From positions 1 through 58,551 of the forward strand of contig CALUKU010000018.1 in assembly GCA_944321295.1 (NCBI GenBank): a stretch of DNA of 58,551 nucleotides. Reading direction: 5' to 3'. This document shows, one piece after another, positions 1-58,551 of this stretch. The notes beneath the pieces were generated by a model, which saw only the letters and a program-made list of their open reading frames with translations, did no database searches and had not been told where the DNA came from. The DNA is from an uncultured Prevotella sp. (GTDB taxonomy: Bacteria; Bacteroidota; Bacteroidia; Bacteroidales; Bacteroidaceae). The position numbers and the translations under genes are program-made. Positions within the stretch are counted from its first letter, which is position 1; each line of letters begins with the position of its first letter.

Positions 1-1400
1 CGTATGTTGAAACCCTTGAAAAGGCTGAGGTTTATGTAAGCGTCGCCGAACATGCGCCAGTACGTATAGCGGTTGTCGGCGTTGCGCTCGAGGCGCGCCA
101 CGGGGTTCTCCCTGTCGGGATAGCCGCCCACGGGGCCTGCGTAATCGCCGTTGATGTCATACACGGGGAGCGAGGGGTTGAACTGCAGGGCGTTCTCCAG
201 GAAGCCGCCGGGCGCCTGCACCTCCGACGTGCGGTTAAGAGTGAAGTGCTCGCCCACGGTCAGCACGTTGTCAATAAGCTTGTACTCAGAGTTCATTCGG
301 GCCGAGAAGCGGTCGAAGTCGGAATGTTTGATGACACCGAGATTCTTGTAATAACCTAAGGAGAAATAAGAAGAGCCTTTCTCCGAACCGTTGCTGACGG
401 CAACGTTATAGTTCTGTATTACGCCCGTGCGCGTGGTTTCGTCAACCCAGTCGGTGTCGGCCGAGGGCACGGTGTTGGCCGAGTCGAGGAAGCGCGACAT
501 CGTAATGCCGTTGAGCTGCGGATATCCGTTGGCGTCGTAGCCCCAATCGTAGCGGTAGCCCAGCGGGTTGGTGTTGGGGTCTTGGCCGCCGTTGACGTAT
601 GCCTGCCACATGGCCTGGCCGTACTCCTTGGCGTTGAGCACGTCGAGCCTGTTGGCGTACATCGAGGCTGACACCGACGCGTCAACGTCAATCCTGAGCT
701 GTCCGGCCTTACCTTTCTTAGTGGTAATGATGATGACACCGTTGGCCGCGCGCGAACCATAGATTGATGCAGAGGCCGCGTCCTTAAGCACCTGTATCGA
801 CTCGATGTCGTTTCCGTTAAGCTCGTGCATGCCGGCCTTGGTCGGCACGCCGTCGATGATGTACAGCGGGTCGTTGTTGTTGAGCGTGCCGACGCCTCGG
901 ATGCGTATCGTAGCCGAGCCGCTGGGGTTACCGTCGGCGGTGATGTTCATGCCGGGCACGCGTCCCTGCAGGGCCTTCATGGGGTTGTTCTCGTTAAGGT
1001 CGGCTATGTCGTCCATGCTGACTACCGACACGGCGCCGGTAAGGTCGGCCTTACGCTGCGTGGTGTAGCCCGTCACCACCAGCTCGTCGAGGGCCTGGCT
1101 GTCCTCCTGCAGCACTATGTTGAGCGAGGGGCCGGGCGCCACCGTTTCGCTCTTATAGCCGATGTAAGAGATTGTTAGTTTTTTACCCCCGGTGACTTTT
1201 AGACGGAATTTGCCGTCAAAATCTGTCACCGTGGCGTTCTTTGTACCCTCTTCCGTCACCGTCGCGCCGATGACGGGCTCGCCATTCGCGTCTTTCACGA
1301 CACCGCTGACGTCGACCTGCTGGGCCGCGGCAACGGTACTCATGGCGATGAACACTGCGTTTAGCAGTATCCTCTTGATACTTTTCACCATAATTTTCAT
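1..1400 (-). CDS. SusC/RagA-type TonB-dependent outer-membrane receptor, N-terminal part (runs off the window)
   Basis: Reading minus from the ATG at 1400 gives an open frame of about 466 codons to the window edge. Residues 1-27 look like a signal peptide ending near AAAQQ. A carboxypeptidase-regulatory-like beta-sandwich follows (about residues 28-100, with VSGVVKDANGEPVIGATV), then a TonB plug domain containing LDELVVTGY, VRG-type repeats (IRIRGVGTLNNNDPLYIIDGVP) and SRAANGVIIITTKKG. This order is diagnostic of SusC-family receptors that import glycans with a SusD lipoprotein, which should lie beyond position 1. Start: two in-frame ATGs at 1400 and 1391; 1400 is preferred because it lies 40 bp after a good -7 box. 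The sugar-sensing hybrid regulator encoded just upstream on the same strand probably controls it. The substrate cannot be read from this fragment. Confidence 0.95.
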   Translation of the reverse strand, partial: MKIMVKSIKRILLNAVFIAMSTVAAAQQVDVSGVVKDANGEPVIGATVTEEGTKNATVTDFDGKFRLKVTGGKKLTISYIGYKSETVAPGPSLNIVLQEDSQALDELVVTGYTTQRKADLTGAVSVVSMDDIADLNENNPMKALQGRVPGMNITADGNPSGSATIRIRGVGTLNNNDPLYIIDGVPTKAGMHELNGNDIESIQVLKDAASASIYGSRAANGVIIITTKKGKAGQLRIDVDASVSASMYANRLDVLNAKEYGQAMWQAYVNGGQDPNTNPLGYRYDWGYDANGYPQLNGITMSRFLDSANTVPSADTDWVDETTRTGVIQNYNVAVSNGSEKGSSYFSLGYYKNLGVIKHSDFDRFSARMNSEYKLIDNVLTVGEHFTLNRTSEVQAPGGFLENALQFNPSLPVYDINGDYAGPVGGYPDRENPVARLERNADNRYTYWRMFGDAYINLSLFKGFNI

Positions 1401-1439
1401 ATTTTTCAGGTTAGTAAATAAATGTTTCTTGTTCGCCTG

Positions 1440-1447
1440 CAAATTTA
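1440..1447 (-). promoter_or_regulatory. -7 promoter box of the SusC gene
   Basis: The minus strand reads TAAATTTG followed by C, an exact match to the Bacteroidetes TAnnTTTG -7 element, about 40 bp before the ATG at 1400. I saw no clear TTG at the -33 position, which fits a promoter that needs an activator such as the neighbouring hybrid two-component regulator. Confidence 0.6.
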
Positions 1448-1636
1448 AAATAATGTATTAAAGACATATAAAAGATTTATTACATACGGATTGTAAAAAA
1501 CGTTCATGCAACAAAATTGATACGTTTTGAACGAAAATTCACATAACGGGACACAAGGTTTGAAGAAACGCCTGACGGCCTTTTGGCCATACGACGGCCT
1601 ACGTCGCCGCCGCTACACATCGACGACCGCCCTGCA

Positions 1637-1715
1637 AAAGATGGCCTTTCAGGCTGCAAAAGGTAAGCTTTAAGACGACAAAAGGCCGCCTTTCGCAACA
1701 CGAAAGGCGGCCTTT
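1637..1715. repeat. Four-unit 22-bp palindrome array, copy 1 (gap 1401-1760)
   Basis: Thirteen-base cores start at 1637, 1659, 1681 and 1703, exactly 22 bp apart. The last two are AAAGGCCGCCTTT and AAAGGCGGCCTTT and, with flanks, form a perfect 17-bp stem around a 5-base loop (CAACA). The array lies between the end of the hybrid regulator and the SusC promoter. The rest of the gap has the SusC promoter and no gene I can support. Confidence 0.9.
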
Positions 1716-1760
1716 TGCAGCACAATGCGTAAACGCCTGTACGCCAGGCGGTTGCCGACG

Positions 1761-4535
1761 TCAGCCTCGGGCCTCGCCGGGCTGCACGCCGAAATGGTCC
1801 TTAAAGCACTTTGAGAAGTATGAGGGCGACGAGAAACCCACTTCGTATGAAATCTCTGAAACGGTCTTGTCGGTCGTCTTCAGCAGGTGCTCGGCCTGCT
1901 TGAGGCGCGTCACGCGGATAATCTCTACGGGCGACTGGCCCGTGAGCTGCTTCACCTTGCGGTAAAGCTGCACGCGGCTAAGGCCGAGAGCTGAGCTTAA
2001 CGTTTCAACGCTGAGTGCCGAGTCGCCCATGCGCTCGTCTACGGCCTGCCTGAAGTCGGCCATGAAGCGGCTGTCGGCGTCGCTCACCGTAGTGTCCGCA
2101 ACGTCGTCGCCCGGCGCCTCGGCGTAGATGTACTTCAAGCGCTTACGGTTCTCAAGAAGATTACGCACGCGCGCAAGCAGCACCTTACTCGAGAAGGGCT
2201 TGGTGATATAAGCGTCGGCGCCGCAGTCGTAACCCTCGGCGCGCTGGTTCTCATAGGCGCGCGACGTGAGCAGCACCACCGGCACGTGGCTCGTAGCGGT
2301 GGCCTCCTTGACGCGGCGGCACATCTCGAGTCCGTCCATGACGGGCATGAGCACGTCGGTCACAATCAGGTCGGGCACGTCGGCCAAGGCGGCCTCGAGG
2401 CCCTCCTTTCCGTCGACGGCCTGGCGCACGTCGTAGCTTCCGGCAAGGATGGATGCCACATACTGCCTCACCTCGGCGTTGTCGTCGACGACAAGCACCA
2501 TAGGCCTTTGCTCCCCTCCGTCGCCTTCGGCGCCCTCGGCGGCGTCAAGGCCGCCGGCCTCATCAGCCACGGCAGCCGTCAGCACGGTAGCGTCGGCGCC
2601 GCTTCCGGCGGCTATGCTCTCGTCGACGGCCGAGCTGTCACCCACCACGTCGGCCGTTATGGTGAGGCTCGGCAGCACTACCGTGAACTCAGAGCCTTCG
2701 CCCTCGGCGCTCTTCACCGACACCCTGCCGCCGTGAAGCTCGGCAAACGCCTTTACTACGGCAAGGCCTACGCCCGTGCCTCCGCCTCCGTCCTTCACCC
2801 GGTAGAACTTATCGAAAATGCGGTCTACGTCGTTCTTTGACATGCCAATGCCCGTGTCGGCCACCGTTATCACGGCTCCGCCGTCGCCGGCGGCCACCTT
2901 GACGGTCACCGTCCCGCCCTTGCGGTTATACTTCAGAGCGTTGCTTATCAGGTTGTAGCAGATGCGTTCCACCTTATTATAATCGGCGTTCATCGTCAGG
3001 CTGTCTACGGCGTCAAGCCGTATCGTGACGTCGCGCGTGGCGGCCAGCGGCCTGAAGTCGTCAACCCACATCCTTACGGCCGCGGCAACGTCGAAGTTGC
3101 TGACCGTCAGGCGCATCTTGCCGTTCTGTATCTTGCGCAGGTCGAGTATCTCGCCTACAAGCCTCAGCAGCATGGCGGCGTTGCGCCTGACCATGCATAG
3201 CATCGAACGCTGCTGCGCGGTAAGGTTGTCGTCGGCGAGTATGCGCTCAACCGGGTCGGCGATAAGCGTCAGCGGGGTGCGCAGGTCGTGGCTAAGGTCG
3301 GTGAAGAACGACAGCTTCACCTCGGCCGCGCGGCGCTCCATGCGCCGCTTCACCATGGCCGTACGGTAGAGCGCGGCCAGCGCCACGATGACGAGCAGCA
3401 GTATGATTATGCACAATATGCCGTAAACGCGCTGGTGGCTGTACTGCGTGAAGAACACGTCAACACGGCCGTGGAGCATCTCCAGCTGGCCGCTGATGTG
3501 GCTCATCTCCTCGGCCTGCATCAGCATAGTTTCGGCGTTGTCCTTCGTCACGAGGGCGGCCTTCATGTAGTTGTCGCGCTCGTAGGGCCGGCCTTCAAGT
3601 ATGTTGAGGGCCAGCTGCATTACTATGTCGCCGCGGGTGGGGTAAATGTACGAGGCCTCAAGCACTCCGTCGCGCACCAGGCGTATGCCTCCGTCGTCGC
3701 CGGGCAGGGCGTCAATGCCCACGAAGCGTATCTTCCCTTCAAGCCCGAAGCGCTTGGCGGCCTGCCAGGCGCCGAGCGCCATGCGGTCGTTTTGTGCGAA
3801 AATGTAATCGGGAACAATGCCTTTGGCGAACATTCCGGCCGCCACGTCGTCGCCGCTTTGCTGCGTCCAGTCGCCGCTCAAGTCGGCAACCAGGCTTATG
3901 CCGGGATGGCTCTTGACGGCCGACACGAAGCCGCGGTGGCGCTCGATGGCCGGCGACGAACCTTTAAGTCCGCGTATCTCGGCCACCGTGCCCTTGCCTT
4001 CGAGGCGCGCGGCGACGTACTCTCCGATGGTGTGTCCTATCTTTTCGTTGTCTGCTCCGACGAACGCCGTGTACTTGCCCGAGCCTGTCTTGCGGTCGAA
4101 AAGGATTACGGGTATGCCGCTGTCGTAGGCCCGGTCGATGGCCGGAGTTACCGTATTCATCTGGTTAGGCGAAACTACGAGCAGGTCGACGCCCTCGTCG
4201 GTGAAGGCGTTTATCTGCCCCGTCTGCTGCCGGTCGTTGTCGTTGGCCGACACGACGCGCAGCTCTACGTTGTCATGCAGGTAGGTGGCGTCGCGCAACT
4301 CGCCGTTAAGCTTCTCGCGCCAGTTGTCCTCGCTGCACTGCGAAACGCCTATAACGTAGGTTTTCTTGCTTTGATTGCAAGCAAGAAAACAAGCAGACAA
4401 GCAGACAAGTGACAAGCAGACAAGGAGATTTGTTTTAGCAAACAAACGGCGAGAAGACAAACAGACAAGGAGATTTGGCTTGTGGATTAACTCTACAAGC
4501 GTATGTTTTATGCTTTCAGAAATTCTTTTTTTCAT
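1761..4535 (-). CDS. Hybrid two-component system sensor/response regulator with periplasmic sugar-binding sensor domain
   Basis: One 924-residue protein combining sensor and regulator. Residues about 58-320 match a ribose/fructose-type periplasmic binding protein (VIGVSQCSEDNWR, SPNQMNTVTPAIDRAYDSG, FAQNDRMALGAWQAA, FVGIDALPGDDGG). A membrane helix follows at about 371-390. The histidine kinase has its phospho-acceptor His416 in LSHDLRTPL, an N box near 528-536 and G boxes near 559 and 587. The receiver has Asp727 in VTDVLMPVMDG. The AraC-type DNA-binding domain covers about 825-924. A binding-protein sensor instead of the usual beta-propeller resembles the fructose-sensing regulator BT1754 of Bacteroides thetaiotaomicron, so the SusC next door may serve fructose-containing glycans (inference). 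The N-terminus is odd: an octamer DNA repeat encodes two copies of NLLVCLS at residues 21-27 and 36-42 within the signal/anchor segment. Confidence 0.93.
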   Translation of the reverse strand: MKKRISESIKHTLVELIHKPNLLVCLSSRRLFAKTNLLVCLSLVCLSACFLACNQSKKTYVIGVSQCSEDNWREKLNGELRDATYLHDNVELRVVSANDNDRQQTGQINAFTDEGVDLLVVSPNQMNTVTPAIDRAYDSGIPVILFDRKTGSGKYTAFVGADNEKIGHTIGEYVAARLEGKGTVAEIRGLKGSSPAIERHRGFVSAVKSHPGISLVADLSGDWTQQSGDDVAAGMFAKGIVPDYIFAQNDRMALGAWQAAKRFGLEGKIRFVGIDALPGDDGGIRLVRDGVLEASYIYPTRGDIVMQLALNILEGRPYERDNYMKAALVTKDNAETMLMQAEEMSHISGQLEMLHGRVDVFFTQYSHQRVYGILCIIILLLVIVALAALYRTAMVKRRMERRAAEVKLSFFTDLSHDLRTPLTLIADPVERILADDNLTAQQRSMLCMVRRNAAMLLRLVGEILDLRKIQNGKMRLTVSNFDVAAAVRMWVDDFRPLAATRDVTIRLDAVDSLTMNADYNKVERICYNLISNALKYNRKGGTVTVKVAAGDGGAVITVADTGIGMSKNDVDRIFDKFYRVKDGGGGTGVGLAVVKAFAELHGGRVSVKSAEGEGSEFTVVLPSLTITADVVGDSSAVDESIAAGSGADATVLTAAVADEAGGLDAAEGAEGDGGEQRPMVLVVDDNAEVRQYVASILAGSYDVRQAVDGKEGLEAALADVPDLIVTDVLMPVMDGLEMCRRVKEATATSHVPVVLLTSRAYENQRAEGYDCGADAYITKPFSSKVLLARVRNLLENRKRLKYIYAEAPGDDVADTTVSDADSRFMADFRQAVDERMGDSALSVETLSSALGLSRVQLYRKVKQLTGQSPVEIIRVTRLKQAEHLLKTTDKTVSEISYEVGFSSPSYFSKCFKDHFGVQPGEARG

Positions 4536-4580
4536 GGCAAATCTCCTTGTCTGCTTGTCTGCTCGTCACTTGTCTGCTTG
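4391..4580. repeat. Inverted repeat built from CAAGCAGA-type octamers spanning the start of the hybrid regulator gene
   Basis: The plus strand has octamer copies of CAAGCAGA/CAAGGAGA at 4391-4432 and a partial copy at 4454-4475. Their complement lies at 4539-4580. The arms are about 40 bp with one octamer shifted between them. The right arm supplies AAGGAG on the minus strand, 8 nt before the ATG at 4535, as the Shine-Dalgarno sequence. In the mRNA this sequence could pair with either downstream copy inside the coding region. A related octamer tract lies at 55675-55760. Confidence 0.8.
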
Positions 4581-4598
4581 GGCGAAGCCCACTATCTA

Positions 4599-6086
4599 CT
4601 AAGGCAGCCGCCACAAGCTGCCGTCCTTTGTGTCGTTAACCTCGAAGCCGGCTGCGGCCAGCTCGTCGCGTATGCGGTCGCTCGTGGCCCAGTCTTTGGC
4701 GGCTTTGGCCTTGGCGCGCAGGTCGAGCACCATGTCGACAACCTTGCCGAAGGCTTCCTCGCGCTGCTTGCTTCCGCCGGCGTCGGCCTCTTTCAGGCCG
4801 AGTATGTCGAGCGCGAAGAGGCGCATCACGCCGTCGAGCTCGTCGAGGTCGGCGGCAGAAATCCGCGCCTTGTGGTCGAGTATAATATTAATAAGGTGGC
4901 AAGCCTCGAAGAGGTTGCTTATGACTATGGGCGTCTGCATGTCGTCGTTCATGGCGTCATAGCACTTCCGGCGCAGGGCGGCGGTGAAGTCTTTCACCTG
5001 CGCGTCGCTCTCGGCCGAGGGCTTGATGCGGTTCAGGTCGGCTATGCCCGTCATCAGGCGTGCCAGTCCCTTCTCGCTGGCCTGCAGGGCTTCGTCGGAG
5101 AAGTCGACGGTGCCGCGGTAGTGGGCGGAGAGTATGAAGAAGCGTATCGTCATGGGCGAGTAGGCCTTTGACAGGAGCTTGTGCTCTCCCTTGAAGAACT
5201 GCTCGAGCGTAATGAAGTTGCCGAGGCTCTTGCCCATCTTCTGCCCGTTGATGGTTATCATGTTGTTGTGCATCCAGTATTTCACCATCTGGCTGCCCTG
5301 CGAGGCCACGGCCTGGGCTATCTCGCACTCGTGGTGGGGGAAGACGAGGTCCATTCCGCCGCCGTGTATGTCGAAATGCTCGCCCAGATACTTCCTGCCC
5401 ATCGCCGTACATTCGCAATGCCAGCCGGGGAAGCCGTCGCTCCAGGGGCTCGGCCAGCGCATGATGTGCTCGGGCTGGGCCTTCTTCCAGAGGGCGAAGT
5501 CGGCCTGGTTGCGCTTCTCTCCCACTCCGTCGAGCTGTCGGCTGGCGTCCTTCACGTCGTCGAGGTTGCGGCCTGAGAGTATGCCGTAACGGTGGTCTTT
5601 GTTGTATTTCGCCGTGTCGAAGTATATGCTTCCGTTGCTCTCGTAGGCGTAGCCGTTGGCCAGTATCTCCTTTACGAGCTGCTCCTGCTCGATGATGTGG
5701 CCAGTGGCGTGCGGCTCGATGCTTGGCGGCAGCACGTTGAGGGCGGCCATGGCGTCGTGGTAGCGGTTGGTGTAATACTGCGCTATCTCCATCGGCTCGA
5801 GCTGTTCGAGGCGCGCCTTCTTCTCTATCTTGTCCTCGCCCTCGTCGGCGTCGTGCTCAAGATGGCCCACGTCGGTGATGTTGCGCACGTACCTTACCTT
5901 ATAGCCGAGATGGCGCAGGTAGCGGAAGAGCACGTCGAAGGTTATCGCGGGGCGGGCGTGGCCGAGGTGCGGGTCGCCGTAGACGGTGGGTCCGCAGACG
6001 TACATGCCTACGTTGGGGGCGTGGAGCGGCTCGAAGCGCTCCTTCGTCCTGGTAAGCGTATTGTAGATTAAAAAGTTCTGTTCCAT
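4599..6086 (-). CDS. cysS: Cysteinyl-tRNA synthetase
   Basis: Charges tRNA-Cys with cysteine in the cytoplasm. The 495-residue protein has the class I signature HLGH at residues 40-43, the KMSKS-equivalent KMGKS at 283-287, and the expected zinc ligands Cys31 (MYVCGPTVY), Cys224 (GWHCE), His251 and Glu255 (HHECE), plus [11 protein letters not shown]. The length is slightly above the 461 of the E. coli enzyme. The start at MEQNFLIYN agrees with homologues. The hybrid regulator begins 63 bp downstream on the same strand, so read-through is possible. Transcription starts from a promoter within a duplicated 66-bp leader repeat at 6167-6329. Confidence 0.97.
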
Positions 6087-6166
6087 GTGTTTCTAAGTTT
6101 ATCTTATATGAAAAAGGCGTAGCCGGCAAGCACCGTCGCCGCGCCGTTAAGCCTGTCATCTGATTT

Positions 6167-6321
6167 GCAGAGCTAACGCAAACGAGAGGAAAGAGAACTT
6201 GTTCTCAGTTTCCCGAGTGCAGCTTAGCTTATGCAAAGCTAACGCAAACGAGAGGAAAGAGAACTTGTTCTCAGTTTCCCGAGTGCAGCTTAGCTTATGC
6301 AAAGATAATGCAAACGAGCGG
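6167..6321 (-). repeat. Tandem 66-bp promoter/leader repeat upstream of cysS
   Basis: Two nearly identical 66-bp units lie at 6167-6232 and 6233-6298, with the beginning of a third at 6299-6321. On the minus strand each unit contains TGCACTCGGG, the palindromic GAGAACAAGTTCTC, and ends in a TAKCTTTG box. The units would lie in the 5' leader of the cysS transcript. A single divergent relative with the same order (TATCTTTG, TGCACTCGGG, a palindrome, then a second TATCTTT) sits in the leader of the M20 gene at 12103-12175. Together with the array at 6411-6489 it fills most of the 615-bp gap between cysS and pta. Confidence 0.85.
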
Positions 6322-6329
6322 TATTTCAA
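6300..6329 (-). promoter_or_regulatory. Promoter of cysS
   Basis: On the minus strand TTG (6329-6327) is followed after 19 bp by TATCTTTG (6307-6300), an ideal Bacteroidetes -33/-7 pair. The predicted transcript carries both 66-bp leader repeats before the cysS start at 6086. Confidence 0.65.
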
Positions 6330-6410
6330 AATAATGAAAAGTTAAATTCAACATTTTCATACGTCCACCGACTATTAAGCGCCGCGCCGCGCGTGGGCGG
6401 CCGCAACGCA

Positions 6411-6489
6411 AGAGGCGGCCTTTCGGCCTGCAAAAGGTCACCTTTTAGCGCGCAAAAGGCGGCCTTTGGGAAGGCAAAAGGTTACCTTT
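6411..6489. repeat. Four-unit 22-bp palindrome array, copy 2
   Basis: Cores start at 6411, 6433, 6455 and 6477: AGAGGCGGCCTTT, AAAGGTCACCTTT, AAAGGCGGCCTTT and AAAGGTTACCTTT. The box CTGATAATGAG follows at 6499-6509. The array lies between the divergent genes cysS and pta, so it is not placed to end either transcript. Confidence 0.9.
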
Positions 6490-6645
6490 TGCAACACACT
6501 GATAATGAGGACGCTACGCAAGCCGCCACGATGAGCGCCGACAAATGCGGCCGGGCACGGGCGAAGACGGCGCCGAATTGGTTTATTTTATTCGATTTAT
6601 CGTGAAAAAAACATGACAGACAGACTCTTTTCGGATTATTTTTCC

Positions 6646-6653
6646 TAATTTTG
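6646..6653 (+). promoter_or_regulatory. -7 promoter box of pta
   Basis: TAATTTTG followed by CAAC, 49 bp before the pta ATG at 6702; an exact TAnnTTTG match. It fits transcription start near 6660. Confidence 0.6.
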
Positions 6654-6701
6654 CAACATCGGAATTACAAAAACACATATATACTTATAAACTACAAAAC
6701 T

Positions 6702-7712
6702 ATGGATTTAGTACAACAAATCATCGCGCGCGCAAAGAGCAACAAGCAGCGCATCGTTCTCCCCGAGGCAACCGAGGAGCGCACATTGAAAGCGGCAGAC
6801 ATGGTGCTTGCCGACGAAGTGGCAGACATCATACTCATCGGCAACCCCGACGAAATCAACTCGCTGGCCGAAAAGTGGGGCCTGAAGCACATCGGCAAGG
6901 CTACCATCGTAGACCCGGAGAACAATCCCAAGAGCGAGGAATACGCCGCACTGCTGGCCGAGCTGCGCAAAAAGAAGGGCATGACTATCGAGCAAGCACG
7001 CGAGCTCGTTAAGAACCCGCTCTACTTAGGATGCATGATTATCAAGACCAACGGCGCCGACGGACAGATTTCGGGCGCGCTGAGCACCACGGCCGAAACG
7101 CTGCGCCCCGCGCTGCAGATCATCAAGTGCGAGCCGGGCATTACCTGCGTAAGCGGCGCCATGCTGCTCATCACGAACAAGGAGCAGTACGGCGAGGACG
7201 GTATTCTCGTAGTAGGCGACGTTGCCGTGACGCCCGTGCCCGACGCACAGCAGCTGGCACAGATAGCAGTCTGCACGGCCGAAACGGCCAAGTCGGTAGC
7301 CGGCTTCGCCGAACCGCGCGTCGCAATGCTGAGCTTCTCGACCAAAGGCAGCGCCTCGCACGAGGTCGTAGACAAGGTGGTTGAGGCCACGAAGCTGGCC
7401 AAGGAGCTTGCTCCCGACCTCAAGATCGACGGCGAGATGCAGGCCGACGCGGCCCTCGTGCCCGAAGTAGGAGCAAAGAAGGCTCCCGGAAGCGACATCG
7501 CCGGCCACGCCAACGTGCTGGTGTTCCCCTGCCTCGAGGTTGGCAACATATCATACAAGATGGTGCAGCGCCTCGGCGGAGCCGACGCCATAGGCCCCAT
7601 CCTGCAGGGTATCGCACGCCCCGTTAACGACCTCAGCCGCGGCTGCTCTGTCGACGACATCTACAAACTGGTGGCCATCACCGCCTGCCAGGCAATGGAC
7701 GCGAAGAAGTAA
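6702..7712 (+). CDS. pta: Phosphate acetyltransferase (phosphotransacetylase)
   Basis: Converts acetyl-CoA and phosphate to acetyl phosphate, the first step of acetate formation and ATP generation with AckA. The 336-residue length is that of the short catalytic-domain-only class (no DRTGG or BioD-like N-terminal domain). Typical segments are [18 protein letters not shown] at the N-terminus, [55 protein letters not shown] and [26 protein letters not shown]. The ATG at 6702 (MDLVQQII) is preferred over in-frame upstream near-starts because it agrees with the family and follows the promoter at 6646. ackA is separated from pta by an inserted intervening-sequence-like cassette. Confidence 0.97.
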
Positions 7713-7721
7713 AATAAACAA

Positions 7722-8182
7722 TAGGAGTTAAGGAGTTACGTAGTAAAGGAGTTAAGACATCAGTTTATGACGCTGCGTTTTGAGGACATACTGGCTTGGC
7801 AGAAAGCTTACGACTTTGTATTACTTACATACAAGGCCCTTTCCGCTTATCCGGAAGAAGAAAAATACGGACTTCGTTCCCAGTTCCAACGTGCAGCAGT
7901 ATCAATACCAGCCAACATAGCCGAAGGCTATAAACGTATAGGTAAAGCCGACAAGTTGCATTTCCTAAATTTCGCACAAGGCAGCTTGGAGGAATGTAGA
8001 TGTTATCTGCACCTGTCAAAAGACTTGGGATACATCGAAGAAGATACTTACAGACAGCTCTACATCAGCCTTGAAGAGGCAAGCAAGCTGCTTAACGGAT
8101 ATTGCCGTGGTATCATAAACAACGCTTTCGAGAAATAAGCTATTGTCTTAACTCCTTAACTACATAACTCCTTAACTCCTTA
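7722..8182 (+). mobile_element. Intervening-sequence-like cassette with 38-bp terminal inverted repeats
   Basis: The left arm (7722-7759) and right arm (8144-8182) are inverted copies differing by one insertion and two substitutions. They are built from AGGAGTTA octamers plus the end AAGACA. Between them is only the four-helix-bundle gene at 7767-8138. The cassette splits the usual pta-ackA pair and its interior is visibly richer in A and T than the neighbours. AAATAAAC at 7712-7719 and AAATAAC near 8184-8190 could be remnants of a target duplication, but they are AT-rich and may be chance. Confidence 0.75.
7767..8138 (+). CDS. Four-helix-bundle protein of the 23S rRNA intervening-sequence (S23) family
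   Basis: The 123-residue protein matches the family first found in open frames of 23S rRNA intervening sequences, whose fold also serves as Avd, the accessory protein of diversity-generating retroelements. Recognisable segments are FEDILAWQKAYDF, LRSQFQRAAVSIPANIAEGYKR, FLNFAQGSLEECRCYL and LEEASKLLNGYCRGI, predicting four amphipathic helices. The function is unproven; nucleic-acid binding is suspected for the family. There is no reverse transcriptase or variable repeat nearby, so it is not a retroelement Avd. It starts 7 bp inside the left inverted repeat and ends 5 bp before the right one, which argues that gene and repeats travel together. Confidence 0.9.
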   Translation: MTLRFEDILAWQKAYDFVLLTYKALSAYPEEEKYGLRSQFQRAAVSIPANIAEGYKRIGKADKLHFLNFAQGSLEECRCYLHLSKDLGYIEEDTYRQLYISLEEASKLLNGYCRGIINNAFEK

Positions 8183-8197
8183 TAAATAACCTAACCT

Positions 8198-9397
8198 ATG
8201 AAAATATTAGTATTAAACTGCGGCAGCTCGTCCATCAAGTACGCACTTTACAACATGGACGACAAGTCTGTCATGACGTCGGGCGGCGCAGAGCGCGTAG
8301 GCCTTGACGGAGCGTTCGTGAAAGTGAAAATGCCCGACGGCACGAAGAAAAAGGTGATGCACGACATCCCCGAGCACACCGAGGGCGTGAAGTTCATCTT
8401 CTCACTGCTCACCGATCCCGAAATCGGAGTAATCAAAAGCCTCGACGAGATAGGCGCCGTGGGCCACCGCATGGTGCACGGAGGCGAGAAGTTCAACAAG
8501 AGCGTGGTGATAAACGACGAGGTGCTCAAGACCTTCAAGGAGTGCATCGACCTCGCTCCGCTGCACAACCCCGCCAACCTTAAGGGTGTAGAGGCCGTCA
8601 GCGAGCTTATGCCCGGCCTCCCGCAGGTGGGCGTATTCGACACGGCGTTCCACCAGACAATGCCCGCCCACTCATATCTCTACGCCATTCCCTACGAGCT
8701 TTACGAGAAGTACGGCGTGCGCCGCTACGGATTCCACGGCACAAGCCACCGCTACGTGTCGCAGAGAGTATGCGAATACCTCGGCGTAAACTATGAGGAC
8801 AAGAAGATAATAACCTGCCACATCGGCAACGGAGCCAGCGTTGCGGCCGTTCAGAACGGCAAATGCGTAGACACGTCGATGGGCCTCACCCCGCTCGAAG
8901 GCCTCATGATGGGCACCCGCAGCGGCGACATCGACGGCGGAGCGATAACCTTCATCCAGAAGAAACTCGGCCTCGACGCCGACGGCATGTCAAACCTGCT
9001 AAACAAGAAGAGCGGCGTGCTCGGCATAACGGGCATCTCGTCAGACATGCGTGAGATAGAAGAGGCCATCGAGCAAGGCAACGAACAGGCCAAGCTCGCC
9101 CTCGACATGTACAACTACCGCATAAAGAAGTACATCGGAGCTTACGCCGCAGCCATGGGCGGATGTGACATCATAGTGTTCACGGCAGGCGTAGGCGAGA
9201 ACCAATACTCTACCCGCGAGGCCGCATGCGCAGGCCTGGAGTACATGGGAGTGAAGCTCGACGTGGAGAAGAACAAGGGCATCCGCGGCGAAGAGGCCGT
9301 CATCTCTACCCCCGACTCGAAGGTTACCGTATGCGTAATCCCGACCGACGAGGAGCTGATGATTGCCACCGACACCATGAACTTGCTGAATAAGTAA
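8198..9397 (+). CDS. ackA: Acetate kinase
   Basis: Makes acetate and ATP from acetyl phosphate and ADP, completing the Pta-AckA route. The 399-residue protein keeps the known active-site residues at the positions of the Methanosarcina enzyme: Asn7 (LVLNCGSSSIKY), Arg91 (GHRMVHGGE), Asp148 (FDTAFHQTMP), His180 (GFHGTSHRYVSQR) and Arg241 (GTRSGDID), with the phosphate loops CHIGNGAS and FTAGVGEN. It lies 59 bp after the intervening-sequence gene and was presumably transcribed with pta before the cassette inserted. A hairpin terminator follows at 9406-9462. Confidence 0.98.
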   Translation: MKILVLNCGSSSIKYALYNMDDKSVMTSGGAERVGLDGAFVKVKMPDGTKKKVMHDIPEHTEGVKFIFSLLTDPEIGVIKSLDEIGAVGHRMVHGGEKFNKSVVINDEVLKTFKECIDLAPLHNPANLKGVEAVSELMPGLPQVGVFDTAFHQTMPAHSYLYAIPYELYEKYGVRRYGFHGTSHRYVSQRVCEYLGVNYEDKKIITCHIGNGASVAAVQNGKCVDTSMGLTPLEGLMMGTRSGDIDGGAITFIQKKLGLDADGMSNLLNKKSGVLGITGISSDMREIEEAIEQGNEQAKLALDMYNYRIKKYIGAYAAAMGGCDIIVFTAGVGENQYSTREAACAGLEYMGVKLDVEKNKGIRGEEAVISTPDSKVTVCVIPTDEELMIATDTMNLLNK

Positions 9398-9405
9398 TAC
9401 CACCG

Positions 9406-9462
9406 GGCGTGGAACGCGACCCTCGGCGACAGCCGTCATAGGGGCGTTCCGCGCCTTTTCGT
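9406..9462 (+). terminator. Terminator after ackA
   Basis: A 12-bp stem pairs 9406-9417 with 9444-9455 (one G-U pair) and is followed by TTTTCGTTT. It separates ackA from the sugar kinase gene. Confidence 0.7.
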
Positions 9463-9483
9463 TTAACGTTCAACCAAAATGCA

Positions 9484-10524
9484 ATGGGTAAAAAGATAGT
9501 TACATTCGGGGAAATGCTCATGAGGCTCACCACGCCCGGCAACCTCAGGCTGCAGCAGTCGCGCCACTTCGACGTCAACTTCGGCGGCAGCGAGGGCAAC
9601 GTGGCCATCTCCGTAGCGAGCTACGGCGGAGAGGTGTCGTTAGTGACGGCCCTGCCCGACAACCCGCTGGGCAACGTATGCCTGATGAAACTGCGCGAGC
9701 ACAGCGTGGGAACGGACGAGATAATGATGATGAAAGGCGAGCGCCTGGGCACGTACATCGTTGAGAAGGCGGCCGACATGCGCGCCGCCACGGTGATTTA
9801 CGACCGCAAGGACTCGGCCTTCGCGCACCTCGCGCCGGGCATGATTGACTGGGACAAGGCGTTCAAGGGCGCCGGAATATTCCACTGGTCGGGCATTGAC
9901 GCCGCCCTGACGCAGGGTCTTACCGACGTGTGCCACGAGGCAATAGACGCGGCCGACAGGCTGGGACTGACTATCTCGTGCGACATCAACTACCGAAAGA
10001 ACCTCTGGCAATACGGCAAGAGCGCCGAGGAGGTGCTCCTTCCGCTGATGCAGAAGAGCGACATCGTGTTCGGCAGCGGCGGCGAATACCAGAAAGCGCT
10101 GGGCCTGGAGGCCCCGCCGTTCACGGCCGGGAGCAAGAGCGACAGCATAGACGCCGAGGCCTTCGAGGCCTTCTGCAAGAAGGCGGCCGGGCTGCTGCCG
10201 CGCTGCAAGTATATGTTCATGGCCCTGCGCAACGCCATTACGTCTGAACATCACTGCCTGGCGGGCGTGCTTTACTCGGGCGGAAAGCTGAGAACGACGC
10301 GCGTCTTCGAGGTGAACAACGTGGTAGACAGCATGGGCGTGGGCGACGCCTTTGTCGGAGCAATGCTCTACGCGTACCAGAATTACGCCGACGACCAGAG
10401 GAAACTCGACTTCGCCATGGCCGGCTCGGCCCTCAAGAACACCATCGTAGGCGACTACAACATGGTGACCGTCAGCGAGGTGGAGCAGCTAATCAAGGGC
10501 GGCAGCGCCGAGATGAAAAGATGA
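9484..10524 (+). CDS. kdgK: PfkB-family sugar kinase, probably 2-keto-3-deoxygluconate kinase
   Basis: A ribokinase-family protein of 346 residues. The start MGKKIVTFGEMLMRL, the N-terminal substrate loop FGGSEGNVAISVASYGG and the C-terminal anion-hole motif DSMGVGDAFVGA (predicted catalytic base Asp288) define the family. The sequence pattern SCDINYRKNLW is typical of Bacteroidetes 2-keto-3-deoxygluconate kinases, which phosphorylate the product of uronate degradation before aldolase cleavage. No KDPG aldolase gene is adjacent, so the exact substrate is an inference and another ketose or sugar acid is possible. The gene stands alone between the ackA terminator and a large octamer-built terminator. 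Confidence 0.82.
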   Translation: MGKKIVTFGEMLMRLTTPGNLRLQQSRHFDVNFGGSEGNVAISVASYGGEVSLVTALPDNPLGNVCLMKLREHSVGTDEIMMMKGERLGTYIVEKAADMRAATVIYDRKDSAFAHLAPGMIDWDKAFKGAGIFHWSGIDAALTQGLTDVCHEAIDAADRLGLTISCDINYRKNLWQYGKSAEEVLLPLMQKSDIVFGSGGEYQKALGLEAPPFTAGSKSDSIDAEAFEAFCKKAAGLLPRCKYMFMALRNAITSEHHCLAGVLYSGGKLRTTRVFEVNNVVDSMGVGDAFVGAMLYAYQNYADDQRKLDFAMAGSALKNTIVGDYNMVTVSEVEQLIKGGSAEMKR

Positions 10525-10528
10525 TTTA

Positions 10529-10625
10529 AAAGGTGAGAAGGTGAGAAAGTGAGAAGGTGAGAATATACAAGCAAATCAAACATACTTGTTTTCTCACCTT
10601 CTCACTTTCTCACCTTCTCACCTTT
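10529..10625. terminator. Bidirectional terminator made of GGTGAGAA octamers
   Basis: Perfect 35-bp arms (10529-10563 and 10591-10625) made of GGTGAGAA, GGTGAGAA, AGTGAGAA and GGTGAGAA enclose a 27-nt loop whose ends can pair further (ACAAG/CTTGT). It lies between the convergent stop codons of the sugar kinase and the lpxH-like gene. The same octamers form the hairpin between the OPT transporter and gyrB. Confidence 0.8.
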
Positions 10626-10628
10626 GCC

Positions 10629-11396
10629 TTATAGTCTGCTCTCTCCTTCGACGTATTCCTCAAGGAAAAGGTGCTCGCCGTCGAAGACAACATAAGTGAA
10701 CTGCCATATCCAGTCGCCTATGATCATCATCCGCGACTTGCGCGAGAGCATGAGGTCAAGCTCTATGTGGCGGTGTCCGTAGATGAAGTAGTCGATGTCG
10801 GGATGGGTCTTCATGTACTGCTTGGTGTACAGCACGAGGGCCTCCTTGTCCTCGCCTTGGTAGGGAGGCTCCTTGCCGTCGACGCGTTTCAGGCGGCTGT
10901 GCTTGGCCCACGCCATGCCGAACCATACGCCCCAGCGGGGATGCACGGCGCTGAAGAGGCGCTGGCACACGCGGTTGTGGAACATGCGGCGGATGAAGTT
11001 GAACTTAGGGTCGTGGTCGCCGAGTCCGTCGCCGTGGGCGAGGTAGAATATCTTACCGTAAATCTCGGTGGTTATGGGCTTTGTGTGTAGCGTCACGCCG
11101 CACTCCTTCTCAAGGTAGCCGTAGGCCCAGATGTCATGGTTGCCGGTAAAGAAGTGCACCTCGACGCCCATGTCCGTCAGCTCTGACAGCTTGCCGAGAA
11201 AGCGCGTGTAGCCCTTCGGCACGACGTACTTGTACTCGTACCAGAAGTCGAACATGTCGCCGAGCAGGTAGACGGCGGCCGCCTTCGTCTTTATGTCGTC
11301 AAGAAAACGCACAAGGCGGCGCTCCTGCGTGCGGGCGTGGTCGATGGCCCACGAGCCCAGGTGGGCGTCTGACAATATGTAGATGTTTTTACGCAT
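10629..11396 (-). CDS. lpxH: UDP-2,3-diacylglucosamine diphosphatase (LpxH-type metallophosphoesterase)
   Basis: Predicted to hydrolyse UDP-2,3-diacylglucosamine to lipid X in lipid A synthesis at the inner face of the cytoplasmic membrane. All calcineurin-like metal motifs are present in the 255-residue protein: Asp10-x-His12 (SDAHLG), GDMFDFW with Asp47, GNHD at 85-88, HGDGLGD at 121-127 and GHRH with His208 and His210. The FDFWYEYKY and NFIRRMFHNRVCQRLF segments are characteristic of Bacteroidetes LpxH. It is probably cotranscribed with the DUF59 gene 55 bp upstream. Confidence 0.88.
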   Translation of the reverse strand: MRKNIYILSDAHLGSWAIDHARTQERRLVRFLDDIKTKAAAVYLLGDMFDFWYEYKYVVPKGYTRFLGKLSELTDMGVEVHFFTGNHDIWAYGYLEKECGVTLHTKPITTEIYGKIFYLAHGDGLGDHDPKFNFIRRMFHNRVCQRLFSAVHPRWGVWFGMAWAKHSRLKRVDGKEPPYQGEDKEALVLYTKQYMKTHPDIDYFIYGHRHIELDLMLSRKSRMMIIGDWIWQFTYVVFDGEHLFLEEYVEGESRL

Positions 11397-11451
11397 AAGC
11401 TGTAATTTTTAATAAGACGGCCGATGGCCGGCTGTTCGCCTGAGCGTGAGC

Positions 11452-11772
11452 CTACTCCAACCCCAGCTCCAGTCTTGCCTCCTCGCTGAGCATGCTTTGG
11501 TCCCACACGGGCTCAAAGACAAGGTTAACCGTAGCCGACTTTACGCCGTCGAGGGCGTCAACCTTCTGCCTCACGTCCTCGAGGATGAAGTCTGCCGCGG
11601 GGCACGTGGGCGCCGTGAAGGTCATGTCGATGTCGACGGTGGCGTCGTCCTTAACGTCAATCTTATAGATCAGCCCCAAGTCGTAGATGTTGACGGGTAT
11701 CTCGGGGTCGTAGACGGTCTTCAGCACGTCTACTATTTTCTCTTCAATCTGTGTCTTTTCTTCTTGAGTCAT
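11452..11772 (-). CDS. DUF59/MIP18-family iron-sulfur assembly protein (SufT-like)
   Basis: A 106-residue single-domain protein with the family core DPEIPVNIYDLGLIYKIDV and the conserved cysteine in FTAPTCPAAD. Relatives take part in iron-sulfur cluster maturation or, as PaaD, in phenylacetate degradation; nothing here suggests phenylacetate genes, so a SufT-type housekeeping role is more likely. The frame is open further upstream, but the ATG at 11772 (MTQEEKTQIEEK) is chosen because it begins the conserved region and follows a -7 box at 11798-11805. The lpxH-like gene lies 55 bp downstream. Confidence 0.85.
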   Translation of the reverse strand: MTQEEKTQIEEKIVDVLKTVYDPEIPVNIYDLGLIYKIDVKDDATVDIDMTFTAPTCPAADFILEDVRQKVDALDGVKSATVNLVFEPVWDQSMLSEEARLELGLE

Positions 11773-11797
11773 TGTCAAATAAACGGGTTCATTATTA

Positions 11798-11805
11798 CAA
11801 AGATA
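11798..11805 (-). promoter_or_regulatory. -7 promoter box of the DUF59-lpxH operon
   Basis: TATCTTTG on the minus strand, 25 bp before the chosen ATG at 11772. It supports the shorter start of the DUF59 protein. Confidence 0.6.
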
Positions 11806-11954
11806 AGGCTTTTCGAGGGCATGGCAAAATTTATTCGGCCTTTTTTCCGCCTGCATTTCCGCCGACGGCGGCGGGCGGCGGAGGACGGGTCGGACACGTT
11901 TTTATAAGATATTGATAATCAACTTTTTACGAAACAACGAAGAGAGCCGCTGCA

Positions 11955-12033
11955 AAAGGCGGCCTTTCAGCGCGTAAAAGGTAACCTTTAAGCGTGTAAA
12001 AGACGGCCTTTTGAAAGCCGAAAGGCCGCCTTT
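11955..12033. repeat. Four-unit 22-bp palindrome array, copy 3 (gap 11773-12185)
   Basis: Cores start at 11955, 11977, 11999 and 12021 (AAAGGCGGCCTTT, AAAGGTAACCTTT, AAAGACGGCCTTT, AAAGGCCGCCTTT). A perfect palindrome TTGATAATCAA at 11912-11922 lies to the left. The array sits between divergent genes; the remainder of the gap holds the two promoters. Confidence 0.9.
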
Positions 12034-12080
12034 CGCAAAACCATGTTACGCCGTATGGCCGTATGGCAACCATCGGAGGA

Positions 12081-12110
12081 TTGCCGTTTGGTTATTTTTG
12101 ATTATCTTTG
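12081..12110 (+). promoter_or_regulatory. Promoter of the M20 deacetylase gene with repeat-like leader
   Basis: TTG at 12081-12083, 19 bp, then TATCTTTG at 12103-12110. A second -7-like TATTTTTG lies at 12093-12100. The following leader (12121-12175) has TGCACTCGGG, the palindrome GAAAGCAAGCTTTC and a second TATCTTT, the same order as the cysS leader repeats. Confidence 0.65.
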
Positions 12111-12185
12111 CAGATATAAAATGCACTCGGGCAATTGAAAGCAAGCTTTCTTGCCGCTCACTTGCATTATCTTTACAAACAAGTT

Positions 12186-13250
12186 ATGGAACATAAGGAA
12201 TATCTTGACGATGCGGTCAGCCTGCTCAGGCGGCTCATCGCTACGCCCTCCGTAAGCCGTGACGAGGCTGCGGCGGCCTCGCTTGTAGAGGAAGCCGTGG
12301 CAGCCTACGGCTTCGAGCCGCGACGCGACGGCAACAACGTGTGGGCCGTGGCGCCCGGTTACGACGCCGCCAAGCCGACGCTGCTGCTCAACGCCCACGT
12401 CGACACGGTGAAGCCGGTGGCGTCTTGGACGCGCAATCCCTTCAGCCCCGACATTGCGGACGGAGCCCTCTACGGCCTCGGCAGCAACGACTGCGGCGGC
12501 GGACTGGTGGCGCTCATGCAGGCGTTCAGGCAGCTGTCACAGCACCGGCAGCCGTACAACATCATATACCTGGCCTCGGCCGAGGAAGAGGTTTCGGGCA
12601 AGGACGGCATAAGCCGCGTCCTGCCCGGCCTGCCGCAGGTGAGCTTGGCCGTCGTAGGCGAGCCTACGGGCATGCAACCCGCGATAGCCGAGAAGGGACT
12701 GATGGTGATTGACGGCACGGCACGCGGCGTGTCGGGACATGCCGCAAGGGGCGAGGGCGTCAACGCCATTTACGAGGCTTTAGACGACCTCTGCTGGTTG
12801 CGCTCTTACCGCTTCGAGCGCGTCAGCAGCCTGCTCGGCCCTACGCTGATGAACGTAACCGTGATTTCGGCCGGCACGCAGCACAACGTCGTGCCCGACG
12901 AATGTAAGTTTACGATAGACGTCAGGACAAACGAGCTTTACACGAACGAGGAAGTGTTCGGCTTCATTAAGTCAAAGCTGAAGAGCGAAGTCAAGGCGCG
13001 CTCGTTCCGCCTGTCGTCGTCGGGCATTAGCGCTGACAACCCCGTGGTGCGCCGCTGCGTGGCCATGGGCATGCGTCCGTTCGGCTCGCCCACGCTGTCT
13101 GACCAGGCGCTGATGCGCTTCCCGTCGCTTAAGCTCGGGCCGGGGCAGTCGTCACGCTCGCACTCGGCCGACGAGTTCATACTCATAAGCGAAATCAACG
13201 AGGCGATAAAGACCTACGTCAACCTGCTTGACGGGCAACAAATCTGCTGA
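12186..13250 (+). CDS. argE: M20-family deacetylase, acetylornithine/acetylcitrulline deacetylase-like
   Basis: A zinc-dependent amidohydrolase of 354 residues. The metal-binding and catalytic residues are visible: His71 and Asp73 (NAHVDTV), bridging Asp102 (GSNDCGGG), and the catalytic pair Glu133-Glu134 (SAEEEVSGKDG). The SDQALMRFPSLKLGPG segment and the length match the ArgE-like enzymes of Bacteroidetes, which in that phylum act on N-acyl-citrulline or N-acyl-ornithine in arginine synthesis (family knowledge). No other arginine gene is nearby, so a related substrate remains possible. The ATG at 12186 (MEHKEYLDD) is chosen over an upstream near-start because the promoter and leader occupy the upstream sequence. 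Confidence 0.83.
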   Translation: MEHKEYLDDAVSLLRRLIATPSVSRDEAAAASLVEEAVAAYGFEPRRDGNNVWAVAPGYDAAKPTLLLNAHVDTVKPVASWTRNPFSPDIADGALYGLGSNDCGGGLVALMQAFRQLSQHRQPYNIIYLASAEEEVSGKDGISRVLPGLPQVSLAVVGEPTGMQPAIAEKGLMVIDGTARGVSGHAARGEGVNAIYEALDDLCWLRSYRFERVSSLLGPTLMNVTVISAGTQHNVVPDECKFTIDVRTNELYTNEEVFGFIKSKLKSEVKARSFRLSSSGISADNPVVRRCVAMGMRPFGSPTLSDQALMRFPSLKLGPGQSSRSHSADEFILISEINEAIKTYVNLLDGQQIC

Positions 13251-13275
13251 AAAAACAAAAGGATAAGGTAGAAAA

Positions 13276-13309
13276 AATAAAAGGTCGCCGATGTCGGCGA
13301 CCTTTTATT
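13276..13309. terminator. Bidirectional terminator between the M20 gene and korB
   Basis: A perfect 16-bp stem (13276-13291 with 13294-13309) has an AAAAGGTCGCC/GGCGACCTTTT core. It lies 25 bp after the M20 stop and 16 bp from the korB stop on the other strand. Confidence 0.85.
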
Positions 13310-13325
13310 ATAACGTCACATGCGG

Positions 13326-14330
13326 TTACTTAACTTCCCAAGTGTCGTTTGTTTCGAGCAGTTCCATGAAGTTATGGTACTTCTTCTTTCCCTTAACCTC
13401 CTCTATCTGCTCTGCTACGGCTGCCTCGTAAGTAGGAGCCTCAACGTCGCGGATGACGCCTAAGGCCACGGGGAAGCCGTGCTCGTTGTCCATCATGGCG
13501 AGTTTCAGCTGCAGGGTGTTGTCCATGCAGTGAGCGTCGTGCACGAGGATGTCGTCAATTGTAACGCCGTTCTCGCCGATCTTTACAACCTTCAGGCCGA
13601 AGCCTTCCTGCATAAGGCCGTACTCATTGTTCTCGCCGAACACCAAAGGCTGGCCGTGACGCACGTAGATTGCGTTCTTAGCGCGGCCTTCCTTCTTGTA
13701 AATCGAGTCGTAACAGCCGTTGTTGAAGATGACACAGTTCTGCAATATCTCGCATACCGAGGCGCCCTTGTGGTTGTAGGCGGCCTTCAGCACTTCGACT
13801 GTTCCTTCCGCATCGGTGGCCACGGCGCGCGCAAAGAAGTGTCCTCTTGCGCCGAAGCACAGCTCGGCAGGCAGGAACGGGTCCTCAACCGTGCCGTAAG
13901 GCGACGACTTGCTGACGAAGCCGCGGGGCGACGTAGGCGAATACTGGCCCTTGGTCAAGCCGTAGATGCGGTTGTTAAGCAGAATCATGTTGATGTCGAT
14001 GTTGCGGCGCATGGCGTGTATGAAGTGGTTGCCGCCGATGGCGAGGCCGTCACCGTCGCCGCTGACCTGCCAGACGGTAAGGTCGGGATTGGCCACCTTG
14101 GCGCCCGTAGCGATGGCTGCGGCGCGTCCGTGGATGGTCTGCATGGCGTACGTGCTGACGTAATACGGCAGACGGCTCGAGCAGCCAATGCCTGAAATTA
14201 CGGCTGTCTGGTAAGGCGGCACGCCAAGTTCCGCCATTGCCTTGTGCAGAGATGCCAGGAAGAAATGGTCTCCGCAACCGGGACACCAGCGCGGTTGTCC
14301 CTTCTTATAATCTTGCGCAGTGTAACTCAT
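13326..14330 (-). CDS. korB: 2-oxoglutarate/2-oxoacid:ferredoxin oxidoreductase, beta subunit
   Basis: The thiamine-diphosphate and iron-sulfur subunit of a ferredoxin-dependent 2-oxoacid oxidoreductase. The 334-residue protein begins MSYTAQDYKKGQPRWCPGCG, where Cys16 and Cys19 are cluster ligands. GIGCSSR and the thiamine-binding run SGDGDGLAIGGN through NMILLNN follow. The upstream in-frame extension is low-complexity (TSLTSLTPLTSQ) and comes from an octamer/nonamer repeat, so the ATG at 14330 is chosen. It follows korA after 184 bp on the same strand. In anaerobic Bacteroidales this pair supplies succinyl-CoA or carries out reductive carboxylation, using ferredoxin. Confidence 0.93.
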   Translation of the reverse strand: MSYTAQDYKKGQPRWCPGCGDHFFLASLHKAMAELGVPPYQTAVISGIGCSSRLPYYVSTYAMQTIHGRAAAIATGAKVANPDLTVWQVSGDGDGLAIGGNHFIHAMRRNIDINMILLNNRIYGLTKGQYSPTSPRGFVSKSSPYGTVEDPFLPAELCFGARGHFFARAVATDAEGTVEVLKAAYNHKGASVCEILQNCVIFNNGCYDSIYKKEGRAKNAIYVRHGQPLVFGENNEYGLMQEGFGLKVVKIGENGVTIDDILVHDAHCMDNTLQLKLAMMDNEHGFPVALGVIRDVEAPTYEAAVAEQIEEVKGKKKYHNFMELLETNDTWEVK

Positions 14331-14514
14331 TGCTTGTATGTTTTGAGAAGTTAAAGGAGTTAGAGAAGTTAAAGAAGTCATAGCCAACACCTTTGCCGAC
14401 TACAGCCTTGGATGTGACTGACGGGCCGGACGGGCCTGATGAGCCAATGCCGGGCCTTGGAGTCATTCCTGCTTACCGCTTCACTCCTTCTCTCCTTTAC
14501 TCCTGATTAAACTC
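14331..14514 (-). repeat. korA-korB spacer with imperfect octamer/nonamer inverted repeats
   Basis: The spacer has GAAGTTAAAGGAGTTA-type repeats at 14346-14380 and the complementary CACTCCTTCTCTCCTTTACT near 14483-14502, with about 100 bp and no gene between. The words match the arms of the cassette at 7722-8182. It could be an emptied relative of that cassette or a processing hairpin within the operon. Confidence 0.45.
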
Positions 14515-16365
14515 TTAATTCTTAATTATTTTAGTGAACGCCTTTACGAGTTCTTCTACTACGAAGGGTTGTCCCTTAACCTCGTTGTACTGGTAGGGGT
14601 TGAAGTTGTCGACCTTCATGCGCAGGTAACCTGCGAACTGGCCGAGGTTCTGCTCTGCGACAACCACCTTCTTGTACTTCGTAAGCACGGCGGCGGTGTT
14701 CTTAGGCAGCGGGTTGATGTAGCTGAAATGTGCAAGAGCCACCTTCTCTCCACGTGCCCTAAGCTCCGTCATGGCCGAATAGAGATGGCCGAACGTGCCT
14801 CCGAAGCCTACTATCAGCAAGTCGGCGTCGTCGGCGTCGCCCATTACCTCTACGTCGGGAACGGGTATCTTGAACACCTTGAGCGCACGCAGATGGCACA
14901 TCTTGTTGTGATTATCGGGGTCGGTTGATATCGCTCCCGTGTCGCCGTCTTTCTCAAGGCCGCCCAGGATGTGCTCGTAGCCCTCCTGTCCGGGTATCGC
15001 CCAATAGCGTGCGCCGGTTTCCGGGTCGCGCTGGTACGGTGTATAGTGTCCCTTCTGCTCAGGAGTTACGTAGTGGGGATGTATCTCCGGCAGCTCGTCG
15101 ATGTTAGGCAGCTTCCATGCTCCTGAGCCGTTGGCTACGAAGGCGTCGGTAAGCAGCACTACGGGTGTGAGGTGCTCGAGGGCGATTTTTGCCGCAGCGT
15201 ACACTGCGTCGAAGCAGTTGGTGGGGCTTGTTGCGGCAATCACGGGCATAGGCGACTCTCCGTTGCGGCCGAAGAGGGCCTGCAGCAGGTCTGTCTGCTC
15301 GCTCTTTGTGGGCAGGCCGGTAGACGGACCGCCGCGCTGCACGTCGATGATGACGAGCGGCAGCTCGTCGATTACGGCGAGGTTCATGGCCTCAGACTTA
15401 AGGCAGACGCCCGGGCCTGAAGTGGAAGTGGCAGCCAGCGCTCCTGCGAACGACGCTCCTACGGCGCTTGCGCAGCCCGAGATTTCGTCTTCGCACTGCA
15501 CCGTTATCACGCCGCACGACTTGTGCTTTGCAAGCTCGTGCAGGATGTCGGTGGCGGGAGTGATGGGGTAAGAGCCGAGATAGAGTTTCAGTCCGGCCTT
15601 CTCGGCTGCGGCTATGAGTCCGTAAGCCGTGGCCTTGTTTCCGGTGATGTCCATGTAGCGGCCCTTCACCTTGTTCTTAGAGTCGATGCGGTAAGTGGCC
15701 GGAACGCTTGCGTGAACGTTGTGTCCGTAGTCATAACCGGCGTTTACGACCTTGATGTTGTTCTCTGCGATGGCCGGCTTCTTGTCGAACTTCTCGCGCA
15801 GGAACGTTTCAACGTAGCTTACGTCGCGGTTGAACAGCCAGCAGACTATGCCGAGCGCGAACATGTTGCGGCACTTCAGGACGGCCTTGTTGTCCATGCC
15901 GCTGTCGGCGAGGCAGTCCTTCACCATCTGCGTAATAGGGCAGGCTACCACGCGGTCGGGATCGATGCCCATCTCGCCGAGATAGTCTTGGGTTTTGAAC
16001 TCGGCCCTCTCAAGGTCTTTCGGACCGAAACTGTCGGTGTCGATGATGATGGTCGCCTGCGGCTTGGCGAACTTGTACTGTGTCTTCAGCGCCGCGGCGT
16101 TCATGGCCACGAGCACGTCGCACTTGTCGCCCGGCGTGTAAGCGCGGCCGCTTGCGATGTGAACCTGGAATCCGGAAACGCCCGTCAGCGACCCTTGCGG
16201 GGCGCGGATGTCCGCCGGATAGTCGGGGAATGTCGAGATTCCATTACCTACCGTAGCCGAAACCGTCGAGAAGATGTTTCCCGCCAGCTGCATGCCGTCG
16301 CCCGAGTCGCCCGAGAAACGCACTACGACATCATCCAATTGCTTTACTTCCAATTCTTCTGCCAT
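14515..16365 (-). CDS. korA: 2-oxoglutarate/2-oxoacid:ferredoxin oxidoreductase, fused gamma-alpha subunit
   Basis: A 616-residue fusion. Residues about 10-200 are the gamma domain (VVRFSGDSGDGMQLAGNIF, FPDYPADIRAPQGSL) and about 230-616 the alpha pyrimidine-binding domain (GLKLYLGSYPITPATDILHELA, QCEDEISGCASAVGASFAGA, STSGPGVCLKSEAMNLAVIDELPLVI split by short linkers). This arrangement is standard for KorA of Bacteroidetes. The ATG at 16365 (MAEELEVKQLDD) is preferred over an upstream in-frame start. With KorB it forms the oxidoreductase that couples 2-oxoglutarate and succinyl-CoA interconversion to ferredoxin. Other 2-oxoacids cannot be excluded from sequence alone. Confidence 0.93.
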   Translation of the reverse strand: MAEELEVKQLDDVVVRFSGDSGDGMQLAGNIFSTVSATVGNGISTFPDYPADIRAPQGSLTGVSGFQVHIASGRAYTPGDKCDVLVAMNAAALKTQYKFAKPQATIIIDTDSFGPKDLERAEFKTQDYLGEMGIDPDRVVACPITQMVKDCLADSGMDNKAVLKCRNMFALGIVCWLFNRDVSYVETFLREKFDKKPAIAENNIKVVNAGYDYGHNVHASVPATYRIDSKNKVKGRYMDITGNKATAYGLIAAAEKAGLKLYLGSYPITPATDILHELAKHKSCGVITVQCEDEISGCASAVGASFAGALAATSTSGPGVCLKSEAMNLAVIDELPLVIIDVQRGGPSTGLPTKSEQTDLLQALFGRNGESPMPVIAATSPTNCFDAVYAAAKIALEHLTPVVLLTDAFVANGSGAWKLPNIDELPEIHPHYVTPEQKGHYTPYQRDPETGARYWAIPGQEGYEHILGGLEKDGDTGAISTDPDNHNKMCHLRALKVFKIPVPDVEVMGDADDADLLIVGFGGTFGHLYSAMTELRARGEKVALAHFSYINPLPKNTAAVLTKYKKVVVAEQNLGQFAGYLRMKVDNFNPYQYNEVKGQPFVVEELVKAFTKIIKN

Positions 16366-16832
16366 AAAATAAAGTATTTTAACTTTAGCTTGATTTAATG
16401 TCCGTTTTCCATATAGCAAGCGGCCGACACCGGCCGCGCCTGCAAGTGGCGTATGGCTGTGTGTTTTTCATCCGCTTACATTTTGCAAAGTTCGGAAAGA
16501 TTATTGAAATATCAAAATGTTTTTAAATAAATATTTTCATTTATATACAAAGGCGAGTTTTTTAACCTTACAGGCTGACAAAAGCGACGTAAAATGCTGA
16601 TTTCCCGACACTAAACAACCGCCGGACGGCCTCCGGGCCACACATGCGGCGCGGCACGCCGTTTGGCATTATGTATCGCTTACACGCCCGCCACGCCGCG
16701 GCAGCGGGCCCGCGTGCTTACAAAACGAAAGCTGGCATGCGCCGACGCGCCGCGACAAGCCTGCCGGCAGCGCCTTACACCTTAATTATATATAGGCATG
16801 ACGCAAAACGGCTGATTTTCAGGCAGGTTGCA

Positions 16833-16911
16833 AAAGGCGGCCTTTCAGCGTGTAAAAGGTGGCCTTTTAGAGCCTGAAAGGTTACCTTTCGCAGGGTAAA
16901 AGGCGACCTTT
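16833..16911. repeat. Four-unit 22-bp palindrome array, copy 4 (gap 16366-17041)
   Basis: Cores start at 16833, 16855, 16877 and 16899. The box CTGATTTTCAG lies at 16812-16822. The 676-bp gap lies between divergent korA and ferritin. Apart from this array and the ferritin promoter I see no gene; short open frames there are low-complexity or run through the array. Confidence 0.9.
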
Positions 16912-16993
16912 CGCAAAACGGGCGTCGGCCGGCCGCGATTGCTAATAAATGATAATAATCGCATGAGGATGAGCGGCGTATCGTTTTTTTCAG

Positions 16994-17001
16994 TATTTTT
17001 G
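16994..17001 (+). promoter_or_regulatory. -7 promoter box of the ferritin gene
   Basis: TATTTTTG, an exact TAnnTTTG match, 40 bp before the ferritin ATG at 17042. Confidence 0.6.
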
Positions 17002-17041
17002 TGGTTGAATAACGACAACTTAAAAATTAAAAAGCAAGCTT

Positions 17042-17566
17042 ATGTTAAACAAGAAGATTGAAGAAGCTCTCAACGAGCAGATAAACGCCGAGATGTGGTC
17101 GGCCTACTTGTATCTTTCAATGGCGGCCTACTGCCACTCAATCGGCCAGCCCGGCATGGCAAGCTGGTTCGAAGTGCAGTTCCAGGAGGAGCAGGATCAC
17201 GCTAAAATCCTGTTCAACTACGTCAACTCTCGTAACGGACGAGTGGAGCTGAAGAAGATTGACGAAGTGCCGACAGAGTGGAACGGCATACTCGACGTGT
17301 TCGAGAGCACCCTCAAGCACGAGCAGAAGGTGACGTCGCTCATCAACGACCTCTACGCGCTGACGCACGAGAAGAACGACTTCGCCACGCAGAGCATGCT
17401 GAAGTGGTTTATCGACGAGCAGGTTGAGGAGGAAGAAACGGCCCAGACTATCATCGACAACATAAAGATGATAAAGGACAACGGCTACGGCATTTACATG
17501 CTCGACAAGGAGCTTGGAGCGCGCACTTACACGCAGGCCGCACCCCTAAGCGGCGGCGCCGAGTAA
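17042..17566 (+). CDS. ftnA: Ferritin (non-heme)
   Basis: A 174-residue iron-storage ferritin expected to form a 24-subunit shell in the cytoplasm. The ferroxidase ligands Glu17 (NAEMWSAYLYL), Glu50 and His53 (FQEEQDHA) are at the positions of E. coli FtnA, followed by the C helix EHEQKVTSLINDLYALTHEKNDF split here at residues about 92-116 and EEQVEEEETA near 128. In Bacteroides the homologue is induced by oxygen or iron and protects from Fenton chemistry (family knowledge). The gene is monocistronic: its own promoter precedes it and a bidirectional hairpin follows. Confidence 0.96.
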   Translation: MLNKKIEEALNEQINAEMWSAYLYLSMAAYCHSIGQPGMASWFEVQFQEEQDHAKILFNYVNSRNGRVELKKIDEVPTEWNGILDVFESTLKHEQKVTSLINDLYALTHEKNDFATQSMLKWFIDEQVEEEETAQTIIDNIKMIKDNGYGIYMLDKELGARTYTQAAPLSGGAE

Positions 17567-17585
17567 ACTGCGAAATCGTATAAAA

Positions 17586-17662
17586 ACGCAAAGCGCCCTG
17601 GCACCCACCCCGCCCCTCACTCTATCAGTGAGGCTACGGATGGCTGCCAGGGCGTTTTGCGT
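17586..17662. terminator. Bidirectional terminator between ferritin and the sulfatase-fold gene
   Basis: ACGCAAAGCGCCCTGGCA (17586-17603) pairs with TGCCAGGGCGTTTTGCGT (17645-17662) with small imperfections. It lies between convergent stops at 17566 and 17696. Confidence 0.75.
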
Positions 17663-17695
17663 GCGGGCGTTTACGGCGTTTGCGCCTTCACCTTG

Positions 17696-19396
17696 TCACA
17701 GCCCTATCCCCTTCTTCTTGAACATCTTGAAGTCGTTGCCGCTCCGCAGCATTTTGCGCAGCGGCACGGGGCTGTTATGGTCGGTAAGATACAGGCAGGG
17801 CCTGACGGCGAACAGCGTGCTCGCCACTGACAGACTGTCGTTGCGCACGGGCGAGGTTATGCCGGCAAGGCCGAGCATCGTGTGGAACGCCGAGGCGCTC
17901 GGCGACATCAGCTTGCCGCTGTTGGCCGCCAAGGCCTGCGCCACCGGGGCGAACTCGCGGCGGTAGGCGGCCGACGTCCAGACTATGAACGGCACGTGAA
18001 GCTCATAATACGACGGCGTGGGCGAAGCGTGCAGGAAGAGCCGGCGGTCGTCGTCGAAGATGTTCTCGCCGTGGTCCGACGTGTAAATGAGCGCCGCCGT
18101 GGCGCCAGTCTTGCCCACCTCGGTCATTATGTCGTGCAGGAAACGGTCGGTGAAGCGTATCGAATTGTCATACGCGTTGACTAACGACGGCCTGTTCTTG
18201 GCCTTCGCCTCGGTGGCGTCGTCGGGCTTGAAGAAGGCCGCCTCGCGCGGGTAACGCTCGCGGTAGTTGAAGTGAGAGCCGTACATGTGCAGCACGATGA
18301 ACTCCTTACGGCGGCCCTCGGCCAGCACCTTCCTCACCTCGGGCAGCATGGCCTCGTCGCCGAGGGCGGCATTGTTGCCGGCCTTCTCCTTGATGAACAT
18401 CCACTCGTCGGCCTCTTCGCCGAAGAAGTCGATGAACGAATGGTTGGGCATTTGGTTCGATATGAACACCGTATGGAAGCCGGCCTCCTTGAAGGCGGTG
18501 ATTATTCCCTTCTGACCGTAAATGTCGTTGAAGTTCTCGGCCGACACCGCCGAGAGCAGCATGGGCACGCTCTTATGGGTGGTGTTAGACTGCGTGACGG
18601 CCTTCGGGAAGGCCACAAGCCCGTCCGTGCCCTCCAGCAGCGGCGTAGTAGGCCTGTCGTAGCCGTACAGGCTGAAGTCGCACGCACGCGCCGTTTCGCC
18701 TATCACGAGCACGTACACCTCGCGGTTGGCGGCCGGATGGGTGGCCTTGGCGCCGAAGGTGAAGTCCTTGGAGGTTTCGGCGTAGCCGGCGGTGGCGTTG
18801 GTGCGCTCAACGGCAAGCCCGAGATTGTAGAACACGTTGGCCGGATAAAGATGCAGCTCGGCACGGTAGTCGGCGTCTGAAGCGTAGCTCACGCCGAGGC
18901 ACAAGGCTCCGGCGGCGACTGCTGCGGCAGCGTAACGCCTCTGCCTCGACATGAAGGCAGGCGCCAGACGGTCCTTCCTGCGGATGGAAACGACGGCCAT
19001 CACCAGCACCGGGATGTAGATTATCAGGACGCCGATGACGCCCGGAATGAGGTTGTCAAGCAGCTCGAACACCTCACCGGGGTTGGTAGTCACGAGGTTG
19101 AGGAACATGTCCACGGCGATGATTGAGTTGCCGAAGAGATACAGCAGCACAAGCTGGAACGCCGCGAAGAACACCAGCAGGAACATGGCCCACGTCATCT
19201 TGCCCGGACAGCGGTTGAGAGTCATCAGCAGCCACTCGGCACCCACGGGCAGCAGAACGTTGGCCAGACAGGCCGCAAGGCTCATCCTCTCGGTGAAACA
19301 GAGCGCCACGTTGGGCAGCGCGAGCACTATGACGGTGATAAAAAAAAGGCTGCGCGCTGAGGCGCAGCTGCCTAATATGCCTTTAATCGACTTCAT
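17696..19396 (-). CDS. Phosphoethanolamine transferase-like sulfatase-fold membrane enzyme (EptA/MCR family)
   Basis: A 566-residue protein with about five N-terminal membrane helices (residues 15-170) and a periplasmic sulfatase-fold domain. Metal and active-site features are VIGETARACDFSLYGYDRPT (Glu234), SNTTHKSVP with the probable nucleophile Thr273, YTSDHGEN and HASPTPSY. The 39-residue spacing from Glu to Thr equals that of MCR-1. Such enzymes move phosphoethanolamine from phosphatidylethanolamine to lipid A or glycans, which lowers polymyxin binding. The acceptor here is not known. It lies 94 bp downstream of an Omp85-like gene on the same strand, so it may belong to one envelope operon. 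Confidence 0.88.
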   Translation of the reverse strand: MKSIKGILGSCASARSLFFITVIVLALPNVALCFTERMSLAACLANVLLPVGAEWLLMTLNRCPGKMTWAMFLLVFFAAFQLVLLYLFGNSIIAVDMFLNLVTTNPGEVFELLDNLIPGVIGVLIIYIPVLVMAVVSIRRKDRLAPAFMSRQRRYAAAAVAAGALCLGVSYASDADYRAELHLYPANVFYNLGLAVERTNATAGYAETSKDFTFGAKATHPAANREVYVLVIGETARACDFSLYGYDRPTTPLLEGTDGLVAFPKAVTQSNTTHKSVPMLLSAVSAENFNDIYGQKGIITAFKEAGFHTVFISNQMPNHSFIDFFGEEADEWMFIKEKAGNNAALGDEAMLPEVRKVLAEGRRKEFIVLHMYGSHFNYRERYPREAAFFKPDDATEAKAKNRPSLVNAYDNSIRFTDRFLHDIMTEVGKTGATAALIYTSDHGENIFDDDRRLFLHASPTPSYYELHVPFIVWTSAAYRREFAPVAQALAANSGKLMSPSASAFHTMLGLAGITSPVRNDSLSVASTLFAVRPCLYLTDHNSPVPLRKMLRSGNDFKMFKKKGIGL

Positions 19397-19490
19397 TTTT
19401 ACGGGTCGGTAATTGTTTATTGCGTTTACGTTGTTTCATCCTCACGGCGCGGCACGCGCCGACACTGAAGGCGGCCGACGGCCTGCGGCG

Positions 19491-20675
19491 TCAGAAGGCT
19501 TCGTTTATGTTGAACACGAAGCCCTGCATGCCCCTCTTGCCGAAGCCGTAGTCGAGGCGCACGTTGCCGTTCTTCTTGAACTCCCAGCGGTACCCAAAGC
19601 CCCAGTTTGGCAGCATACGGTCGAGGTAAATGCCGCTGAACTTATGGAAGATTGTGCCGAAGCCGGCCCAAAGCACCACGCCGTTGCGCTTCCATACGTG
19701 CTGGCGCAGCTCCACCTGGGCCTCTATCTTGTGCTTGTCGCGGTAGCGACCTTTGTAATATCCGCGCATTGTCGACGAGTTGCCTATCAGCGACATCATG
19801 GCCCACGACGGGTTGCCGAAGTTGAGAGTGCCGCGAAGGTCGCCGCCGATGACGGCCCCGCGCCACAATTTGCCGTACGTGTTGAAGCGGAAGTCGGTGG
19901 TGGTGTAGGCGTTGCCGCTGCTCAGGAACTTGGGGCGGAACAGCTGCGTGACGCTCAGGTAGACGCCCTTGGTGGGGCGAGTCATGATGTCGCGCGAGTC
20001 GTAGGCGAAGGTTACGCCCGCTCCGATGTTCCAAACCTTGCGGTCTTGGCCGGCCAACAGCTCGGGACGATCTATGTCGATGACGTAAGCATAGTCGTAA
20101 GTCAGCGACGGGCCGATGAACACATTGCGCGCCACTTCCCACAGGAAGTTAGCCTTAGCGCCGATTTTCCATCGCTTCATGAGGCCCTCGTTGGCGTCGT
20201 TATTGGCCATCTCGTAGCCTATTCCCCAGTATCTTTCCTTGAAATAGTTGGCCGCTATCTCGTAGTCGATGCGTCCGCGGTCATACGGAAAGACGTGAGT
20301 GCCGAATATGCCGACGGTGTATGAGCTCTTCGTCGTTACGTCGCCGAATATCGAAACGTTCGACGGTTGCGAGAGCGTGTCGCGCCGGTCTTGGCGGTAA
20401 AGGCCCATGCCTATTATGCCGAGGCCGAAGCCCGTGTCAGAGCTGAAGTGCGGACCGGGCAGCACGCTGAAGTCGAACTTGCGGTGGTTCTTGTTCTTAT
20501 TGGTGTTGTTAAGGTAGTTGAGCACCCAGTTAATCAGGCCTTTCTTCTTTTTCAGGGTGTCAGGCTGTTGCTCTGTCCGTATGACGGCGGTGTCCGGGCG
20601 TTCACCTGCGGGCACGGAGGCCCCTGCCTTGCAGGTGCAAAACATCAGTAAGGCGGCGAGTAGCAGTCTTGTCAT
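19491..20675 (-). CDS. Outer-membrane beta-barrel protein of the BamA/TamA (Omp85) superfamily lacking POTRA domains
   Basis: A 394-residue protein with a signal peptide (MTRLLLAALLMFCTCKAGAS), a short linker and then a predicted 16-strand surface-antigen barrel. MRGYYKGRYRDK near residue 310 resembles the RGF/Y motif of Omp85 loop 6, and the C-terminus RLDYGFGKRGMQGFVFNINEAF, given here only as the family-like last strands, ends in a hydrophobic aromatic residue. No POTRA domain fits before the barrel. The ATG at 20675 has AAAGGA about 10 nt upstream. A TTG at 20699 overlapping the upstream stop is the alternative start. The role (translocation or lipid transport) is unknown. Confidence 0.78.
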   Translation of the reverse strand: MTRLLLAALLMFCTCKAGASVPAGERPDTAVIRTEQQPDTLKKKKGLINWVLNYLNNTNKNKNHRKFDFSVLPGPHFSSDTGFGLGIIGMGLYRQDRRDTLSQPSNVSIFGDVTTKSSYTVGIFGTHVFPYDRGRIDYEIAANYFKERYWGIGYEMANNDANEGLMKRWKIGAKANFLWEVARNVFIGPSLTYDYAYVIDIDRPELLAGQDRKVWNIGAGVTFAYDSRDIMTRPTKGVYLSVTQLFRPKFLSSGNAYTTTDFRFNTYGKLWRGAVIGGDLRGTLNFGNPSWAMMSLIGNSSTMRGYYKGRYRDKHKIEAQVELRQHVWKRNGVVLWAGFGTIFHKFSGIYLDRMLPNWGFGYRWEFKKNGNVRLDYGFGKRGMQGFVFNINEAF

Positions 20676-20695
20676 CTTATGCAGTTTTATTCCTT

Positions 20696-21655
20696 TCAAT
20701 AAACCATTCTTACGTTGTCAATCCACAGGGTGTTGCCCGGCGAACCGACGTAGGCCCCGCCATGGCTCGACGAGAATTGCAGTATCATGTGCGTGGGCGT
20801 TTCGTTTGCCGAGGCCCATCCCGTTTCCTTCACCAGCACGCTCTTGCCCTTGCTGTTGCGGGCGTAGTCTACCGAGCGCAGCCCCATGGTCTTGGCGTCG
20901 TAATGCGGGTTGTGGCGTATGTCGCCGTAGAGTATCTCGTAGGTGGCGTCGTCGACCCATCCGCCGGTGCTCTTGCCGTATTTCACAACCATCGTGCCCA
21001 CGCGCTTGGCGGTGATGTTGCCCTTGCTGTCCTCGGTGCGCTTCTGTAGGAAGAGCACGGCGATGGCGTAATCCTTGCCGGCAACGGTCTGCTTGCGGCT
21101 GAAGCCGTTCTGCTTAATCCTCGTGGACGAGCCTGCCGTCTGCACCTTGTAGTCGTAACGTATGGCCTTGGGGCGCTGGGTGAAGCGTATGCCGCAGTTC
21201 ATGGCCTTCGGGCCGTCCTTCGTTCCGGTGATAGGCTCCTTCATGTCGCCAAGGAAAAGGGAGCCTGCTGCGAGCACCTTGATGTTCATCAGGCCGAGCA
21301 CCTTCACGCTTTCTATGTGGGTGGTGAGCTTCGCGCAGTAGCCTCTGCCGTGCCGGTCGCGGTAGACCGAGTTGTTGGTCTTCACCACGCCCATGACCTT
21401 CGCCATGACGTTAGACGTGCCCCAGGGCGAGCCGCCGCCGTTGACGTAAGGCTTGTTGCCCTCGATAGTGCGGTTGGGGCCTACCTCGTAAAGGGTCTTG
21501 GTCTTACCGCCTATTATGCTTGACTCGTGGATTTTCCTTATAGTCCAGCGGTTCATGTCGCCGTAAGGCAGCAGGACTTCCTTCTCGGCGGCGCCGGCGT
21601 TCATCGTGACAAGCAGCATGACGAGCGCGACAAAGATATTGCACGAACGTTTCAT
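20696..21655 (-). CDS. PCMD-domain secreted protein (putative carbohydrate metabolism domain)
   Basis: A protein of about 319 residues with a signal peptide (MKRSCNIFVALVMLLVTMNAGA). Features typical of the PCMD family (PF13201) are the N-terminal WTIRKIHESSIIGGKTKTLY, YVNGGGSPWGTSNV, a beta-rich jelly-roll-like middle with DYKVQTAG, and the terminal strand TLWIDNVRMVY. Family members are surface or periplasmic proteins of Bacteroidetes, suspected to bind glycans; no enzyme activity is established. The ATG at 21655 lies about 30 bp after a -7 box (21686-21693). The Omp85-like gene starts 20 bp after its stop, suggesting cotranscription. Confidence 0.75.
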   Translation of the reverse strand: MKRSCNIFVALVMLLVTMNAGAAEKEVLLPYGDMNRWTIRKIHESSIIGGKTKTLYEVGPNRTIEGNKPYVNGGGSPWGTSNVMAKVMGVVKTNNSVYRDRHGRGYCAKLTTHIESVKVLGLMNIKVLAAGSLFLGDMKEPITGTKDGPKAMNCGIRFTQRPKAIRYDYKVQTAGSSTRIKQNGFSRKQTVAGKDYAIAVLFLQKRTEDSKGNITAKRVGTMVVKYGKSTGGWVDDATYEILYGDIRHNPHYDAKTMGLRSVDYARNSKGKSVLVKETGWASANETPTHMILQFSSSHGGAYVGSPGNTLWIDNVRMVY

Positions 21656-21685
21656 ACGCATTACAAACATTATAAAATATGCGTG

Positions 21686-21693
21686 CAAAGATA
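21686..21693 (-). promoter_or_regulatory. -7 promoter box of the PCMD-Omp85-transferase group
   Basis: TATCTTTG on the minus strand, 31 bp before the ATG at 21655. Confidence 0.6.
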
Positions 21694-21828
21694 TGAAAAC
21701 TTTTCGTTATGCGTCAGTTTTTATTGTCTTTTTTGGAATAAAAGGGGCAAAGTGAATAAACTTTAGGCAAAAGGGGACATGCCGTGCGACTGTCGGCAGC
21801 CGCGCGGCCGCTGACCGGAGCCGTTGCA

Positions 21829-21907
21829 AGAGGCGGCCTTTCGGCCTGCAAAAGGTCACCTTTCATACGACAAAAGGCCGCCTTTCGCAACGTGAAAGGC
21901 GGCCTTT
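21829..21907. repeat. Four-unit 22-bp palindrome array, copy 5
   Basis: Cores start at 21829, 21851, 21873 and 21895. The last two (AAAGGCCGCCTTT, AAAGGCGGCCTTT) form a long hairpin with loop CAACG. The box TGGCTATCAG lies at 21919-21928. The array is between two tandem minus-strand genes, just after the nucleoside kinase stop. Confidence 0.9.
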
Positions 21908-21948
21908 TGCAAAGCCTTTGGCTATCAGGCGGTTAGCGGCCTGCGGCA

Positions 21949-23610
21949 TTAGTACTTAAAGGAGCTGCCTCCGAGGAACTCGCGCAGCAGCGACGTGGGC
22001 GGCAGCTGGCGGTTGGGTATCGGGGCGATGTACTTCATGAACTTCAGCAGACGGTAGGCCTCGGCATACTCGTCGGCGTTTTCGGGCACAAGCTCGAGCA
22101 GCGGTTCGACCTGGCTTTTCAGCACGGCAAGCTCGAAGAGCAGTGCCGTGTTGAACATGGCGTCGGCGTTCTCCTGGTAAGGGAATATCCACTTGTTCTC
22201 TCCGGCGCGCACGCTGGGCCAGCGCTTGATGGTCTCGCGGGCGCTCACTCCGCGGTACTTGTAGTCGCGGATGATGCGGCGCAGCAGGCGGTTGTCGGTA
22301 GTCGGTATGTAGTTATGCGTGTCGAGGAGTATCGTAGTCAGCGCCGACGCGTAGACGCGGAACTTCTGTTCCTCGGGTATCTGCGCCGTAAGCTCGGGGT
22401 TGAGGGCGTGTATGCCCTCAACGACGAGCACCTCGTCGTCGGCCAGACGCAGGCGTCGGCCGCTCCGCTCGCTGCGCCCCGTCTGGAAGTTGTAGTGCGG
22501 AAGCTCCACCTCTTCGCCTGCGAACAGGGCGTTGAGCTGCTTGTTCAGCAGCGGGATGTTGAGCGCGTAAAGGCTCTCGTAGTCATATTCGCCGTGCTCG
22601 TCCTTGGGCGTATCCTCGCGATGCACGAAGTAGTCGTCGAGCGATATGGGCACGGGCTTGACGCCGCACGTGAGCAGCTGGATGGACAGACGCTTGCAGA
22701 AGGTGGTCTTTCCGCTTGACGACGGACCGGAGATGAGCACCATCTTCACCCCGCGGCGCGTCGAAATCATGTCGGCTATCTGCGATATCTTCTTCTCCTG
22801 CAGCGCCTCCGACACGTTGATAAGGTCGGTCGAGAGGCCGTTGTGCACGGCTTCGTTGAAGTCGCCGACGGTGCTCACGCCGAGAATTTTCTGCCAATGG
22901 TGGTGCTCCTTGAAGATGTCGAACATCTTGTCCTGCCTCACGAAGTCGCCCAGACGCGAAGGGTCGTCGCGCGAGGGGATGCGCAGCAGCATGCCGTCGT
23001 AATACTTCTCGAGGCCGAACAGGTACAGCTGGCTCGTGTTAGTGAGCAGCGTGCCGTAGTAATAGTCCTTGTATCCGTCAATCTCGTAATACGTCGTGTA
23101 TAGCCGTCCGACGCTCTTGAGCAGCTTGACCTTCGACGTCATGCCCATCTCGGTGAACATGTTTATCACCTCTTCGGTGGTGCTCTCGTGGCGGCAGATG
23201 GGCATCGCGGCGTCGATTATCTGCTGCATGCGCCGCCGCACGGCCTCGGCGTCGAACTGGGTGACGGGCCGGCCGATGTCGATGTTGCAGTAGTAGCCGT
23301 TAGACACGGGTATGTCTATCACCACCTCGGCGCCCGGCCAGAGGTCGTGCACGGCCTTGCAGAGCACGAAGAAGAGGGTGCGCGTGTAGGCGCGGGCGCC
23401 CGACGGCGACGTGACGTCAAGATACTCAAGGTCTTTATTGTGGTAGACGCGGAAGTGCAGGCCCTCCACCTTATTATTAACTTTAACGCTTAGCGGCCCA
23501 TAGTCCATTTTTAAGTCTAATTCACGAAAAACCTCAGAAAGAGTGCTTCCAATGGGAACGTTTAGCGTTTTTTTATTATTTTTGCAACGAATTTGTATCA
23601 TTTGCTTCAT
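21949..23610 (-). CDS. Nucleoside kinase: TGS/ThrRS-like N-terminus fused to a uridine kinase domain
   Basis: A 553-residue fusion. The first about 60 residues (IQIRCKNNKKTLNVPIGSTLSEVF) look like a TGS/ubiquitin-like domain, and residues about 65-250 resemble the second domain of threonyl-tRNA synthetase (RTLFFVLCKAVHDLWPG). The C-terminal half is a phosphoribulokinase/uridine kinase P-loop domain with GPSSSGKTT at 295-303, SLDDYF, DYESLYALNIPLL and EGIHALNP. Bacteroidetes genomes carry this as a conserved 'nucleoside kinase'. It would phosphorylate uridine/cytidine or a related substrate; the regulatory sense of the N-terminal part is unknown. It is divergent from the Na/Pi transporter; a possible weak -7 box (TATCTTTA) lies at 23640-23647. 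Confidence 0.87.
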   Translation of the reverse strand: MKQMIQIRCKNNKKTLNVPIGSTLSEVFRELDLKMDYGPLSVKVNNKVEGLHFRVYHNKDLEYLDVTSPSGARAYTRTLFFVLCKAVHDLWPGAEVVIDIPVSNGYYCNIDIGRPVTQFDAEAVRRRMQQIIDAAMPICRHESTTEEVINMFTEMGMTSKVKLLKSVGRLYTTYYEIDGYKDYYYGTLLTNTSQLYLFGLEKYYDGMLLRIPSRDDPSRLGDFVRQDKMFDIFKEHHHWQKILGVSTVGDFNEAVHNGLSTDLINVSEALQEKKISQIADMISTRRGVKMVLISGPSSSGKTTFCKRLSIQLLTCGVKPVPISLDDYFVHREDTPKDEHGEYDYESLYALNIPLLNKQLNALFAGEEVELPHYNFQTGRSERSGRRLRLADDEVLVVEGIHALNPELTAQIPEEQKFRVYASALTTILLDTHNYIPTTDNRLLRRIIRDYKYRGVSARETIKRWPSVRAGENKWIFPYQENADAMFNTALLFELAVLKSQVEPLLELVPENADEYAEAYRLLKFMKYIAPIPNRQLPPTSLLREFLGGSSFKY

Positions 23611-23697
23611 TTACAGCGTGTTTTTAGGTTAAGCGTTGGTAAAGATACTCCGTTTTTCCGACACCGCACAATGTTCGACAACAAATTAATTTAAAAT

Positions 23698-25392
23698 ATG
23701 TCGATTTGGATTTTTTTTAAGATTATCGGGTCATTGGCGCTCCTCATCTACGGAATGAAGGTGATGAGCGAAGCCCTGCAGAAGATGGCAGGCTCGCAGC
23801 TGCGCCACATCTTAGGCACGATGACCAAGAACCGGTTTACCGGTATGTTCACCGGAATGTTCGTAACCTCGGCCGTGCAGTCGTCGTCGGCCACAACGGT
23901 GATGACGGTTTCGTTCGTCAACGCCGGCCTCCTTACACTCGCCCAAGCCATATCCGTCATAATGGGTGCCAACATCGGCACCACGCTGACTGCCTGGATA
24001 ATGAGCTTGGGTTTTTCGTTTAACTTCATGGACGCGGTCTTCCCGGCCTTCATCGTCGGCATACTGCTCATCTACACGCGCCGCCACCGCTACGTTGGCG
24101 ACTTCCTTTTCGGCATAGCGTTCATGTTCTTCTCGCTCGCCCTGCTCAGCCAGACGGGCGACGAGATGGATCTCGGCCACAACAAGGAGCTTATCCACTT
24201 CTTCAGCACGTTCGACACGGGCAGCTACGCCACGATTATCGTGTTCCTGCTCATCGGCACCGTGCTGACGTGCATCCTGCAGTCGTCGGCCGCGCTGATG
24301 GCGATAACGATGATGTTGTGCTCGAGCGGCGTGCTGCCGATATACCTCGGAATAGCCTTAGTCATGGGAGAGAACATCGGAACGACGGCCACCGCCAACC
24401 TGGCGGCCCTCGGAGCTAACACCCAGGCACGGCGCGCCGCGCTGGCCCACCTGGTGTTCAACGTGTTCGGAGTGCTCTGGGTGCTGTGCCTGTTCTATCC
24501 GTTCGTCGACACGGTGTGCTCGCTCGTCGGCTACGACCCTGCCTCGAAGGCCATCGACCCGGCACGCCTGTCGGTGGTGCTGGCGGCGTTCCACACGGCG
24601 TTCAACGTCTGCAACACGGCCATCCTGATATGGTTCATCCCGCAGATAGAGAAGACCGTGTGCTGGCTCATCAAGCCCAAGGCAAAGGAGAGCGAGGACG
24701 AGTTCCGCCTGCGCTACATCGGCGGCGACACGATAATGAAGACCCCCGAGCTGTCGGTGCTCGAGGCGCAGAAGGAGATACAGCTCTTCGCCGAGCGCAT
24801 ACAGAGGATGTTCGGCTTCGTGCGCGAGCTGCTTAACATCAAGAACGACACGGAGTTCAACAAGCTCTTCAGCCGCATAGAGAAATACGAGAGCATAAGC
24901 GACAACATGGAGATTGAGATTGCGAAGTATCTCGACAAGGTCAGCGACGCGCACCTTAGCGACGAAACCAAGGCTAAGATACGAGCCATGCTGCGCGAGA
25001 TATCCGAGATTGAGAGCATCGGCGACAGCTGCTACAACATAGCTCGCTCGCTCAACCGCAAGATGCGCGGCAAGGAGGACTTCACCGAGAGCCAGTATGA
25101 GCACCTGCACCAGATGTTCGAGCTGACGGACGACAGCCTCACGCAGATGAACATCATGCTCTCGGGGCGCAAGGACAAGCTTGACGTAAACCGCTCGTTC
25201 AACATCGAGAACGAAATCAACAACTACCGCAACCAGCTGCGCAGCCAGAACATCAACGACGTGAGCGCCAACGAGTACACCTACGCCATCGGAACGATGT
25301 ACATGGACGTCGTTTCAGAGTGCGAGAAGCTCGGCGACTACGTAATCAACGTGGTGGAGGCGCGCATGGGCACGAGGCAGAAAGACGCCTGA
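23698..25392 (+). CDS. Na+/phosphate cotransporter (NptA/PhoU-domain family)
   Basis: A 564-residue protein. Residues about 5-320 are eight or nine membrane helices with the duplicated Na/Pi signature: QSSSATTVMT at 61-70 with GANIGTTLTAW, then LQSSAALMAITMM near 200 with GENIGTTATANLAALG. The C-terminal about 220 residues (from ELSVLEAQKEI) are a helical PhoU-like domain. Homologues import or export inorganic phosphate with sodium; the direction cannot be told. No pho genes are adjacent. It converges on ftsW across a palindrome array. Confidence 0.92.
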   Translation: MSIWIFFKIIGSLALLIYGMKVMSEALQKMAGSQLRHILGTMTKNRFTGMFTGMFVTSAVQSSSATTVMTVSFVNAGLLTLAQAISVIMGANIGTTLTAWIMSLGFSFNFMDAVFPAFIVGILLIYTRRHRYVGDFLFGIAFMFFSLALLSQTGDEMDLGHNKELIHFFSTFDTGSYATIIVFLLIGTVLTCILQSSAALMAITMMLCSSGVLPIYLGIALVMGENIGTTATANLAALGANTQARRAALAHLVFNVFGVLWVLCLFYPFVDTVCSLVGYDPASKAIDPARLSVVLAAFHTAFNVCNTAILIWFIPQIEKTVCWLIKPKAKESEDEFRLRYIGGDTIMKTPELSVLEAQKEIQLFAERIQRMFGFVRELLNIKNDTEFNKLFSRIEKYESISDNMEIEIAKYLDKVSDAHLSDETKAKIRAMLREISEIESIGDSCYNIARSLNRKMRGKEDFTESQYEHLHQMFELTDDSLTQMNIMLSGRKDKLDVNRSFNIENEINNYRNQLRSQNINDVSANEYTYAIGTMYMDVVSECEKLGDYVINVVEARMGTRQKDA

Positions 25393-25457
25393 CCCGGCTC
25401 CCGCGGCGCGGCGGTCCGCCGGCAGCCGCGCAACAGCCTGACAGCCAACGTATTACA

Positions 25458-25536
25458 AAAGGCGGCCTTTTACGATGTAAAAGGCCGCCTTTTGGCGTCT
25501 TATAGGTAACCTTTCGCACGGTGAAAGGTTACCTTT
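25458..25536. repeat. Four-unit 22-bp palindrome array, copy 6
   Basis: Cores start at 25458, 25480, 25502 and 25524. Units 1-2 form a perfect 17-bp stem with loop CGATG, and units 3-4 a second stem of about 13 bp with loop near GCACGGT. The box CTGACAGCCAAC lies at 25438-25449. This copy separates convergent genes, where two stacked hairpins could end transcription from both sides. Confidence 0.92.
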
Positions 25537-25566
25537 TAAAATTCGTCCGCACGCCGCGACAGCGGC

Positions 25567-26841
25567 TCAGGCTGCGGCGTCGAGCGGCGCGGCCACCTCG
25601 GCGTCGTCCTTCTTCTTGGCCGAATAGCTTACGCTGAGTATCACGCCGATGTAGGCGCAGTTGATAATCGTCGACGTACCGCCCTTGCTTATGAGCGGCA
25701 GGGGCTGGCCGGTGACGGGCACGAGGCCTACGGCCACCGACATGTTGAACAGCGCCTGCACCACCAGCAGCATGGCGAAGCCCATTATCAGCATGGCGGG
25801 GAAGGTGTTGGCGCAGCGGTTGGCGATGGTCGCCGTGCGGAACAGCAGTATTATGTAGAGCATGCACACGACGACGGCGCCCACGAAGCCCAGCTCCTCG
25901 ATTATGATGGCGTAGATGAAATCGGAAAAAGCCTGCGACAGGAAGTCGCGCTCCACCGAGTTGCCCGGCCCCTTGCCGATGAAGTTTGACGAGGCTATGG
26001 CGATGTTGGCGTGGCCCGTCTGGGCGTCGCGGCCGTTGATGTCGTAATCCTCGGGAGCCACGTATTCGTCGCTGAGGAAGTTGTCTATACGGGCCTTCCA
26101 CGTGTCAAAGCGGTGGAAAACCTTCTCTACGACGCTCTCGTCCTTCTCCTCCACCTGCTGCACAACGAGCTGCCCCGTCGCCTCCCGGGCCTCCTTCTCC
26201 TTGTCGTGGCCGAACGCCATGACCATCGTCACGACGACGGCCAGAAGCAGGAACACCGTGCCCAGCAGCTTGCCGAGCTGCGCCTTGGGCACCTTGCCGA
26301 TGAACATCATCAGGAAGACGACGATGCACAGCAGGGCCGCCGTTGACAGGTTTTCGACCATGATGAGGGGTATTATCAGCGCGCAAACCACCAGGATGTA
26401 CTTAAAGGCGCGCTTGTCGGCGCCCGTAGGCGTCTGCATCGCGCTGAGGATTTGCGCCGTAGCCAGTATCAGCGCGCCCTTGGCTATCTCTGACGGTTGG
26501 AACTGTATGCCCAGAAAGTCGAGCCAACGCTGCGAGCCGTTTGTGCTCTCGCCCACGCACAGCACGATGATCAGCATCAGGAACGACAGCAGCAGGGCAA
26601 TGGGCGTCACCAGCTTGAAGTAACGGCACTTGATGTTCATCACGCACACCATCACCACCAGGCCTACGGCCAGCAGGGCGCAATGCTTCAGCACGGGACC
26701 GAGATAGTTGCCGGTCTTGAACGACAGGTTGCTCGAAGCGCTGAAAACCTCGACTATACTGATGAGGCAGAGGAAGAAGAACACCGTCCAGATGACGGCG
26801 TCGCCCTTGAACTTTCCTTCCGTGAGTTTGTCTTTAATCAT
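25567..26841 (-). CDS. ftsW: Septal peptidoglycan polymerase FtsW (SEDS family)
   Basis: Lipid II polymerase/flippase-family membrane protein working with FtsI at the septum. The 424-residue sequence has about ten membrane helices, GSQRWLDFLGIQFQPSEIAKGALIL near residues 103-127, presented here as its hallmark loop, VENLSTAALL near 161-170 and ISKGGTSTIINCAYIGVILS near the C-terminus. An internal charged region (KEKEAREATGQLVVQQ) is longer than in proteobacteria. It is the last gene of the division cluster here, 59 bp after murD; murG, murC, ftsQ, ftsA and ftsZ do not follow. Confidence 0.93.
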   Translation of the reverse strand: MIKDKLTEGKFKGDAVIWTVFFFLCLISIVEVFSASSNLSFKTGNYLGPVLKHCALLAVGLVVMVCVMNIKCRYFKLVTPIALLLSFLMLIIVLCVGESTNGSQRWLDFLGIQFQPSEIAKGALILATAQILSAMQTPTGADKRAFKYILVVCALIIPLIMVENLSTAALLCIVVFLMMFIGKVPKAQLGKLLGTVFLLLAVVVTMVMAFGHDKEKEAREATGQLVVQQVEEKDESVVEKVFHRFDTWKARIDNFLSDEYVAPEDYDINGRDAQTGHANIAIASSNFIGKGPGNSVERDFLSQAFSDFIYAIIIEELGFVGAVVVCMLYIILLFRTATIANRCANTFPAMLIMGFAMLLVVQALFNMSVAVGLVPVTGQPLPLISKGGTSTIINCAYIGVILSVSYSAKKKDDAEVAAPLDAAA

Positions 26842-26900
26842 CAGGAGAATTAATAATTATAAGTTATGTATTTAAGTAACCATGCGCCTACGCCGGCCGC

Positions 26901-28232
26901 CTAAAGCGCCCTTACGAGCGCCTTGAACTGCTCGCCGCGGTCTTCCATGTTCTTGAAGAGGTCGAAGCTGGCGCAGCAAGGACTCAGAAGGACGGTGTCG
27001 CCGGGGCGTGCCATCTCGTAGCAGGCCTGCACGCAGTCCTTCATCGAGTGCGTGTCGCGCACGGGTATGCCAAGAGGGTCGAAGAAGGCGTGCAGCTTAG
27101 CGTTGTCGGCTCCTAAGTAAACGAGGCCCGCGCACTTCTCCTTCACAAGGTCCTTGATGGCGTTATAGTCGTTGCCCTTGTCCTTTCCGCCGAGTATCAG
27201 CACCACGGGCGTCTTCATGCTCTCGAGCGCATACCAGCACGCATCTACGTTTGTGGCCTTAGAGTCGTTGACGTATTGCACGCCGCCAACCATCGCCACC
27301 TTCTCAAGACGGTGCTCAACGCCGGGGAAGTCGCTTAGGCTCTTGCGGATGAACTCCTTCTTTATGCCGGCCACGTTCGACGCAATGCCCGCCGCCAGCG
27401 AGTTGTATATGTTGTGCTTGCCCGTTAGGCTCAGCTCCTCCTGCTCCATGTTGAAGGGCGTGGGCTTCTCTATCTTGTACTGCCCGGCCTCTATGTAACC
27501 TATGGAACCTTTCTCCTTAAGCTCCGAGAAGGGGTATCGTATGGCCTTGATGTCATACTTAGCCAGCTCGCGCTGTATCACGGGGTCGTCGTTCCAGTAG
27601 ATGAACGAGTCGTCGCCGGTCTGGTTTTGCAGTATGCGCATTTTGGCGTCAACGTAGTTTTGCATGCAGTTGCCGTAGCGGTCGAGGTGATCCGGGGTGA
27701 TGTTAAGCAAGATGGCGATGTTCGCACGGAAGTCGTACATGTTGTCAAGTTGGAACGAGCTAAGCTCTATGATGTAGTATTCGTGCGGGTCTTCGGCCAC
27801 CTGCAGGGCCAGCGAGTTGCCGATGTTGCCGGCCAGTCCGGCGTCGTAGCCGGCACTCTTGAAGATGTGATAGATGAGCGAAGTGGTCGTAGTCTTGCCG
27901 TTGCTGCCAGTGATGCAGATCATCTTAGAGTCCGTATAGCGTCCGGCAAACTCTATTTCGCTGATTATGTGTATGCCCTTCTCTGCGCATTTCCTTACCA
28001 TCGGTGCCTCGTTAGGTATGCCGGGGCTTTTTATTATCTCGTCGGCGTCGAGGATTTTCTCCTCGGTGTGGCGTCCCTCCTCCCAGGCAATGCCGTGCGA
28101 GTCGAGCATGTTCTTATACTTGTCCTTTATGCCTGACATGTCAGACACAAACACGTCGAAGCCTTGCTTCTTAGCCAACACGGCGGCTCCGGCTCCGCTT
28201 TCTCCTGCTCCGAGTATTACTATGCGTTTCAT
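26901..28232 (-). CDS. murD: UDP-N-acetylmuramoyl-L-alanine:D-glutamate ligase
   Basis: Adds D-glutamate to UDP-MurNAc-L-Ala in the cytoplasm. The 443-residue Mur ligase has the N-terminal Rossmann start ILGAGESGAGAAVLA, the ATP-binding GSNGKTTTT at 109-117, the central-domain LSSFQLDNM and NITPDHLDRY, the ligand loop HRLEKV, and the C-terminal NDSKATNVDA and LILGGKDKG. The length equals that of the family. It follows mraY after 123 bp that hold a CCCCTCCC inverted repeat, and precedes ftsW. Confidence 0.97.
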   Translation of the reverse strand: MKRIVILGAGESGAGAAVLAKKQGFDVFVSDMSGIKDKYKNMLDSHGIAWEEGRHTEEKILDADEIIKSPGIPNEAPMVRKCAEKGIHIISEIEFAGRYTDSKMICITGSNGKTTTTSLIYHIFKSAGYDAGLAGNIGNSLALQVAEDPHEYYIIELSSFQLDNMYDFRANIAILLNITPDHLDRYGNCMQNYVDAKMRILQNQTGDDSFIYWNDDPVIQRELAKYDIKAIRYPFSELKEKGSIGYIEAGQYKIEKPTPFNMEQEELSLTGKHNIYNSLAAGIASNVAGIKKEFIRKSLSDFPGVEHRLEKVAMVGGVQYVNDSKATNVDACWYALESMKTPVVLILGGKDKGNDYNAIKDLVKEKCAGLVYLGADNAKLHAFFDPLGIPVRDTHSMKDCVQACYEMARPGDTVLLSPCCASFDLFKNMEDRGEQFKALVRAL

Positions 28233-28246
28233 GTTGTTTGGTTTTA

Positions 28247-28351
28247 AGCCCCTCCCGACCTCCCCAAATGGAGGGGCAAAGTTGCCTTTGTTACTGTTCC
28301 TTCTTCATTCTGACAGGCTCCTCCCCCTTGGGGAGGTTGGGAGGGGCTTCT
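28247..28351. repeat. Inverted repeat of AAGCCCCTCCC words between mraY and murD
   Basis: AAGCCCCTCCCGACCTCCCC at 28247-28266 is inverted near 28330-28351 with one mismatch, enclosing about 60 bp. A palindrome CCTCCCCTTGGGGAGG followed by the same CGGGAGGGGCTT lies at 30050-30078 downstream of murE. Both are in non-coding gaps of one operon and could form strong RNA hairpins. Similar CTCCCC words are common in Bacteroidetes intergenic DNA. Confidence 0.7.
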
Positions 28352-28355
28352 TATC

Positions 28356-29627
28356 TCATCTTATCTTAAGCGTTATTATCGTCAGGGCCGCAAGGATTAT
28401 GGTGACAATCCAGAAGCGGATGGTGATTTTCGACTCGTGTACGGCGCCCTTGGGTTTCTTGAAAAGATACTTGATTTCGGGGTCGAGCTGCTCCTGCTGC
28501 GTGCGGAACGTGTCGTGCAGGGGGGCGCGCTTGAACATGCGCTGCTTGACGCCGCGGCGCGTTCCGAGCTTGGCGTACCACACTTGCATGATTACGCTGA
28601 GGCTCTCAACGAAGAATATGCCGCACAGGATGGGCAACATCAGCTCCTTATGGATGATGATTGCGCAGACGGCTATTATGCCGCCGATGGTAAGCGAGCC
28701 GGTGTCTCCCATGAAGACTTGCGCCGGATAGGCGTTGTACCACAGGAAACCTATCAGCGCGCCGACGAACGCGCACATGAACACCACAAGCTCCTGCGAG
28801 CCCGGGATGTACATTATATTAAGGTAGGCGGCGTATTCTATGTGGCTCGACACGTAGGCGAATATGCCGAGGGCGACGCCTATTATGGCGGAGTTGCCGG
28901 CGCACATGCCGTCCATTCCGTCGTTGAGGTTGGCGCCGTTTGACACGGCCGTTACTACGAATATCGTCATTATGACGAACAGCACCCAGCCGGCGGCGGT
29001 CTTATACTTGCCGCAGAAGCTCATCAGGTTGGCGTAGTCGAGGTTGTGGCCCTTTACGAAGGGGATGGTTGTCTTGAGCGACTTCTGCGCCTCGGGCCTG
29101 TGCTTGACGACCATCTCCTGGCCGTTCTGCTTCTCGATGGCGAGGTTCTCGTTGATTTTAGCGTCAGGACTGTACCACAGCACGAGGCCCACGATGAGGC
29201 CGATGGTGACCTGTCCCACTATCTTGAAGCGGCCGGGCAGGCCCTCCTTGTTGTGGCGGAATATCTTGATATAGTCGTCAAGACCGCCGAGAAAGCCGAG
29301 CCACACCGTGGTGACAATCATCAGCAGCAGGTAGATGTTGCGCATGCGGCCAAGCAGGAGCACGGGCACGAGTATGGCCACGATGATGATTACGCCGCCC
29401 ATCGACGGCACTCCGATTTTGTTTACGCCGAAGGGGTCAATCTTGGCGTCGCGCTGCGTTTCGGTGATTTGCTTGCTCTTGAGGTATTTTATGAACCTCT
29501 CGCCGAACCATGCCGATATCACCAACGCCAGGATTAGCGCCAGCAGCGAGCGGAACGATATGTATCCCCACATGTGGGCGCCCGGTATGCCGAACTGTTC
29601 TAAGAACCTGAATAAGTAGTATAACAT
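28356..29627 (-). CDS. mraY: Phospho-N-acetylmuramoyl-pentapeptide transferase
   Basis: Makes lipid I from UDP-MurNAc-pentapeptide and undecaprenyl phosphate in the cytoplasmic membrane. The 423-residue protein has about ten membrane helices, the metal and substrate motifs PSMGGVIII, FLGGLDDYIKI, ANLNDGMDGMCAGN and MGDTGSLTIGGI, and the C-terminal FEHALLD-equivalent region around KQRMFKRAPLHD. It is about 60 residues longer than the E. coli enzyme because of an insertion near 180-235 (NGQEMVVKHRPEAQKSLK), which is normal for Bacteroidetes. A 496-bp gap separates it from murE. Confidence 0.96.
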   Translation of the reverse strand: MLYYLFRFLEQFGIPGAHMWGYISFRSLLALILALVISAWFGERFIKYLKSKQITETQRDAKIDPFGVNKIGVPSMGGVIIIVAILVPVLLLGRMRNIYLLLMIVTTVWLGFLGGLDDYIKIFRHNKEGLPGRFKIVGQVTIGLIVGLVLWYSPDAKINENLAIEKQNGQEMVVKHRPEAQKSLKTTIPFVKGHNLDYANLMSFCGKYKTAAGWVLFVIMTIFVVTAVSNGANLNDGMDGMCAGNSAIIGVALGIFAYVSSHIEYAAYLNIMYIPGSQELVVFMCAFVGALIGFLWYNAYPAQVFMGDTGSLTIGGIIAVCAIIIHKELMLPILCGIFFVESLSVIMQVWYAKLGTRRGVKQRMFKRAPLHDTFRTQQEQLDPEIKYLFKKPKGAVHESKITIRFWIVTIILAALTIITLKIR

Positions 29628-29817
29628 GCTTTTTTTGAAGTTAAAGAAGTTATATAAGTTACCGCCCGCTGCGCTCGCTAAGGAGCTGAAGGACGAACGC
29701 CTTGCCGCCTCGGGCGTATTTCAATTGTTAACTGTTAATCGTTAATTCCGCCGTAAAGGCGGTTGCCTTGCCGCTCGGGCGTTATTTAAATTTTACTTGT
29801 TAATTTTTAATTTTCCA

Positions 29818-29896
29818 ATTCATGGCCTTTCGCCCTGTAAAAGGTAAGCTTTCGGCGGCTGAAAGGCGGCCTTTTGCAGCCTCGTTTGCCGCCTTT
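29818..29896. repeat. Four-unit 22-bp palindrome array, copy 7 (gap 29628-30123)
   Basis: Register positions are 29818, 29840, 29862 and 29884. Units 2 and 3 are intact (AAAGGTAAGCTTT, AAAGGCGGCCTTT), while 1 and 4 have decayed left halves. The box CTGATAATCAACG follows at 29907-29919. The gap lies inside the division cluster. It also holds GAAGTTA-type repeats at 29636-29660 and a CCTCCCC palindrome at 30050-30078, and no gene I can support. Confidence 0.8.
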
Positions 29897-30123
29897 TGCA
29901 AAGGCACTGATAATCAACGGGTTGCGCAGCCGTCCGCATCACCCCGCCCGTCGGGCGTATTCGGTTTATCAGGCTTATTGCCCTTATAGGCCGGATGGGC
30001 CTGACTGGCCTTATGGGCCGTATGCGCCCTTGCCGCAAAAGCAATCCATACTCCTCCCCTTGGGGAGGTCGGGAGGGGCTTTGTAGAAGGCTGCGATTGG
30101 CTTTCCGAGGGGTTTCGGGCAGG

Positions 30124-31581
30124 TTATTTGCCCTCGGCAAATATCTCCTTGAGCACCTCCTTGTCGTCAAAGTGGTGCTTCACGCCGCGTATCTCCTGAT
30201 AGTCCTCGTGTCCCTTGCCGGCCACAAGGATGACGTCGCCTTTCTGAGCCATCATGCACGCGGCACGTATGGCCTCGCGGCGGTCAACAATGCTGATGAC
30301 CTTTTTCATCTGCCTTGCGTCGAGTCCGGCCAGCATGTCGTCGATGATAGCCTGCGGCTCCTCGAAGCGGGGGTTGTCGCTCGTTATGATGACGCGGTCG
30401 CTCTGCTTCACGGCCTCTTGCGCCATGAGCGGGCGCTTGCCCTTGTCGCGGTTGCCGCCGGCGCCGCACACGGTGATTACGCGGCCCTTGCCGTCGAGCA
30501 CCTCGTGGATGGCCTTGAGCACGTTCTCCAACGCGTCGGGCGTGTGGGCGTAGTCAACGATAGCCGTGTAGCCCTCGGGCGAGTGCACGGGGTCGAGCCT
30601 TCCGCTGACGCTGTGCAGCGTGCTCATGGCCACGAGCACGTCCTCGGCCTTCTGGCCGAGCATGACTGCGGCGCCGTAGACGGCCAGCAGGTTGCTCACG
30701 TTGAACTTGCCGATAAACTGCACGCCCACCTCGCGGCCGTCAATCTCAAGATACATGCCGCCGAAGTGGCACTCGAGTATCTTCGCGCGGAAGTCAGCCA
30801 TCGTCCTCGTAGAGTAGGTCTTGACCGTAGCCTTAGTGTTCTGCACCATCACCATACCGTTCTTGTCGTCGGCGTTGGTTATGGCGAAAGCTCCCTTGGG
30901 CAGGCCGTCGAAGAAGGCCTTCTTGGCGTTGCGGTAGTTCTCGAACGTCTTATGGTAATCCAGATGGTCGCGCGTCAGGTTGGTGAATATGCCCCCGGCG
31001 AACCTCAGTCCGCCAATCCTCTTCTGCGCTATGGCGTGCGAGCTGCACTCCATGAAGGCATACTGGCAGCCGGCCTCAACCATGCGCGCCAACAGGCGGT
31101 TAAGCTCTATGGGGTCTGGGGTGGTGTGCGTCGTAGGTATCTGCTCGTCCTCGATGTAGTTGCAGACCGTCGACAGCAGTCCGCAACGGTAGCCGAGCTT
31201 GCGGAACATATTATATAATAAGGTGGCGATGGTGGTCTTGCCGTTGGTGCCCGTCACGCCTACGAGCCGCAGCTTGTGCGACGGGTCGCCGTAGAACGTC
31301 GTAGCCACCTCGCCCACGGCGTCCTCGGTAGACTTCACCTTGACGTAGGTCACGCCGTCTGCCCTGTCCTCGGGCACCTCCTCGCACAGCACGGCGGCGG
31401 CTCCCTGGCCAACGGCCTTGCCTATGAAGGCGTGCCCGTCAACCTGCGTTCCGCGCATGGCCACGAACAGGCAGCCCTCGCTTACGCGGCGCGAGTCAAT
31501 CTCCACGCCCTTTATCTCAACCCCGACGCCGCCTACGACGTCGGTCGTACTGATGTTCCTGATAAGCTCTCCAAGTGTCAT
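30124..31581 (-). CDS. murE: UDP-N-acetylmuramoyl-L-alanyl-D-glutamate:2,6-diaminopimelate ligase
   Basis: Adds the third stem-peptide residue of peptidoglycan. The 485-residue Mur ligase has the ATP loop GTNGKTT at 111-117, [20 protein letters not shown] near 178-185, [10 protein letters not shown] at 201-210, the region of the carbamylated lysine near 220, and DNPR at 402-405. DNPR is the signature of meso-diaminopimelate specificity, so the organism should have DAP-type peptidoglycan. It begins 12 bp after ftsI. Confidence 0.97.
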
Positions 31582-31593
31582 TTCAATTCGTTT

Positions 31594-33756
31594 TTATATT
31601 TCCAACTTAAGCGAGCACACCTCGCCTTTCCTTATCACATGTCCCGGAGCAAGGCTCTGCTGGGTCACCTTGCCGCGCCCGCTCAGCCTTACCCTCACCC
31701 CGCGGCTCTCAAGCGCATACACAGCGTCGCGCGCTCCCATGCCCTTCACGTCGGGCACGACGCCCGAAGAGTAGGCCTTCACCTTCCTCAGGGCCACGTC
31801 GGCGCGCTGTCTTTCAGCCACGCCCCATACCGGGTTGCCCTTTGAATAGTCGCCGTCCCAGTTCTTGTTGGTAGGTATGCCGAGGCGGGTGAGCACGTAA
31901 TTCGCCGCGAACATGTCGCCGCTCTTCACGTCGGGCATTAATATCGACAGCGAGTCGCGGGCGTCTGACACGTCGAGCTTTATGCTCTGGGCCATGATTC
32001 CTTCGGCGATGTTGTGGAAAACCAAAGCGCTGAAGCCGCTCGAGGCCGGAAGTCCGGGCCTCTGTATGCACACTATGCAGCTGTAACGCGGGTTGTCGGC
32101 GGGAAAGAAGCCGACGAAGCTGAGCAGATAGTTCATCGTTCCGCTCTTATATCCTGCCGCTCCCTTCGATATCTGTGCCGTTCCCGTCTTGCCGGCCACC
32201 TTAAACGACGTAGAGCCGGCCTTCTTTCCGAGGCCCTGGCTGACAACATGCTCAAGTATGGTGGTTATCTCGCGCAGCGTCTTCTCCTTGCAGATGCGCT
32301 GCTTTATGACCTGCGGCGGGAACTCGCGGATTACCTGTCCGTCCTTCATCACGGCCTTTACGAACCTCGGGCGCATCATGGTGCCGCCGTTGGCGATGGC
32401 GTTATAGAACGTCAGCGTCGAGATTGGAGGCACCTGCGTCTCGTAACCGATGCTCATCCAGGGCAGCGCCGTCTTGCTCCAATTGACGTACTGGCCGCGC
32501 TTGTTCTTCTTAGGCATGCGTATGCGGGGCGGCGCGTAGCCTACGATGGGCAGCTTCAGGTCCTCGCGTATGCCGATGCGGTCAAGCCCCTGGACGAACT
32601 TCTCGGGGTTCTTTCCGTAATACTTGTCTATTATGCGGCTGACGCCGATGTTAGAGCTGTACTCCAACGTCTGCGGCAACGTCAGCACCTGGTAGCCGCC
32701 GCGGTGCCAGTTGTGGTCGCGCATCTTGGCCCCGTACATGTCCCAAATGCCGCTTCCGGTGTCAACGGTGTAAGTGGTGTCAACAACGCCGTCGTCAAGC
32801 GCCACCATGAGCGACGCCGTCTTAAACACCGAGCCAGGCTCGAGCAGGTCGGAAACGGCGCTGTTCTTTATCTCGTAATACTCACCGTCGGCGCACTTCG
32901 CCATGTTAACGATGGCCTTGATGTCGCCCGTCTTCACCTCCATTACCACCGCCACGCCCACGTTTCCGTTGATGAGCTTAAGCTCGTCGACGAGCGAGCG
33001 CTCGGCCAGGTCTTGTATGTTGACGTCGATGGTGGTGACGATGTCGGCGCCGTTGACGGGGTCTTGCACGGTGATGTCAAGAAACTTGTTCCTCACTTTC
33101 TGGCGGTTTATCTTGCCGACCTTGCCTCGCAGGATGGAGTCATACGACAATTCGAGGCCGAACTGGGCCGTATCCTTCGCGCCGTAAAGGTCGCCTATGG
33201 TGCGCTTTGCCAGCGAACCGAACGGGCGCTGGCGGGCGTTGAACTTCTCGAAGTGGAACCCTCCCTTGTTGGCCGACAGGTTGAAGACGGGCAGCTTCTT
33301 AACGTCGGAGAACGTGCTGTAGCTCACCCTGCGCCTCCACACGGGCCAGTGGCGGCTGCCCCGCAAGCGGCCTTCCTCCAAATGCTTCTTAAACTCGGCG
33401 GCGCTCTTCTCTGGGAATATCTCGTGCAGCCCCATGCAGATGCTGTCGACCTTAGCTTCCCAAAGCGAGTCGCGCGTCTCGTTCTCGTCGCCTCCGGCCT
33501 TGAAGTCCATGTACATGCGGTATTCGGGCAGCGAGCTGGCCATCAGTCGGCCGTCGCAACTCAGGATGTTGCCCCTTATCGGCTTTACGTCGACGCTGTC
33601 CCTCTTGAGCGTCGCAGCCACCTTCATCCAGTAGCTGCGCTTCGCCGTGGCGATGTAAGCCACCTTGAACAGCACCACCAGTCCGACTGCAAGCATGGCG
33701 TAGGCCACCACCTTGTAGCGCTTAATGATTTTCTTCCTGTCAAACATGCTACTCAT
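31594..33756 (-). CDS. ftsI: Penicillin-binding protein FtsI/PBP3-type transpeptidase with a C-terminal PASTA domain
   Basis: Septal transpeptidase of 720 residues. There is a membrane helix at about 14-36, a pedestal domain (RGNILSCDGRLMASS), and a transpeptidase domain with the nucleophile Ser309 in SVFK, the SSN motif at 367-369 and KTG at 523-525. A PASTA domain occupies about 660-720 (VVPDVKGMGARDAVYALESRG). The ATG at 33756 overlaps the ftsL-like stop by 8 nt; the ATG at 33747 is an equally good non-overlapping start. The location after the ftsL-like gene and before murE supports the division role. Confidence 0.95.
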   Translation of the reverse strand: MSSMFDRKKIIKRYKVVAYAMLAVGLVVLFKVAYIATAKRSYWMKVAATLKRDSVDVKPIRGNILSCDGRLMASSLPEYRMYMDFKAGGDENETRDSLWEAKVDSICMGLHEIFPEKSAAEFKKHLEEGRLRGSRHWPVWRRRVSYSTFSDVKKLPVFNLSANKGGFHFEKFNARQRPFGSLAKRTIGDLYGAKDTAQFGLELSYDSILRGKVGKINRQKVRNKFLDITVQDPVNGADIVTTIDVNIQDLAERSLVDELKLINGNVGVAVVMEVKTGDIKAIVNMAKCADGEYYEIKNSAVSDLLEPGSVFKTASLMVALDDGVVDTTYTVDTGSGIWDMYGAKMRDHNWHRGGYQVLTLPQTLEYSSNIGVSRIIDKYYGKNPEKFVQGLDRIGIREDLKLPIVGYAPPRIRMPKKNKRGQYVNWSKTALPWMSIGYETQVPPISTLTFYNAIANGGTMMRPRFVKAVMKDGQVIREFPPQVIKQRICKEKTLREITTILEHVVSQGLGKKAGSTSFKVAGKTGTAQISKGAAGYKSGTMNYLLSFVGFFPADNPRYSCIVCIQRPGLPASSGFSALVFHNIAEGIMAQSIKLDVSDARDSLSILMPDVKSGDMFAANYVLTRLGIPTNKNWDGDYSKGNPVWGVAERQRADVALRKVKAYSSGVVPDVKGMGARDAVYALESRGVRVRLSGRGKVTQQSLAPGHVIRKGEVCSLKLEI

Positions 33757-34207
33757 TTTCGGGAATGTTTATGATGTAAGGGGGTTGGTTGGGTATCTGC
33801 AGGACGCTGTCGGCGCCGTTCCTCAGCATTTTCAGCACGTTGCTTTCGCGGCACATCTCGGTCAAGTCGCTCGATACGGCCAGGGCCTTGTACTTCGCGT
33901 CCTTCAGTTCTTCTTTCAGTTTGTCAATCTCGAGCATGTCCTGCTGGCAGCTGTACCTGTTGGACACGTAAATCATCGTCATGAAGGCGATGAGTATTAT
34001 CACGCCGATCTGGCGCCGCAGGACCTCGGCCGTGAGGAAGTCGCCGCCCAAAATCTTGCGCAGGGTGACGCTGGCCGACAGCGGGGCCTCGTCCTCGGTG
34101 GCCTGCTCGCGTATCGCCTCCTGCAGGGGCGTGGGCTTCTTAGGCTCTTCCTGCAGCGGTTCGGCAGGCTGTTGCCGTGTTGTTTTTATATCGTCTTCAC
34201 CTTTCAT
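33749..34207 (-). CDS. FtsL-like division protein
   Basis: A 152-residue bitopic membrane protein: a charged cytoplasmic N-terminus of about 65 residues, one membrane helix at about 67-84 (IGVIILIAFMTMIYVSN), then a periplasmic coiled coil (MLEIDKLKEELKDAKYKALAV). It has the size, topology and position of FtsL in Bacteroidetes, between rsmH and ftsI, where it should help hold the FtsW-FtsI complex. Sequence identity across FtsL proteins is low, so the call rests mainly on context. Its start overlaps the rsmH stop by 4 nt (ATGA). Confidence 0.82.
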   Translation of the reverse strand: MKGEDDIKTTRQQPAEPLQEEPKKPTPLQEAIREQATEDEAPLSASVTLRKILGGDFLTAEVLRRQIGVIILIAFMTMIYVSNRYSCQQDMLEIDKLKEELKDAKYKALAVSSDLTEMCRESNVLKMLRNGADSVLQIPNQPPYIINIPENE

Positions 34208-35130
34208 TCTGCGTCGTCTTTCTTTTCAGCTATCCTCAGTTTTGCGCTCCGGCTTCTCGGGTTGCGCTCTATCTCGTCGTCAGAGGGGGTTATCACCTTG
34301 TTGTTGACAACGGAGTAAGGCGTCAGCACGCGGCCGTAAAAGTCCTGCCTCACCACGCCTTCGGCGTTGCCCGTGCGCATTACGTTCTTAACCATGCGGT
34401 CTTCCAGGCTGTGGTATGTTATCACCGAGAGGCGTCCTCCGGGCGCGAGCAGCCGCGTGGCGGCGTCGAGCATTTGGCGCAGGGCGTCCATCTCGTGGTT
34501 GACTTCTATGCGCAGTGCCTGGAACATCTTGGCCATGTCCTTCTTCTCGCGCTCGCGCTTGAAGAGCGGAGCTACGGCGTCTGCAAGGTCTTGGGTCGTG
34601 GCGATGGGCTTGGCGGCCCTCGCCTTGGCTATGGCCGAGGCCAAGCGGCGCGACGTCTTCAGTTCGCCGTAGAGATAAAACACGTCGGCCAGGCGCGCCT
34701 CGTCATACTTATTGACTACGTCGGCGGCCGTCATGCCGTCGCGCTTGTTCATGCGCATGTCGAGCGGAGCGTCGAAGCGGAACGAGAAGCCGCGCTCGGC
34801 GTCGTCGAAATGATGGCTCGACACGCCGAGGTCGGCCAGCAGTCCGTCGATGCGCTCTACGCCGTAATACCTCATCCAGTTGGCAAGATAGCGGAAGTTG
34901 CTCCTCACGAAGGTGAAACGGGCGTCGCCTATGATGTTGCCCTCGGCGTCGGCGTCCTGGTCGAAGCTGAAGAGGCGGCCGTCATCACCGAGCCTCGACA
35001 GTATCTCGCGGCTGTGTCCGCCGCCGCCGAAGGTCACGTCTACATACGTGCCGCCGGGACGCACGGCCAGTCCGTCGACACTCTCCTGCCTCAGCACCGG
35101 CACATGATATGTTTCTGCGGTAATCGTCAT
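34204..35130 (-). CDS. rsmH: 16S rRNA (cytosine(1402)-N4)-methyltransferase
   Basis: Methylates C1402 of 16S rRNA with S-adenosylmethionine. The 308-residue protein shows YHVPVLRQESVDGL, the SAM motif YVDVTFGGGGHSREIL, FSFDQDADA, LLADLGVSSHHFDDAERGFSF near residues 95-115 and the C-terminal LSVITYHSLEDRMVK. It is the second gene of the cluster, 9 bp after mraZ. Confidence 0.97.
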   Translation of the reverse strand: MTITAETYHVPVLRQESVDGLAVRPGGTYVDVTFGGGGHSREILSRLGDDGRLFSFDQDADAEGNIIGDARFTFVRSNFRYLANWMRYYGVERIDGLLADLGVSSHHFDDAERGFSFRFDAPLDMRMNKRDGMTAADVVNKYDEARLADVFYLYGELKTSRRLASAIAKARAAKPIATTQDLADAVAPLFKREREKKDMAKMFQALRIEVNHEMDALRQMLDAATRLLAPGGRLSVITYHSLEDRMVKNVMRTGNAEGVVRQDFYGRVLTPYSVVNNKVITPSDDEIERNPRSRSAKLRIAEKKDDAE

Positions 35131-35139
35131 TCTCGTCTG

Positions 35140-35610
35140 TCAGTCGTTGCGCGCCGCGTCGGCGGCGCCTGTCTTCATTATGTCTTCAAGGGTGCGGCCG
35201 AAGTCTTCCTGCTCCATGAAGGTGCTTTCGGCCTTGTCGCCGCTCCATATCTCAATGGTATCGTCCATGCCGATGAACCTCACGGCCCGGTCGATGCCTG
35301 CCGCCTTAAGGTGGCGCTTCATGATAAGGAAACGCCCGTTGGCGTCGAGCGTGGCGGCCTCGGCGTCGGCCACGAACTGGCGGAAGACGGCCTGATGGGT
35401 GCTGTCCCAGCGGTTGAGGCGCGAGCGGAGCACGTCCATCTGCCTGTTCCATACGCTTTCGGGGTAGAGCACGAGGCACGGCTGGAAGATGTCCTTGCGC
35501 ACGACGAGCCGCTCTTCGCCCGCGCCCTGCAGCTCCTTACGGAACACGGCAGGGAGGAAGGCGCGGCCCTTCGCGTCGATTTTAGCCTCTATGTTGCCGA
35601 GAAAACGCAT
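35140..35610 (-). CDS. mraZ: Transcriptional regulator MraZ
   Basis: A 156-residue protein with two SpoVT/AbrB-like swapped-hairpin repeats: FLGNIEAKIDAKGRAFLPAVF at the N-terminus (two segments) and a second repeat around ATLDANGRFLIMKRHLKAAG. MraZ forms rings and binds repeats upstream of its own operon to control the division cluster. The promoter and a predicted operator with GTGG repeats lie directly upstream (35638-35699), consistent with autoregulation. The start at 35610 is fixed by the conserved MRFLGN. Confidence 0.96.
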   Translation of the reverse strand: MRFLGNIEAKIDAKGRAFLPAVFRKELQGAGEERLVVRKDIFQPCLVLYPESVWNRQMDVLRSRLNRWDSTHQAVFRQFVADAEAATLDANGRFLIMKRHLKAAGIDRAVRFIGMDDTIEIWSGDKAESTFMEQEDFGRTLEDIMKTGAADAARND

Positions 35611-35637
35611 TTTTGCCTGTCTTATTTAACCACCTTG

Positions 35638-35645
35638 CAAAGATA
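35638..35645 (-). promoter_or_regulatory. -7 promoter box of the mraZ division cluster
   Basis: TATCTTTG on the minus strand, 28 bp before the mraZ ATG at 35610. The GTGG repeats begin 12 bp further upstream and overlap the expected -33 region. Confidence 0.65.
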
Positions 35646-35656
35646 AGCAAAATTCC

Positions 35657-35699
35657 CCACACAGCACCACTTTCCTCCACAAAATTGACGTTTTGCCAC
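35657..35699 (-). promoter_or_regulatory. Predicted MraZ operator: GTGG repeats at 10-bp spacing
   Basis: CCAC on the plus strand (GTGG on minus) occurs at 35657, 35667 and 35677, exactly 10 bp apart, and again at 35696. Known MraZ sites in E. coli and Mycoplasma are short TGGG/GTGG direct repeats with a 10-bp period before mraZ. The site overlaps the promoter, which would suit repression. Confidence 0.65.
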
Positions 35700-35977
35700 A
35701 TATTTTATTGCGTGTGCGTAAGAATGGCATAGGCGACGGCCATGAAGGGAGCGACGGCAAAAAATGAATATTTATGCGTTTTAACGACGGCCCGCGCAAC
35801 CGGGCGGCACACGTTTAAGGCCGCAGGAAGGGCAACGGCCGCACGCCAGGCGGCTTCAGGCGGAACGGAAGCCTATTTACAAGTCTTACAACAACGCCCT
35901 TATTATCAGCGCATTACGGCCGGCAAGCGTTCAAGCTACGCCCAAAACGGCACAATTCGTCCCGATAAAATGCCGCA

Positions 35978-36056
35978 AAACGCGGCAAAACCACCGGTAA
36001 AAGGCGGCCTTCGCGGGGTAAAAAGGCCATCTTTCACACGGCAAAAGGCCACCTTT
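35978..36056. repeat. Four-unit 22-bp palindrome array, copy 8, one unit decayed (gap 35611-36477)
   Basis: Clear cores start at 36000, 36022 and 36044; the register position 35978 is decayed (AAACGCGGCAAAA). A TTATTATCAG box lies at 35900-35909. In the 867-bp gap between divergent mraZ and glsA I see the mraZ promoter/operator, this array and the glsA promoter; the rest looks non-coding. Confidence 0.75.
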
Positions 36057-36428
36057 GGCGTTTCAATTCGTCGAAATTCACGATAAAAACTGCAAAAACC
36101 GGCCATTTCATCGGTGCAAAGCTGTTTTGCGTTTTCTATTCCGTAATTTTATTTTGTCAAATGTTTTAACTTACGGTCGTGCATGTTCATTCATCATTCC
36201 GCATAAATATTCACCTACAACATGTAGCAGACGGCACCGCCACCGACGGCCCGCCGCCCCACCATCATAAGCCTCAGCCGCCGACGGAAGGCGCAAGGCA
36301 GTAACAAGACCGTAAAATCCTACTGCCGCAAACAGCGTTTTACGCCCGGCACAAGTCAGCCGGGCCCGCCATAATCTCATTTGGGTTACAAAATCATATG
36401 AATTCTGATATTTTTCATTAAAATAAGA

Positions 36429-36457
36429 TTGTTTTTGGAAAAGTTACTATATTTTTG
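36429..36457 (+). promoter_or_regulatory. Promoter of the glsA-glsB operon
   Basis: TTG at 36429-36431, 18 bp, then TATTTTTG at 36450-36457; the ATG follows at 36478. Confidence 0.65.
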
Positions 36458-36477
36458 CATTGTGTTAGTAGAGAAAG

Positions 36478-37305
36478 ATGAACGAGATTAGCGAGAAAAC
36501 GATAGACGTAAGGCAGATTTTACGTGGAAAAATGGGCGCGAAGGCGAAATACGTGCCGGGATTTATCGTAAAATGGCTCGAACGGATACTCCATCAGGAC
36601 GAAGTCAACGAATTCTTATGGGACAACCGCGACCGTACGGGCGTGGAATGGCTCGAATCATGCCTTAAATACCTCGACACGACGCTCGACATCGTCGGCG
36701 AAGAGAACCTGCCCGACGGTGACGACGGCCGCCTGTACACCTTCGTCAGCAACCATCCGCTCGGCGGACAGGACGGCGTGGCGCTCGGCGCAATACTCGG
36801 ACGGCATTACGGCGGGAACTTCCGCTACCTCGTGAACGACCTGCTGATGAACCTGCCCGGACTGGCGCCGCTGTGCATACCCATAAACAAGACGGGACGG
36901 CAGAGCCGCAACTTCCCGGCAATGGTGGAGGCGGGCTTCCGCGGCGACAACCACATACTGATGTTCCCGGCGGGTATCTGCTCGCGCAGGATTGACGGCA
37001 CGATACACGACCTGCCGTGGAAGAAGACGTTCATAAGCAAGAGCGTCGAAACGCACCGCGACGTGGTGCCCATCCACTTCGGCGGGCGCAACTCCGACTT
37101 CTTCTACAACCTCGCAGACACATGCAAGCGCCTGGGCATTAAGTTCAACATCGCCATGCTCTACCTTGCCGACGAGATGTACAAGAACCGCCACAAGACG
37201 TTCCGCGTAGCGATAGGCAAACCCATACCATGGCAGACCTTCGACAAGTCGAAAACACCGATGGAATGGGCGAAATACGTGCAGGACATAGTGTATAAGC
37301 TGTAA
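36478..37305 (+). CDS. glsA: Lyso-glycine-lipid O-acyltransferase (PlsC family)
   Basis: A 275-residue acyltransferase. FVSNHPLGGQDGVALG places His93 and Asp99 as the catalytic pair, spaced HX5D instead of the usual HX4D. FPAGICSRR, similar to the glycerol-phosphate binding motif, lies near 163-171. The gene immediately downstream encodes a GNAT N-acyltransferase. This two-gene arrangement and both sequences fit GlsA and GlsB of Bacteroides thetaiotaomicron, which make glycine lipids (GlsB N-acylates glycine, GlsA adds the second acyl chain to the hydroxyl). A lysophosphatidic acid acyltransferase is the alternative. Confidence 0.82.
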   Translation: MNEISEKTIDVRQILRGKMGAKAKYVPGFIVKWLERILHQDEVNEFLWDNRDRTGVEWLESCLKYLDTTLDIVGEENLPDGDDGRLYTFVSNHPLGGQDGVALGAILGRHYGGNFRYLVNDLLMNLPGLAPLCIPINKTGRQSRNFPAMVEAGFRGDNHILMFPAGICSRRIDGTIHDLPWKKTFISKSVETHRDVVPIHFGGRNSDFFYNLADTCKRLGIKFNIAMLYLADEMYKNRHKTFRVAIGKPIPWQTFDKSKTPMEWAKYVQDIVYKL

Positions 37306-37363
37306 AAGCGACGCCGCTAAGGAACAAAGACATATCAACAACAACATTCAACTTTTCTTCAAG

Positions 37364-38356
37364 ATGGGACAAGAGATTATTCAGCCGATAGACAAGCAGG
37401 CGCTCAAAAGCGAGCTTACGCCCGACAGGCAACTCAGGATGACGAACAAGAGCCATAACGAGATTTACATCGTGACGGCACACAACGCACCCAACGTCAT
37501 GAAAGAGATAGGGCGCCTGCGCGAGCTTGCGTTCCGCGGGGCGGGCGGCGGCAGCGGCAAAAGCATGGATATCGACGAGTTCGACACCTGCGACAACTGC
37601 TATAAGCAGCTCATCGTGTGGAATCCCGAAGAGGAAGAGATAATCGGCGGATACCGCTACCTGCTGGGATGCGACGCCGACATCGACGCCGAGGGGCAGC
37701 CCGTGCTGGCCACGAGCCACATGTTCCACTTCTCGGAGAAGTTCATGAAGGAATACATGCCTTGGACCGTGGAACTGGGACGCTCGTTCGTTTCGCCCGA
37801 ATACCAAAGCTCGAAGATGGGCGCCAAGAGCCTCTTCGCCCTCGACAACCTGTGGGACGGCCTCGGCGCGCTCACCGTCATACGCCCCGACATAAAGTAC
37901 ATGTTCGGCAAGATGACGATGTACCCGTCATACGTGCGCAAGGGACGCGACATGATACTGTACTTCCTGAAGAAGCATTTCAGCGACCCCGAGAACCTGA
38001 TAATCCCGATGAAACCGCTGAAAATTGAAACCGACACGGCCGAACTCGAGCAAATCTTCTGCGAAGACACGTTCAAGGCCGACTACCGCATACTCAACCG
38101 CGAGGTGCGCAAGTTGGGCTACAACATCCCCCCGCTGGTCAACGCCTACATGGGACTAAGCCCCACGATGAAGATGTTCGGCACGGCCATCAACTACGGC
38201 TTCGGCGACGTTGAGGAAACGGGCATACTGATAGCCATCGACGAGATACTCGAAGAGAAGCGCATACGCCACATCGACTCATTCATAAAGCAACACCCCG
38301 AGGCGCTAAACATCACCTCCGGGGCGAACAAGATAATATATAAGGATAAAGACTGA
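37364..38356 (+). CDS. glsB: Glycine N-acyltransferase of glycine-lipid synthesis (OlsB-like GNAT)
   Basis: A 330-residue protein related to the ornithine-lipid enzyme OlsB and to 'hemolysin'-annotated acyltransferases. Recognisable segments are RLRELAFRGAGGGSGKSMDIDEFD near residues 50-72 (read as two pieces), IIGGYRYLLG, WTVELGRSFVSPEYQ and GLSPTMKMFGTAINYGFG. It should transfer a 3-hydroxyacyl chain to glycine to form the lyso-lipid used by GlsA. It follows glsA after 58 bp in one operon closed by the hairpin at 38374-38409. Confidence 0.83.
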   Translation: MGQEIIQPIDKQALKSELTPDRQLRMTNKSHNEIYIVTAHNAPNVMKEIGRLRELAFRGAGGGSGKSMDIDEFDTCDNCYKQLIVWNPEEEEIIGGYRYLLGCDADIDAEGQPVLATSHMFHFSEKFMKEYMPWTVELGRSFVSPEYQSSKMGAKSLFALDNLWDGLGALTVIRPDIKYMFGKMTMYPSYVRKGRDMILYFLKKHFSDPENLIIPMKPLKIETDTAELEQIFCEDTFKADYRILNREVRKLGYNIPPLVNAYMGLSPTMKMFGTAINYGFGDVEETGILIAIDEILEEKRIRHIDSFIKQHPEALNITSGANKIIYKDKD

Positions 38357-38373
38357 CACAGCCTTACACATCA

Positions 38374-38409
38374 TGAAGGCCGCCCCCGCGTAGCGAAGGG
38401 CGGCCTTCA
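38374..38409 (+). terminator. Terminator after glsB
   Basis: A perfect 12-bp stem, TGAAGGCCGCCC with GGGCGGCCTTCA, around a 12-nt loop. It shares the AAGGCCGCC word with the 22-bp arrays but is a single hairpin out of that format. Confidence 0.75.
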
Positions 38410-38489
38410 GCATTGTAGGGCGCCACGGCCGGCACGGCCGACAGCAAAAATATAACAGGCGCAAGGATACAGAGTTAACGAAAAATTAC

Positions 38490-38497
38490 TATCTTTG
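38490..38497 (+). promoter_or_regulatory. -7 promoter box of the CoA-transferase gene
   Basis: TATCTTTG followed by CC, 48 bp before the ATG at 38546. Confidence 0.6.
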
Positions 38498-38545
38498 CCA
38501 CCGCTATAATGTCTATACGAAAATAAAACACATAAAAAATTCACT

Positions 38546-40051
38546 ATGGCATACAAACGCATAACGGCGGCCGAAGCCGCCGCAATGATACGCAACGGCG
38601 AGAACTTGGGCCTGAGCGGCTTCACGCCGGCCGGAACGGCAAAGGCCGTAACCAAAGAGCTTGCGAAGAAAGCCGAGGCCGAACACGCTGCCGGACGCGA
38701 GTTTAAGGTAAGCATATTCACCGGCGCCTCAACCGGACAGAGCGCCGACGGCGACCTGGCCAACGCCAACGCGATAAGATACCGCGCGCCGTACACGACG
38801 AACGGCGACTTCCGCCGCCACGTCAACGCCGGCGAGATAGCCTATAACGACATCCACCTGAGCCAAATGGCGCAAGAACTGCGCTACGGCTTCTTCGGCG
38901 ACATCGACTGGGCCATACTCGAAGTGTGCGACATCGACGAGGGCGAAACCACCTGCAAGGCGTATCTCACGGCAGCCGGAGGCATAAGCCCTACGGTGGC
39001 CCGCATGGCCAAGCACGTCATACTGGAGCTTAACTCGTTCCACAGCCCCGAGGCGAAATACCTGCACGACGTCTACGAACCGCTCGACCCGCCCCTGCGC
39101 CAGCCCATACCCATCACCAAGGTGAGCGACCGCATAGGCAGGCCTTACGTCGAGATTGACGCCGGCAAGATTGTGGGCGTGGTAGAATGTGACATCGCCG
39201 ACGAGGCCAGGGCCTTCAAAGACTCCGACCCCGTGACCGACCAGATAGGCCATAACGTGGCCGAATTCCTCGTGGCCGACATGCGCCGCGGCATAATCCC
39301 GTCGTCGTTCCTGCCGCTGCAGAGCGGCGTGGGCAGCACGGCCAACGCCATCTTGGGCGCACTGGGACACGAGAAGAGCGTGCCTGACTTCAACGTCTAC
39401 ACCGAAGTGCTGCAGGACAGCGTCGTCGGCATGATGTTAGAAGGGCGCGTGAAGGACGCCTCGTCGTGCTCGCTTACGGTTTCAAACGAGTGCCTCAAGC
39501 AGATTTACAACAACATGGAGCACTTCAAGAACCACCTGACGCTGCGCCCGAGCGAGATTTCAAACTCGCCCGAAGTGATACGCCGCCTCGGCGTCATCGC
39601 CATCAACACGGCCATCGAGGTTGACATCTACGGCAACGCCAACTCAACGCACATCAGCGGTACGAAGATGATGAACGGCATAGGAGGCTCCGGCGACTTC
39701 GAGCGCAACGCCTACATAAGCATTTTCACCTGTCCGTCGACGGCTAAGGGCGGACTTATCAGCTCGATAGTGCCCTTCGTAAGCCACCAGGACAGCTCGG
39801 AGCACGACGTTAACGTAATCGTGACGGAGCAGGGCGTGGCCGACCTGCGCGGCAAGAGTCCCGCAGAACGAGCCTCGCTCATCATCGAGAACTGCGCCCA
39901 TCCCGACTACCGTCCGCTGCTGCGCGAATACCTGAAGATAGCGAAAACGGGCCACACCCGCCACTGCCTGACGGCCGCCTTCGCCATGCACGACACGCTG
40001 GAGCGCAAAGGCGACATGCATCTGACCGACTTCACCGAATACGTGAAATAA
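38546..40051 (+). CDS. Acetyl-CoA hydrolase/succinyl-CoA:acetate CoA-transferase family protein
   Basis: A 501-residue class I CoA-transferase of the AarC/Cat1/Ach1 family. The glutamate that forms the CoA thioester is Glu287 in NVYTEVLQDS, with the oxyanion loop LQSGVGSTANAIL near 259-271 and GIGGSGDFERNA as the CoA-binding glycine loop. Such enzymes move CoA between succinyl-CoA or propionyl-CoA and acetate in the succinate/propionate fermentation of Bacteroidales. With Pta-AckA and KorAB in this window it gives alternative routes to acetate and succinate. The exact acyl pair is not readable. It is monocistronic with its own promoter and terminator. Confidence 0.9.
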   Translation: MAYKRITAAEAAAMIRNGENLGLSGFTPAGTAKAVTKELAKKAEAEHAAGREFKVSIFTGASTGQSADGDLANANAIRYRAPYTTNGDFRRHVNAGEIAYNDIHLSQMAQELRYGFFGDIDWAILEVCDIDEGETTCKAYLTAAGGISPTVARMAKHVILELNSFHSPEAKYLHDVYEPLDPPLRQPIPITKVSDRIGRPYVEIDAGKIVGVVECDIADEARAFKDSDPVTDQIGHNVAEFLVADMRRGIIPSSFLPLQSGVGSTANAILGALGHEKSVPDFNVYTEVLQDSVVGMMLEGRVKDASSCSLTVSNECLKQIYNNMEHFKNHLTLRPSEISNSPEVIRRLGVIAINTAIEVDIYGNANSTHISGTKMMNGIGGSGDFERNAYISIFTCPSTAKGGLISSIVPFVSHQDSSEHDVNVIVTEQGVADLRGKSPAERASLIIENCAHPDYRPLLREYLKIAKTGHTRHCLTAAFAMHDTLERKGDMHLTDFTEYVK

Positions 40052-40057
40052 ATATAT

Positions 40058-40153
40058 AAATGTAAAAAGGCAAGAAGGGAAACGGTAAAAAGCGCTGACG
40101 CAAACACAGCACGTGCTTTTTACCGTTTCACCTTCTTGCCTTTTTACATTTAA
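40058..40153 (+). terminator. Long hairpin terminator after the CoA-transferase gene
   Basis: AAATGTAAAAAGGCAAGAAG and onward to 40094 pairs with the complement at about 40114-40153, with one small bulge; the arms exceed 30 bp. Parts of the words recur at 40166-40205. Confidence 0.7.
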
Positions 40154-40278
40154 ACCGTTTTTCGTTTTTGTGTAAAAACAGGCAAGAAACATGTAAAAAA
40201 AGGAAAAACTTATATACTCTTTAAGTTTTTTACACCCTTTTTACGCATGACCGCACGGGGCGTCAGCACTTATTTTGG

Positions 40279-40286
40279 TAAGTTTG
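40279..40286 (+). promoter_or_regulatory. -7 promoter box of the DUF3943 gene
   Basis: TAAGTTTG followed by CATTTGC, 32 bp before the ATG at 40318. Confidence 0.55.
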
Positions 40287-40317
40287 CATTTGCAAAACAT
40301 CCATAAAGGCAACGCCA

Positions 40318-41130
40318 ATGAAAAAACGCCTACGCACTTTCATCAACATAATCTTTACGCTGCTGTGCGCCCCCGCAACAGCGACGGCCGCCACGGCGAC
40401 CGACATTAACGTCGTGGCGGACAGCATTGAGGAGCGCAATACGGCAACTGTCGACACCTTAAAAAAGACGAAACACAAGGTGAACATCTACGACCTGCCC
40501 TACTCCACCAAGACAAGCTGCCCCGACTGGGGCCGGATGTGGCTGCACACGGGCGTGCTTTACGCCGCCGGAATAGCCACGCTCGGCGTGCTCGAGCTGC
40601 TGCCCGACAACGCCACGGCATGGAACAAGGAGCGCGTAAGGTCGATACCCTTTTGGAAAAGATGGCCCTATCACGTAAGCCGAGGCCCCGTGTGGGACGG
40701 CGACAACTTCATATTCAACTACATCCTGCATCCCTACGCAGGAGCTGTCTACTACATGGGAGCGCGCAGCATCGGCTTCAACAAGCTCGGCTCGTTCCTC
40801 TACTGCACGGCAATATCAACTCTCTTCTGGGAATACGGCATTGAGGCGTTCATGGAAAAGCCCTCAATCCAGGACCTTATACTAACGCCGCTGTCGGGCC
40901 TGCTGACAGGCGAATGTTTCTATAAGCTGAAGCGCAAGATCGTAAGCGACGGCTACCGCCTGTGGGGTTCGCGCACATGGGGCAACATAGTGGCCTTCCT
41001 CATCGACCCCGTAAACGAGTTGATAGGCCTGTTCGCAGGCAACCCGTGCCGCCAGGCGCTGAAGAGGAAATCGCAACTGAACGTCAGCTGCATGCCGTGG
41101 GCAACGCCGATGGACGGCGGCACCTTCTGA
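40318..41130 (+). CDS. DUF3943 family exported protein
   Basis: A 270-residue protein with a signal peptide (residues 1-25, ending ATATAA). The core region DNFIFNYILHPYAGAVYYMGAR followed by SFLYCTAISTLFWEYGIEAFMEKPSIQDLILTP (read as separate segments near 140-190) is the DUF3943 signature; several hydrophobic stretches suggest an outer-membrane or membrane-associated protein. The function is unknown. It heads a same-strand run with an epimerase, a PAP2 protein and a DUF4294 protein. Confidence 0.75.
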   Translation: MKKRLRTFINIIFTLLCAPATATAATATDINVVADSIEERNTATVDTLKKTKHKVNIYDLPYSTKTSCPDWGRMWLHTGVLYAAGIATLGVLELLPDNATAWNKERVRSIPFWKRWPYHVSRGPVWDGDNFIFNYILHPYAGAVYYMGARSIGFNKLGSFLYCTAISTLFWEYGIEAFMEKPSIQDLILTPLSGLLTGECFYKLKRKIVSDGYRLWGSRTWGNIVAFLIDPVNELIGLFAGNPCRQALKRKSQLNVSCMPWATPMDGGTF

Positions 41131-41235
41131 CTTACGGTGAGCATAACCCGCTGACGGCGCGCGCAAGCTTCTGTAATAAAAATGAAACAAAGCCCATTAA
41201 TCGGCGCGACAAGGCAGTATGTCGGATTTTTTGAT

Positions 41236-41243
41236 TACCTTTG
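41236..41243 (+). promoter_or_regulatory. -7 promoter box of the epimerase gene
   Basis: TACCTTTG followed by CGCC; the ATG at 41295 lies 51 bp downstream. It argues against the in-frame TTG at 41241, which falls inside the box. Confidence 0.55.
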
Positions 41244-41294
41244 CGCCCGTTTAACGCACCGAACAACAGGGCGCAACGTTACTTACGCAAACAC

Positions 41295-42290
41295 ATGAAG
41301 AGGATTTTGGTGACAGGAGCAAGCGGCTTCATCGGCAGCTTCATCGTAGAAGAAGCCCTCAGAAGGGGCTTTGAAACATGGGCTGCGGTGCGCAAGAGCA
41401 GCTCGAGGAAATATCTGACGGACGGCAGGATACGCTTCATCGAACTTAATCTTGACGACCCCGACGACTTGAAAGACAAGCTGTCGGGCCGTGACTTCAG
41501 CTACGTGGTACACGCGGCGGGAGCCACCAAGTGCCTGCATGCCGACGACTTCTTCCGCATAAACACCGTGGGGACGAGAAATCTTGCCGCCGCCGTAACG
41601 GCCACATGCCCCAACCTGGAGCGCTTCGTGTTCATAAGCAGCCTCAGCGTGTGCGGTCCGGTCAGAGAGAAACAGCCCTACAACGACATAACCGCCGCCG
41701 ACACGCCGCGCCCCGACACTGCTTACGGACGGAGCAAGCTCGAGGCCGAGCGCGCCCTCGACGCCATGCCGGGGCTGAAATTCTCGGTATTGCGCCCCAC
41801 GGGGGTGTACGGTCCGAGGGAGAAAGACTACTTCATGATGGCCAAGAGCATAAAGCGGCACGTAGACTTCGCCGCCGGCCTGCGCCCGCAAGACCTCACG
41901 TTCATCTACGTTAAAGACCTCGTGCAGGCCGTATTCCTCGCCGCCGAGCACGGCCGCGACGGCGCACGATACCTGCTGAGCGACGGTAACGTCTACTCGT
42001 CGCGCACGTTCAGCGACCTTATTCAGGCCGAACTCGGCGTCAAGGGCCTGCTGCGCATCAAGGCGCCGCTGTGGCTGCTGCGCGCCATAACGGCCGGAGG
42101 CGACTGCCTCGGCAGGCTGACGGGACGGCTGACGGCGCTCAACAACGACAAATATAAGATAATGAAACAGCGCAACTGGCGCTGCGACATCACCCCGGCC
42201 GTTGACGAACTGGGCTACGAACCGCAGTACGACCTGTGCCGCGGCGTGCGCGAAACCATGGCATGGTATAAGCAAAACAAGTGGTTGTAA
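41295..42290 (+). CDS. NAD(P)-dependent epimerase/dehydratase (extended SDR)
   Basis: A 331-residue extended short-chain dehydrogenase. The nucleotide loop is GASGFIG at 8-14, HAAGATK lies near 76-82, the catalytic Ser is in FISSLSV and Tyr-Lys in YGRSK, with RPTGVYGPRE after. Relatives act on nucleotide sugars or on sterol/dihydroflavonol-like substrates; the substrate cannot be fixed. The ATG at 41295 (MKRILVTG) is chosen because the frame upstream runs into the promoter. The PAP2 gene follows after 70 bp, suggesting a joint role in lipid or glycan metabolism. Confidence 0.85.
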   Translation: MKRILVTGASGFIGSFIVEEALRRGFETWAAVRKSSSRKYLTDGRIRFIELNLDDPDDLKDKLSGRDFSYVVHAAGATKCLHADDFFRINTVGTRNLAAAVTATCPNLERFVFISSLSVCGPVREKQPYNDITAADTPRPDTAYGRSKLEAERALDAMPGLKFSVLRPTGVYGPREKDYFMMAKSIKRHVDFAAGLRPQDLTFIYVKDLVQAVFLAAEHGRDGARYLLSDGNVYSSRTFSDLIQAELGVKGLLRIKAPLWLLRAITAGGDCLGRLTGRLTALNNDKYKIMKQRNWRCDITPAVDELGYEPQYDLCRGVRETMAWYKQNKWL

Positions 42291-42360
42291 GGCCTGCGGC
42301 ACAGGCGACGCACGCCAACGCCGGCACGCACTACAACGAAACATCCATAATCAGACAATA

Positions 42361-43323
42361 ATGATGAATTTCATAAAGCAGCTCTTTGCCATAGAAAAGC
42401 ACCCTAAGAAAGGTCTCCTGGCGCTCGAATGGGTGATGATTGGCTATTGGGCGCTTACGCTTCTGATAGTATTTTTCACATACACTAAGGCCGCCAACCC
42501 CGACGAAATGATTTGGGGACGCGTCAGGGTGGCCGCAATCACGTCCGGAATGTGGGCAGTCTACCGCATGCTGCCGTGCCGGTTGACGCTGTTCCTGCGC
42601 ATAACGGTGCAGATGGCTCTGCTCGGATGGTGGTATCCCGACACCTACGAAATCAACCGCATGCTGCCTAACCTCGACCATTTGTTCGCCCACTGGGAGC
42701 AGGACGTCTTCGGCTGCCAGCCCGCCTTGCTGTTCTGCAAGGCCATGCCGTGGCCCGTCGTTAGCGAGCTTATGAGCATGGGATATGCCGCTTACTATCC
42801 GATGATAGTCGTAGTGGTGATATATTATTTCCTCTTCCGCTACAAAGACTACCAGCGGGCGTCGTTCGTGGTGATGGCGGCGTTCTTCGCTTACTACCTC
42901 GTCTACATCTTCCTGCCCGTCACCGGGCCGACGTTCTACTACAACGCCGTAGGAATCGACAACATCGTCAACGGCATATTCCCTAACGTTCACGACTATT
43001 TCAACTATTATCAGGACTGCCTTGCCACGCCGGGCTACAAGGACGGCGTGTTCTACCAGATGGTGGAGAGCGCCAAGGCGGCGGGCGAACGCCCCACGGC
43101 GGCTTTCCCCAGCAGCCACGCCGGCATAAGCACGGTGCTCATGCTGCTGGCATGGCGCACGGGCGACAGGCGCCTGTTCTACGTGCTGTTGCCGTTTTAC
43201 GTGCTGCTGTGCCTGTCAACCGTCTACATACAGGCCCACTACGCCATCGACCTCATTGCAGGTCTTGTTACCGGAGTCGCGCTCTATTACGCCCTGATGT
43301 GGATCGGCAAGCGCGTGGCTTAA
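42361..43323 (+). CDS. PAP2-superfamily membrane phosphatase/transferase, possibly inositol-phosphate transferase-like
   Basis: A 320-residue membrane protein with about six helices. The PAP2 active-site motifs are PSSHAGISTVLML (domain 2) and YIQAHYAIDLIAG (domain 3, with the nucleophile-activating His and Asp). The layout and the YFLFRYKDY and VYIFLPVTGPTFY segments resemble Aur1/Ipt1-like enzymes that move phospho-alcohols onto sphingolipids, as well as undecaprenyl pyrophosphatases. Start chosen at the first ATG of ATGATGAATTTC at 42361; the open frame extends upstream through epimerase coding sequence. Confidence 0.8.
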   Translation: MMNFIKQLFAIEKHPKKGLLALEWVMIGYWALTLLIVFFTYTKAANPDEMIWGRVRVAAITSGMWAVYRMLPCRLTLFLRITVQMALLGWWYPDTYEINRMLPNLDHLFAHWEQDVFGCQPALLFCKAMPWPVVSELMSMGYAAYYPMIVVVVIYYFLFRYKDYQRASFVVMAAFFAYYLVYIFLPVTGPTFYYNAVGIDNIVNGIFPNVHDYFNYYQDCLATPGYKDGVFYQMVESAKAAGERPTAAFPSSHAGISTVLMLLAWRTGDRRLFYVLLPFYVLLCLSTVYIQAHYAIDLIAGLVTGVALYYALMWIGKRVA

Positions 43324-43339
43324 GCCCTGTTTTACTATA

Positions 43340-43379
43340 AGAAGAGGTTAAAACGGCAGATGTCGCTTTAACCTCTTCT
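43340..43379 (+). terminator. Terminator after the PAP2 gene
   Basis: AGAAGAGGTTAAA (43340-43352) pairs perfectly with TTTAACCTCTTCT (43367-43379) around a 14-nt loop. Confidence 0.75.
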
Positions 43380-43434
43380 AACTACTAAAAGACTACTTTA
43401 ACGCCGCATCCGCAGCTAATTCACCCAAATACGT

Positions 43435-43442
43435 TATTTTTG
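43435..43442 (+). promoter_or_regulatory. -7 promoter box abutting the DUF4294 start codon
   Basis: TATTTTTG followed by CACACATG. Only five bases separate the box from the ATG at 43448, so the transcript may start at or next to the start codon. Confidence 0.55.
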
Positions 43443-43447
43443 CACAC

Positions 43448-44101
43448 ATGACACGACTCGCACTTCATATCCTCACGGCGCTGGCGCTGCTGCTGCCGGC
43501 GGCCGCCCGGGCACAGGCCGTCAACGGTTCTGACGACGTGAAGCCCGAAGACGCGGAGGTGGACATGGACAAGCCCACCTTCGTGCCCAACGTGAAGGTG
43601 AGCAAGGTGCTCGTCGACGGCGACAGCATACAGTACGTCGAGCTTAACAACGTCTACGTCTACCCCCAGCCTACGTTCAAGAACGCCAAGCGGCGCGTAG
43701 CCTTCAACAAGCTGGTGCGCAATGTTAAGAAGGTGCTGCCGATAGCCAAGGAGGTCAACAAGATTATCATCGAAACCTACGAGTACATGCAGACGCTGCC
43801 CGACAAGAAGGCGCGCGACGAGCACATGAAGCGCGTAGAGGAAGACATAAAGCGCCGCTACACGCCGAGAATGAAGAAACTGTCATACTCGCAGGGCAAG
43901 CTGCTCATCAAGCTCGTTTACCGCGAGTGCAACTCTTCGGCCTACGACTTGATACGGGCGTTCATCAGTCCCGTGCGCGCCGGCTTCTACCAAGCCTTCG
44001 CTTGGGCGTTCGGCGCCAGCCTGATGAAGAAATACGACCCCGAGAAAACCGACCGCCTGACGGAGCGCGTGGTGCTGATGGTTGAGTCAGGACAGCTCTG
44101 A
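43448..44101 (+). CDS. DUF4294 family exported protein
   Basis: A 217-residue protein with a signal peptide (LALHILTALALLLPAAARAQA). The DUF4294 core is recognisable: VYVYPQPTFKNAKRRVAFNKL, KKVLPIAKEVNKIIIETYEY and KLSYSQGKLLIKLVYRECNSS (each near residues 70-160). It is widespread in Bacteroidetes and of unknown function. The ATG at 43448 is the only one that keeps the signal peptide. The gene ends before a palindrome array shared with the convergent glutaminyl cyclase gene. Confidence 0.8.
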   Translation: MTRLALHILTALALLLPAAARAQAVNGSDDVKPEDAEVDMDKPTFVPNVKVSKVLVDGDSIQYVELNNVYVYPQPTFKNAKRRVAFNKLVRNVKKVLPIAKEVNKIIIETYEYMQTLPDKKARDEHMKRVEEDIKRRYTPRMKKLSYSQGKLLIKLVYRECNSSAYDLIRAFISPVRAGFYQAFAWAFGASLMKKYDPEKTDRLTERVVLMVESGQL

Positions 44102-44198
44102 AGCCACCGGCCTGTCAGTCACTTACGGCGGGCGAGGCGGACGGGAATTGGAGCAGACACGTCAAACTGCGCAACACTCTGACAATCAACGAAATACG

Positions 44199-44277
44199 AA
44201 AGGCGGCCTTTTGCAATGCAAAAGGCCGCCTTTTACGTTCCCGTATGCCGCCTTTCGTAGCGTGAAAGGCGGCATAC
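44199..44277. repeat. Four-unit 22-bp palindrome array, copy 9, with compensatory changes
   Basis: Cores start at 44199, 44221, 44243 and 44265. Units 1-2 form a 16-bp stem with a 3-base loop (AAT). Units 3 (GTATGCCGCCTTT) and 4 (AAAGGCGGCATAC) both depart from the consensus but remain exact complements of each other; with flanks they make a 19-bp stem. The box CTGACAATCAAC lies at 44179-44190. The array separates convergent stops. Confidence 0.92.
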
Positions 44278-44296
44278 GGGAAAATTATCTGTATGG

Positions 44297-45307
44297 TTAC
44301 TTCTCAGAGTAGAGCACCTGCACCACCGTCTGTCCTACCGCTCCGAGCGTAGAGCGGTCGATGTGCTCCATGTCGTCGACGACGGTATGCCACGTCGGTC
44401 CGAACGAGCTTTGCTGGCAGTCGGGGTAATAGGCTATGATGTCGATAGTCGGTATCTTGGCCTTCTCGTTCACCGGAACGTGGTCGTCGGTGACGTAAGC
44501 GCCGTCACGGTCAACGAAAAGGCTGCCGAAACCAACCACGTTGGCCGCAGCCCACACCTTCTTAACCACGTCTGGGGCGTATTGCATCGACATGCCTTCG
44601 CGCCAGAACTGCGAGCCTTGGCCGCCAACCATGTCGAGCAGTATGCCGAAGCGGGCCTTGTAGCCGGGCTTATGGGGGTTAGCAGCCCAATGCTGTGCGC
44701 CCAAAGCCCACGAGTCGCCGTTGTCGGGCACGTCGCTCCAGCGCGGCACACCCCAGTCCTCGGCGTCGAAGCACACAAAGTCTACGCCCACGCCGAGCTT
44801 CGTCGTGTCGCTGCCAAGCAGCCTCGCAATCTCCAGCATTACGGCCACGCCGCTCGCTCCGTCGTTGGCTCCCATGACGGGTTTGCGCCAGTTGGCGCTG
44901 TCGGGGTCGTTGTCGGCCCACGGACGGGTGTCCCAATGGGCGCAGAGCAGTATGCGCTCAGTCAGCTCCGGGCGGTAGCTGGCAATGATGTTGGTACTCT
45001 TCAGCGGCGTGCCGTCATATCCGTTGAGCGTCACCCGCTGCGGCGTCACGGTGCAGCCGAACTGCCTGAACTTACTCATTATCCACTCGCCGCACAGCTC
45101 GTGGGCCTCGCTGTTCATCGTGCGCGGACCGAAACTGCACTGCTTTTCGCAATAAGCGTAAGCGCTGTCGGCGTTGAAAGCCGGGCCTACAGCCTGTCCG
45201 GCAGCGTCGTCGCCGCCTTCAGCCGCAGTCTTCTTGTTACCGCCGCAGGCCGCAACTAAAACGGCGGCCATCAGCAGCAAGAGTTTTGTTACGTATCTGT
45301 TTTTCAT
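44297..45307 (-). CDS. Glutaminyl-peptide cyclotransferase-like lipoprotein (M28 family)
   Basis: A 336-residue protein with a lipoprotein signal (LVAAC, Cys21). The M28 fold has the animal-type glutaminyl cyclase motifs: CAHWDTRPWADNDP, GANDGASGVAVMLEIAR, DAEDWG, LDMVGG, DDHVPVNEKAKIPTIDII (two segments) and TWHTVVDDMEHID. Porphyromonas, Tannerella and Prevotella carry such type II cyclases in the periplasm, where they convert N-terminal glutamine to pyroglutamate on many exported proteins and are candidate drug targets. Its start overlaps the stop of the amidotransferase-dipeptidase fusion by 4 nt, so the two are translationally coupled. A plain aminopeptidase is the weaker alternative. Confidence 0.87.
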   Translation of the reverse strand: MKNRYVTKLLLLMAAVLVAACGGNKKTAAEGGDDAAGQAVGPAFNADSAYAYCEKQCSFGPRTMNSEAHELCGEWIMSKFRQFGCTVTPQRVTLNGYDGTPLKSTNIIASYRPELTERILLCAHWDTRPWADNDPDSANWRKPVMGANDGASGVAVMLEIARLLGSDTTKLGVGVDFVCFDAEDWGVPRWSDVPDNGDSWALGAQHWAANPHKPGYKARFGILLDMVGGQGSQFWREGMSMQYAPDVVKKVWAAANVVGFGSLFVDRDGAYVTDDHVPVNEKAKIPTIDIIAYYPDCQQSSFGPTWHTVVDDMEHIDRSTLGAVGQTVVQVLYSEK

Positions 45308-47130
45308 ATCTGAATATCTGTTTTATCTTTTGCGTCCTGCACTTCGGCCATCACCCTGAGCCAGTTGCCGCCCCATATGCGGGCTATGTCGTCCTCGCTG
45401 TAGCGGCGGCGCAGCAGGTGCATGGTGAAGCTAAGCATTTCGGAAGAGTCGGCGAAGCCTCGTATGCCGCCGTCGCCGTCGAAGTCGGTGCCTATGCCAA
45501 CGTGCTCAATGCCCATTATTCTTATGGCGTGCTCCAGGTGTGCGATGGCGTCAAGGACGGTAGCCTCCTGCTCGTCGTTGCGCAGGAAACCGTGATACAG
45601 CGTCATGTGGGCCACTCCGCCCTTGGCGGCGAGCGCCCTAAGCTGGTCGTCGGTGAGGTTGCGCGGCACGTCGCAGAGGGCCTTGCAGTCGCTGTGACTG
45701 CACACTATGGGCGTCTTGCTGATGTCGAGCGCGTCGTAAAAGCTTTTCTCCGAGGCGTGGCTTAGGTCCACCATCACGCCCTGTCGGTTCATCTCACGTA
45801 TCACTTCGGCGCCGAACGCGCTCACGCCGCCGTGCGTCGACGAGCCGCGGGCGCTGTCGCAGATGTCGTTGTCGCCGTTATGGCACAGCGTGATGTACAC
45901 CACTCCGCGCCGTGCGAAGTGCTCCACGTTGGCCAGGTCGTGCTCAATGGCGAGCCCGTTCTCTATCCCGAACATTATGGAATGTCGCCCGGCGCGCTTG
46001 TTTGCGTACAGCTCGGCGGGTGTTTGGGCAATAGCAAGACTATCGGAATTCACATCTGCAATGCCTTCAAGAGTGTCGAAGATGTAGTCGGCGTATGCTT
46101 TCGGACTGTCGAAAGCCGGTTCCACCTTGTCGCGGAACCTCTCGCCAGGCTTGGGTTGCGGCAGATAGGCCGCCATGGTGACGGCGTCTTGCCGTCCGTC
46201 GTCCATCTTATGCAGGTCGACGAGTATGCGCGGGTCGCGCTGGTCGAAATGTACGCCCTGCGGAAAGAACATCGGCGTGTCGCAATGCGTGTCCAAAGTG
46301 AGCACGCGGCGGTGGACGTCTTTCGCCTTGGCGAACGTCGCCGCCTCGCCTACAAGCCACTTAAACAGCGTCGGGCCGCTGTCAGCGAGCCACTCGGGGT
46401 GCCACTGCACGCCCATGACGGGCTTGTACTCTGCGCTCTCAACGGCCTCGATGACGCCGTCAGGGGCCGTCGCCGAAACATTGAAACGGCGCCCCGGGGA
46501 GCGCACGGCCTGATGATGTATGGAGTTGACGGCAAGCTTGCTTGCGCCGTATAATTTAAAAAGGATTGATTCGGGGTTGATTTCCACCGTGTGGGTAGGC
46601 TCCCGGCGGTCGGCGTCCTGGCTGTGCTTAATCATCGGCAGCGCACCGTTGCCGCCGGCGGCGGAGCCTATGCGCCCTGCCGCCATGCCCTCGGCGATGT
46701 CCTGCTCGACCTCTCCGTCGAGGGCGGCCGTCAGCACTTGTATGCCGCGGCATATCCCGAGCATGGGCAACTGGCGGTTGTAGGCCAGACGGACGGTAAG
46801 CAGTTCGGCCTTGTCGCGCTCACGGTTGATTGAATGGAGGCGCGGCGACGGCTCCTCGCCCGTCCACAACGGGTTGACGTCGCCTCCGCCGGTAAGCACC
46901 AGTCCGTCAATGCGGTCGAGCGTGTTGATTATCGCGTCGGTGTCGGCGAGCGGCGGAATGACCACCGGCACGCCTCCGGCCTCGGCCACAGACTTATAGT
47001 AACGCTCAACGAGGCGCGCCTCGCCGTCGGCGTAGTTGCCCGTAAGTCCTATCACGGGCTTGCGTTCCGCCTCGGGATAACGTGAATATATGCCGTCAAG
47101 GCAACATCCGATGTCAAAAGATTTCATCAC
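45304..47130 (-). CDS. Fusion of a class I glutamine amidotransferase-like (gamma-glutamyl hydrolase, C26) domain and a membrane dipeptidase (M19)
   Basis: A 608-residue two-enzyme protein. Residues about 25-265 form a PuuD-like gamma-glutamyl hydrolase: LVLTGGGDVNP, nucleophile Cys127 in LGICRG, then His244 and Glu246 in WHPEW. Residues about 272-600 form a renal-dipeptidase-like M19 metallopeptidase: TLDTHCDTP (His282, Asp284), FGIENG, VDLSHAS, CSHSDCKAL and GIGTDFDGDGG. No signal peptide is seen, so it should be cytoplasmic. A logical role is cleaving gamma-glutamyl compounds and the remaining dipeptides. It follows an Lrp regulator by 13 bp and overlaps the cyclase gene. Confidence 0.9.
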   Translation of the reverse strand: MMKSFDIGCCLDGIYSRYPEAERKPVIGLTGNYADGEARLVERYYKSVAEAGGVPVVIPPLADTDAIINTLDRIDGLVLTGGGDVNPLWTGEEPSPRLHSINRERDKAELLTVRLAYNRQLPMLGICRGIQVLTAALDGEVEQDIAEGMAAGRIGSAAGGNGALPMIKHSQDADRREPTHTVEINPESILFKLYGASKLAVNSIHHQAVRSPGRRFNVSATAPDGVIEAVESAEYKPVMGVQWHPEWLADSGPTLFKWLVGEAATFAKAKDVHRRVLTLDTHCDTPMFFPQGVHFDQRDPRILVDLHKMDDGRQDAVTMAAYLPQPKPGERFRDKVEPAFDSPKAYADYIFDTLEGIADVNSDSLAIAQTPAELYANKRAGRHSIMFGIENGLAIEHDLANVEHFARRGVVYITLCHNGDNDICDSARGSSTHGGVSAFGAEVIREMNRQGVMVDLSHASEKSFYDALDISKTPIVCSHSDCKALCDVPRNLTDDQLRALAAKGGVAHMTLYHGFLRNDEQEATVLDAIAHLEHAIRIMGIEHVGIGTDFDGDGGIRGFADSSEMLSFTMHLLRRRYSEDDIARIWGGNWLRVMAEVQDAKDKTDIQI

Positions 47131-47143
47131 CTCCGGCGTTACC

Positions 47144-47620
47144 TTATCCCTTGACTTCCTGCGGCACCGGCACCTCGCGCTTAATGCTCTGCTCGAGAGA
47201 AATGAGCGTTTCGGTGGCTACTACGCCCGGAATACTCTGCATCTGGTTGTTCAACAGGTCCATGAGCTGCTCGTTGTCGCGTGCGTAAAGCTTCACGAGC
47301 ACGGTGTAAGGACCCGTGGTGAAGTGGCACTCAACAATCTCGGGAATGTGCTCAAGGTGCTCCACCACCGACTTGTACATATTGCCGCGCTCGAGGGTTA
47401 TGCCTACGTAGGTGCACGTAGAGTAGCCCAGGCTCTTGGCGTTGACGTCGAAGCCGCTGCCCGTTATCACGCCGTTCTCAATCAAATGCTGCACGCGCTG
47501 GTGTATGGCGGCGCGCGACACGCCGCACTCGGCGGCCACGTCCTTGAACGGTATGCGGGCGTTCTTAGACAATATGCTCAATATTTTCCTGTCAAGGCTG
47601 TCTATTTTTTCCATTTTCAA
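47144..47620 (-). CDS. Lrp/AsnC-family transcriptional regulator
   Basis: A 158-residue regulator: an N-terminal winged helix-turn-helix (residues 5-60, LDRKILSILSKNARIPFKDVA, VSRAAIHQRVQHLIENGVI) and a C-terminal RAM ligand domain (75-150, ECHFTTGPYTVLVKLYARDNEQL in two segments). Such proteins sense amino acids. It is the first gene of the operon with the dipeptidase fusion and the cyclase, so peptide or amino acid supply probably controls the operon through it. Confidence 0.94.
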   Translation of the reverse strand: MKMEKIDSLDRKILSILSKNARIPFKDVAAECGVSRAAIHQRVQHLIENGVITGSGFDVNAKSLGYSTCTYVGITLERGNMYKSVVEHLEHIPEIVECHFTTGPYTVLVKLYARDNEQLMDLLNNQMQSIPGVVATETLISLEQSIKREVPVPQEVKG

Positions 47621-47682
47621 AGGTTTATGATATTGTTTTTCTCGTTTTGGTTAAATTCCCATGACATTTCAAATGGTGCGAG

Positions 47683-47690
47683 CAAATATA
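47683..47690 (-). promoter_or_regulatory. -7 promoter box of the Lrp-dipeptidase-cyclase operon
   Basis: TATATTTG on the minus strand, 62 bp before the Lrp-family ATG at 47620. Confidence 0.55.
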
Positions 47691-47757
47691 ATCATTAAAA
47701 ATGGAACTTACAACATTTTGACATAAAAAATAAGGAGTTTCATGCATTATGAAACGA

Positions 47758-47787
47758 AAGAGGAGGACTTTCAGCAGTCCTCCTCTT
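47758..47787 (-). terminator. Terminator after the FKBP operon
   Basis: AAGAGGAGGACT (47758-47769) pairs perfectly with AGTCCTCCTCTT (47776-47787), with outer ATGAAA/TTTCAT pairing possible. It lies 20 bp after the last FKBP stop. Confidence 0.7.
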
Positions 47788-47807
47788 CATTTCATGACAA
47801 ACAAGAG

Positions 47808-48800
47808 TTATTTGTTATGTCCGGCCTTCACGGCCGACGTCTTTCCGGGTTGCACCTTAACCACCTTCGGCGAGGCCGCCTTGGCGGCTCCGGCCTTAGC
47901 CTCAGCCTTGTTGACGGCCACCATCTCGACGGTGAAAATCAGCGTGCTGTAAGGCTTTATCTTGCCCGCCTGGCGCTCGCCGTAGGCCAGGTCGTAAGGT
48001 ATGTACAGCTCCCACTTGCTGCCTACGGGCATCATCGTGAGGGCCTCAGTCCATCCCTTGATTACCTGGTTGGGGCGGAACTTTGACGTTTCGCCGGGGC
48101 GTTTGTAGCTGCTGTCAAACACCGTGCCGTCAATCAGGCGGCCTTCGTACTTGACGGTCACCTCGTCGTCCACAGCGGGCACTTCGCCCGTGCCCTTTAC
48201 GAGCACCTTGTATTGCAGTCCGCTGGGCAGCGTCACTACGCCATCCTTAAGCTTGTTGGCGGCAAGGAAGTCGGCGCCCTCCTTCTTGGTGGCGGCGTTG
48301 CGGTCGTCAATCATCCGCTTGAAGGCCGCCTCGAAATAGGCCTTAGCCACCGAGTCGGGCATTACGTTCATGTCGTTGCGCAGGGCGTTGATGAAGCCTT
48401 TGTTGAACATGTCGGCGTCAATCGAGTCAGGACGGCTGGCGAACTCTTCCTTGAGGAAGGGCACCATGCGCTGACTTACCATCTGGGCAATCTGTTCTCC
48501 GGCGTAGTAAGCCTTCATCTTGTCGCCGAAGCCCTTGGCCATGGCGTCCTCGTAGCCCTTTATGAAGTCGGCCATGTAGGCCGTATCCACGCCGAAGCTC
48601 TGCTTAAGGTAGGGCACGAGGCCTTCGGTCCTCACCATTCCGGCGGCATAGCTCAGCGAGTCAGAAGCGTCTTTCAGCTCTATCACGGCCGTGTCGGCCT
48701 TGCCGGCGGTCTTGTCTTTCTTTTTCTTTCCGGCCGCGTCGGCGGCATTGAAAAGAGCGCCCGCCGTTATGGCGAGCGCAATTATGAGTGTCTTGTTCAT
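47808..48800 (-). CDS. Exported FKBP-type peptidyl-prolyl cis-trans isomerase
   Basis: A 330-residue FkpA/Mip-like protein. A signal peptide (residues 1-22, ending NAADA) is followed by a helical dimerisation domain (about 45-190) and an FKBP domain (about 195-300: LPSGLQYKVLVKGTG, VTVKYEGRLIDGTVFDSS, VIKGWTEALTMMPVG, YDLAYGERQ). A lysine/alanine-rich tail of about 30 residues follows. It acts as a periplasmic folding catalyst or chaperone. It is the last of three FKBP genes in a row on minus. Confidence 0.93.
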   Translation of the reverse strand: MNKTLIIALAITAGALFNAADAAGKKKKDKTAGKADTAVIELKDASDSLSYAAGMVRTEGLVPYLKQSFGVDTAYMADFIKGYEDAMAKGFGDKMKAYYAGEQIAQMVSQRMVPFLKEEFASRPDSIDADMFNKGFINALRNDMNVMPDSVAKAYFEAAFKRMIDDRNAATKKEGADFLAANKLKDGVVTLPSGLQYKVLVKGTGEVPAVDDEVTVKYEGRLIDGTVFDSSYKRPGETSKFRPNQVIKGWTEALTMMPVGSKWELYIPYDLAYGERQAGKIKPYSTLIFTVEMVAVNKAEAKAGAAKAASPKVVKVQPGKTSAVKAGHNK

Positions 48801-48853
48801 TTTTCTTTCACTTTGTCGGCAGGCCGCAGGGGCCTGTCCGCCTTCACCTTATA

Positions 48854-49720
48854 TTATTCACGTCCGAGGCCTACAAGCTCGATCTTGAACACGAGCGCAG
48901 AGAAAGGCTTGATTTGGGGAGTCTCGCGGTTGCCGTAAGCCATCTCCTGGGGTATCACAACCTCCCAGATACTGCCCACGGGCATGTGCGTAAGAGCCGA
49001 AGTCCATCCGGGGATGACCTGGTTTGCGCGGAGCGCAACCGGCTCCTTCCTCTCGTCGAACACCTTGCCGTCGATGGTCTTGCCCTGGTAGTTGACCCTC
49101 ACCCACGACGTGTCTTTAGGCATAGCGCCGCTGCCTTCCTTGATTACGCGGTAGAGCACACCGTCGGGAAGCTTCTTTACGCCTGCCTTCTTGGCATATT
49201 CGGCAAGGTATTTCTCGCCTGCCGCCCTGTTCTCGCCGTACTGCTTTTCGAGCGACCTGTTCCTGATGACGGGCATCTTAAGCGTCCATACGGCCTGTGC
49301 CTCCTGCATGTCCATGAGGCCCTTCTTGTCCATAGCGCCTGCATAGAAGCCTGCCATGAAGTTCTTGAGCGAGATTGTCTGCGTAGAGTCCTCGCCGAAG
49401 AGCTGGTGGTTGACGCCCTTAAGCGTCTGGTTAGAGATGAGCTGGCCTATCTGTATGCCGGCATAGTAGGCTGCCTTCTTCTTGTCGTCGCCTGCGTTGA
49501 CGCCCGCGTTAAGGCCGCGGAAGAACTCGTCCATGTAGGCTGTGTCGACTCCGAGTCCTCTTACGAGATACTCCTTAAGTCCTTGTGTCTGTGCCATGCC
49601 GATGGCGTAGCTAACGCTGTCGATGTCGTTCTTAAGATCAGCCTTGGGCGTAGAGTTGCCGCACGCCATGAAGGCCGACGCAGCCACAGCGAAGAGGGCT
49701 GCAAATGTAAGTTTTCTCAT
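48854..49720 (-). CDS. FKBP-type peptidyl-prolyl cis-trans isomerase, lipoprotein
   Basis: A 288-residue protein with a lipoprotein signal (FAVAASAFMACG, lipidated Cys at about residue 20). The N-terminal helical domain (SVSYAIGMAQTQGLKEYLV) and C-terminal FKBP domain (LPDGVLYRVIKEGSG, VRVNYQGKTIDGKVFDE, VIPGWTSALTHMPVG) match the neighbouring proteins. It is probably membrane-anchored in the periplasm or at the surface. Spacing to its neighbours is 53 and 74 bp, consistent with one operon created by gene duplication. Confidence 0.93.
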   Translation of the reverse strand: MRKLTFAALFAVAASAFMACGNSTPKADLKNDIDSVSYAIGMAQTQGLKEYLVRGLGVDTAYMDEFFRGLNAGVNAGDDKKKAAYYAGIQIGQLISNQTLKGVNHQLFGEDSTQTISLKNFMAGFYAGAMDKKGLMDMQEAQAVWTLKMPVIRNRSLEKQYGENRAAGEKYLAEYAKKAGVKKLPDGVLYRVIKEGSGAMPKDTSWVRVNYQGKTIDGKVFDERKEPVALRANQVIPGWTSALTHMPVGSIWEVVIPQEMAYGNRETPQIKPFSALVFKIELVGLGRE

Positions 49721-49794
49721 TGCTTTATTTGTTTTTTGTTAAATGTTCGTTTACGACGCGGCTTCACGCCGCCGGGCTTCCGCCCTGCGCCGGT

Positions 49795-50400
49795 TTACAT
49801 CACCTCTATCAGCTCAACGTCGAATATGAGCGCTGCGAACGGCGGTATCATGGCGCCTGCCCCGTGCTCGCCGTAGGCCAGATTGTAGGGTATGAAGAAG
49901 CGATACTTGGCGCCCTCCTGCATCAGCTGCAGGCCCTCTGTCCATCCGGCGATGACCTGGTTGAGGGGGAACACGGCCGGCTCGCCGCGCTGCACGCTGC
50001 TGTCGAACACGGTGCCGTCGATGAGGAAGCCCTCGTAGTGGCACTTCACCTTGTCGGTTGCCTTAGGCTTATGTCCGTTGCCTTCCTTTATCACCATATA
50101 TTGCAATCCGCTGGGCAGCGTGACGACGCCTTCCTTCGAGGCGTTGTCGGCGAGATACTGCTCGCCCTCGGCCTTCGCCTTCTTGCCTTTTTCGGCCATG
50201 GCGGCATTGGCCTTCTCCTCCTGCTTGCGGAAGAAATCCTGCACTAATGTCTGCGCCTCGCTGTCGGCCACTTTCAGTTCGCTGCCTGCCAAGACGTCCT
50301 TAATGGCGGCTGCGAAGTCGTCAACGTTCAAATCCGTGGCTCCCATCTGTGCCAACTGGCGGCCTATGCCAAGGCCCAAAGCGTAACTTAACTTGTCCAT
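49795..50400 (-). CDS. FKBP-type peptidyl-prolyl cis-trans isomerase without signal peptide (FklB-like)
   Basis: A 201-residue protein that starts directly with the helical domain (MDKLSYALGLGIGRQLAQMG) and has no export signal, so it is expected in the cytoplasm. The FKBP domain at about 90-201 has LPSGLQYMVIKEGNG, VKCHYEGFLIDGTVFDSS, VIAGWTEGLQLMQEG and YNLAYGEHG. It is the first of three FKBP genes, after a -7 box at 50445-50452. Confidence 0.93.
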   Translation of the reverse strand: MDKLSYALGLGIGRQLAQMGATDLNVDDFAAAIKDVLAGSELKVADSEAQTLVQDFFRKQEEKANAAMAEKGKKAKAEGEQYLADNASKEGVVTLPSGLQYMVIKEGNGHKPKATDKVKCHYEGFLIDGTVFDSSVQRGEPAVFPLNQVIAGWTEGLQLMQEGAKYRFFIPYNLAYGEHGAGAMIPPFAALIFDVELIEVM

Positions 50401-50444
50401 TCTTCTGTTATTCCGTTTATTTATACCTTAAAATAAAAACCTTG

Positions 50445-50452
50445 CAAAGGTA
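50445..50452 (-). promoter_or_regulatory. -7 promoter box of the three-FKBP operon
   Basis: TACCTTTG followed by C on the minus strand, 44 bp before the ATG at 50400; divergent from the sirtuin promoter. Confidence 0.55.
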
Positions 50453-50495
50453 ATGCTTTTATCCGATTACCGCTGATTTATTATGGAATTTTTAC

Positions 50496-50503
50496 TAATT
50501 TTG
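50496..50503 (+). promoter_or_regulatory. -7 promoter box of the sirtuin gene
   Basis: TAATTTTG, 32 bp before the ATG at 50536. Confidence 0.55.
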
Positions 50504-50535
50504 TAGGGAAGATGGTTTTATAAGGAGAAGTAACA

Positions 50536-51240
50536 ATGAAAAAGCTTTTTGTCCTTACCGGTGCGGGAATGTCCGTCGAGAGCGGACTGAGCACCTTCCG
50601 CGACGCCGACGGCCTGTGGGAGAACTACCCCGTGGCGCGCGTCGCAACGCATGAGGCGTGGCTCGAAGACCCCGTCTACGTGAACAACTTCTACAACATG
50701 CTGCGCCGAAAGCTGCTGGAGGCCAAGCCCAACGAGGGCCACCGCCTCGTGGCTGCGCTCGAACGGAAGTATGACGTCACCGTGGTGACGCAGAACGTCG
50801 ACAACCTGCACGAGGCGGCGGGCAGCTCGCGCGTCATCCACCTGCACGGCGAACTGATGAAGACGTGCTCGAGCCGCGACGTCGACAACCCGCGCTACTG
50901 GCGCACCATGACGCCCGGCAACACCGACGTGGCCCCCGGCGAGAAGGCCGGCGACGGCTCGCTACTCAGGCCCTACATAGTGTTCTTCGGCGAGGCCGTG
51001 CCCAACATCAGCACGGCGGCCGACTACGCGCGCGAGGCCGACCTGTTCGTCATCATCGGCACGTCGCTCAACGTCTACCCGGCGGCGGGCCTCGTGCAAT
51101 ACGCCCGGCCTGAAACGCCCGTCTACCTCATCGACCCGAAGCCAGTGATGGCCGCCGGCCGACGCGACGTGCGCCACATAATGAAAGGCGCGTCGGAGGG
51201 CATGCGCGAGCTGGCCGCCGAGCTGCTCGGCAACGAATGA
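50536..51240 (+). CDS. cobB: Sir2-family NAD-dependent protein deacylase lacking the zinc-ribbon cysteines
   Basis: A 234-residue sirtuin. NAD-binding and catalytic motifs are intact: TGAGMSVESGLSTFRD at about 8-23, TQNVDNLHE near 91-99, catalytic His in HLHGELMK, and GTSLNVYPAAGLV. The four cysteines that normally hold structural zinc are absent; the only cysteine is in MKTCSSRD, and the region after it (WRTMTPGNTDVAPGEK) is short. It should remove acetyl or other acyl groups from lysines. The gene is monocistronic. Confidence 0.92.
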   Translation: MKKLFVLTGAGMSVESGLSTFRDADGLWENYPVARVATHEAWLEDPVYVNNFYNMLRRKLLEAKPNEGHRLVAALERKYDVTVVTQNVDNLHEAAGSSRVIHLHGELMKTCSSRDVDNPRYWRTMTPGNTDVAPGEKAGDGSLLRPYIVFFGEAVPNISTAADYAREADLFVIIGTSLNVYPAAGLVQYARPETPVYLIDPKPVMAAGRRDVRHIMKGASEGMRELAAELLGNE

Positions 51241-51301
51241 CCCGCCGCCGCACGCCGCGGCGCAACAGCTTGGTTTACAGCACGTTACCGACAGCCATGC
51301 A

Positions 51302-51380
51302 AGAGGCCGTCTTTGAGGCTGCGAAAGGCCACCTTTTACAGCCCCGAAGGCGGCCTTTTACCGTGCAATAGGCGGCCTTT
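51302..51380. repeat. Four-unit 22-bp palindrome array, copy 10
   Basis: Cores start at 51302, 51324, 51346 and 51368; units 1, 3 and 4 have one or more changes in the left half (AGAGGCCGTCTTT, GAAGGCGGCCTTT, ATAGGCGGCCTTT). A CGACAGCCATG box lies at 51289-51299. The array lies between two tandem plus-strand genes. Confidence 0.85.
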
Positions 51381-51471
51381 CATGGCGCGCCCGCAGCCCC
51401 CGCCCCGGCACGCAGGCGCGCCATGAACCTAAAAATATGGCTTTTCGCTTTTGCGTAAGCAATATTTTTCT

Positions 51472-51479
51472 TAAATTTG
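51472..51479 (+). promoter_or_regulatory. -7 promoter box of the OPT transporter gene
   Basis: TAAATTTG followed by C, 49 bp before the ATG at 51529. Confidence 0.6.
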
Positions 51480-51528
51480 CGCCATTATGTGAAAACATCC
51501 CGGACAAACAATAAACGTAAATAAAACT

Positions 51529-53514
51529 ATGGAAGACTTGGAAAAAGACGGAGTGCGGCTGCCAGACAACGCGTTCCGCGAACTTAAGGAGGGCGAGCAG
51601 TACCGCCCCGTGATGGATCCACAAAAGACTTATCCCGAAGTGAACACATGGTCGGTGACGTGGGGCCTGCTGATGGCCGTCCTCTTCTCGGCCGCCGCGG
51701 CCTACCTCGGCCTGCGCGTGGGACAGGTGTTCGAGGCCGCCATACCCATCGCCATAATAGCCGTGGGCGTGTCGACGGCCGCCAAAAGGCGCAACCCCCT
51801 CGGCGAGAACGTCATCATACAGAGCATCGGCGCCTGCTCGGGCGCCGTGGTGGCAGGCTCGATATTCACCCTGCCCGCCATCTACATACTTGAAGACAAG
51901 TATCCGGGCATGGGCGTGTCGTTCGTCGAGGTGTTCCTCAGCTCGCTGCTGGGCGGCGTCCTCGGCATACTGTTCCTCATCCCGTTCCGCAAGTATTTCG
52001 TCAGCGACATGCACGGCAAGTACCCCTTCCCCGAGGCTACGGCCACCACGCAGGTGATAGTCAGCGGCGCCAAGGGCGGCAAGCAGGCCAAGCCGTTGCT
52101 GCTGGCCGGACTGGTGGGCGGAGTGTATGACTTCATCGTGGCCACCTTCGGCTGGTGGAACGAGAACTTCACCACGCGCGTAATAGGCCTCGGCGAGCAG
52201 CTCGCCGACAAGGCCAAGCTCGTGTTCAAGGTAAACACCGGCGCCGCAGTGCTTGGCCTCGGCTTCATCATCGGCTTGAAGTACGCCCTCATCATCTGCC
52301 TCGGCTCGCTGGCGGTGTGGTGGCTCATCGTGCCGCTTATGTCGGTGTTCTTCCACGACCAGGTGCTCAACCTCTGGGACCCGTCAATCACCACGGCCGT
52401 AGGCGACATGTCGCCCGAGCAGATTTTCAACTCTTACGGCAAGTACATCGGTATCGGCGGCATAGCCATGGCCGGCATAATAGGCATAATCAACTCTTGG
52501 GGAATAATCAAGAACGCCGTTGGCCTGGCCGCGCGCGAAATGCGCGGAGGCAAGAACGACGGCCGCCAGACCAAGCGCACGCAGCGCGACATACCGTTTA
52601 AGATTATCGCCATCGGCTCGATAGCAACCATTCTGATAACCTTCATCTTCTTCTGGGCAGGCGTGATGAAGGGCAACATGCTCTTCGCCGTCGTCGGCAT
52701 ACTGCTCGTTGCGATTATAGCCTTCCTCTTCACCACCGTGGCCGCCAACGCGATAGCCATCGTAGGCAGCAACCCCGTGTCGGGCATGACGCTCATGACG
52801 CTAATCCTCGCCTCCGTGGTTATGGTGGCCGTAGGCCTCAAGGGCACGGGCGGCATGGTGGCGGCGCTCATCATGGGCGGCGTAGTATGCACGGCCCTGT
52901 CGATGGCCGGAGCCTTCGTCACCGACCTTAAGATAGGCTACTGGCTCGGCACTACGCCCAAGAAGCAGGAGACATGGAAGTTCCTCGGCACGCTGGTGTC
53001 GGCCGCAACCGTGGGCGGAGTGATGATTTTGCTCGACAAGACCTACGGCTTCTCAAGCGGACAGCTGGCCGCCCCGCAGGCCAACGCCATGGCGGCTGTC
53101 ATCGACCCGCTGATGAACGGCGTCGACGCGCCTTGGATTCTCTACGGCATCGGCGCCGTGATAGCCATCATCCTGACGCTCTGCAAGGTGCCCGCGCTTG
53201 CCTTCGCCCTCGGCATGTTCATCCCGATACAGCTCAACATCCCGCTGCTCGTGGGCGGAGCCATCAACTGGTATGTCACCACACGCTCCAAGAATCCCGA
53301 GGTTAACCAAGCCCGCGGCGAGAAAGGCACGCTCATCGCCAGCGGCTTCATTGCCGGAGGAGCGCTCATGGGAGTGCTCAGCGCGCTGCTGCGCTTCGGC
53401 GGCGTCAACCTGATGAACAACGAGTGGCTGGCCAACCCGATGTCGGAGGTGTGCGCCCTCGTGGCTTACGTGCTGCTGATTACTTACTTCATAAAGGCAA
53501 CGAAGAAAGGGTGA
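51529..53514 (+). CDS. OPT-family oligopeptide transporter
   Basis: A 661-residue membrane protein with about 16 helices, of the bacterial branch of the OPT family. Characteristic stretches are TWSVTWGLLMAVLFSAAAAYLG near residues 41-62 (two pieces), GENVIIQSIG, GKYPFPEATATTQVI and NPVSGMTLMTLILA. It should import small peptides by proton symport, fitting the peptide-handling genes at 44297-47620. The stop codon falls inside the left arm of the GGTGAGAA octamer hairpin shared with gyrB. Confidence 0.93.
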   Translation: MEDLEKDGVRLPDNAFRELKEGEQYRPVMDPQKTYPEVNTWSVTWGLLMAVLFSAAAAYLGLRVGQVFEAAIPIAIIAVGVSTAAKRRNPLGENVIIQSIGACSGAVVAGSIFTLPAIYILEDKYPGMGVSFVEVFLSSLLGGVLGILFLIPFRKYFVSDMHGKYPFPEATATTQVIVSGAKGGKQAKPLLLAGLVGGVYDFIVATFGWWNENFTTRVIGLGEQLADKAKLVFKVNTGAAVLGLGFIIGLKYALIICLGSLAVWWLIVPLMSVFFHDQVLNLWDPSITTAVGDMSPEQIFNSYGKYIGIGGIAMAGIIGIINSWGIIKNAVGLAAREMRGGKNDGRQTKRTQRDIPFKIIAIGSIATILITFIFFWAGVMKGNMLFAVVGILLVAIIAFLFTTVAANAIAIVGSNPVSGMTLMTLILASVVMVAVGLKGTGGMVAALIMGGVVCTALSMAGAFVTDLKIGYWLGTTPKKQETWKFLGTLVSAATVGGVMILLDKTYGFSSGQLAAPQANAMAAVIDPLMNGVDAPWILYGIGAVIAIILTLCKVPALAFALGMFIPIQLNIPLLVGGAINWYVTTRSKNPEVNQARGEKGTLIASGFIAGGALMGVLSALLRFGGVNLMNNEWLANPMSEVCALVAYVLLITYFIKATKKG

Positions 53515-53616
53515 GAAGGTGAGAAAGTGAGAAGGTGAGAAACAAACAAAACAAGAAGGTGAGAAAGACTGCTGCATTTCAGCATTTCTTTCTCACTTTC
53601 TCACCTTCTCACCCTT
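53507..53616. terminator. Bidirectional terminator made of GGTGAGAA octamers, second copy
   Basis: The left arm 53507-53533 and right arm 53590-53616 are perfect 27-bp complements made of GTGAGAAG words. The loop of about 56 nt contains one more copy and a small GCTGCATTTCAGC hairpin. It separates the convergent OPT and gyrB genes and matches the words of the hairpin at 10529-10625. Confidence 0.8.
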
Positions 53617-53619
53617 ACA

Positions 53620-55593
<1,974 letters not shown>

Positions 55594-55618
55594 TTTCGAG
55601 TTTATGTATAATAACGTG

Positions 55619-55626
55619 CAAAAGTA
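55619..55626 (-). promoter_or_regulatory. -7 promoter box of gyrB
   Basis: TACTTTTG followed by C on the minus strand, 25 bp before the gyrB ATG at 55593. Confidence 0.6.
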
Positions 55627-55674
55627 CTAAAAAAAAACGACGTGGCGAAATTTTAAATATTAAAAACTATTTTT

Positions 55675-55760
55675 GAGCAGACGAGCAGACAAGGGACAAG
55701 CTGACAAGAAACAAGTTACAAGCAGACGAGCAGACAAAGGACGAGCAGACAAGGGCTTTT
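55675..55760. repeat. GCAGACAAG octamer tract upstream of gyrB
   Basis: About nine imperfect copies of GAGCAGACAAG/GACAAG words in direct orientation, the same family as the inverted repeat at 4391-4580. A CACCTTCTCACCTTCCCACC tract of the GGTGAGAA family follows at 55768-55790. No inverted partner is nearby. Confidence 0.65.
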
Positions 55761-55824
55761 CTCCCCCTTTCACCTTCTCACCTTCCCACCTCTCCGTAAC
55801 CCGTTGGCTGTCAAGCGGTTTGCA

Positions 55825-55903
55825 AAAGGCCGCCTCTTGCCTTGCGAAAGGCGGCCTTTTACACGCTAAAAGGCCGCCTCTTGACGTGCAAAAGGCGGCC
55901 TTC
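55825..55903. repeat. Four-unit 22-bp palindrome array, copy 11 (gap 55594-55928)
   Basis: Cores start at 55825, 55847, 55869 and 55891. Units 1 and 3 both read AAAGGCCGCCTCT, and units 2 and 4 AAAGGCGGCCTT(T/C), so this copy shows two-unit alternation. A TTGGCTGTCAAG box lies at 55804-55815. The gap also holds the octamer tract at 55675-55790 and the gyrB promoter. Confidence 0.9.
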
Positions 55904-55928
55904 GGTGAAGCATGTAAAAAGTGAAGGA

Positions 55929-57710
55929 TTATTCAACTACTATCATCGTCCAGTATTTCAGCGACGGCACGGTGAACGTCACCTCGCCGCCGGCCTGCTT
56001 GAAGGGCAGCTCCTGCACGGCGCCTCCGAGCGCGTCGGGCGTTGCCACCCATATACGGTTGACCTTGGCCGTAGCCTTCATGCGCAGCGGCAGGTTCTCC
56101 ACGAGGCCCGGCTCGGGCATGGTGCCCTGCATGTCGCGCCAGCTGAGGTTGTCGGCGTCGATGAAGTTGAGCAGGTGAACCACCTTCCTGTCGCCCACCT
56201 GGCGTGCGAACGTGGTGACGTTGCCTAATGCGGGCGGCCACGCGGCCACCTTGACGTCAGACGTAGAGCTTACGCCGGCCTCGGTTTCCTCGCCTCCGCC
56301 GCGCAGCAGGTTCTGGTAGGCGGTCATGAAGTCGTAGTAACGCACGATGGCGTCCTTAAGCTCCTGCGTCATCGTAAGGTTGCTGTTGGGAAAATACTCC
56401 TTGCAGAGCATGTGGTCGCCAAGCTCGAGGTGGGAGCCTCCGAGGGCGAACATCACGGCGTCGGCGAGCAGCACTCCGGGGGTGTTGAACTCGCCGGGGT
56501 TGTCTGCCTTGGTGTAGTTCATGTATGCCGCGAACACCGTCTGAAGCTCGTGGCGGCCGTAAAGGCTGTTGTTGTGGATGACGTCGCGCAGCGAGCTGAA
56601 CGACGCCTCGCTGTCCCACAGCTCGTTGTAGAGGAAGTCAACGTCGCCCTGGGCTATCGAGTAAGTGCCGTAGCTGCTCACGGCGTTCATGACGAGGCGC
56701 TTGTCGGGACGGCGCTCCTTCATGGCCTTTACGAACGACTCGTAGCCCAGCTGCAGGTTGGCCTTGCCGCCGTCGTAGGTGTACAGGTTGCCACGGTCGC
56801 CCAGCTGGTCGATCTGGTAGCCGTCGAAGTCGAAGCAGGCGTACACGTCGTCGTTCCTGTCGGCTATGTACTGCTGCCACTCCTTGTTGCTCGGGTCAAC
56901 GAGGTAGATGTCGCTCTTCCACGAGTCGGGCAGGTCATGAGAGTCCTTCGTGGTGTGCTTGGTGTCCTTGAACAGGTACCACTGCTCCTTGACACCGTCA
57001 TCGGCGGCGTCAGCCAGGGCGCCGAAGCAGAGGTTGTAGAACATGGCCTTCATGCCGTAAGCGTGCTGCACGTCGATGTACTTCTTGATTACCGACGCGT
57101 AGACGTCGCGGTTGGCAATGTCCTTATACACCTCGGCGGGCTGCTCGCGGGTGCCGCCGAGGGGCCAGTGGTGCTTGTTGTGCCAGTCCTGGAACTGCAC
57201 TCCGTTGATGTGGCAGCGGTTGAGGAAGGCCATCTCCTGCTCTATCACGCCGTCAGCGGTCTTCGACGCGTCGAACGTAGCCACGAAGCCGTAGCGCGGG
57301 AAGCGCGTCCAATCGCTCGAAACGTCTACGCCGATGGTGCCGAGCACGGTTTCAGAGCCGTCGGCCTCGGTGCGGTAAACGTCTACGAGATAGCCCGTGA
57401 AGTCGGCGGCGGGCGCCGTCCACGTCCACGTGCGGCCGCCGGCGGCCTGCTCGTCTATCACTTCAGAGCCGTTGCGATAGCGCACCTTGGCGCCTGCAGG
57501 CAGGTCGGCCTCGGCGGTGAAGGTGACCGCCTCGCCGGGCTTATAGCAGGCCTTGTCGGTAGACAGGCTTACGGTGAGGTTGGCGTTCACCTTCACAACG
57601 TTAGTCACTTCGCCCGTAATGTCCACCTCGGGCATGGCCGTAGCGTTGTCGTCGTCGCTGCACGACCACAGCGCAAGCAGCGCGACGACCGAATATATCA
57701 GTTTTCTCAT
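55929..57710 (-). CDS. Glycoside hydrolase family 66 dextranase, lipoprotein
   Basis: A 593-residue lipoprotein (LLALWSCSDDD, lipidated Cys near 17). An N-terminal beta domain (about 40-130) precedes the GH66 (beta/alpha)8 barrel: RYGFVATFDASK, QFQDWHNKHHWPL, the nucleophile Asp region FDFDGYQIDQLGDRG, NAVSSYGTY, and the acid/base Glu in LYNELWDSEAS. A C-terminal beta domain ends at WTMIVVE. GH66 enzymes cut alpha-1,6-glucan (dextran) or make cyclic isomaltooligosaccharides; no CITase-specific CBM35 insertion is obvious, so dextranase is favoured. It lies 4 bp after a SusE/F-like gene, as in the BT3086-BT3091 dextran locus. Confidence 0.9.
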   Translation of the reverse strand: MRKLIYSVVALLALWSCSDDDNATAMPEVDITGEVTNVVKVNANLTVSLSTDKACYKPGEAVTFTAEADLPAGAKVRYRNGSEVIDEQAAGGRTWTWTAPAADFTGYLVDVYRTEADGSETVLGTIGVDVSSDWTRFPRYGFVATFDASKTADGVIEQEMAFLNRCHINGVQFQDWHNKHHWPLGGTREQPAEVYKDIANRDVYASVIKKYIDVQHAYGMKAMFYNLCFGALADAADDGVKEQWYLFKDTKHTTKDSHDLPDSWKSDIYLVDPSNKEWQQYIADRNDDVYACFDFDGYQIDQLGDRGNLYTYDGGKANLQLGYESFVKAMKERRPDKRLVMNAVSSYGTYSIAQGDVDFLYNELWDSEASFSSLRDVIHNNSLYGRHELQTVFAAYMNYTKADNPGEFNTPGVLLADAVMFALGGSHLELGDHMLCKEYFPNSNLTMTQELKDAIVRYYDFMTAYQNLLRGGGEETEAGVSSTSDVKVAAWPPALGNVTTFARQVGDRKVVHLLNFIDADNLSWRDMQGTMPEPGLVENLPLRMKATAKVNRIWVATPDALGGAVQELPFKQAGGEVTFTVPSLKYWTMIVVE

Positions 57711-57714
57711 TGCG

Positions 57715-58551
57715 TTATTGTTTTACTATTGTTATTGTTTCGGTAAGCTGGTTGAGCGTAATCTTGTACGTTCCGGCCTCGGCTATCTTCCACTTGTTGT
57801 CGACGTTATTGATTTCAACCTCAAGATATTGCGCCTTCAGGTTGTCGTCAGACTTGTCGATGAAGAGCATTTTCTCCTCCTGTCCTGTGGGCGCTGAGCC
57901 GTTGACGGCCGGCATGAACCATGCTCCCATCCAGTCGCTCTTCTTGTCGCAGGTGAACTTCAGCTCGCCCGTGTTGAGCGTTCCGGTCCATGTCATCACG
58001 TAGGGGTTCGACGGGTCTTGCGTCATAGGCTCGGCAACGTCGAGCGACCATCCGCCGGGCGCTGCGTCGCCCACGAGCCACATCCCGGCGTAAGGCGTGA
58101 ACTCGCGCATCATCATGCGCTCCTTGCCGCTGCGTATGTCGAGGCATATCTTGTAAGCCTTGCCCAGTTCGTCAGCCTTCAGGCGCCACTTATTGTCGGG
58201 GTCGAAGCCCTTCACGAACTCTACTGACGTGTCGGTGTAAGGCGCGTCGGGCTGAGTGGCCTTGTAGTTGTTCTCCCAACTGCCGCTGGCCGTTGCGAAC
58301 TTGAAGTCGCCCTCGTTGTTGAACTCGGCGCCGTAACGGAAGAGGAACGGGTCAAGGCCGTCCTGCGTCATCGGCTTGAAGCTGTAGCCGTCCATGCCGT
58401 CGATGAACCATATCGCGTCGTAAGGCGGCTTAACGCCGTCTGACTTGACAATGGCCATAGTGCCGTCAAGCAGGTTAAGCGTGATGGTATAGTCGTGGGC
58501 TTCGGTTATCTCGAAGAGGTTGTCGGGCTGGTCGGCCGTAGTGCGCAGCAC
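57715..58551 (-). CDS. SusE/SusF-like outer-membrane glycan-binding protein, C-terminal part (runs off the window)
   Basis: At least 278 residues, open to the right edge; the GTG at the edge is not a proven start. Repeated starch-binding-like modules end in TYKITLNQLTETITIVKQ, and the modules share YDAIWFIDGMDGYSF and YAGMWLVGDAAPGGWSL, each followed by the strands FKFAT or LKFTCDK, typical of SusE/SusF. Such lipoproteins bind glucans at the cell surface. The GH66 gene begins 4 bp downstream, so the substrate is probably an alpha-glucan such as dextran. SusD and SusC should lie further right. Confidence 0.85.
   Translation of the reverse strand: MLRTTADQPDNLFEITEAHDYTITLNLLDGTMAIVKSDGVKPPYDAIWFIDGMDGYSFKPMTQDGLDPFLFRYGAEFNNEGDFKFATASGSWENNYKATQPDAPYTDTSVEFVKGFDPDNKWRLKADELGKAYKICLDIRSGKERMMMREFTPYAGMWLVGDAAPGGWSLDVAEPMTQDPSNPYVMTWTGTLNTGELKFTCDKKSDWMGAWFMPAVNGSAPTGQEEKMLFIDKSDDNLKAQYLEVEINNVDNKWKIAEAGTYKITLNQLTETITIVKQ

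Follow-up and report, generated by a model that had tools for sequence, protein, structure and literature searches.

Phased four-unit palindromic arrays between genes of a Prevotella genome and its relatives

The intergenic DNA of an uncultured Prevotella sp. carries a recurrent array of four short palindromes whose units step by 22 bp. We analyzed positions 1..58,551 of contig CALUKU010000018.1 (assembly GCA_944321295.1), referred to as the window (58,551 nucleotides), together with further sequence of the same genome and with genomes of relatives. The array with its defined four units at 22 bp was confirmed as a real element in its own genome. We consider it about evenly balanced whether it is a genus-restricted, non-autonomous interspersed element derived from mobile DNA, in which the DNA duplex would be the working part, serving as a helically phased, putative protein-binding array. 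This reading builds on the observed geometry, the helical phasing, the complementarity of units 1:2 and 3:4 (in its own genome and in the related genome G197), the intergenic placement, and a mobile-looking form in the relative G341.

Array geometry and genomic placement

All eleven four-unit arrays reported in the first-pass annotation were located in the window, with units stepping by 22 bp (coordinates carry no strand). According to a simple gene caller, four lie in divergent gaps (copy 2, 6411..6489; copy 3, 11955..12033; copy 4, 16833..16911; copy 8, 35978..36056), five in tandem gaps (copy 1, 1637..1715; copy 5, 21829..21907, about 41 bp past a called gene end; copy 7, 29818..29896; copy 10, 51302..51380; copy 11, 55825..55903), and two in convergent gaps (copy 6, 25458..25536; copy 9, 44199..44277); the annotation had counted five divergent copies. 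As it had also noted, the period persists in decayed copies: copy 7, with decayed outer units, scores 6, 9, 10, and 6 of 10, and copy 8, with a decayed first unit, totals 33/40. Units 3 and 4 of copy 9 are off consensus, with compensated changes. Allowing at most one mismatch, AAAGGNNNCCTTT matched 39 times in the window (shuffle mean 1.44, maximum 6 in 100 shuffles), and 38 of these matches fell inside arrays.

The sample of its own genome comprised 855.9 kb, about one third of the whole, and arrays were called at a threshold of 28/40. It contained 81 arrays scoring at least 28/40, and one Markov-resampled copy of the sample contained none. The proposed density of one copy per about 5 kb holds for the window (11 per 58.6 kb) but not for the sample (81 per 855.9 kb). 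Strictly even spacing of the arrays was rejected (interval CV 0.71 over 55 intervals), though the window looks regular.

Mean core scores were 8.2–8.9/10 at the four lattice places and 2.9–3.3/10 at the three places beyond the array on each side (2.47 at random places). The dominant core spacing was 22 bp; for cores of at least 8/10 followed by another within 150 bp, the distance was 22 bp in 173 cases, 44 bp in 13, and 21 and 17 bp in one each, with 19 overlaps at distance 1 and the remaining distances scattered. Units scoring at least 7/10 numbered two in 9 arrays, three in 20, four in 50, and five in 2, a tally in which shorter copies are under-counted because the search required a four-unit window. 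Each of the 16 flanking places held a pyrimidine-purine step in 84–99% of cases. The most similar pair of arrays was 86% identical over 79 bp, and the free spacer bases had a mean identity of 0.40, alongside the core averages given above.

Placement between called genes, claimed for the window, applied to 80 of the 81 arrays, and the proposed check for variable spacings or copies inside genes came out in favor of a defined element in the sample of its own genome. Divergent gaps held 28 of the 76 arrays with both neighbors called. Only 3% of arrays were located within 100 bp of a gene start, whereas placing arrays at random in these gaps gives 20%, and 27 of 35 tandem arrays were nearer the end of the upstream gene. 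Because arrays occur in all gene orientations, simple termination does not explain them, as originally argued.

The M1 palindrome and pairing between units

The element extends beyond its four cores. A second, different palindrome, M1, lies within 60 bp of 54 of the 81 arrays, and in 49 of these 54 the last core and the M1 center are 21, 22, or 33 bp apart (gaps of 1, 2, or 13); the control gave 7 of 728 random places. In the window, M1 is found at gap 1 for copies 2 (6491..6517), 6 (25430..25456), and 9 (44171..44197), all at 19/24; at gap 2 for copies 5 (21910..21936, a weak 17/24), 7 (29899..29925, 19/24), and 11 (55796..55822, 19/24); and at gap 13 for copy 10 (51262..51288, 18/24). No M1 was called for copies 3 and 4. 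There was no preference of side (10 downstream, 9 upstream), and 11 of 43 M1 matches of at least 19/24 were more than 120 bp from any called array. M2-like sequence (CATCCAACAGATTTGCGGATGAAC) is present at about a dozen of 160 array ends, 10 of them in register at 15/24 or better and a few more shifted.

In relatives, where the random rate for M1-like cores was 0.027 per place, such a core lay at 33 bp in 8 of 10 arrays of G341 (near-copies, not independent cases), at 21, 33 (n = 5), or 44 bp in 7 of 10 arrays of G159, and at 22 (n = 4) or 33 bp (n = 2) in G197. The single G124 array examined had none, and the other species sampled gave only 3 M1-like matches for 19 arrays. M1 combined with AAAGG was rejected as a general Bacteroidales motif (0 of 198 genomes), although this zero says little because the exact pattern missed its own genome as well. 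The dyads are helically phased, with cores every 22 bp and M1 at 21–22, 33, or 44 bp. The one-helix-face geometry suggested earlier is supported because M1 sits at 11-bp multiples.

Over 49 oriented arrays of its own genome, complementarity reached z 4.9 for units 1:2 and z 5.2 for units 3:4, against z −1.0 for 2:3, and compensated changes were seen in the paired units. Complementarity of 1:2 and 3:4 was also detected in G197; it was weak in G124 (z 2.6 and 1.5, 8 arrays), and an unoriented pair test in G159 gave z of about 0.1 for both pairs and −5.6 for 2:3, which is anti-complementary. Many single arrays pair poorly (4–9 of 13 bp). The earlier statement that adjacent units pair is therefore retained for 1:2 and 3:4 but not for 2:3, and its RNA form is disfavored because the mismatches show no G-U excess (63 G-U vs. 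65 A-C) and the arrays no strand preference.

Distribution and variation in relatives

The element was found in 53 of 299 genus genomes and in 1 of 247 order genomes, namely its own. Among cultured commensals, Marseilla massiliensis An824 (L140) carries arrays. A looser two-core pattern with 2 mismatches matched 56 of 299 genus genomes; its reversed control also matches some genomes (15 matches each in G318, G359, and G412), which makes low counts from this pattern unreliable. The center of the core varies by species, while AAAG...CTTT and the 22-bp step are kept; in G159, the first 47 distinct arrays showed no deviation at any of the 32 fixed positions, although their spacers varied. The number of units differs within the genus: some arrays of G410 and G203 have five or more units, G056/G092 show a decayed 22-bp lattice with two good units, and variants occur in G341. 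A defined four-unit element is supported for its own genome but not for the genus.

Arrays occupy half or fewer of the orthologous places examined. At loci following one gene, an array was present in 5 of 80, and the same gap among close relatives contained the array in some and not in others. The comparison of orthologous gaps proposed in the annotation bore fruit for copy 7 (29818): in four relatives the corresponding gap is short and lacks the array.

Spread as a unit, which had been conjectured, was seen in G341. This genome has 67 four-unit arrays, and the array sits there in a near-uniform MITE-like element of about 269 bp, with inverted ends (CGTGAAACA...) in aligned loci; among the matches listed, 20 of 22 end pairs were spaced 267–269 bp. 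Two elements were shorter than the rest, by 44 and 23 bp. Inspection by eye of the aligned loci revealed no target-site duplication, and no exact empty site was defined. No gene-bearing end pair, that is, no autonomous partner, was present among the 81 exact matches listed, all pairs being 225–269 bp. Neither inverted ends nor target duplications were found around the arrays of its own genome.

Explanations and known systems

If the element is mobile-derived, its eight half-sites (YRAAAG / CTTTYR), alternating in orientation every 11 bp, would act as four dyads every 22 bp, usually joined by the different dyad M1 21–22 or 33 bp on (rarely 44). An oligomeric DNA-binding protein would fill the array on one helix face, and either this protein or a partner may bind M1. 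An enzyme could then copy or move the element using this complex, possibly together with 1:2 and 3:4 hairpins in single strands or cruciforms. Old copies would stay bound, so that cores are kept while spacers drift, and the central bases, which differ by species, would follow the specificity of the binder. The protein-family scan covered Y1_Tnp, and neither a binder nor an enzyme was found. Only tentatively do we propose that Prevotella has an oligomeric putative binder placing four dimers on eight half-sites at one-turn pitch, plus an M1 partner, at a very large number of intergenic sites in each genome, and that its recognition of the central bases shifts between species, the whole site set shifting with it.

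Possible, though doubtful, is an architectural or insulator site of the host, at which a nucleoid-associated, occlusion-type, or Lrp-like protein would bind as one dimer per palindrome, four side by side, with any mobile origin secondary. The conserved cores amid near-random spacers in its own genome, the 47 perfect G159 arrays, the lack of strand bias, and the avoidance of gene starts agree with such a site; patchy presence in the genus, vacancy at half or more of the orthologous places, presence and absence among close relatives, and the mobile-looking G341 form argue against it. An RNA element, either a bidirectional double terminator or mRNA-stabilizing hairpins, appears improbable: the unit pairs are hairpin-capable and tandem arrays tend toward the upstream gene's end, but more than a third of the arrays with both neighbors called lie in divergent gaps, neither G-U excess nor orientation preference was detected, the exact 22-bp step also spans the non-pairing 2:3 spacer, M1 keeps to 11-bp multiples, and the gap of copy 7 is short where the array is missing. 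No Rfam match at gathering score was obtained in the window.

We regard it as very unlikely that the arrays are recombination sites that shuffle gene blocks, M1 serving as the crossover dyad and the array providing accessory sites. Hand-read junctions of the window were broken in G124 in 5 of 6 cases with an array and in 3 of 13 without, a contrast from a small sample in which a missing gene counts as a break, and confounded by the location of arrays in the longer gaps separating transcription units, which tolerate breaks. The arrays at 21829 and 25458 have M1 on opposite sides; the block between them is inverted in G124, and a weak array lies at one new G124 junction (L101 14160). No recombinase was identified. 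Least probable of all, and rejected as a candidate, is a REPIN/BIME moved by a RAYT (Y1) transposase. Paired inverted repeats, many intergenic copies, and species-specific sequence would suit it, but the arrays did not track Y1_Tnp: a match was present in 10 of 22 array-rich genomes (at least 10 exact matches), compared with 155 of 299 overall (hand-read), and G159 (242 array matches) and G132 (79) had none. The single Y1 gene of its own genome is followed by a different palindrome, GTAGGGACATAATTCATTATGTCC.

Strict duplex geometry combined with species-shifting central bases in a constant frame, across gut and oral Prevotella, amounts to a natural experiment on protein-DNA co-evolution. The arrays are a ready bait for the binder, and species like G341 offer a recently spread form. 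A bearing on the rearrangement of gene blocks in the genus is only suggested. If true, the reading as a phased oligomer would make the arrays nucleoprotein sites of a new kind, distributed over the whole chromosome and possibly domesticated from mobile DNA.

Dispersed chromosome-protein sites and Lrp-type octamer sites are short palindromes found genome-wide, with neighboring dimers aligned on a single face of the helix; unlike these, the arrays come in groups of four and are patchy in the genus. REPIN/BIME elements with RAYT have a conserved tag, GTAG (or CGTC), next to the palindrome, and a Y1 gene accompanies the repeats. The column profile of own-genome arrays and flanks contained neither tag, and the Y1 gene of this genome carries a separate GTAG palindrome of its own. 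The arrays resemble REPIN/BIME (compare PMC3733652) in their hairpin-capable inverted pairs (here 1:2 and 3:4), many intergenic copies, and species-specific sequence; they differ in the strict 22-bp lattice, the phasing of M1, and the lack of association with a Y1 gene.

Among the open-licence PMC papers listed, no title or abstract describes the array element; an excerpt of one study presents 250 candidate RNAs with palindromes, drawn from human microbiomes (PMC8040213). Prokaryotic MITEs, as characterized in part of a further source (PMC10969869), resemble the G341 form, which is about 269 bp long, geneless, and multicopy with inverted ends; they differ from the own-genome arrays, which showed neither such ends nor target duplications and whose cores are much better conserved than the spacers. 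The BrickBuilt MITE of Porphyromonas gingivalis (PMC4596501, in excerpt) is likewise intergenic, from Bacteroidales, and made of a short tandem unit between flanks with inverted ends. Its unit is a 23-nt direct repeat, AGAYCATARTATCCTCTCRTRTG, with 18 full repeats in one element, and its IS5-like ends (GAGACC...) differ from the CGTGAAACA... ends of G341. The excerpt reports no palindrome for the 23-nt unit, whereas the array unit, compared by eye, is 22 bp long, palindromic, present four times, and of another sequence.

Detection, placement and neighbouring repeats

The first-pass annotation had described eleven intergenic arrays of four palindromic cores each, and all were recovered in the window at the starts it had named (1637, 6411, 11955, 16833, 21829, 25458, 29818, 35978, 44199, 51302 and 55825), with cores stepping by 22 bp. 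The window held 39 near-matches of the core, compared with 1.44 in shuffles. A lone core-like match outside the arrays (AAAGGTCGCCTAT, 1 mismatch, 33186-33198) lies inside a long open frame. Across the whole genome to which the window belongs (GCA_944321295.1, own genome), the two-unit pattern with at most 2 mismatches occurred at 356 places, its reversed control at 0. Anatomy was analyzed in a sample of 40 own-genome stretches plus the window (855.9 kb), where 81 arrays scored at least 28 of 40 and one resampled copy yielded 0; the 22-bp lattice of four cores recurs beyond the window.

Genes were called with a simple purpose-made caller (coding fraction 0.76). In the sample, 80 of 81 arrays lay between called genes, in agreement with the intergenic location first noted, and gene orientation was divergent (28), tandem (35) or convergent (13), with 5 arrays at stretch ends. 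Neighbouring gene ends were found within 80 bp of arrays in 49% of cases vs 31% when positions were drawn at random within those gaps, and gene starts within 100 bp in 3% vs 20%.

Other repeats were also noted. Inverted GGAGTTAAGGAGTTA-type repeats (7721-7766 and 8137-8195) flank a 123-aa frame (7767-8138), whose product presumably resembles a four-helix-bundle protein; dozens of such repeats are among the matches listed for the relative G173. Immediately left of array 2 lies a tandem repeat, GCAAAGCTAACGCAAACGAG... (6166-6321), with many relatives in G197, another genome of the genus. Behind the sole Y1_Tnp gene found in the own genome (L051 6259-6800, contig C2) stand two GTAGGGACATAATTCATTATGTCC-type palindromes in inverted orientation, which belong to a REP-like family other than that of the arrays.

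Unit anatomy and pairing between units

Mean core scores in the own-genome sample were 8.2-8.9 of 10 at the four consecutive lattice places, compared with 2.9-3.3 at the three preceding and the three following places. Successive cores were 22 bp apart in 173 cases and 21 bp in one. Pyrimidine-purine steps stand on both flanks of every core, at frequencies of 84-99% across all 16 flanking places; the unit therefore reads YRAAAG-N5-CTTTYR and is followed by five free bases. Symmetry of the inner triplet within each unit exceeds shuffle expectation (z 3.4 to 4.3). Judged from its sequence, an array would comprise eight six-base half-sites of alternating orientation, one per 11 bp.

The proposal that adjacent units pair held for units 1:2 and 3:4 and failed for 2:3. 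Over 13 bp, complementarity in the 81 unoriented arrays, compared with shuffles, gave z values of 6.3, 6.5 and -1.6, respectively. Among the 49 arrays oriented by M1, a second palindrome near the array end, the values were 4.9, 5.2 and -1.0, with 0.3 for 1:4, -0.5 for 1:3 and 2.1 for 2:4. G197 concurs (17 arrays; 1:2 z 3.6, 3:4 z 3.9, 2:3 z 0.6), and in G124 pairing was weak (8 arrays; 1:2 z 2.6, 3:4 z 1.5). Departures of several kinds are compensated, e.g. GTATGCCGCCTTT / AAAGGCGGCATAC in units 3/4 of window array 9, and loci L136 and L140 hold similar compensated pairs. Pairing is a tendency, no strict rule: all 13 Watson-Crick pairs are present in 12 of 81 arrays in 1:2 and in 10 in 3:4. 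The 47 unoriented G159 arrays lacked the 1:2 and 3:4 signals and were anti-complementary in 2:3 (z -5.6), a pattern that would follow if their units were ordered forward-reverse-reverse-reverse.

Selection acting on RNA would favour G-U cells, but in tandem gaps read along transcription the 1:2 and 3:4 pairs contained 63 G-U vs 65 A-C cells; M1 lay downstream in 10 of these gaps and upstream in 9. Pairing may be due to selection for hairpins or cruciforms, or to template-switch correction, which acts on quasi-palindromes.

Flanking palindromes M1 and M2

M1, GTAACGCNYTGRYNRYCARNGCGTTAC, recurs in array flanks. Of the 81 arrays, 54 had a match to at least 17 of its 24 positions no more than 60 bp away, vs 7 of 728 random places. 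Its gap to the array was 1 (28 arrays), 2 (12) or 13 (9), corresponding to centre-to-centre distances of 21, 22 and 33 bp between M1 and the last core; five other gap values occurred once each. Matches of at least 21/24 stood beside arrays in 10 of 11 cases, those of at least 19/24 in 32 of 43.

Species were compared with a shorter M1 core (9/10 positions; random rate 0.027 per place). In the own genome, 25 matches fell at 21, 22, 32, 33 or 44 bp and four elsewhere. The core stood at 33 in 8 of 10 G341 arrays (one at another distance), at 33 (5), 21 (1) and 44 (1) among 10 G159 arrays (again one elsewhere), and at 22 (4) and 33 (2) among 10 G197 arrays; it was absent at the single G124 array above threshold, and 19 arrays from other species gave three matches, at 21, 22 and 32. 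These whole-helical-turn steps point to duplex DNA in complex with protein.

Another palindrome, M2 (CATCCAACAGATTTGCGGATGAAC), abuts some own-genome arrays, e.g. L048 10501, L036 19539 and L038 2802, where it and M1 lie on opposite sides. Arrays 5 and 6 carry M1 on opposite sides, and the segment that they bound (window 21829-25536) is inverted in G124.

Distribution, turnover and relation to known elements

The exact general two-unit pattern was present in 53 of 299 genomes of the genus (at most 261 occurrences each; control 0) and, at the level of the order, in one of 247, namely the own genome; the AAAGG form was found in 3 of 121 family genomes, in one genus of 30. Core centres vary within the genus: CTATG/CATAG (G159), AGGCT/AGCCT (G341), GGCTG/CAGCC (G132) and GTTAC (G130). 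In arrays of G203 (L089, L113, L115, L116), AAAG...CTTT ends occur together with AAAC...GTTT ends, as in AAACCTACGCTTT; some of these arrays extend along the lattice past four units. For one window protein, the best-matching loci were from uncultured Prevotella(ceae) (91-93% identity) and Marseilla massiliensis An824 (89%), which places the own genome in Prevotella broadly defined.

Array positions change even between close relatives, since orthologous gaps, compared as the first-pass annotation had envisaged, differ in array presence. The array 7 gap, bordered by genes that we take to resemble murE and mraY, is occupied by an array in the own genome and by a weak array in G124; in G197, G341, G203 and G130 the gap is short and lacks an array. 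Downstream of a gene presumably resembling a nucleoside kinase, an array followed within 600 bp at 5 of 80 loci examined.

G341 carries a mobile-looking form: it has 67 four-unit arrays, whose spacers are near-identical in nearly all of the matches listed. The loci aligned have the inverted ends CGTGAAACA...TGTTTCACG in common, spaced 267-269 bp in 20 of 22 pairs (246 and 225 in the remaining two). One copy (L134) has array and M1 without the inverted ends. In the own genome, no array pair exceeded 86% over 79 bp, and mean agreement of free spacer bases was 0.40 in the better of two orientations.

We class the family among interspersed intergenic repeats, as MITE-like. The element would have been mobile in the past of the own genome, and its old copies would stay protein-bound. 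The protein would occupy an array on one helix face and would co-evolve with the species-specific central bases. A more novel alternative, that the arrays are chromosome-wide binding sites, seems to us rather unlikely. A description of the four-palindrome array was not found among the open-licence papers searched. Judged from part of its description, the nearest described element, the BrickBuilt MITE of Porphyromonas gingivalis (PMC4596501), differs from the array in unit length, sequence and ends.
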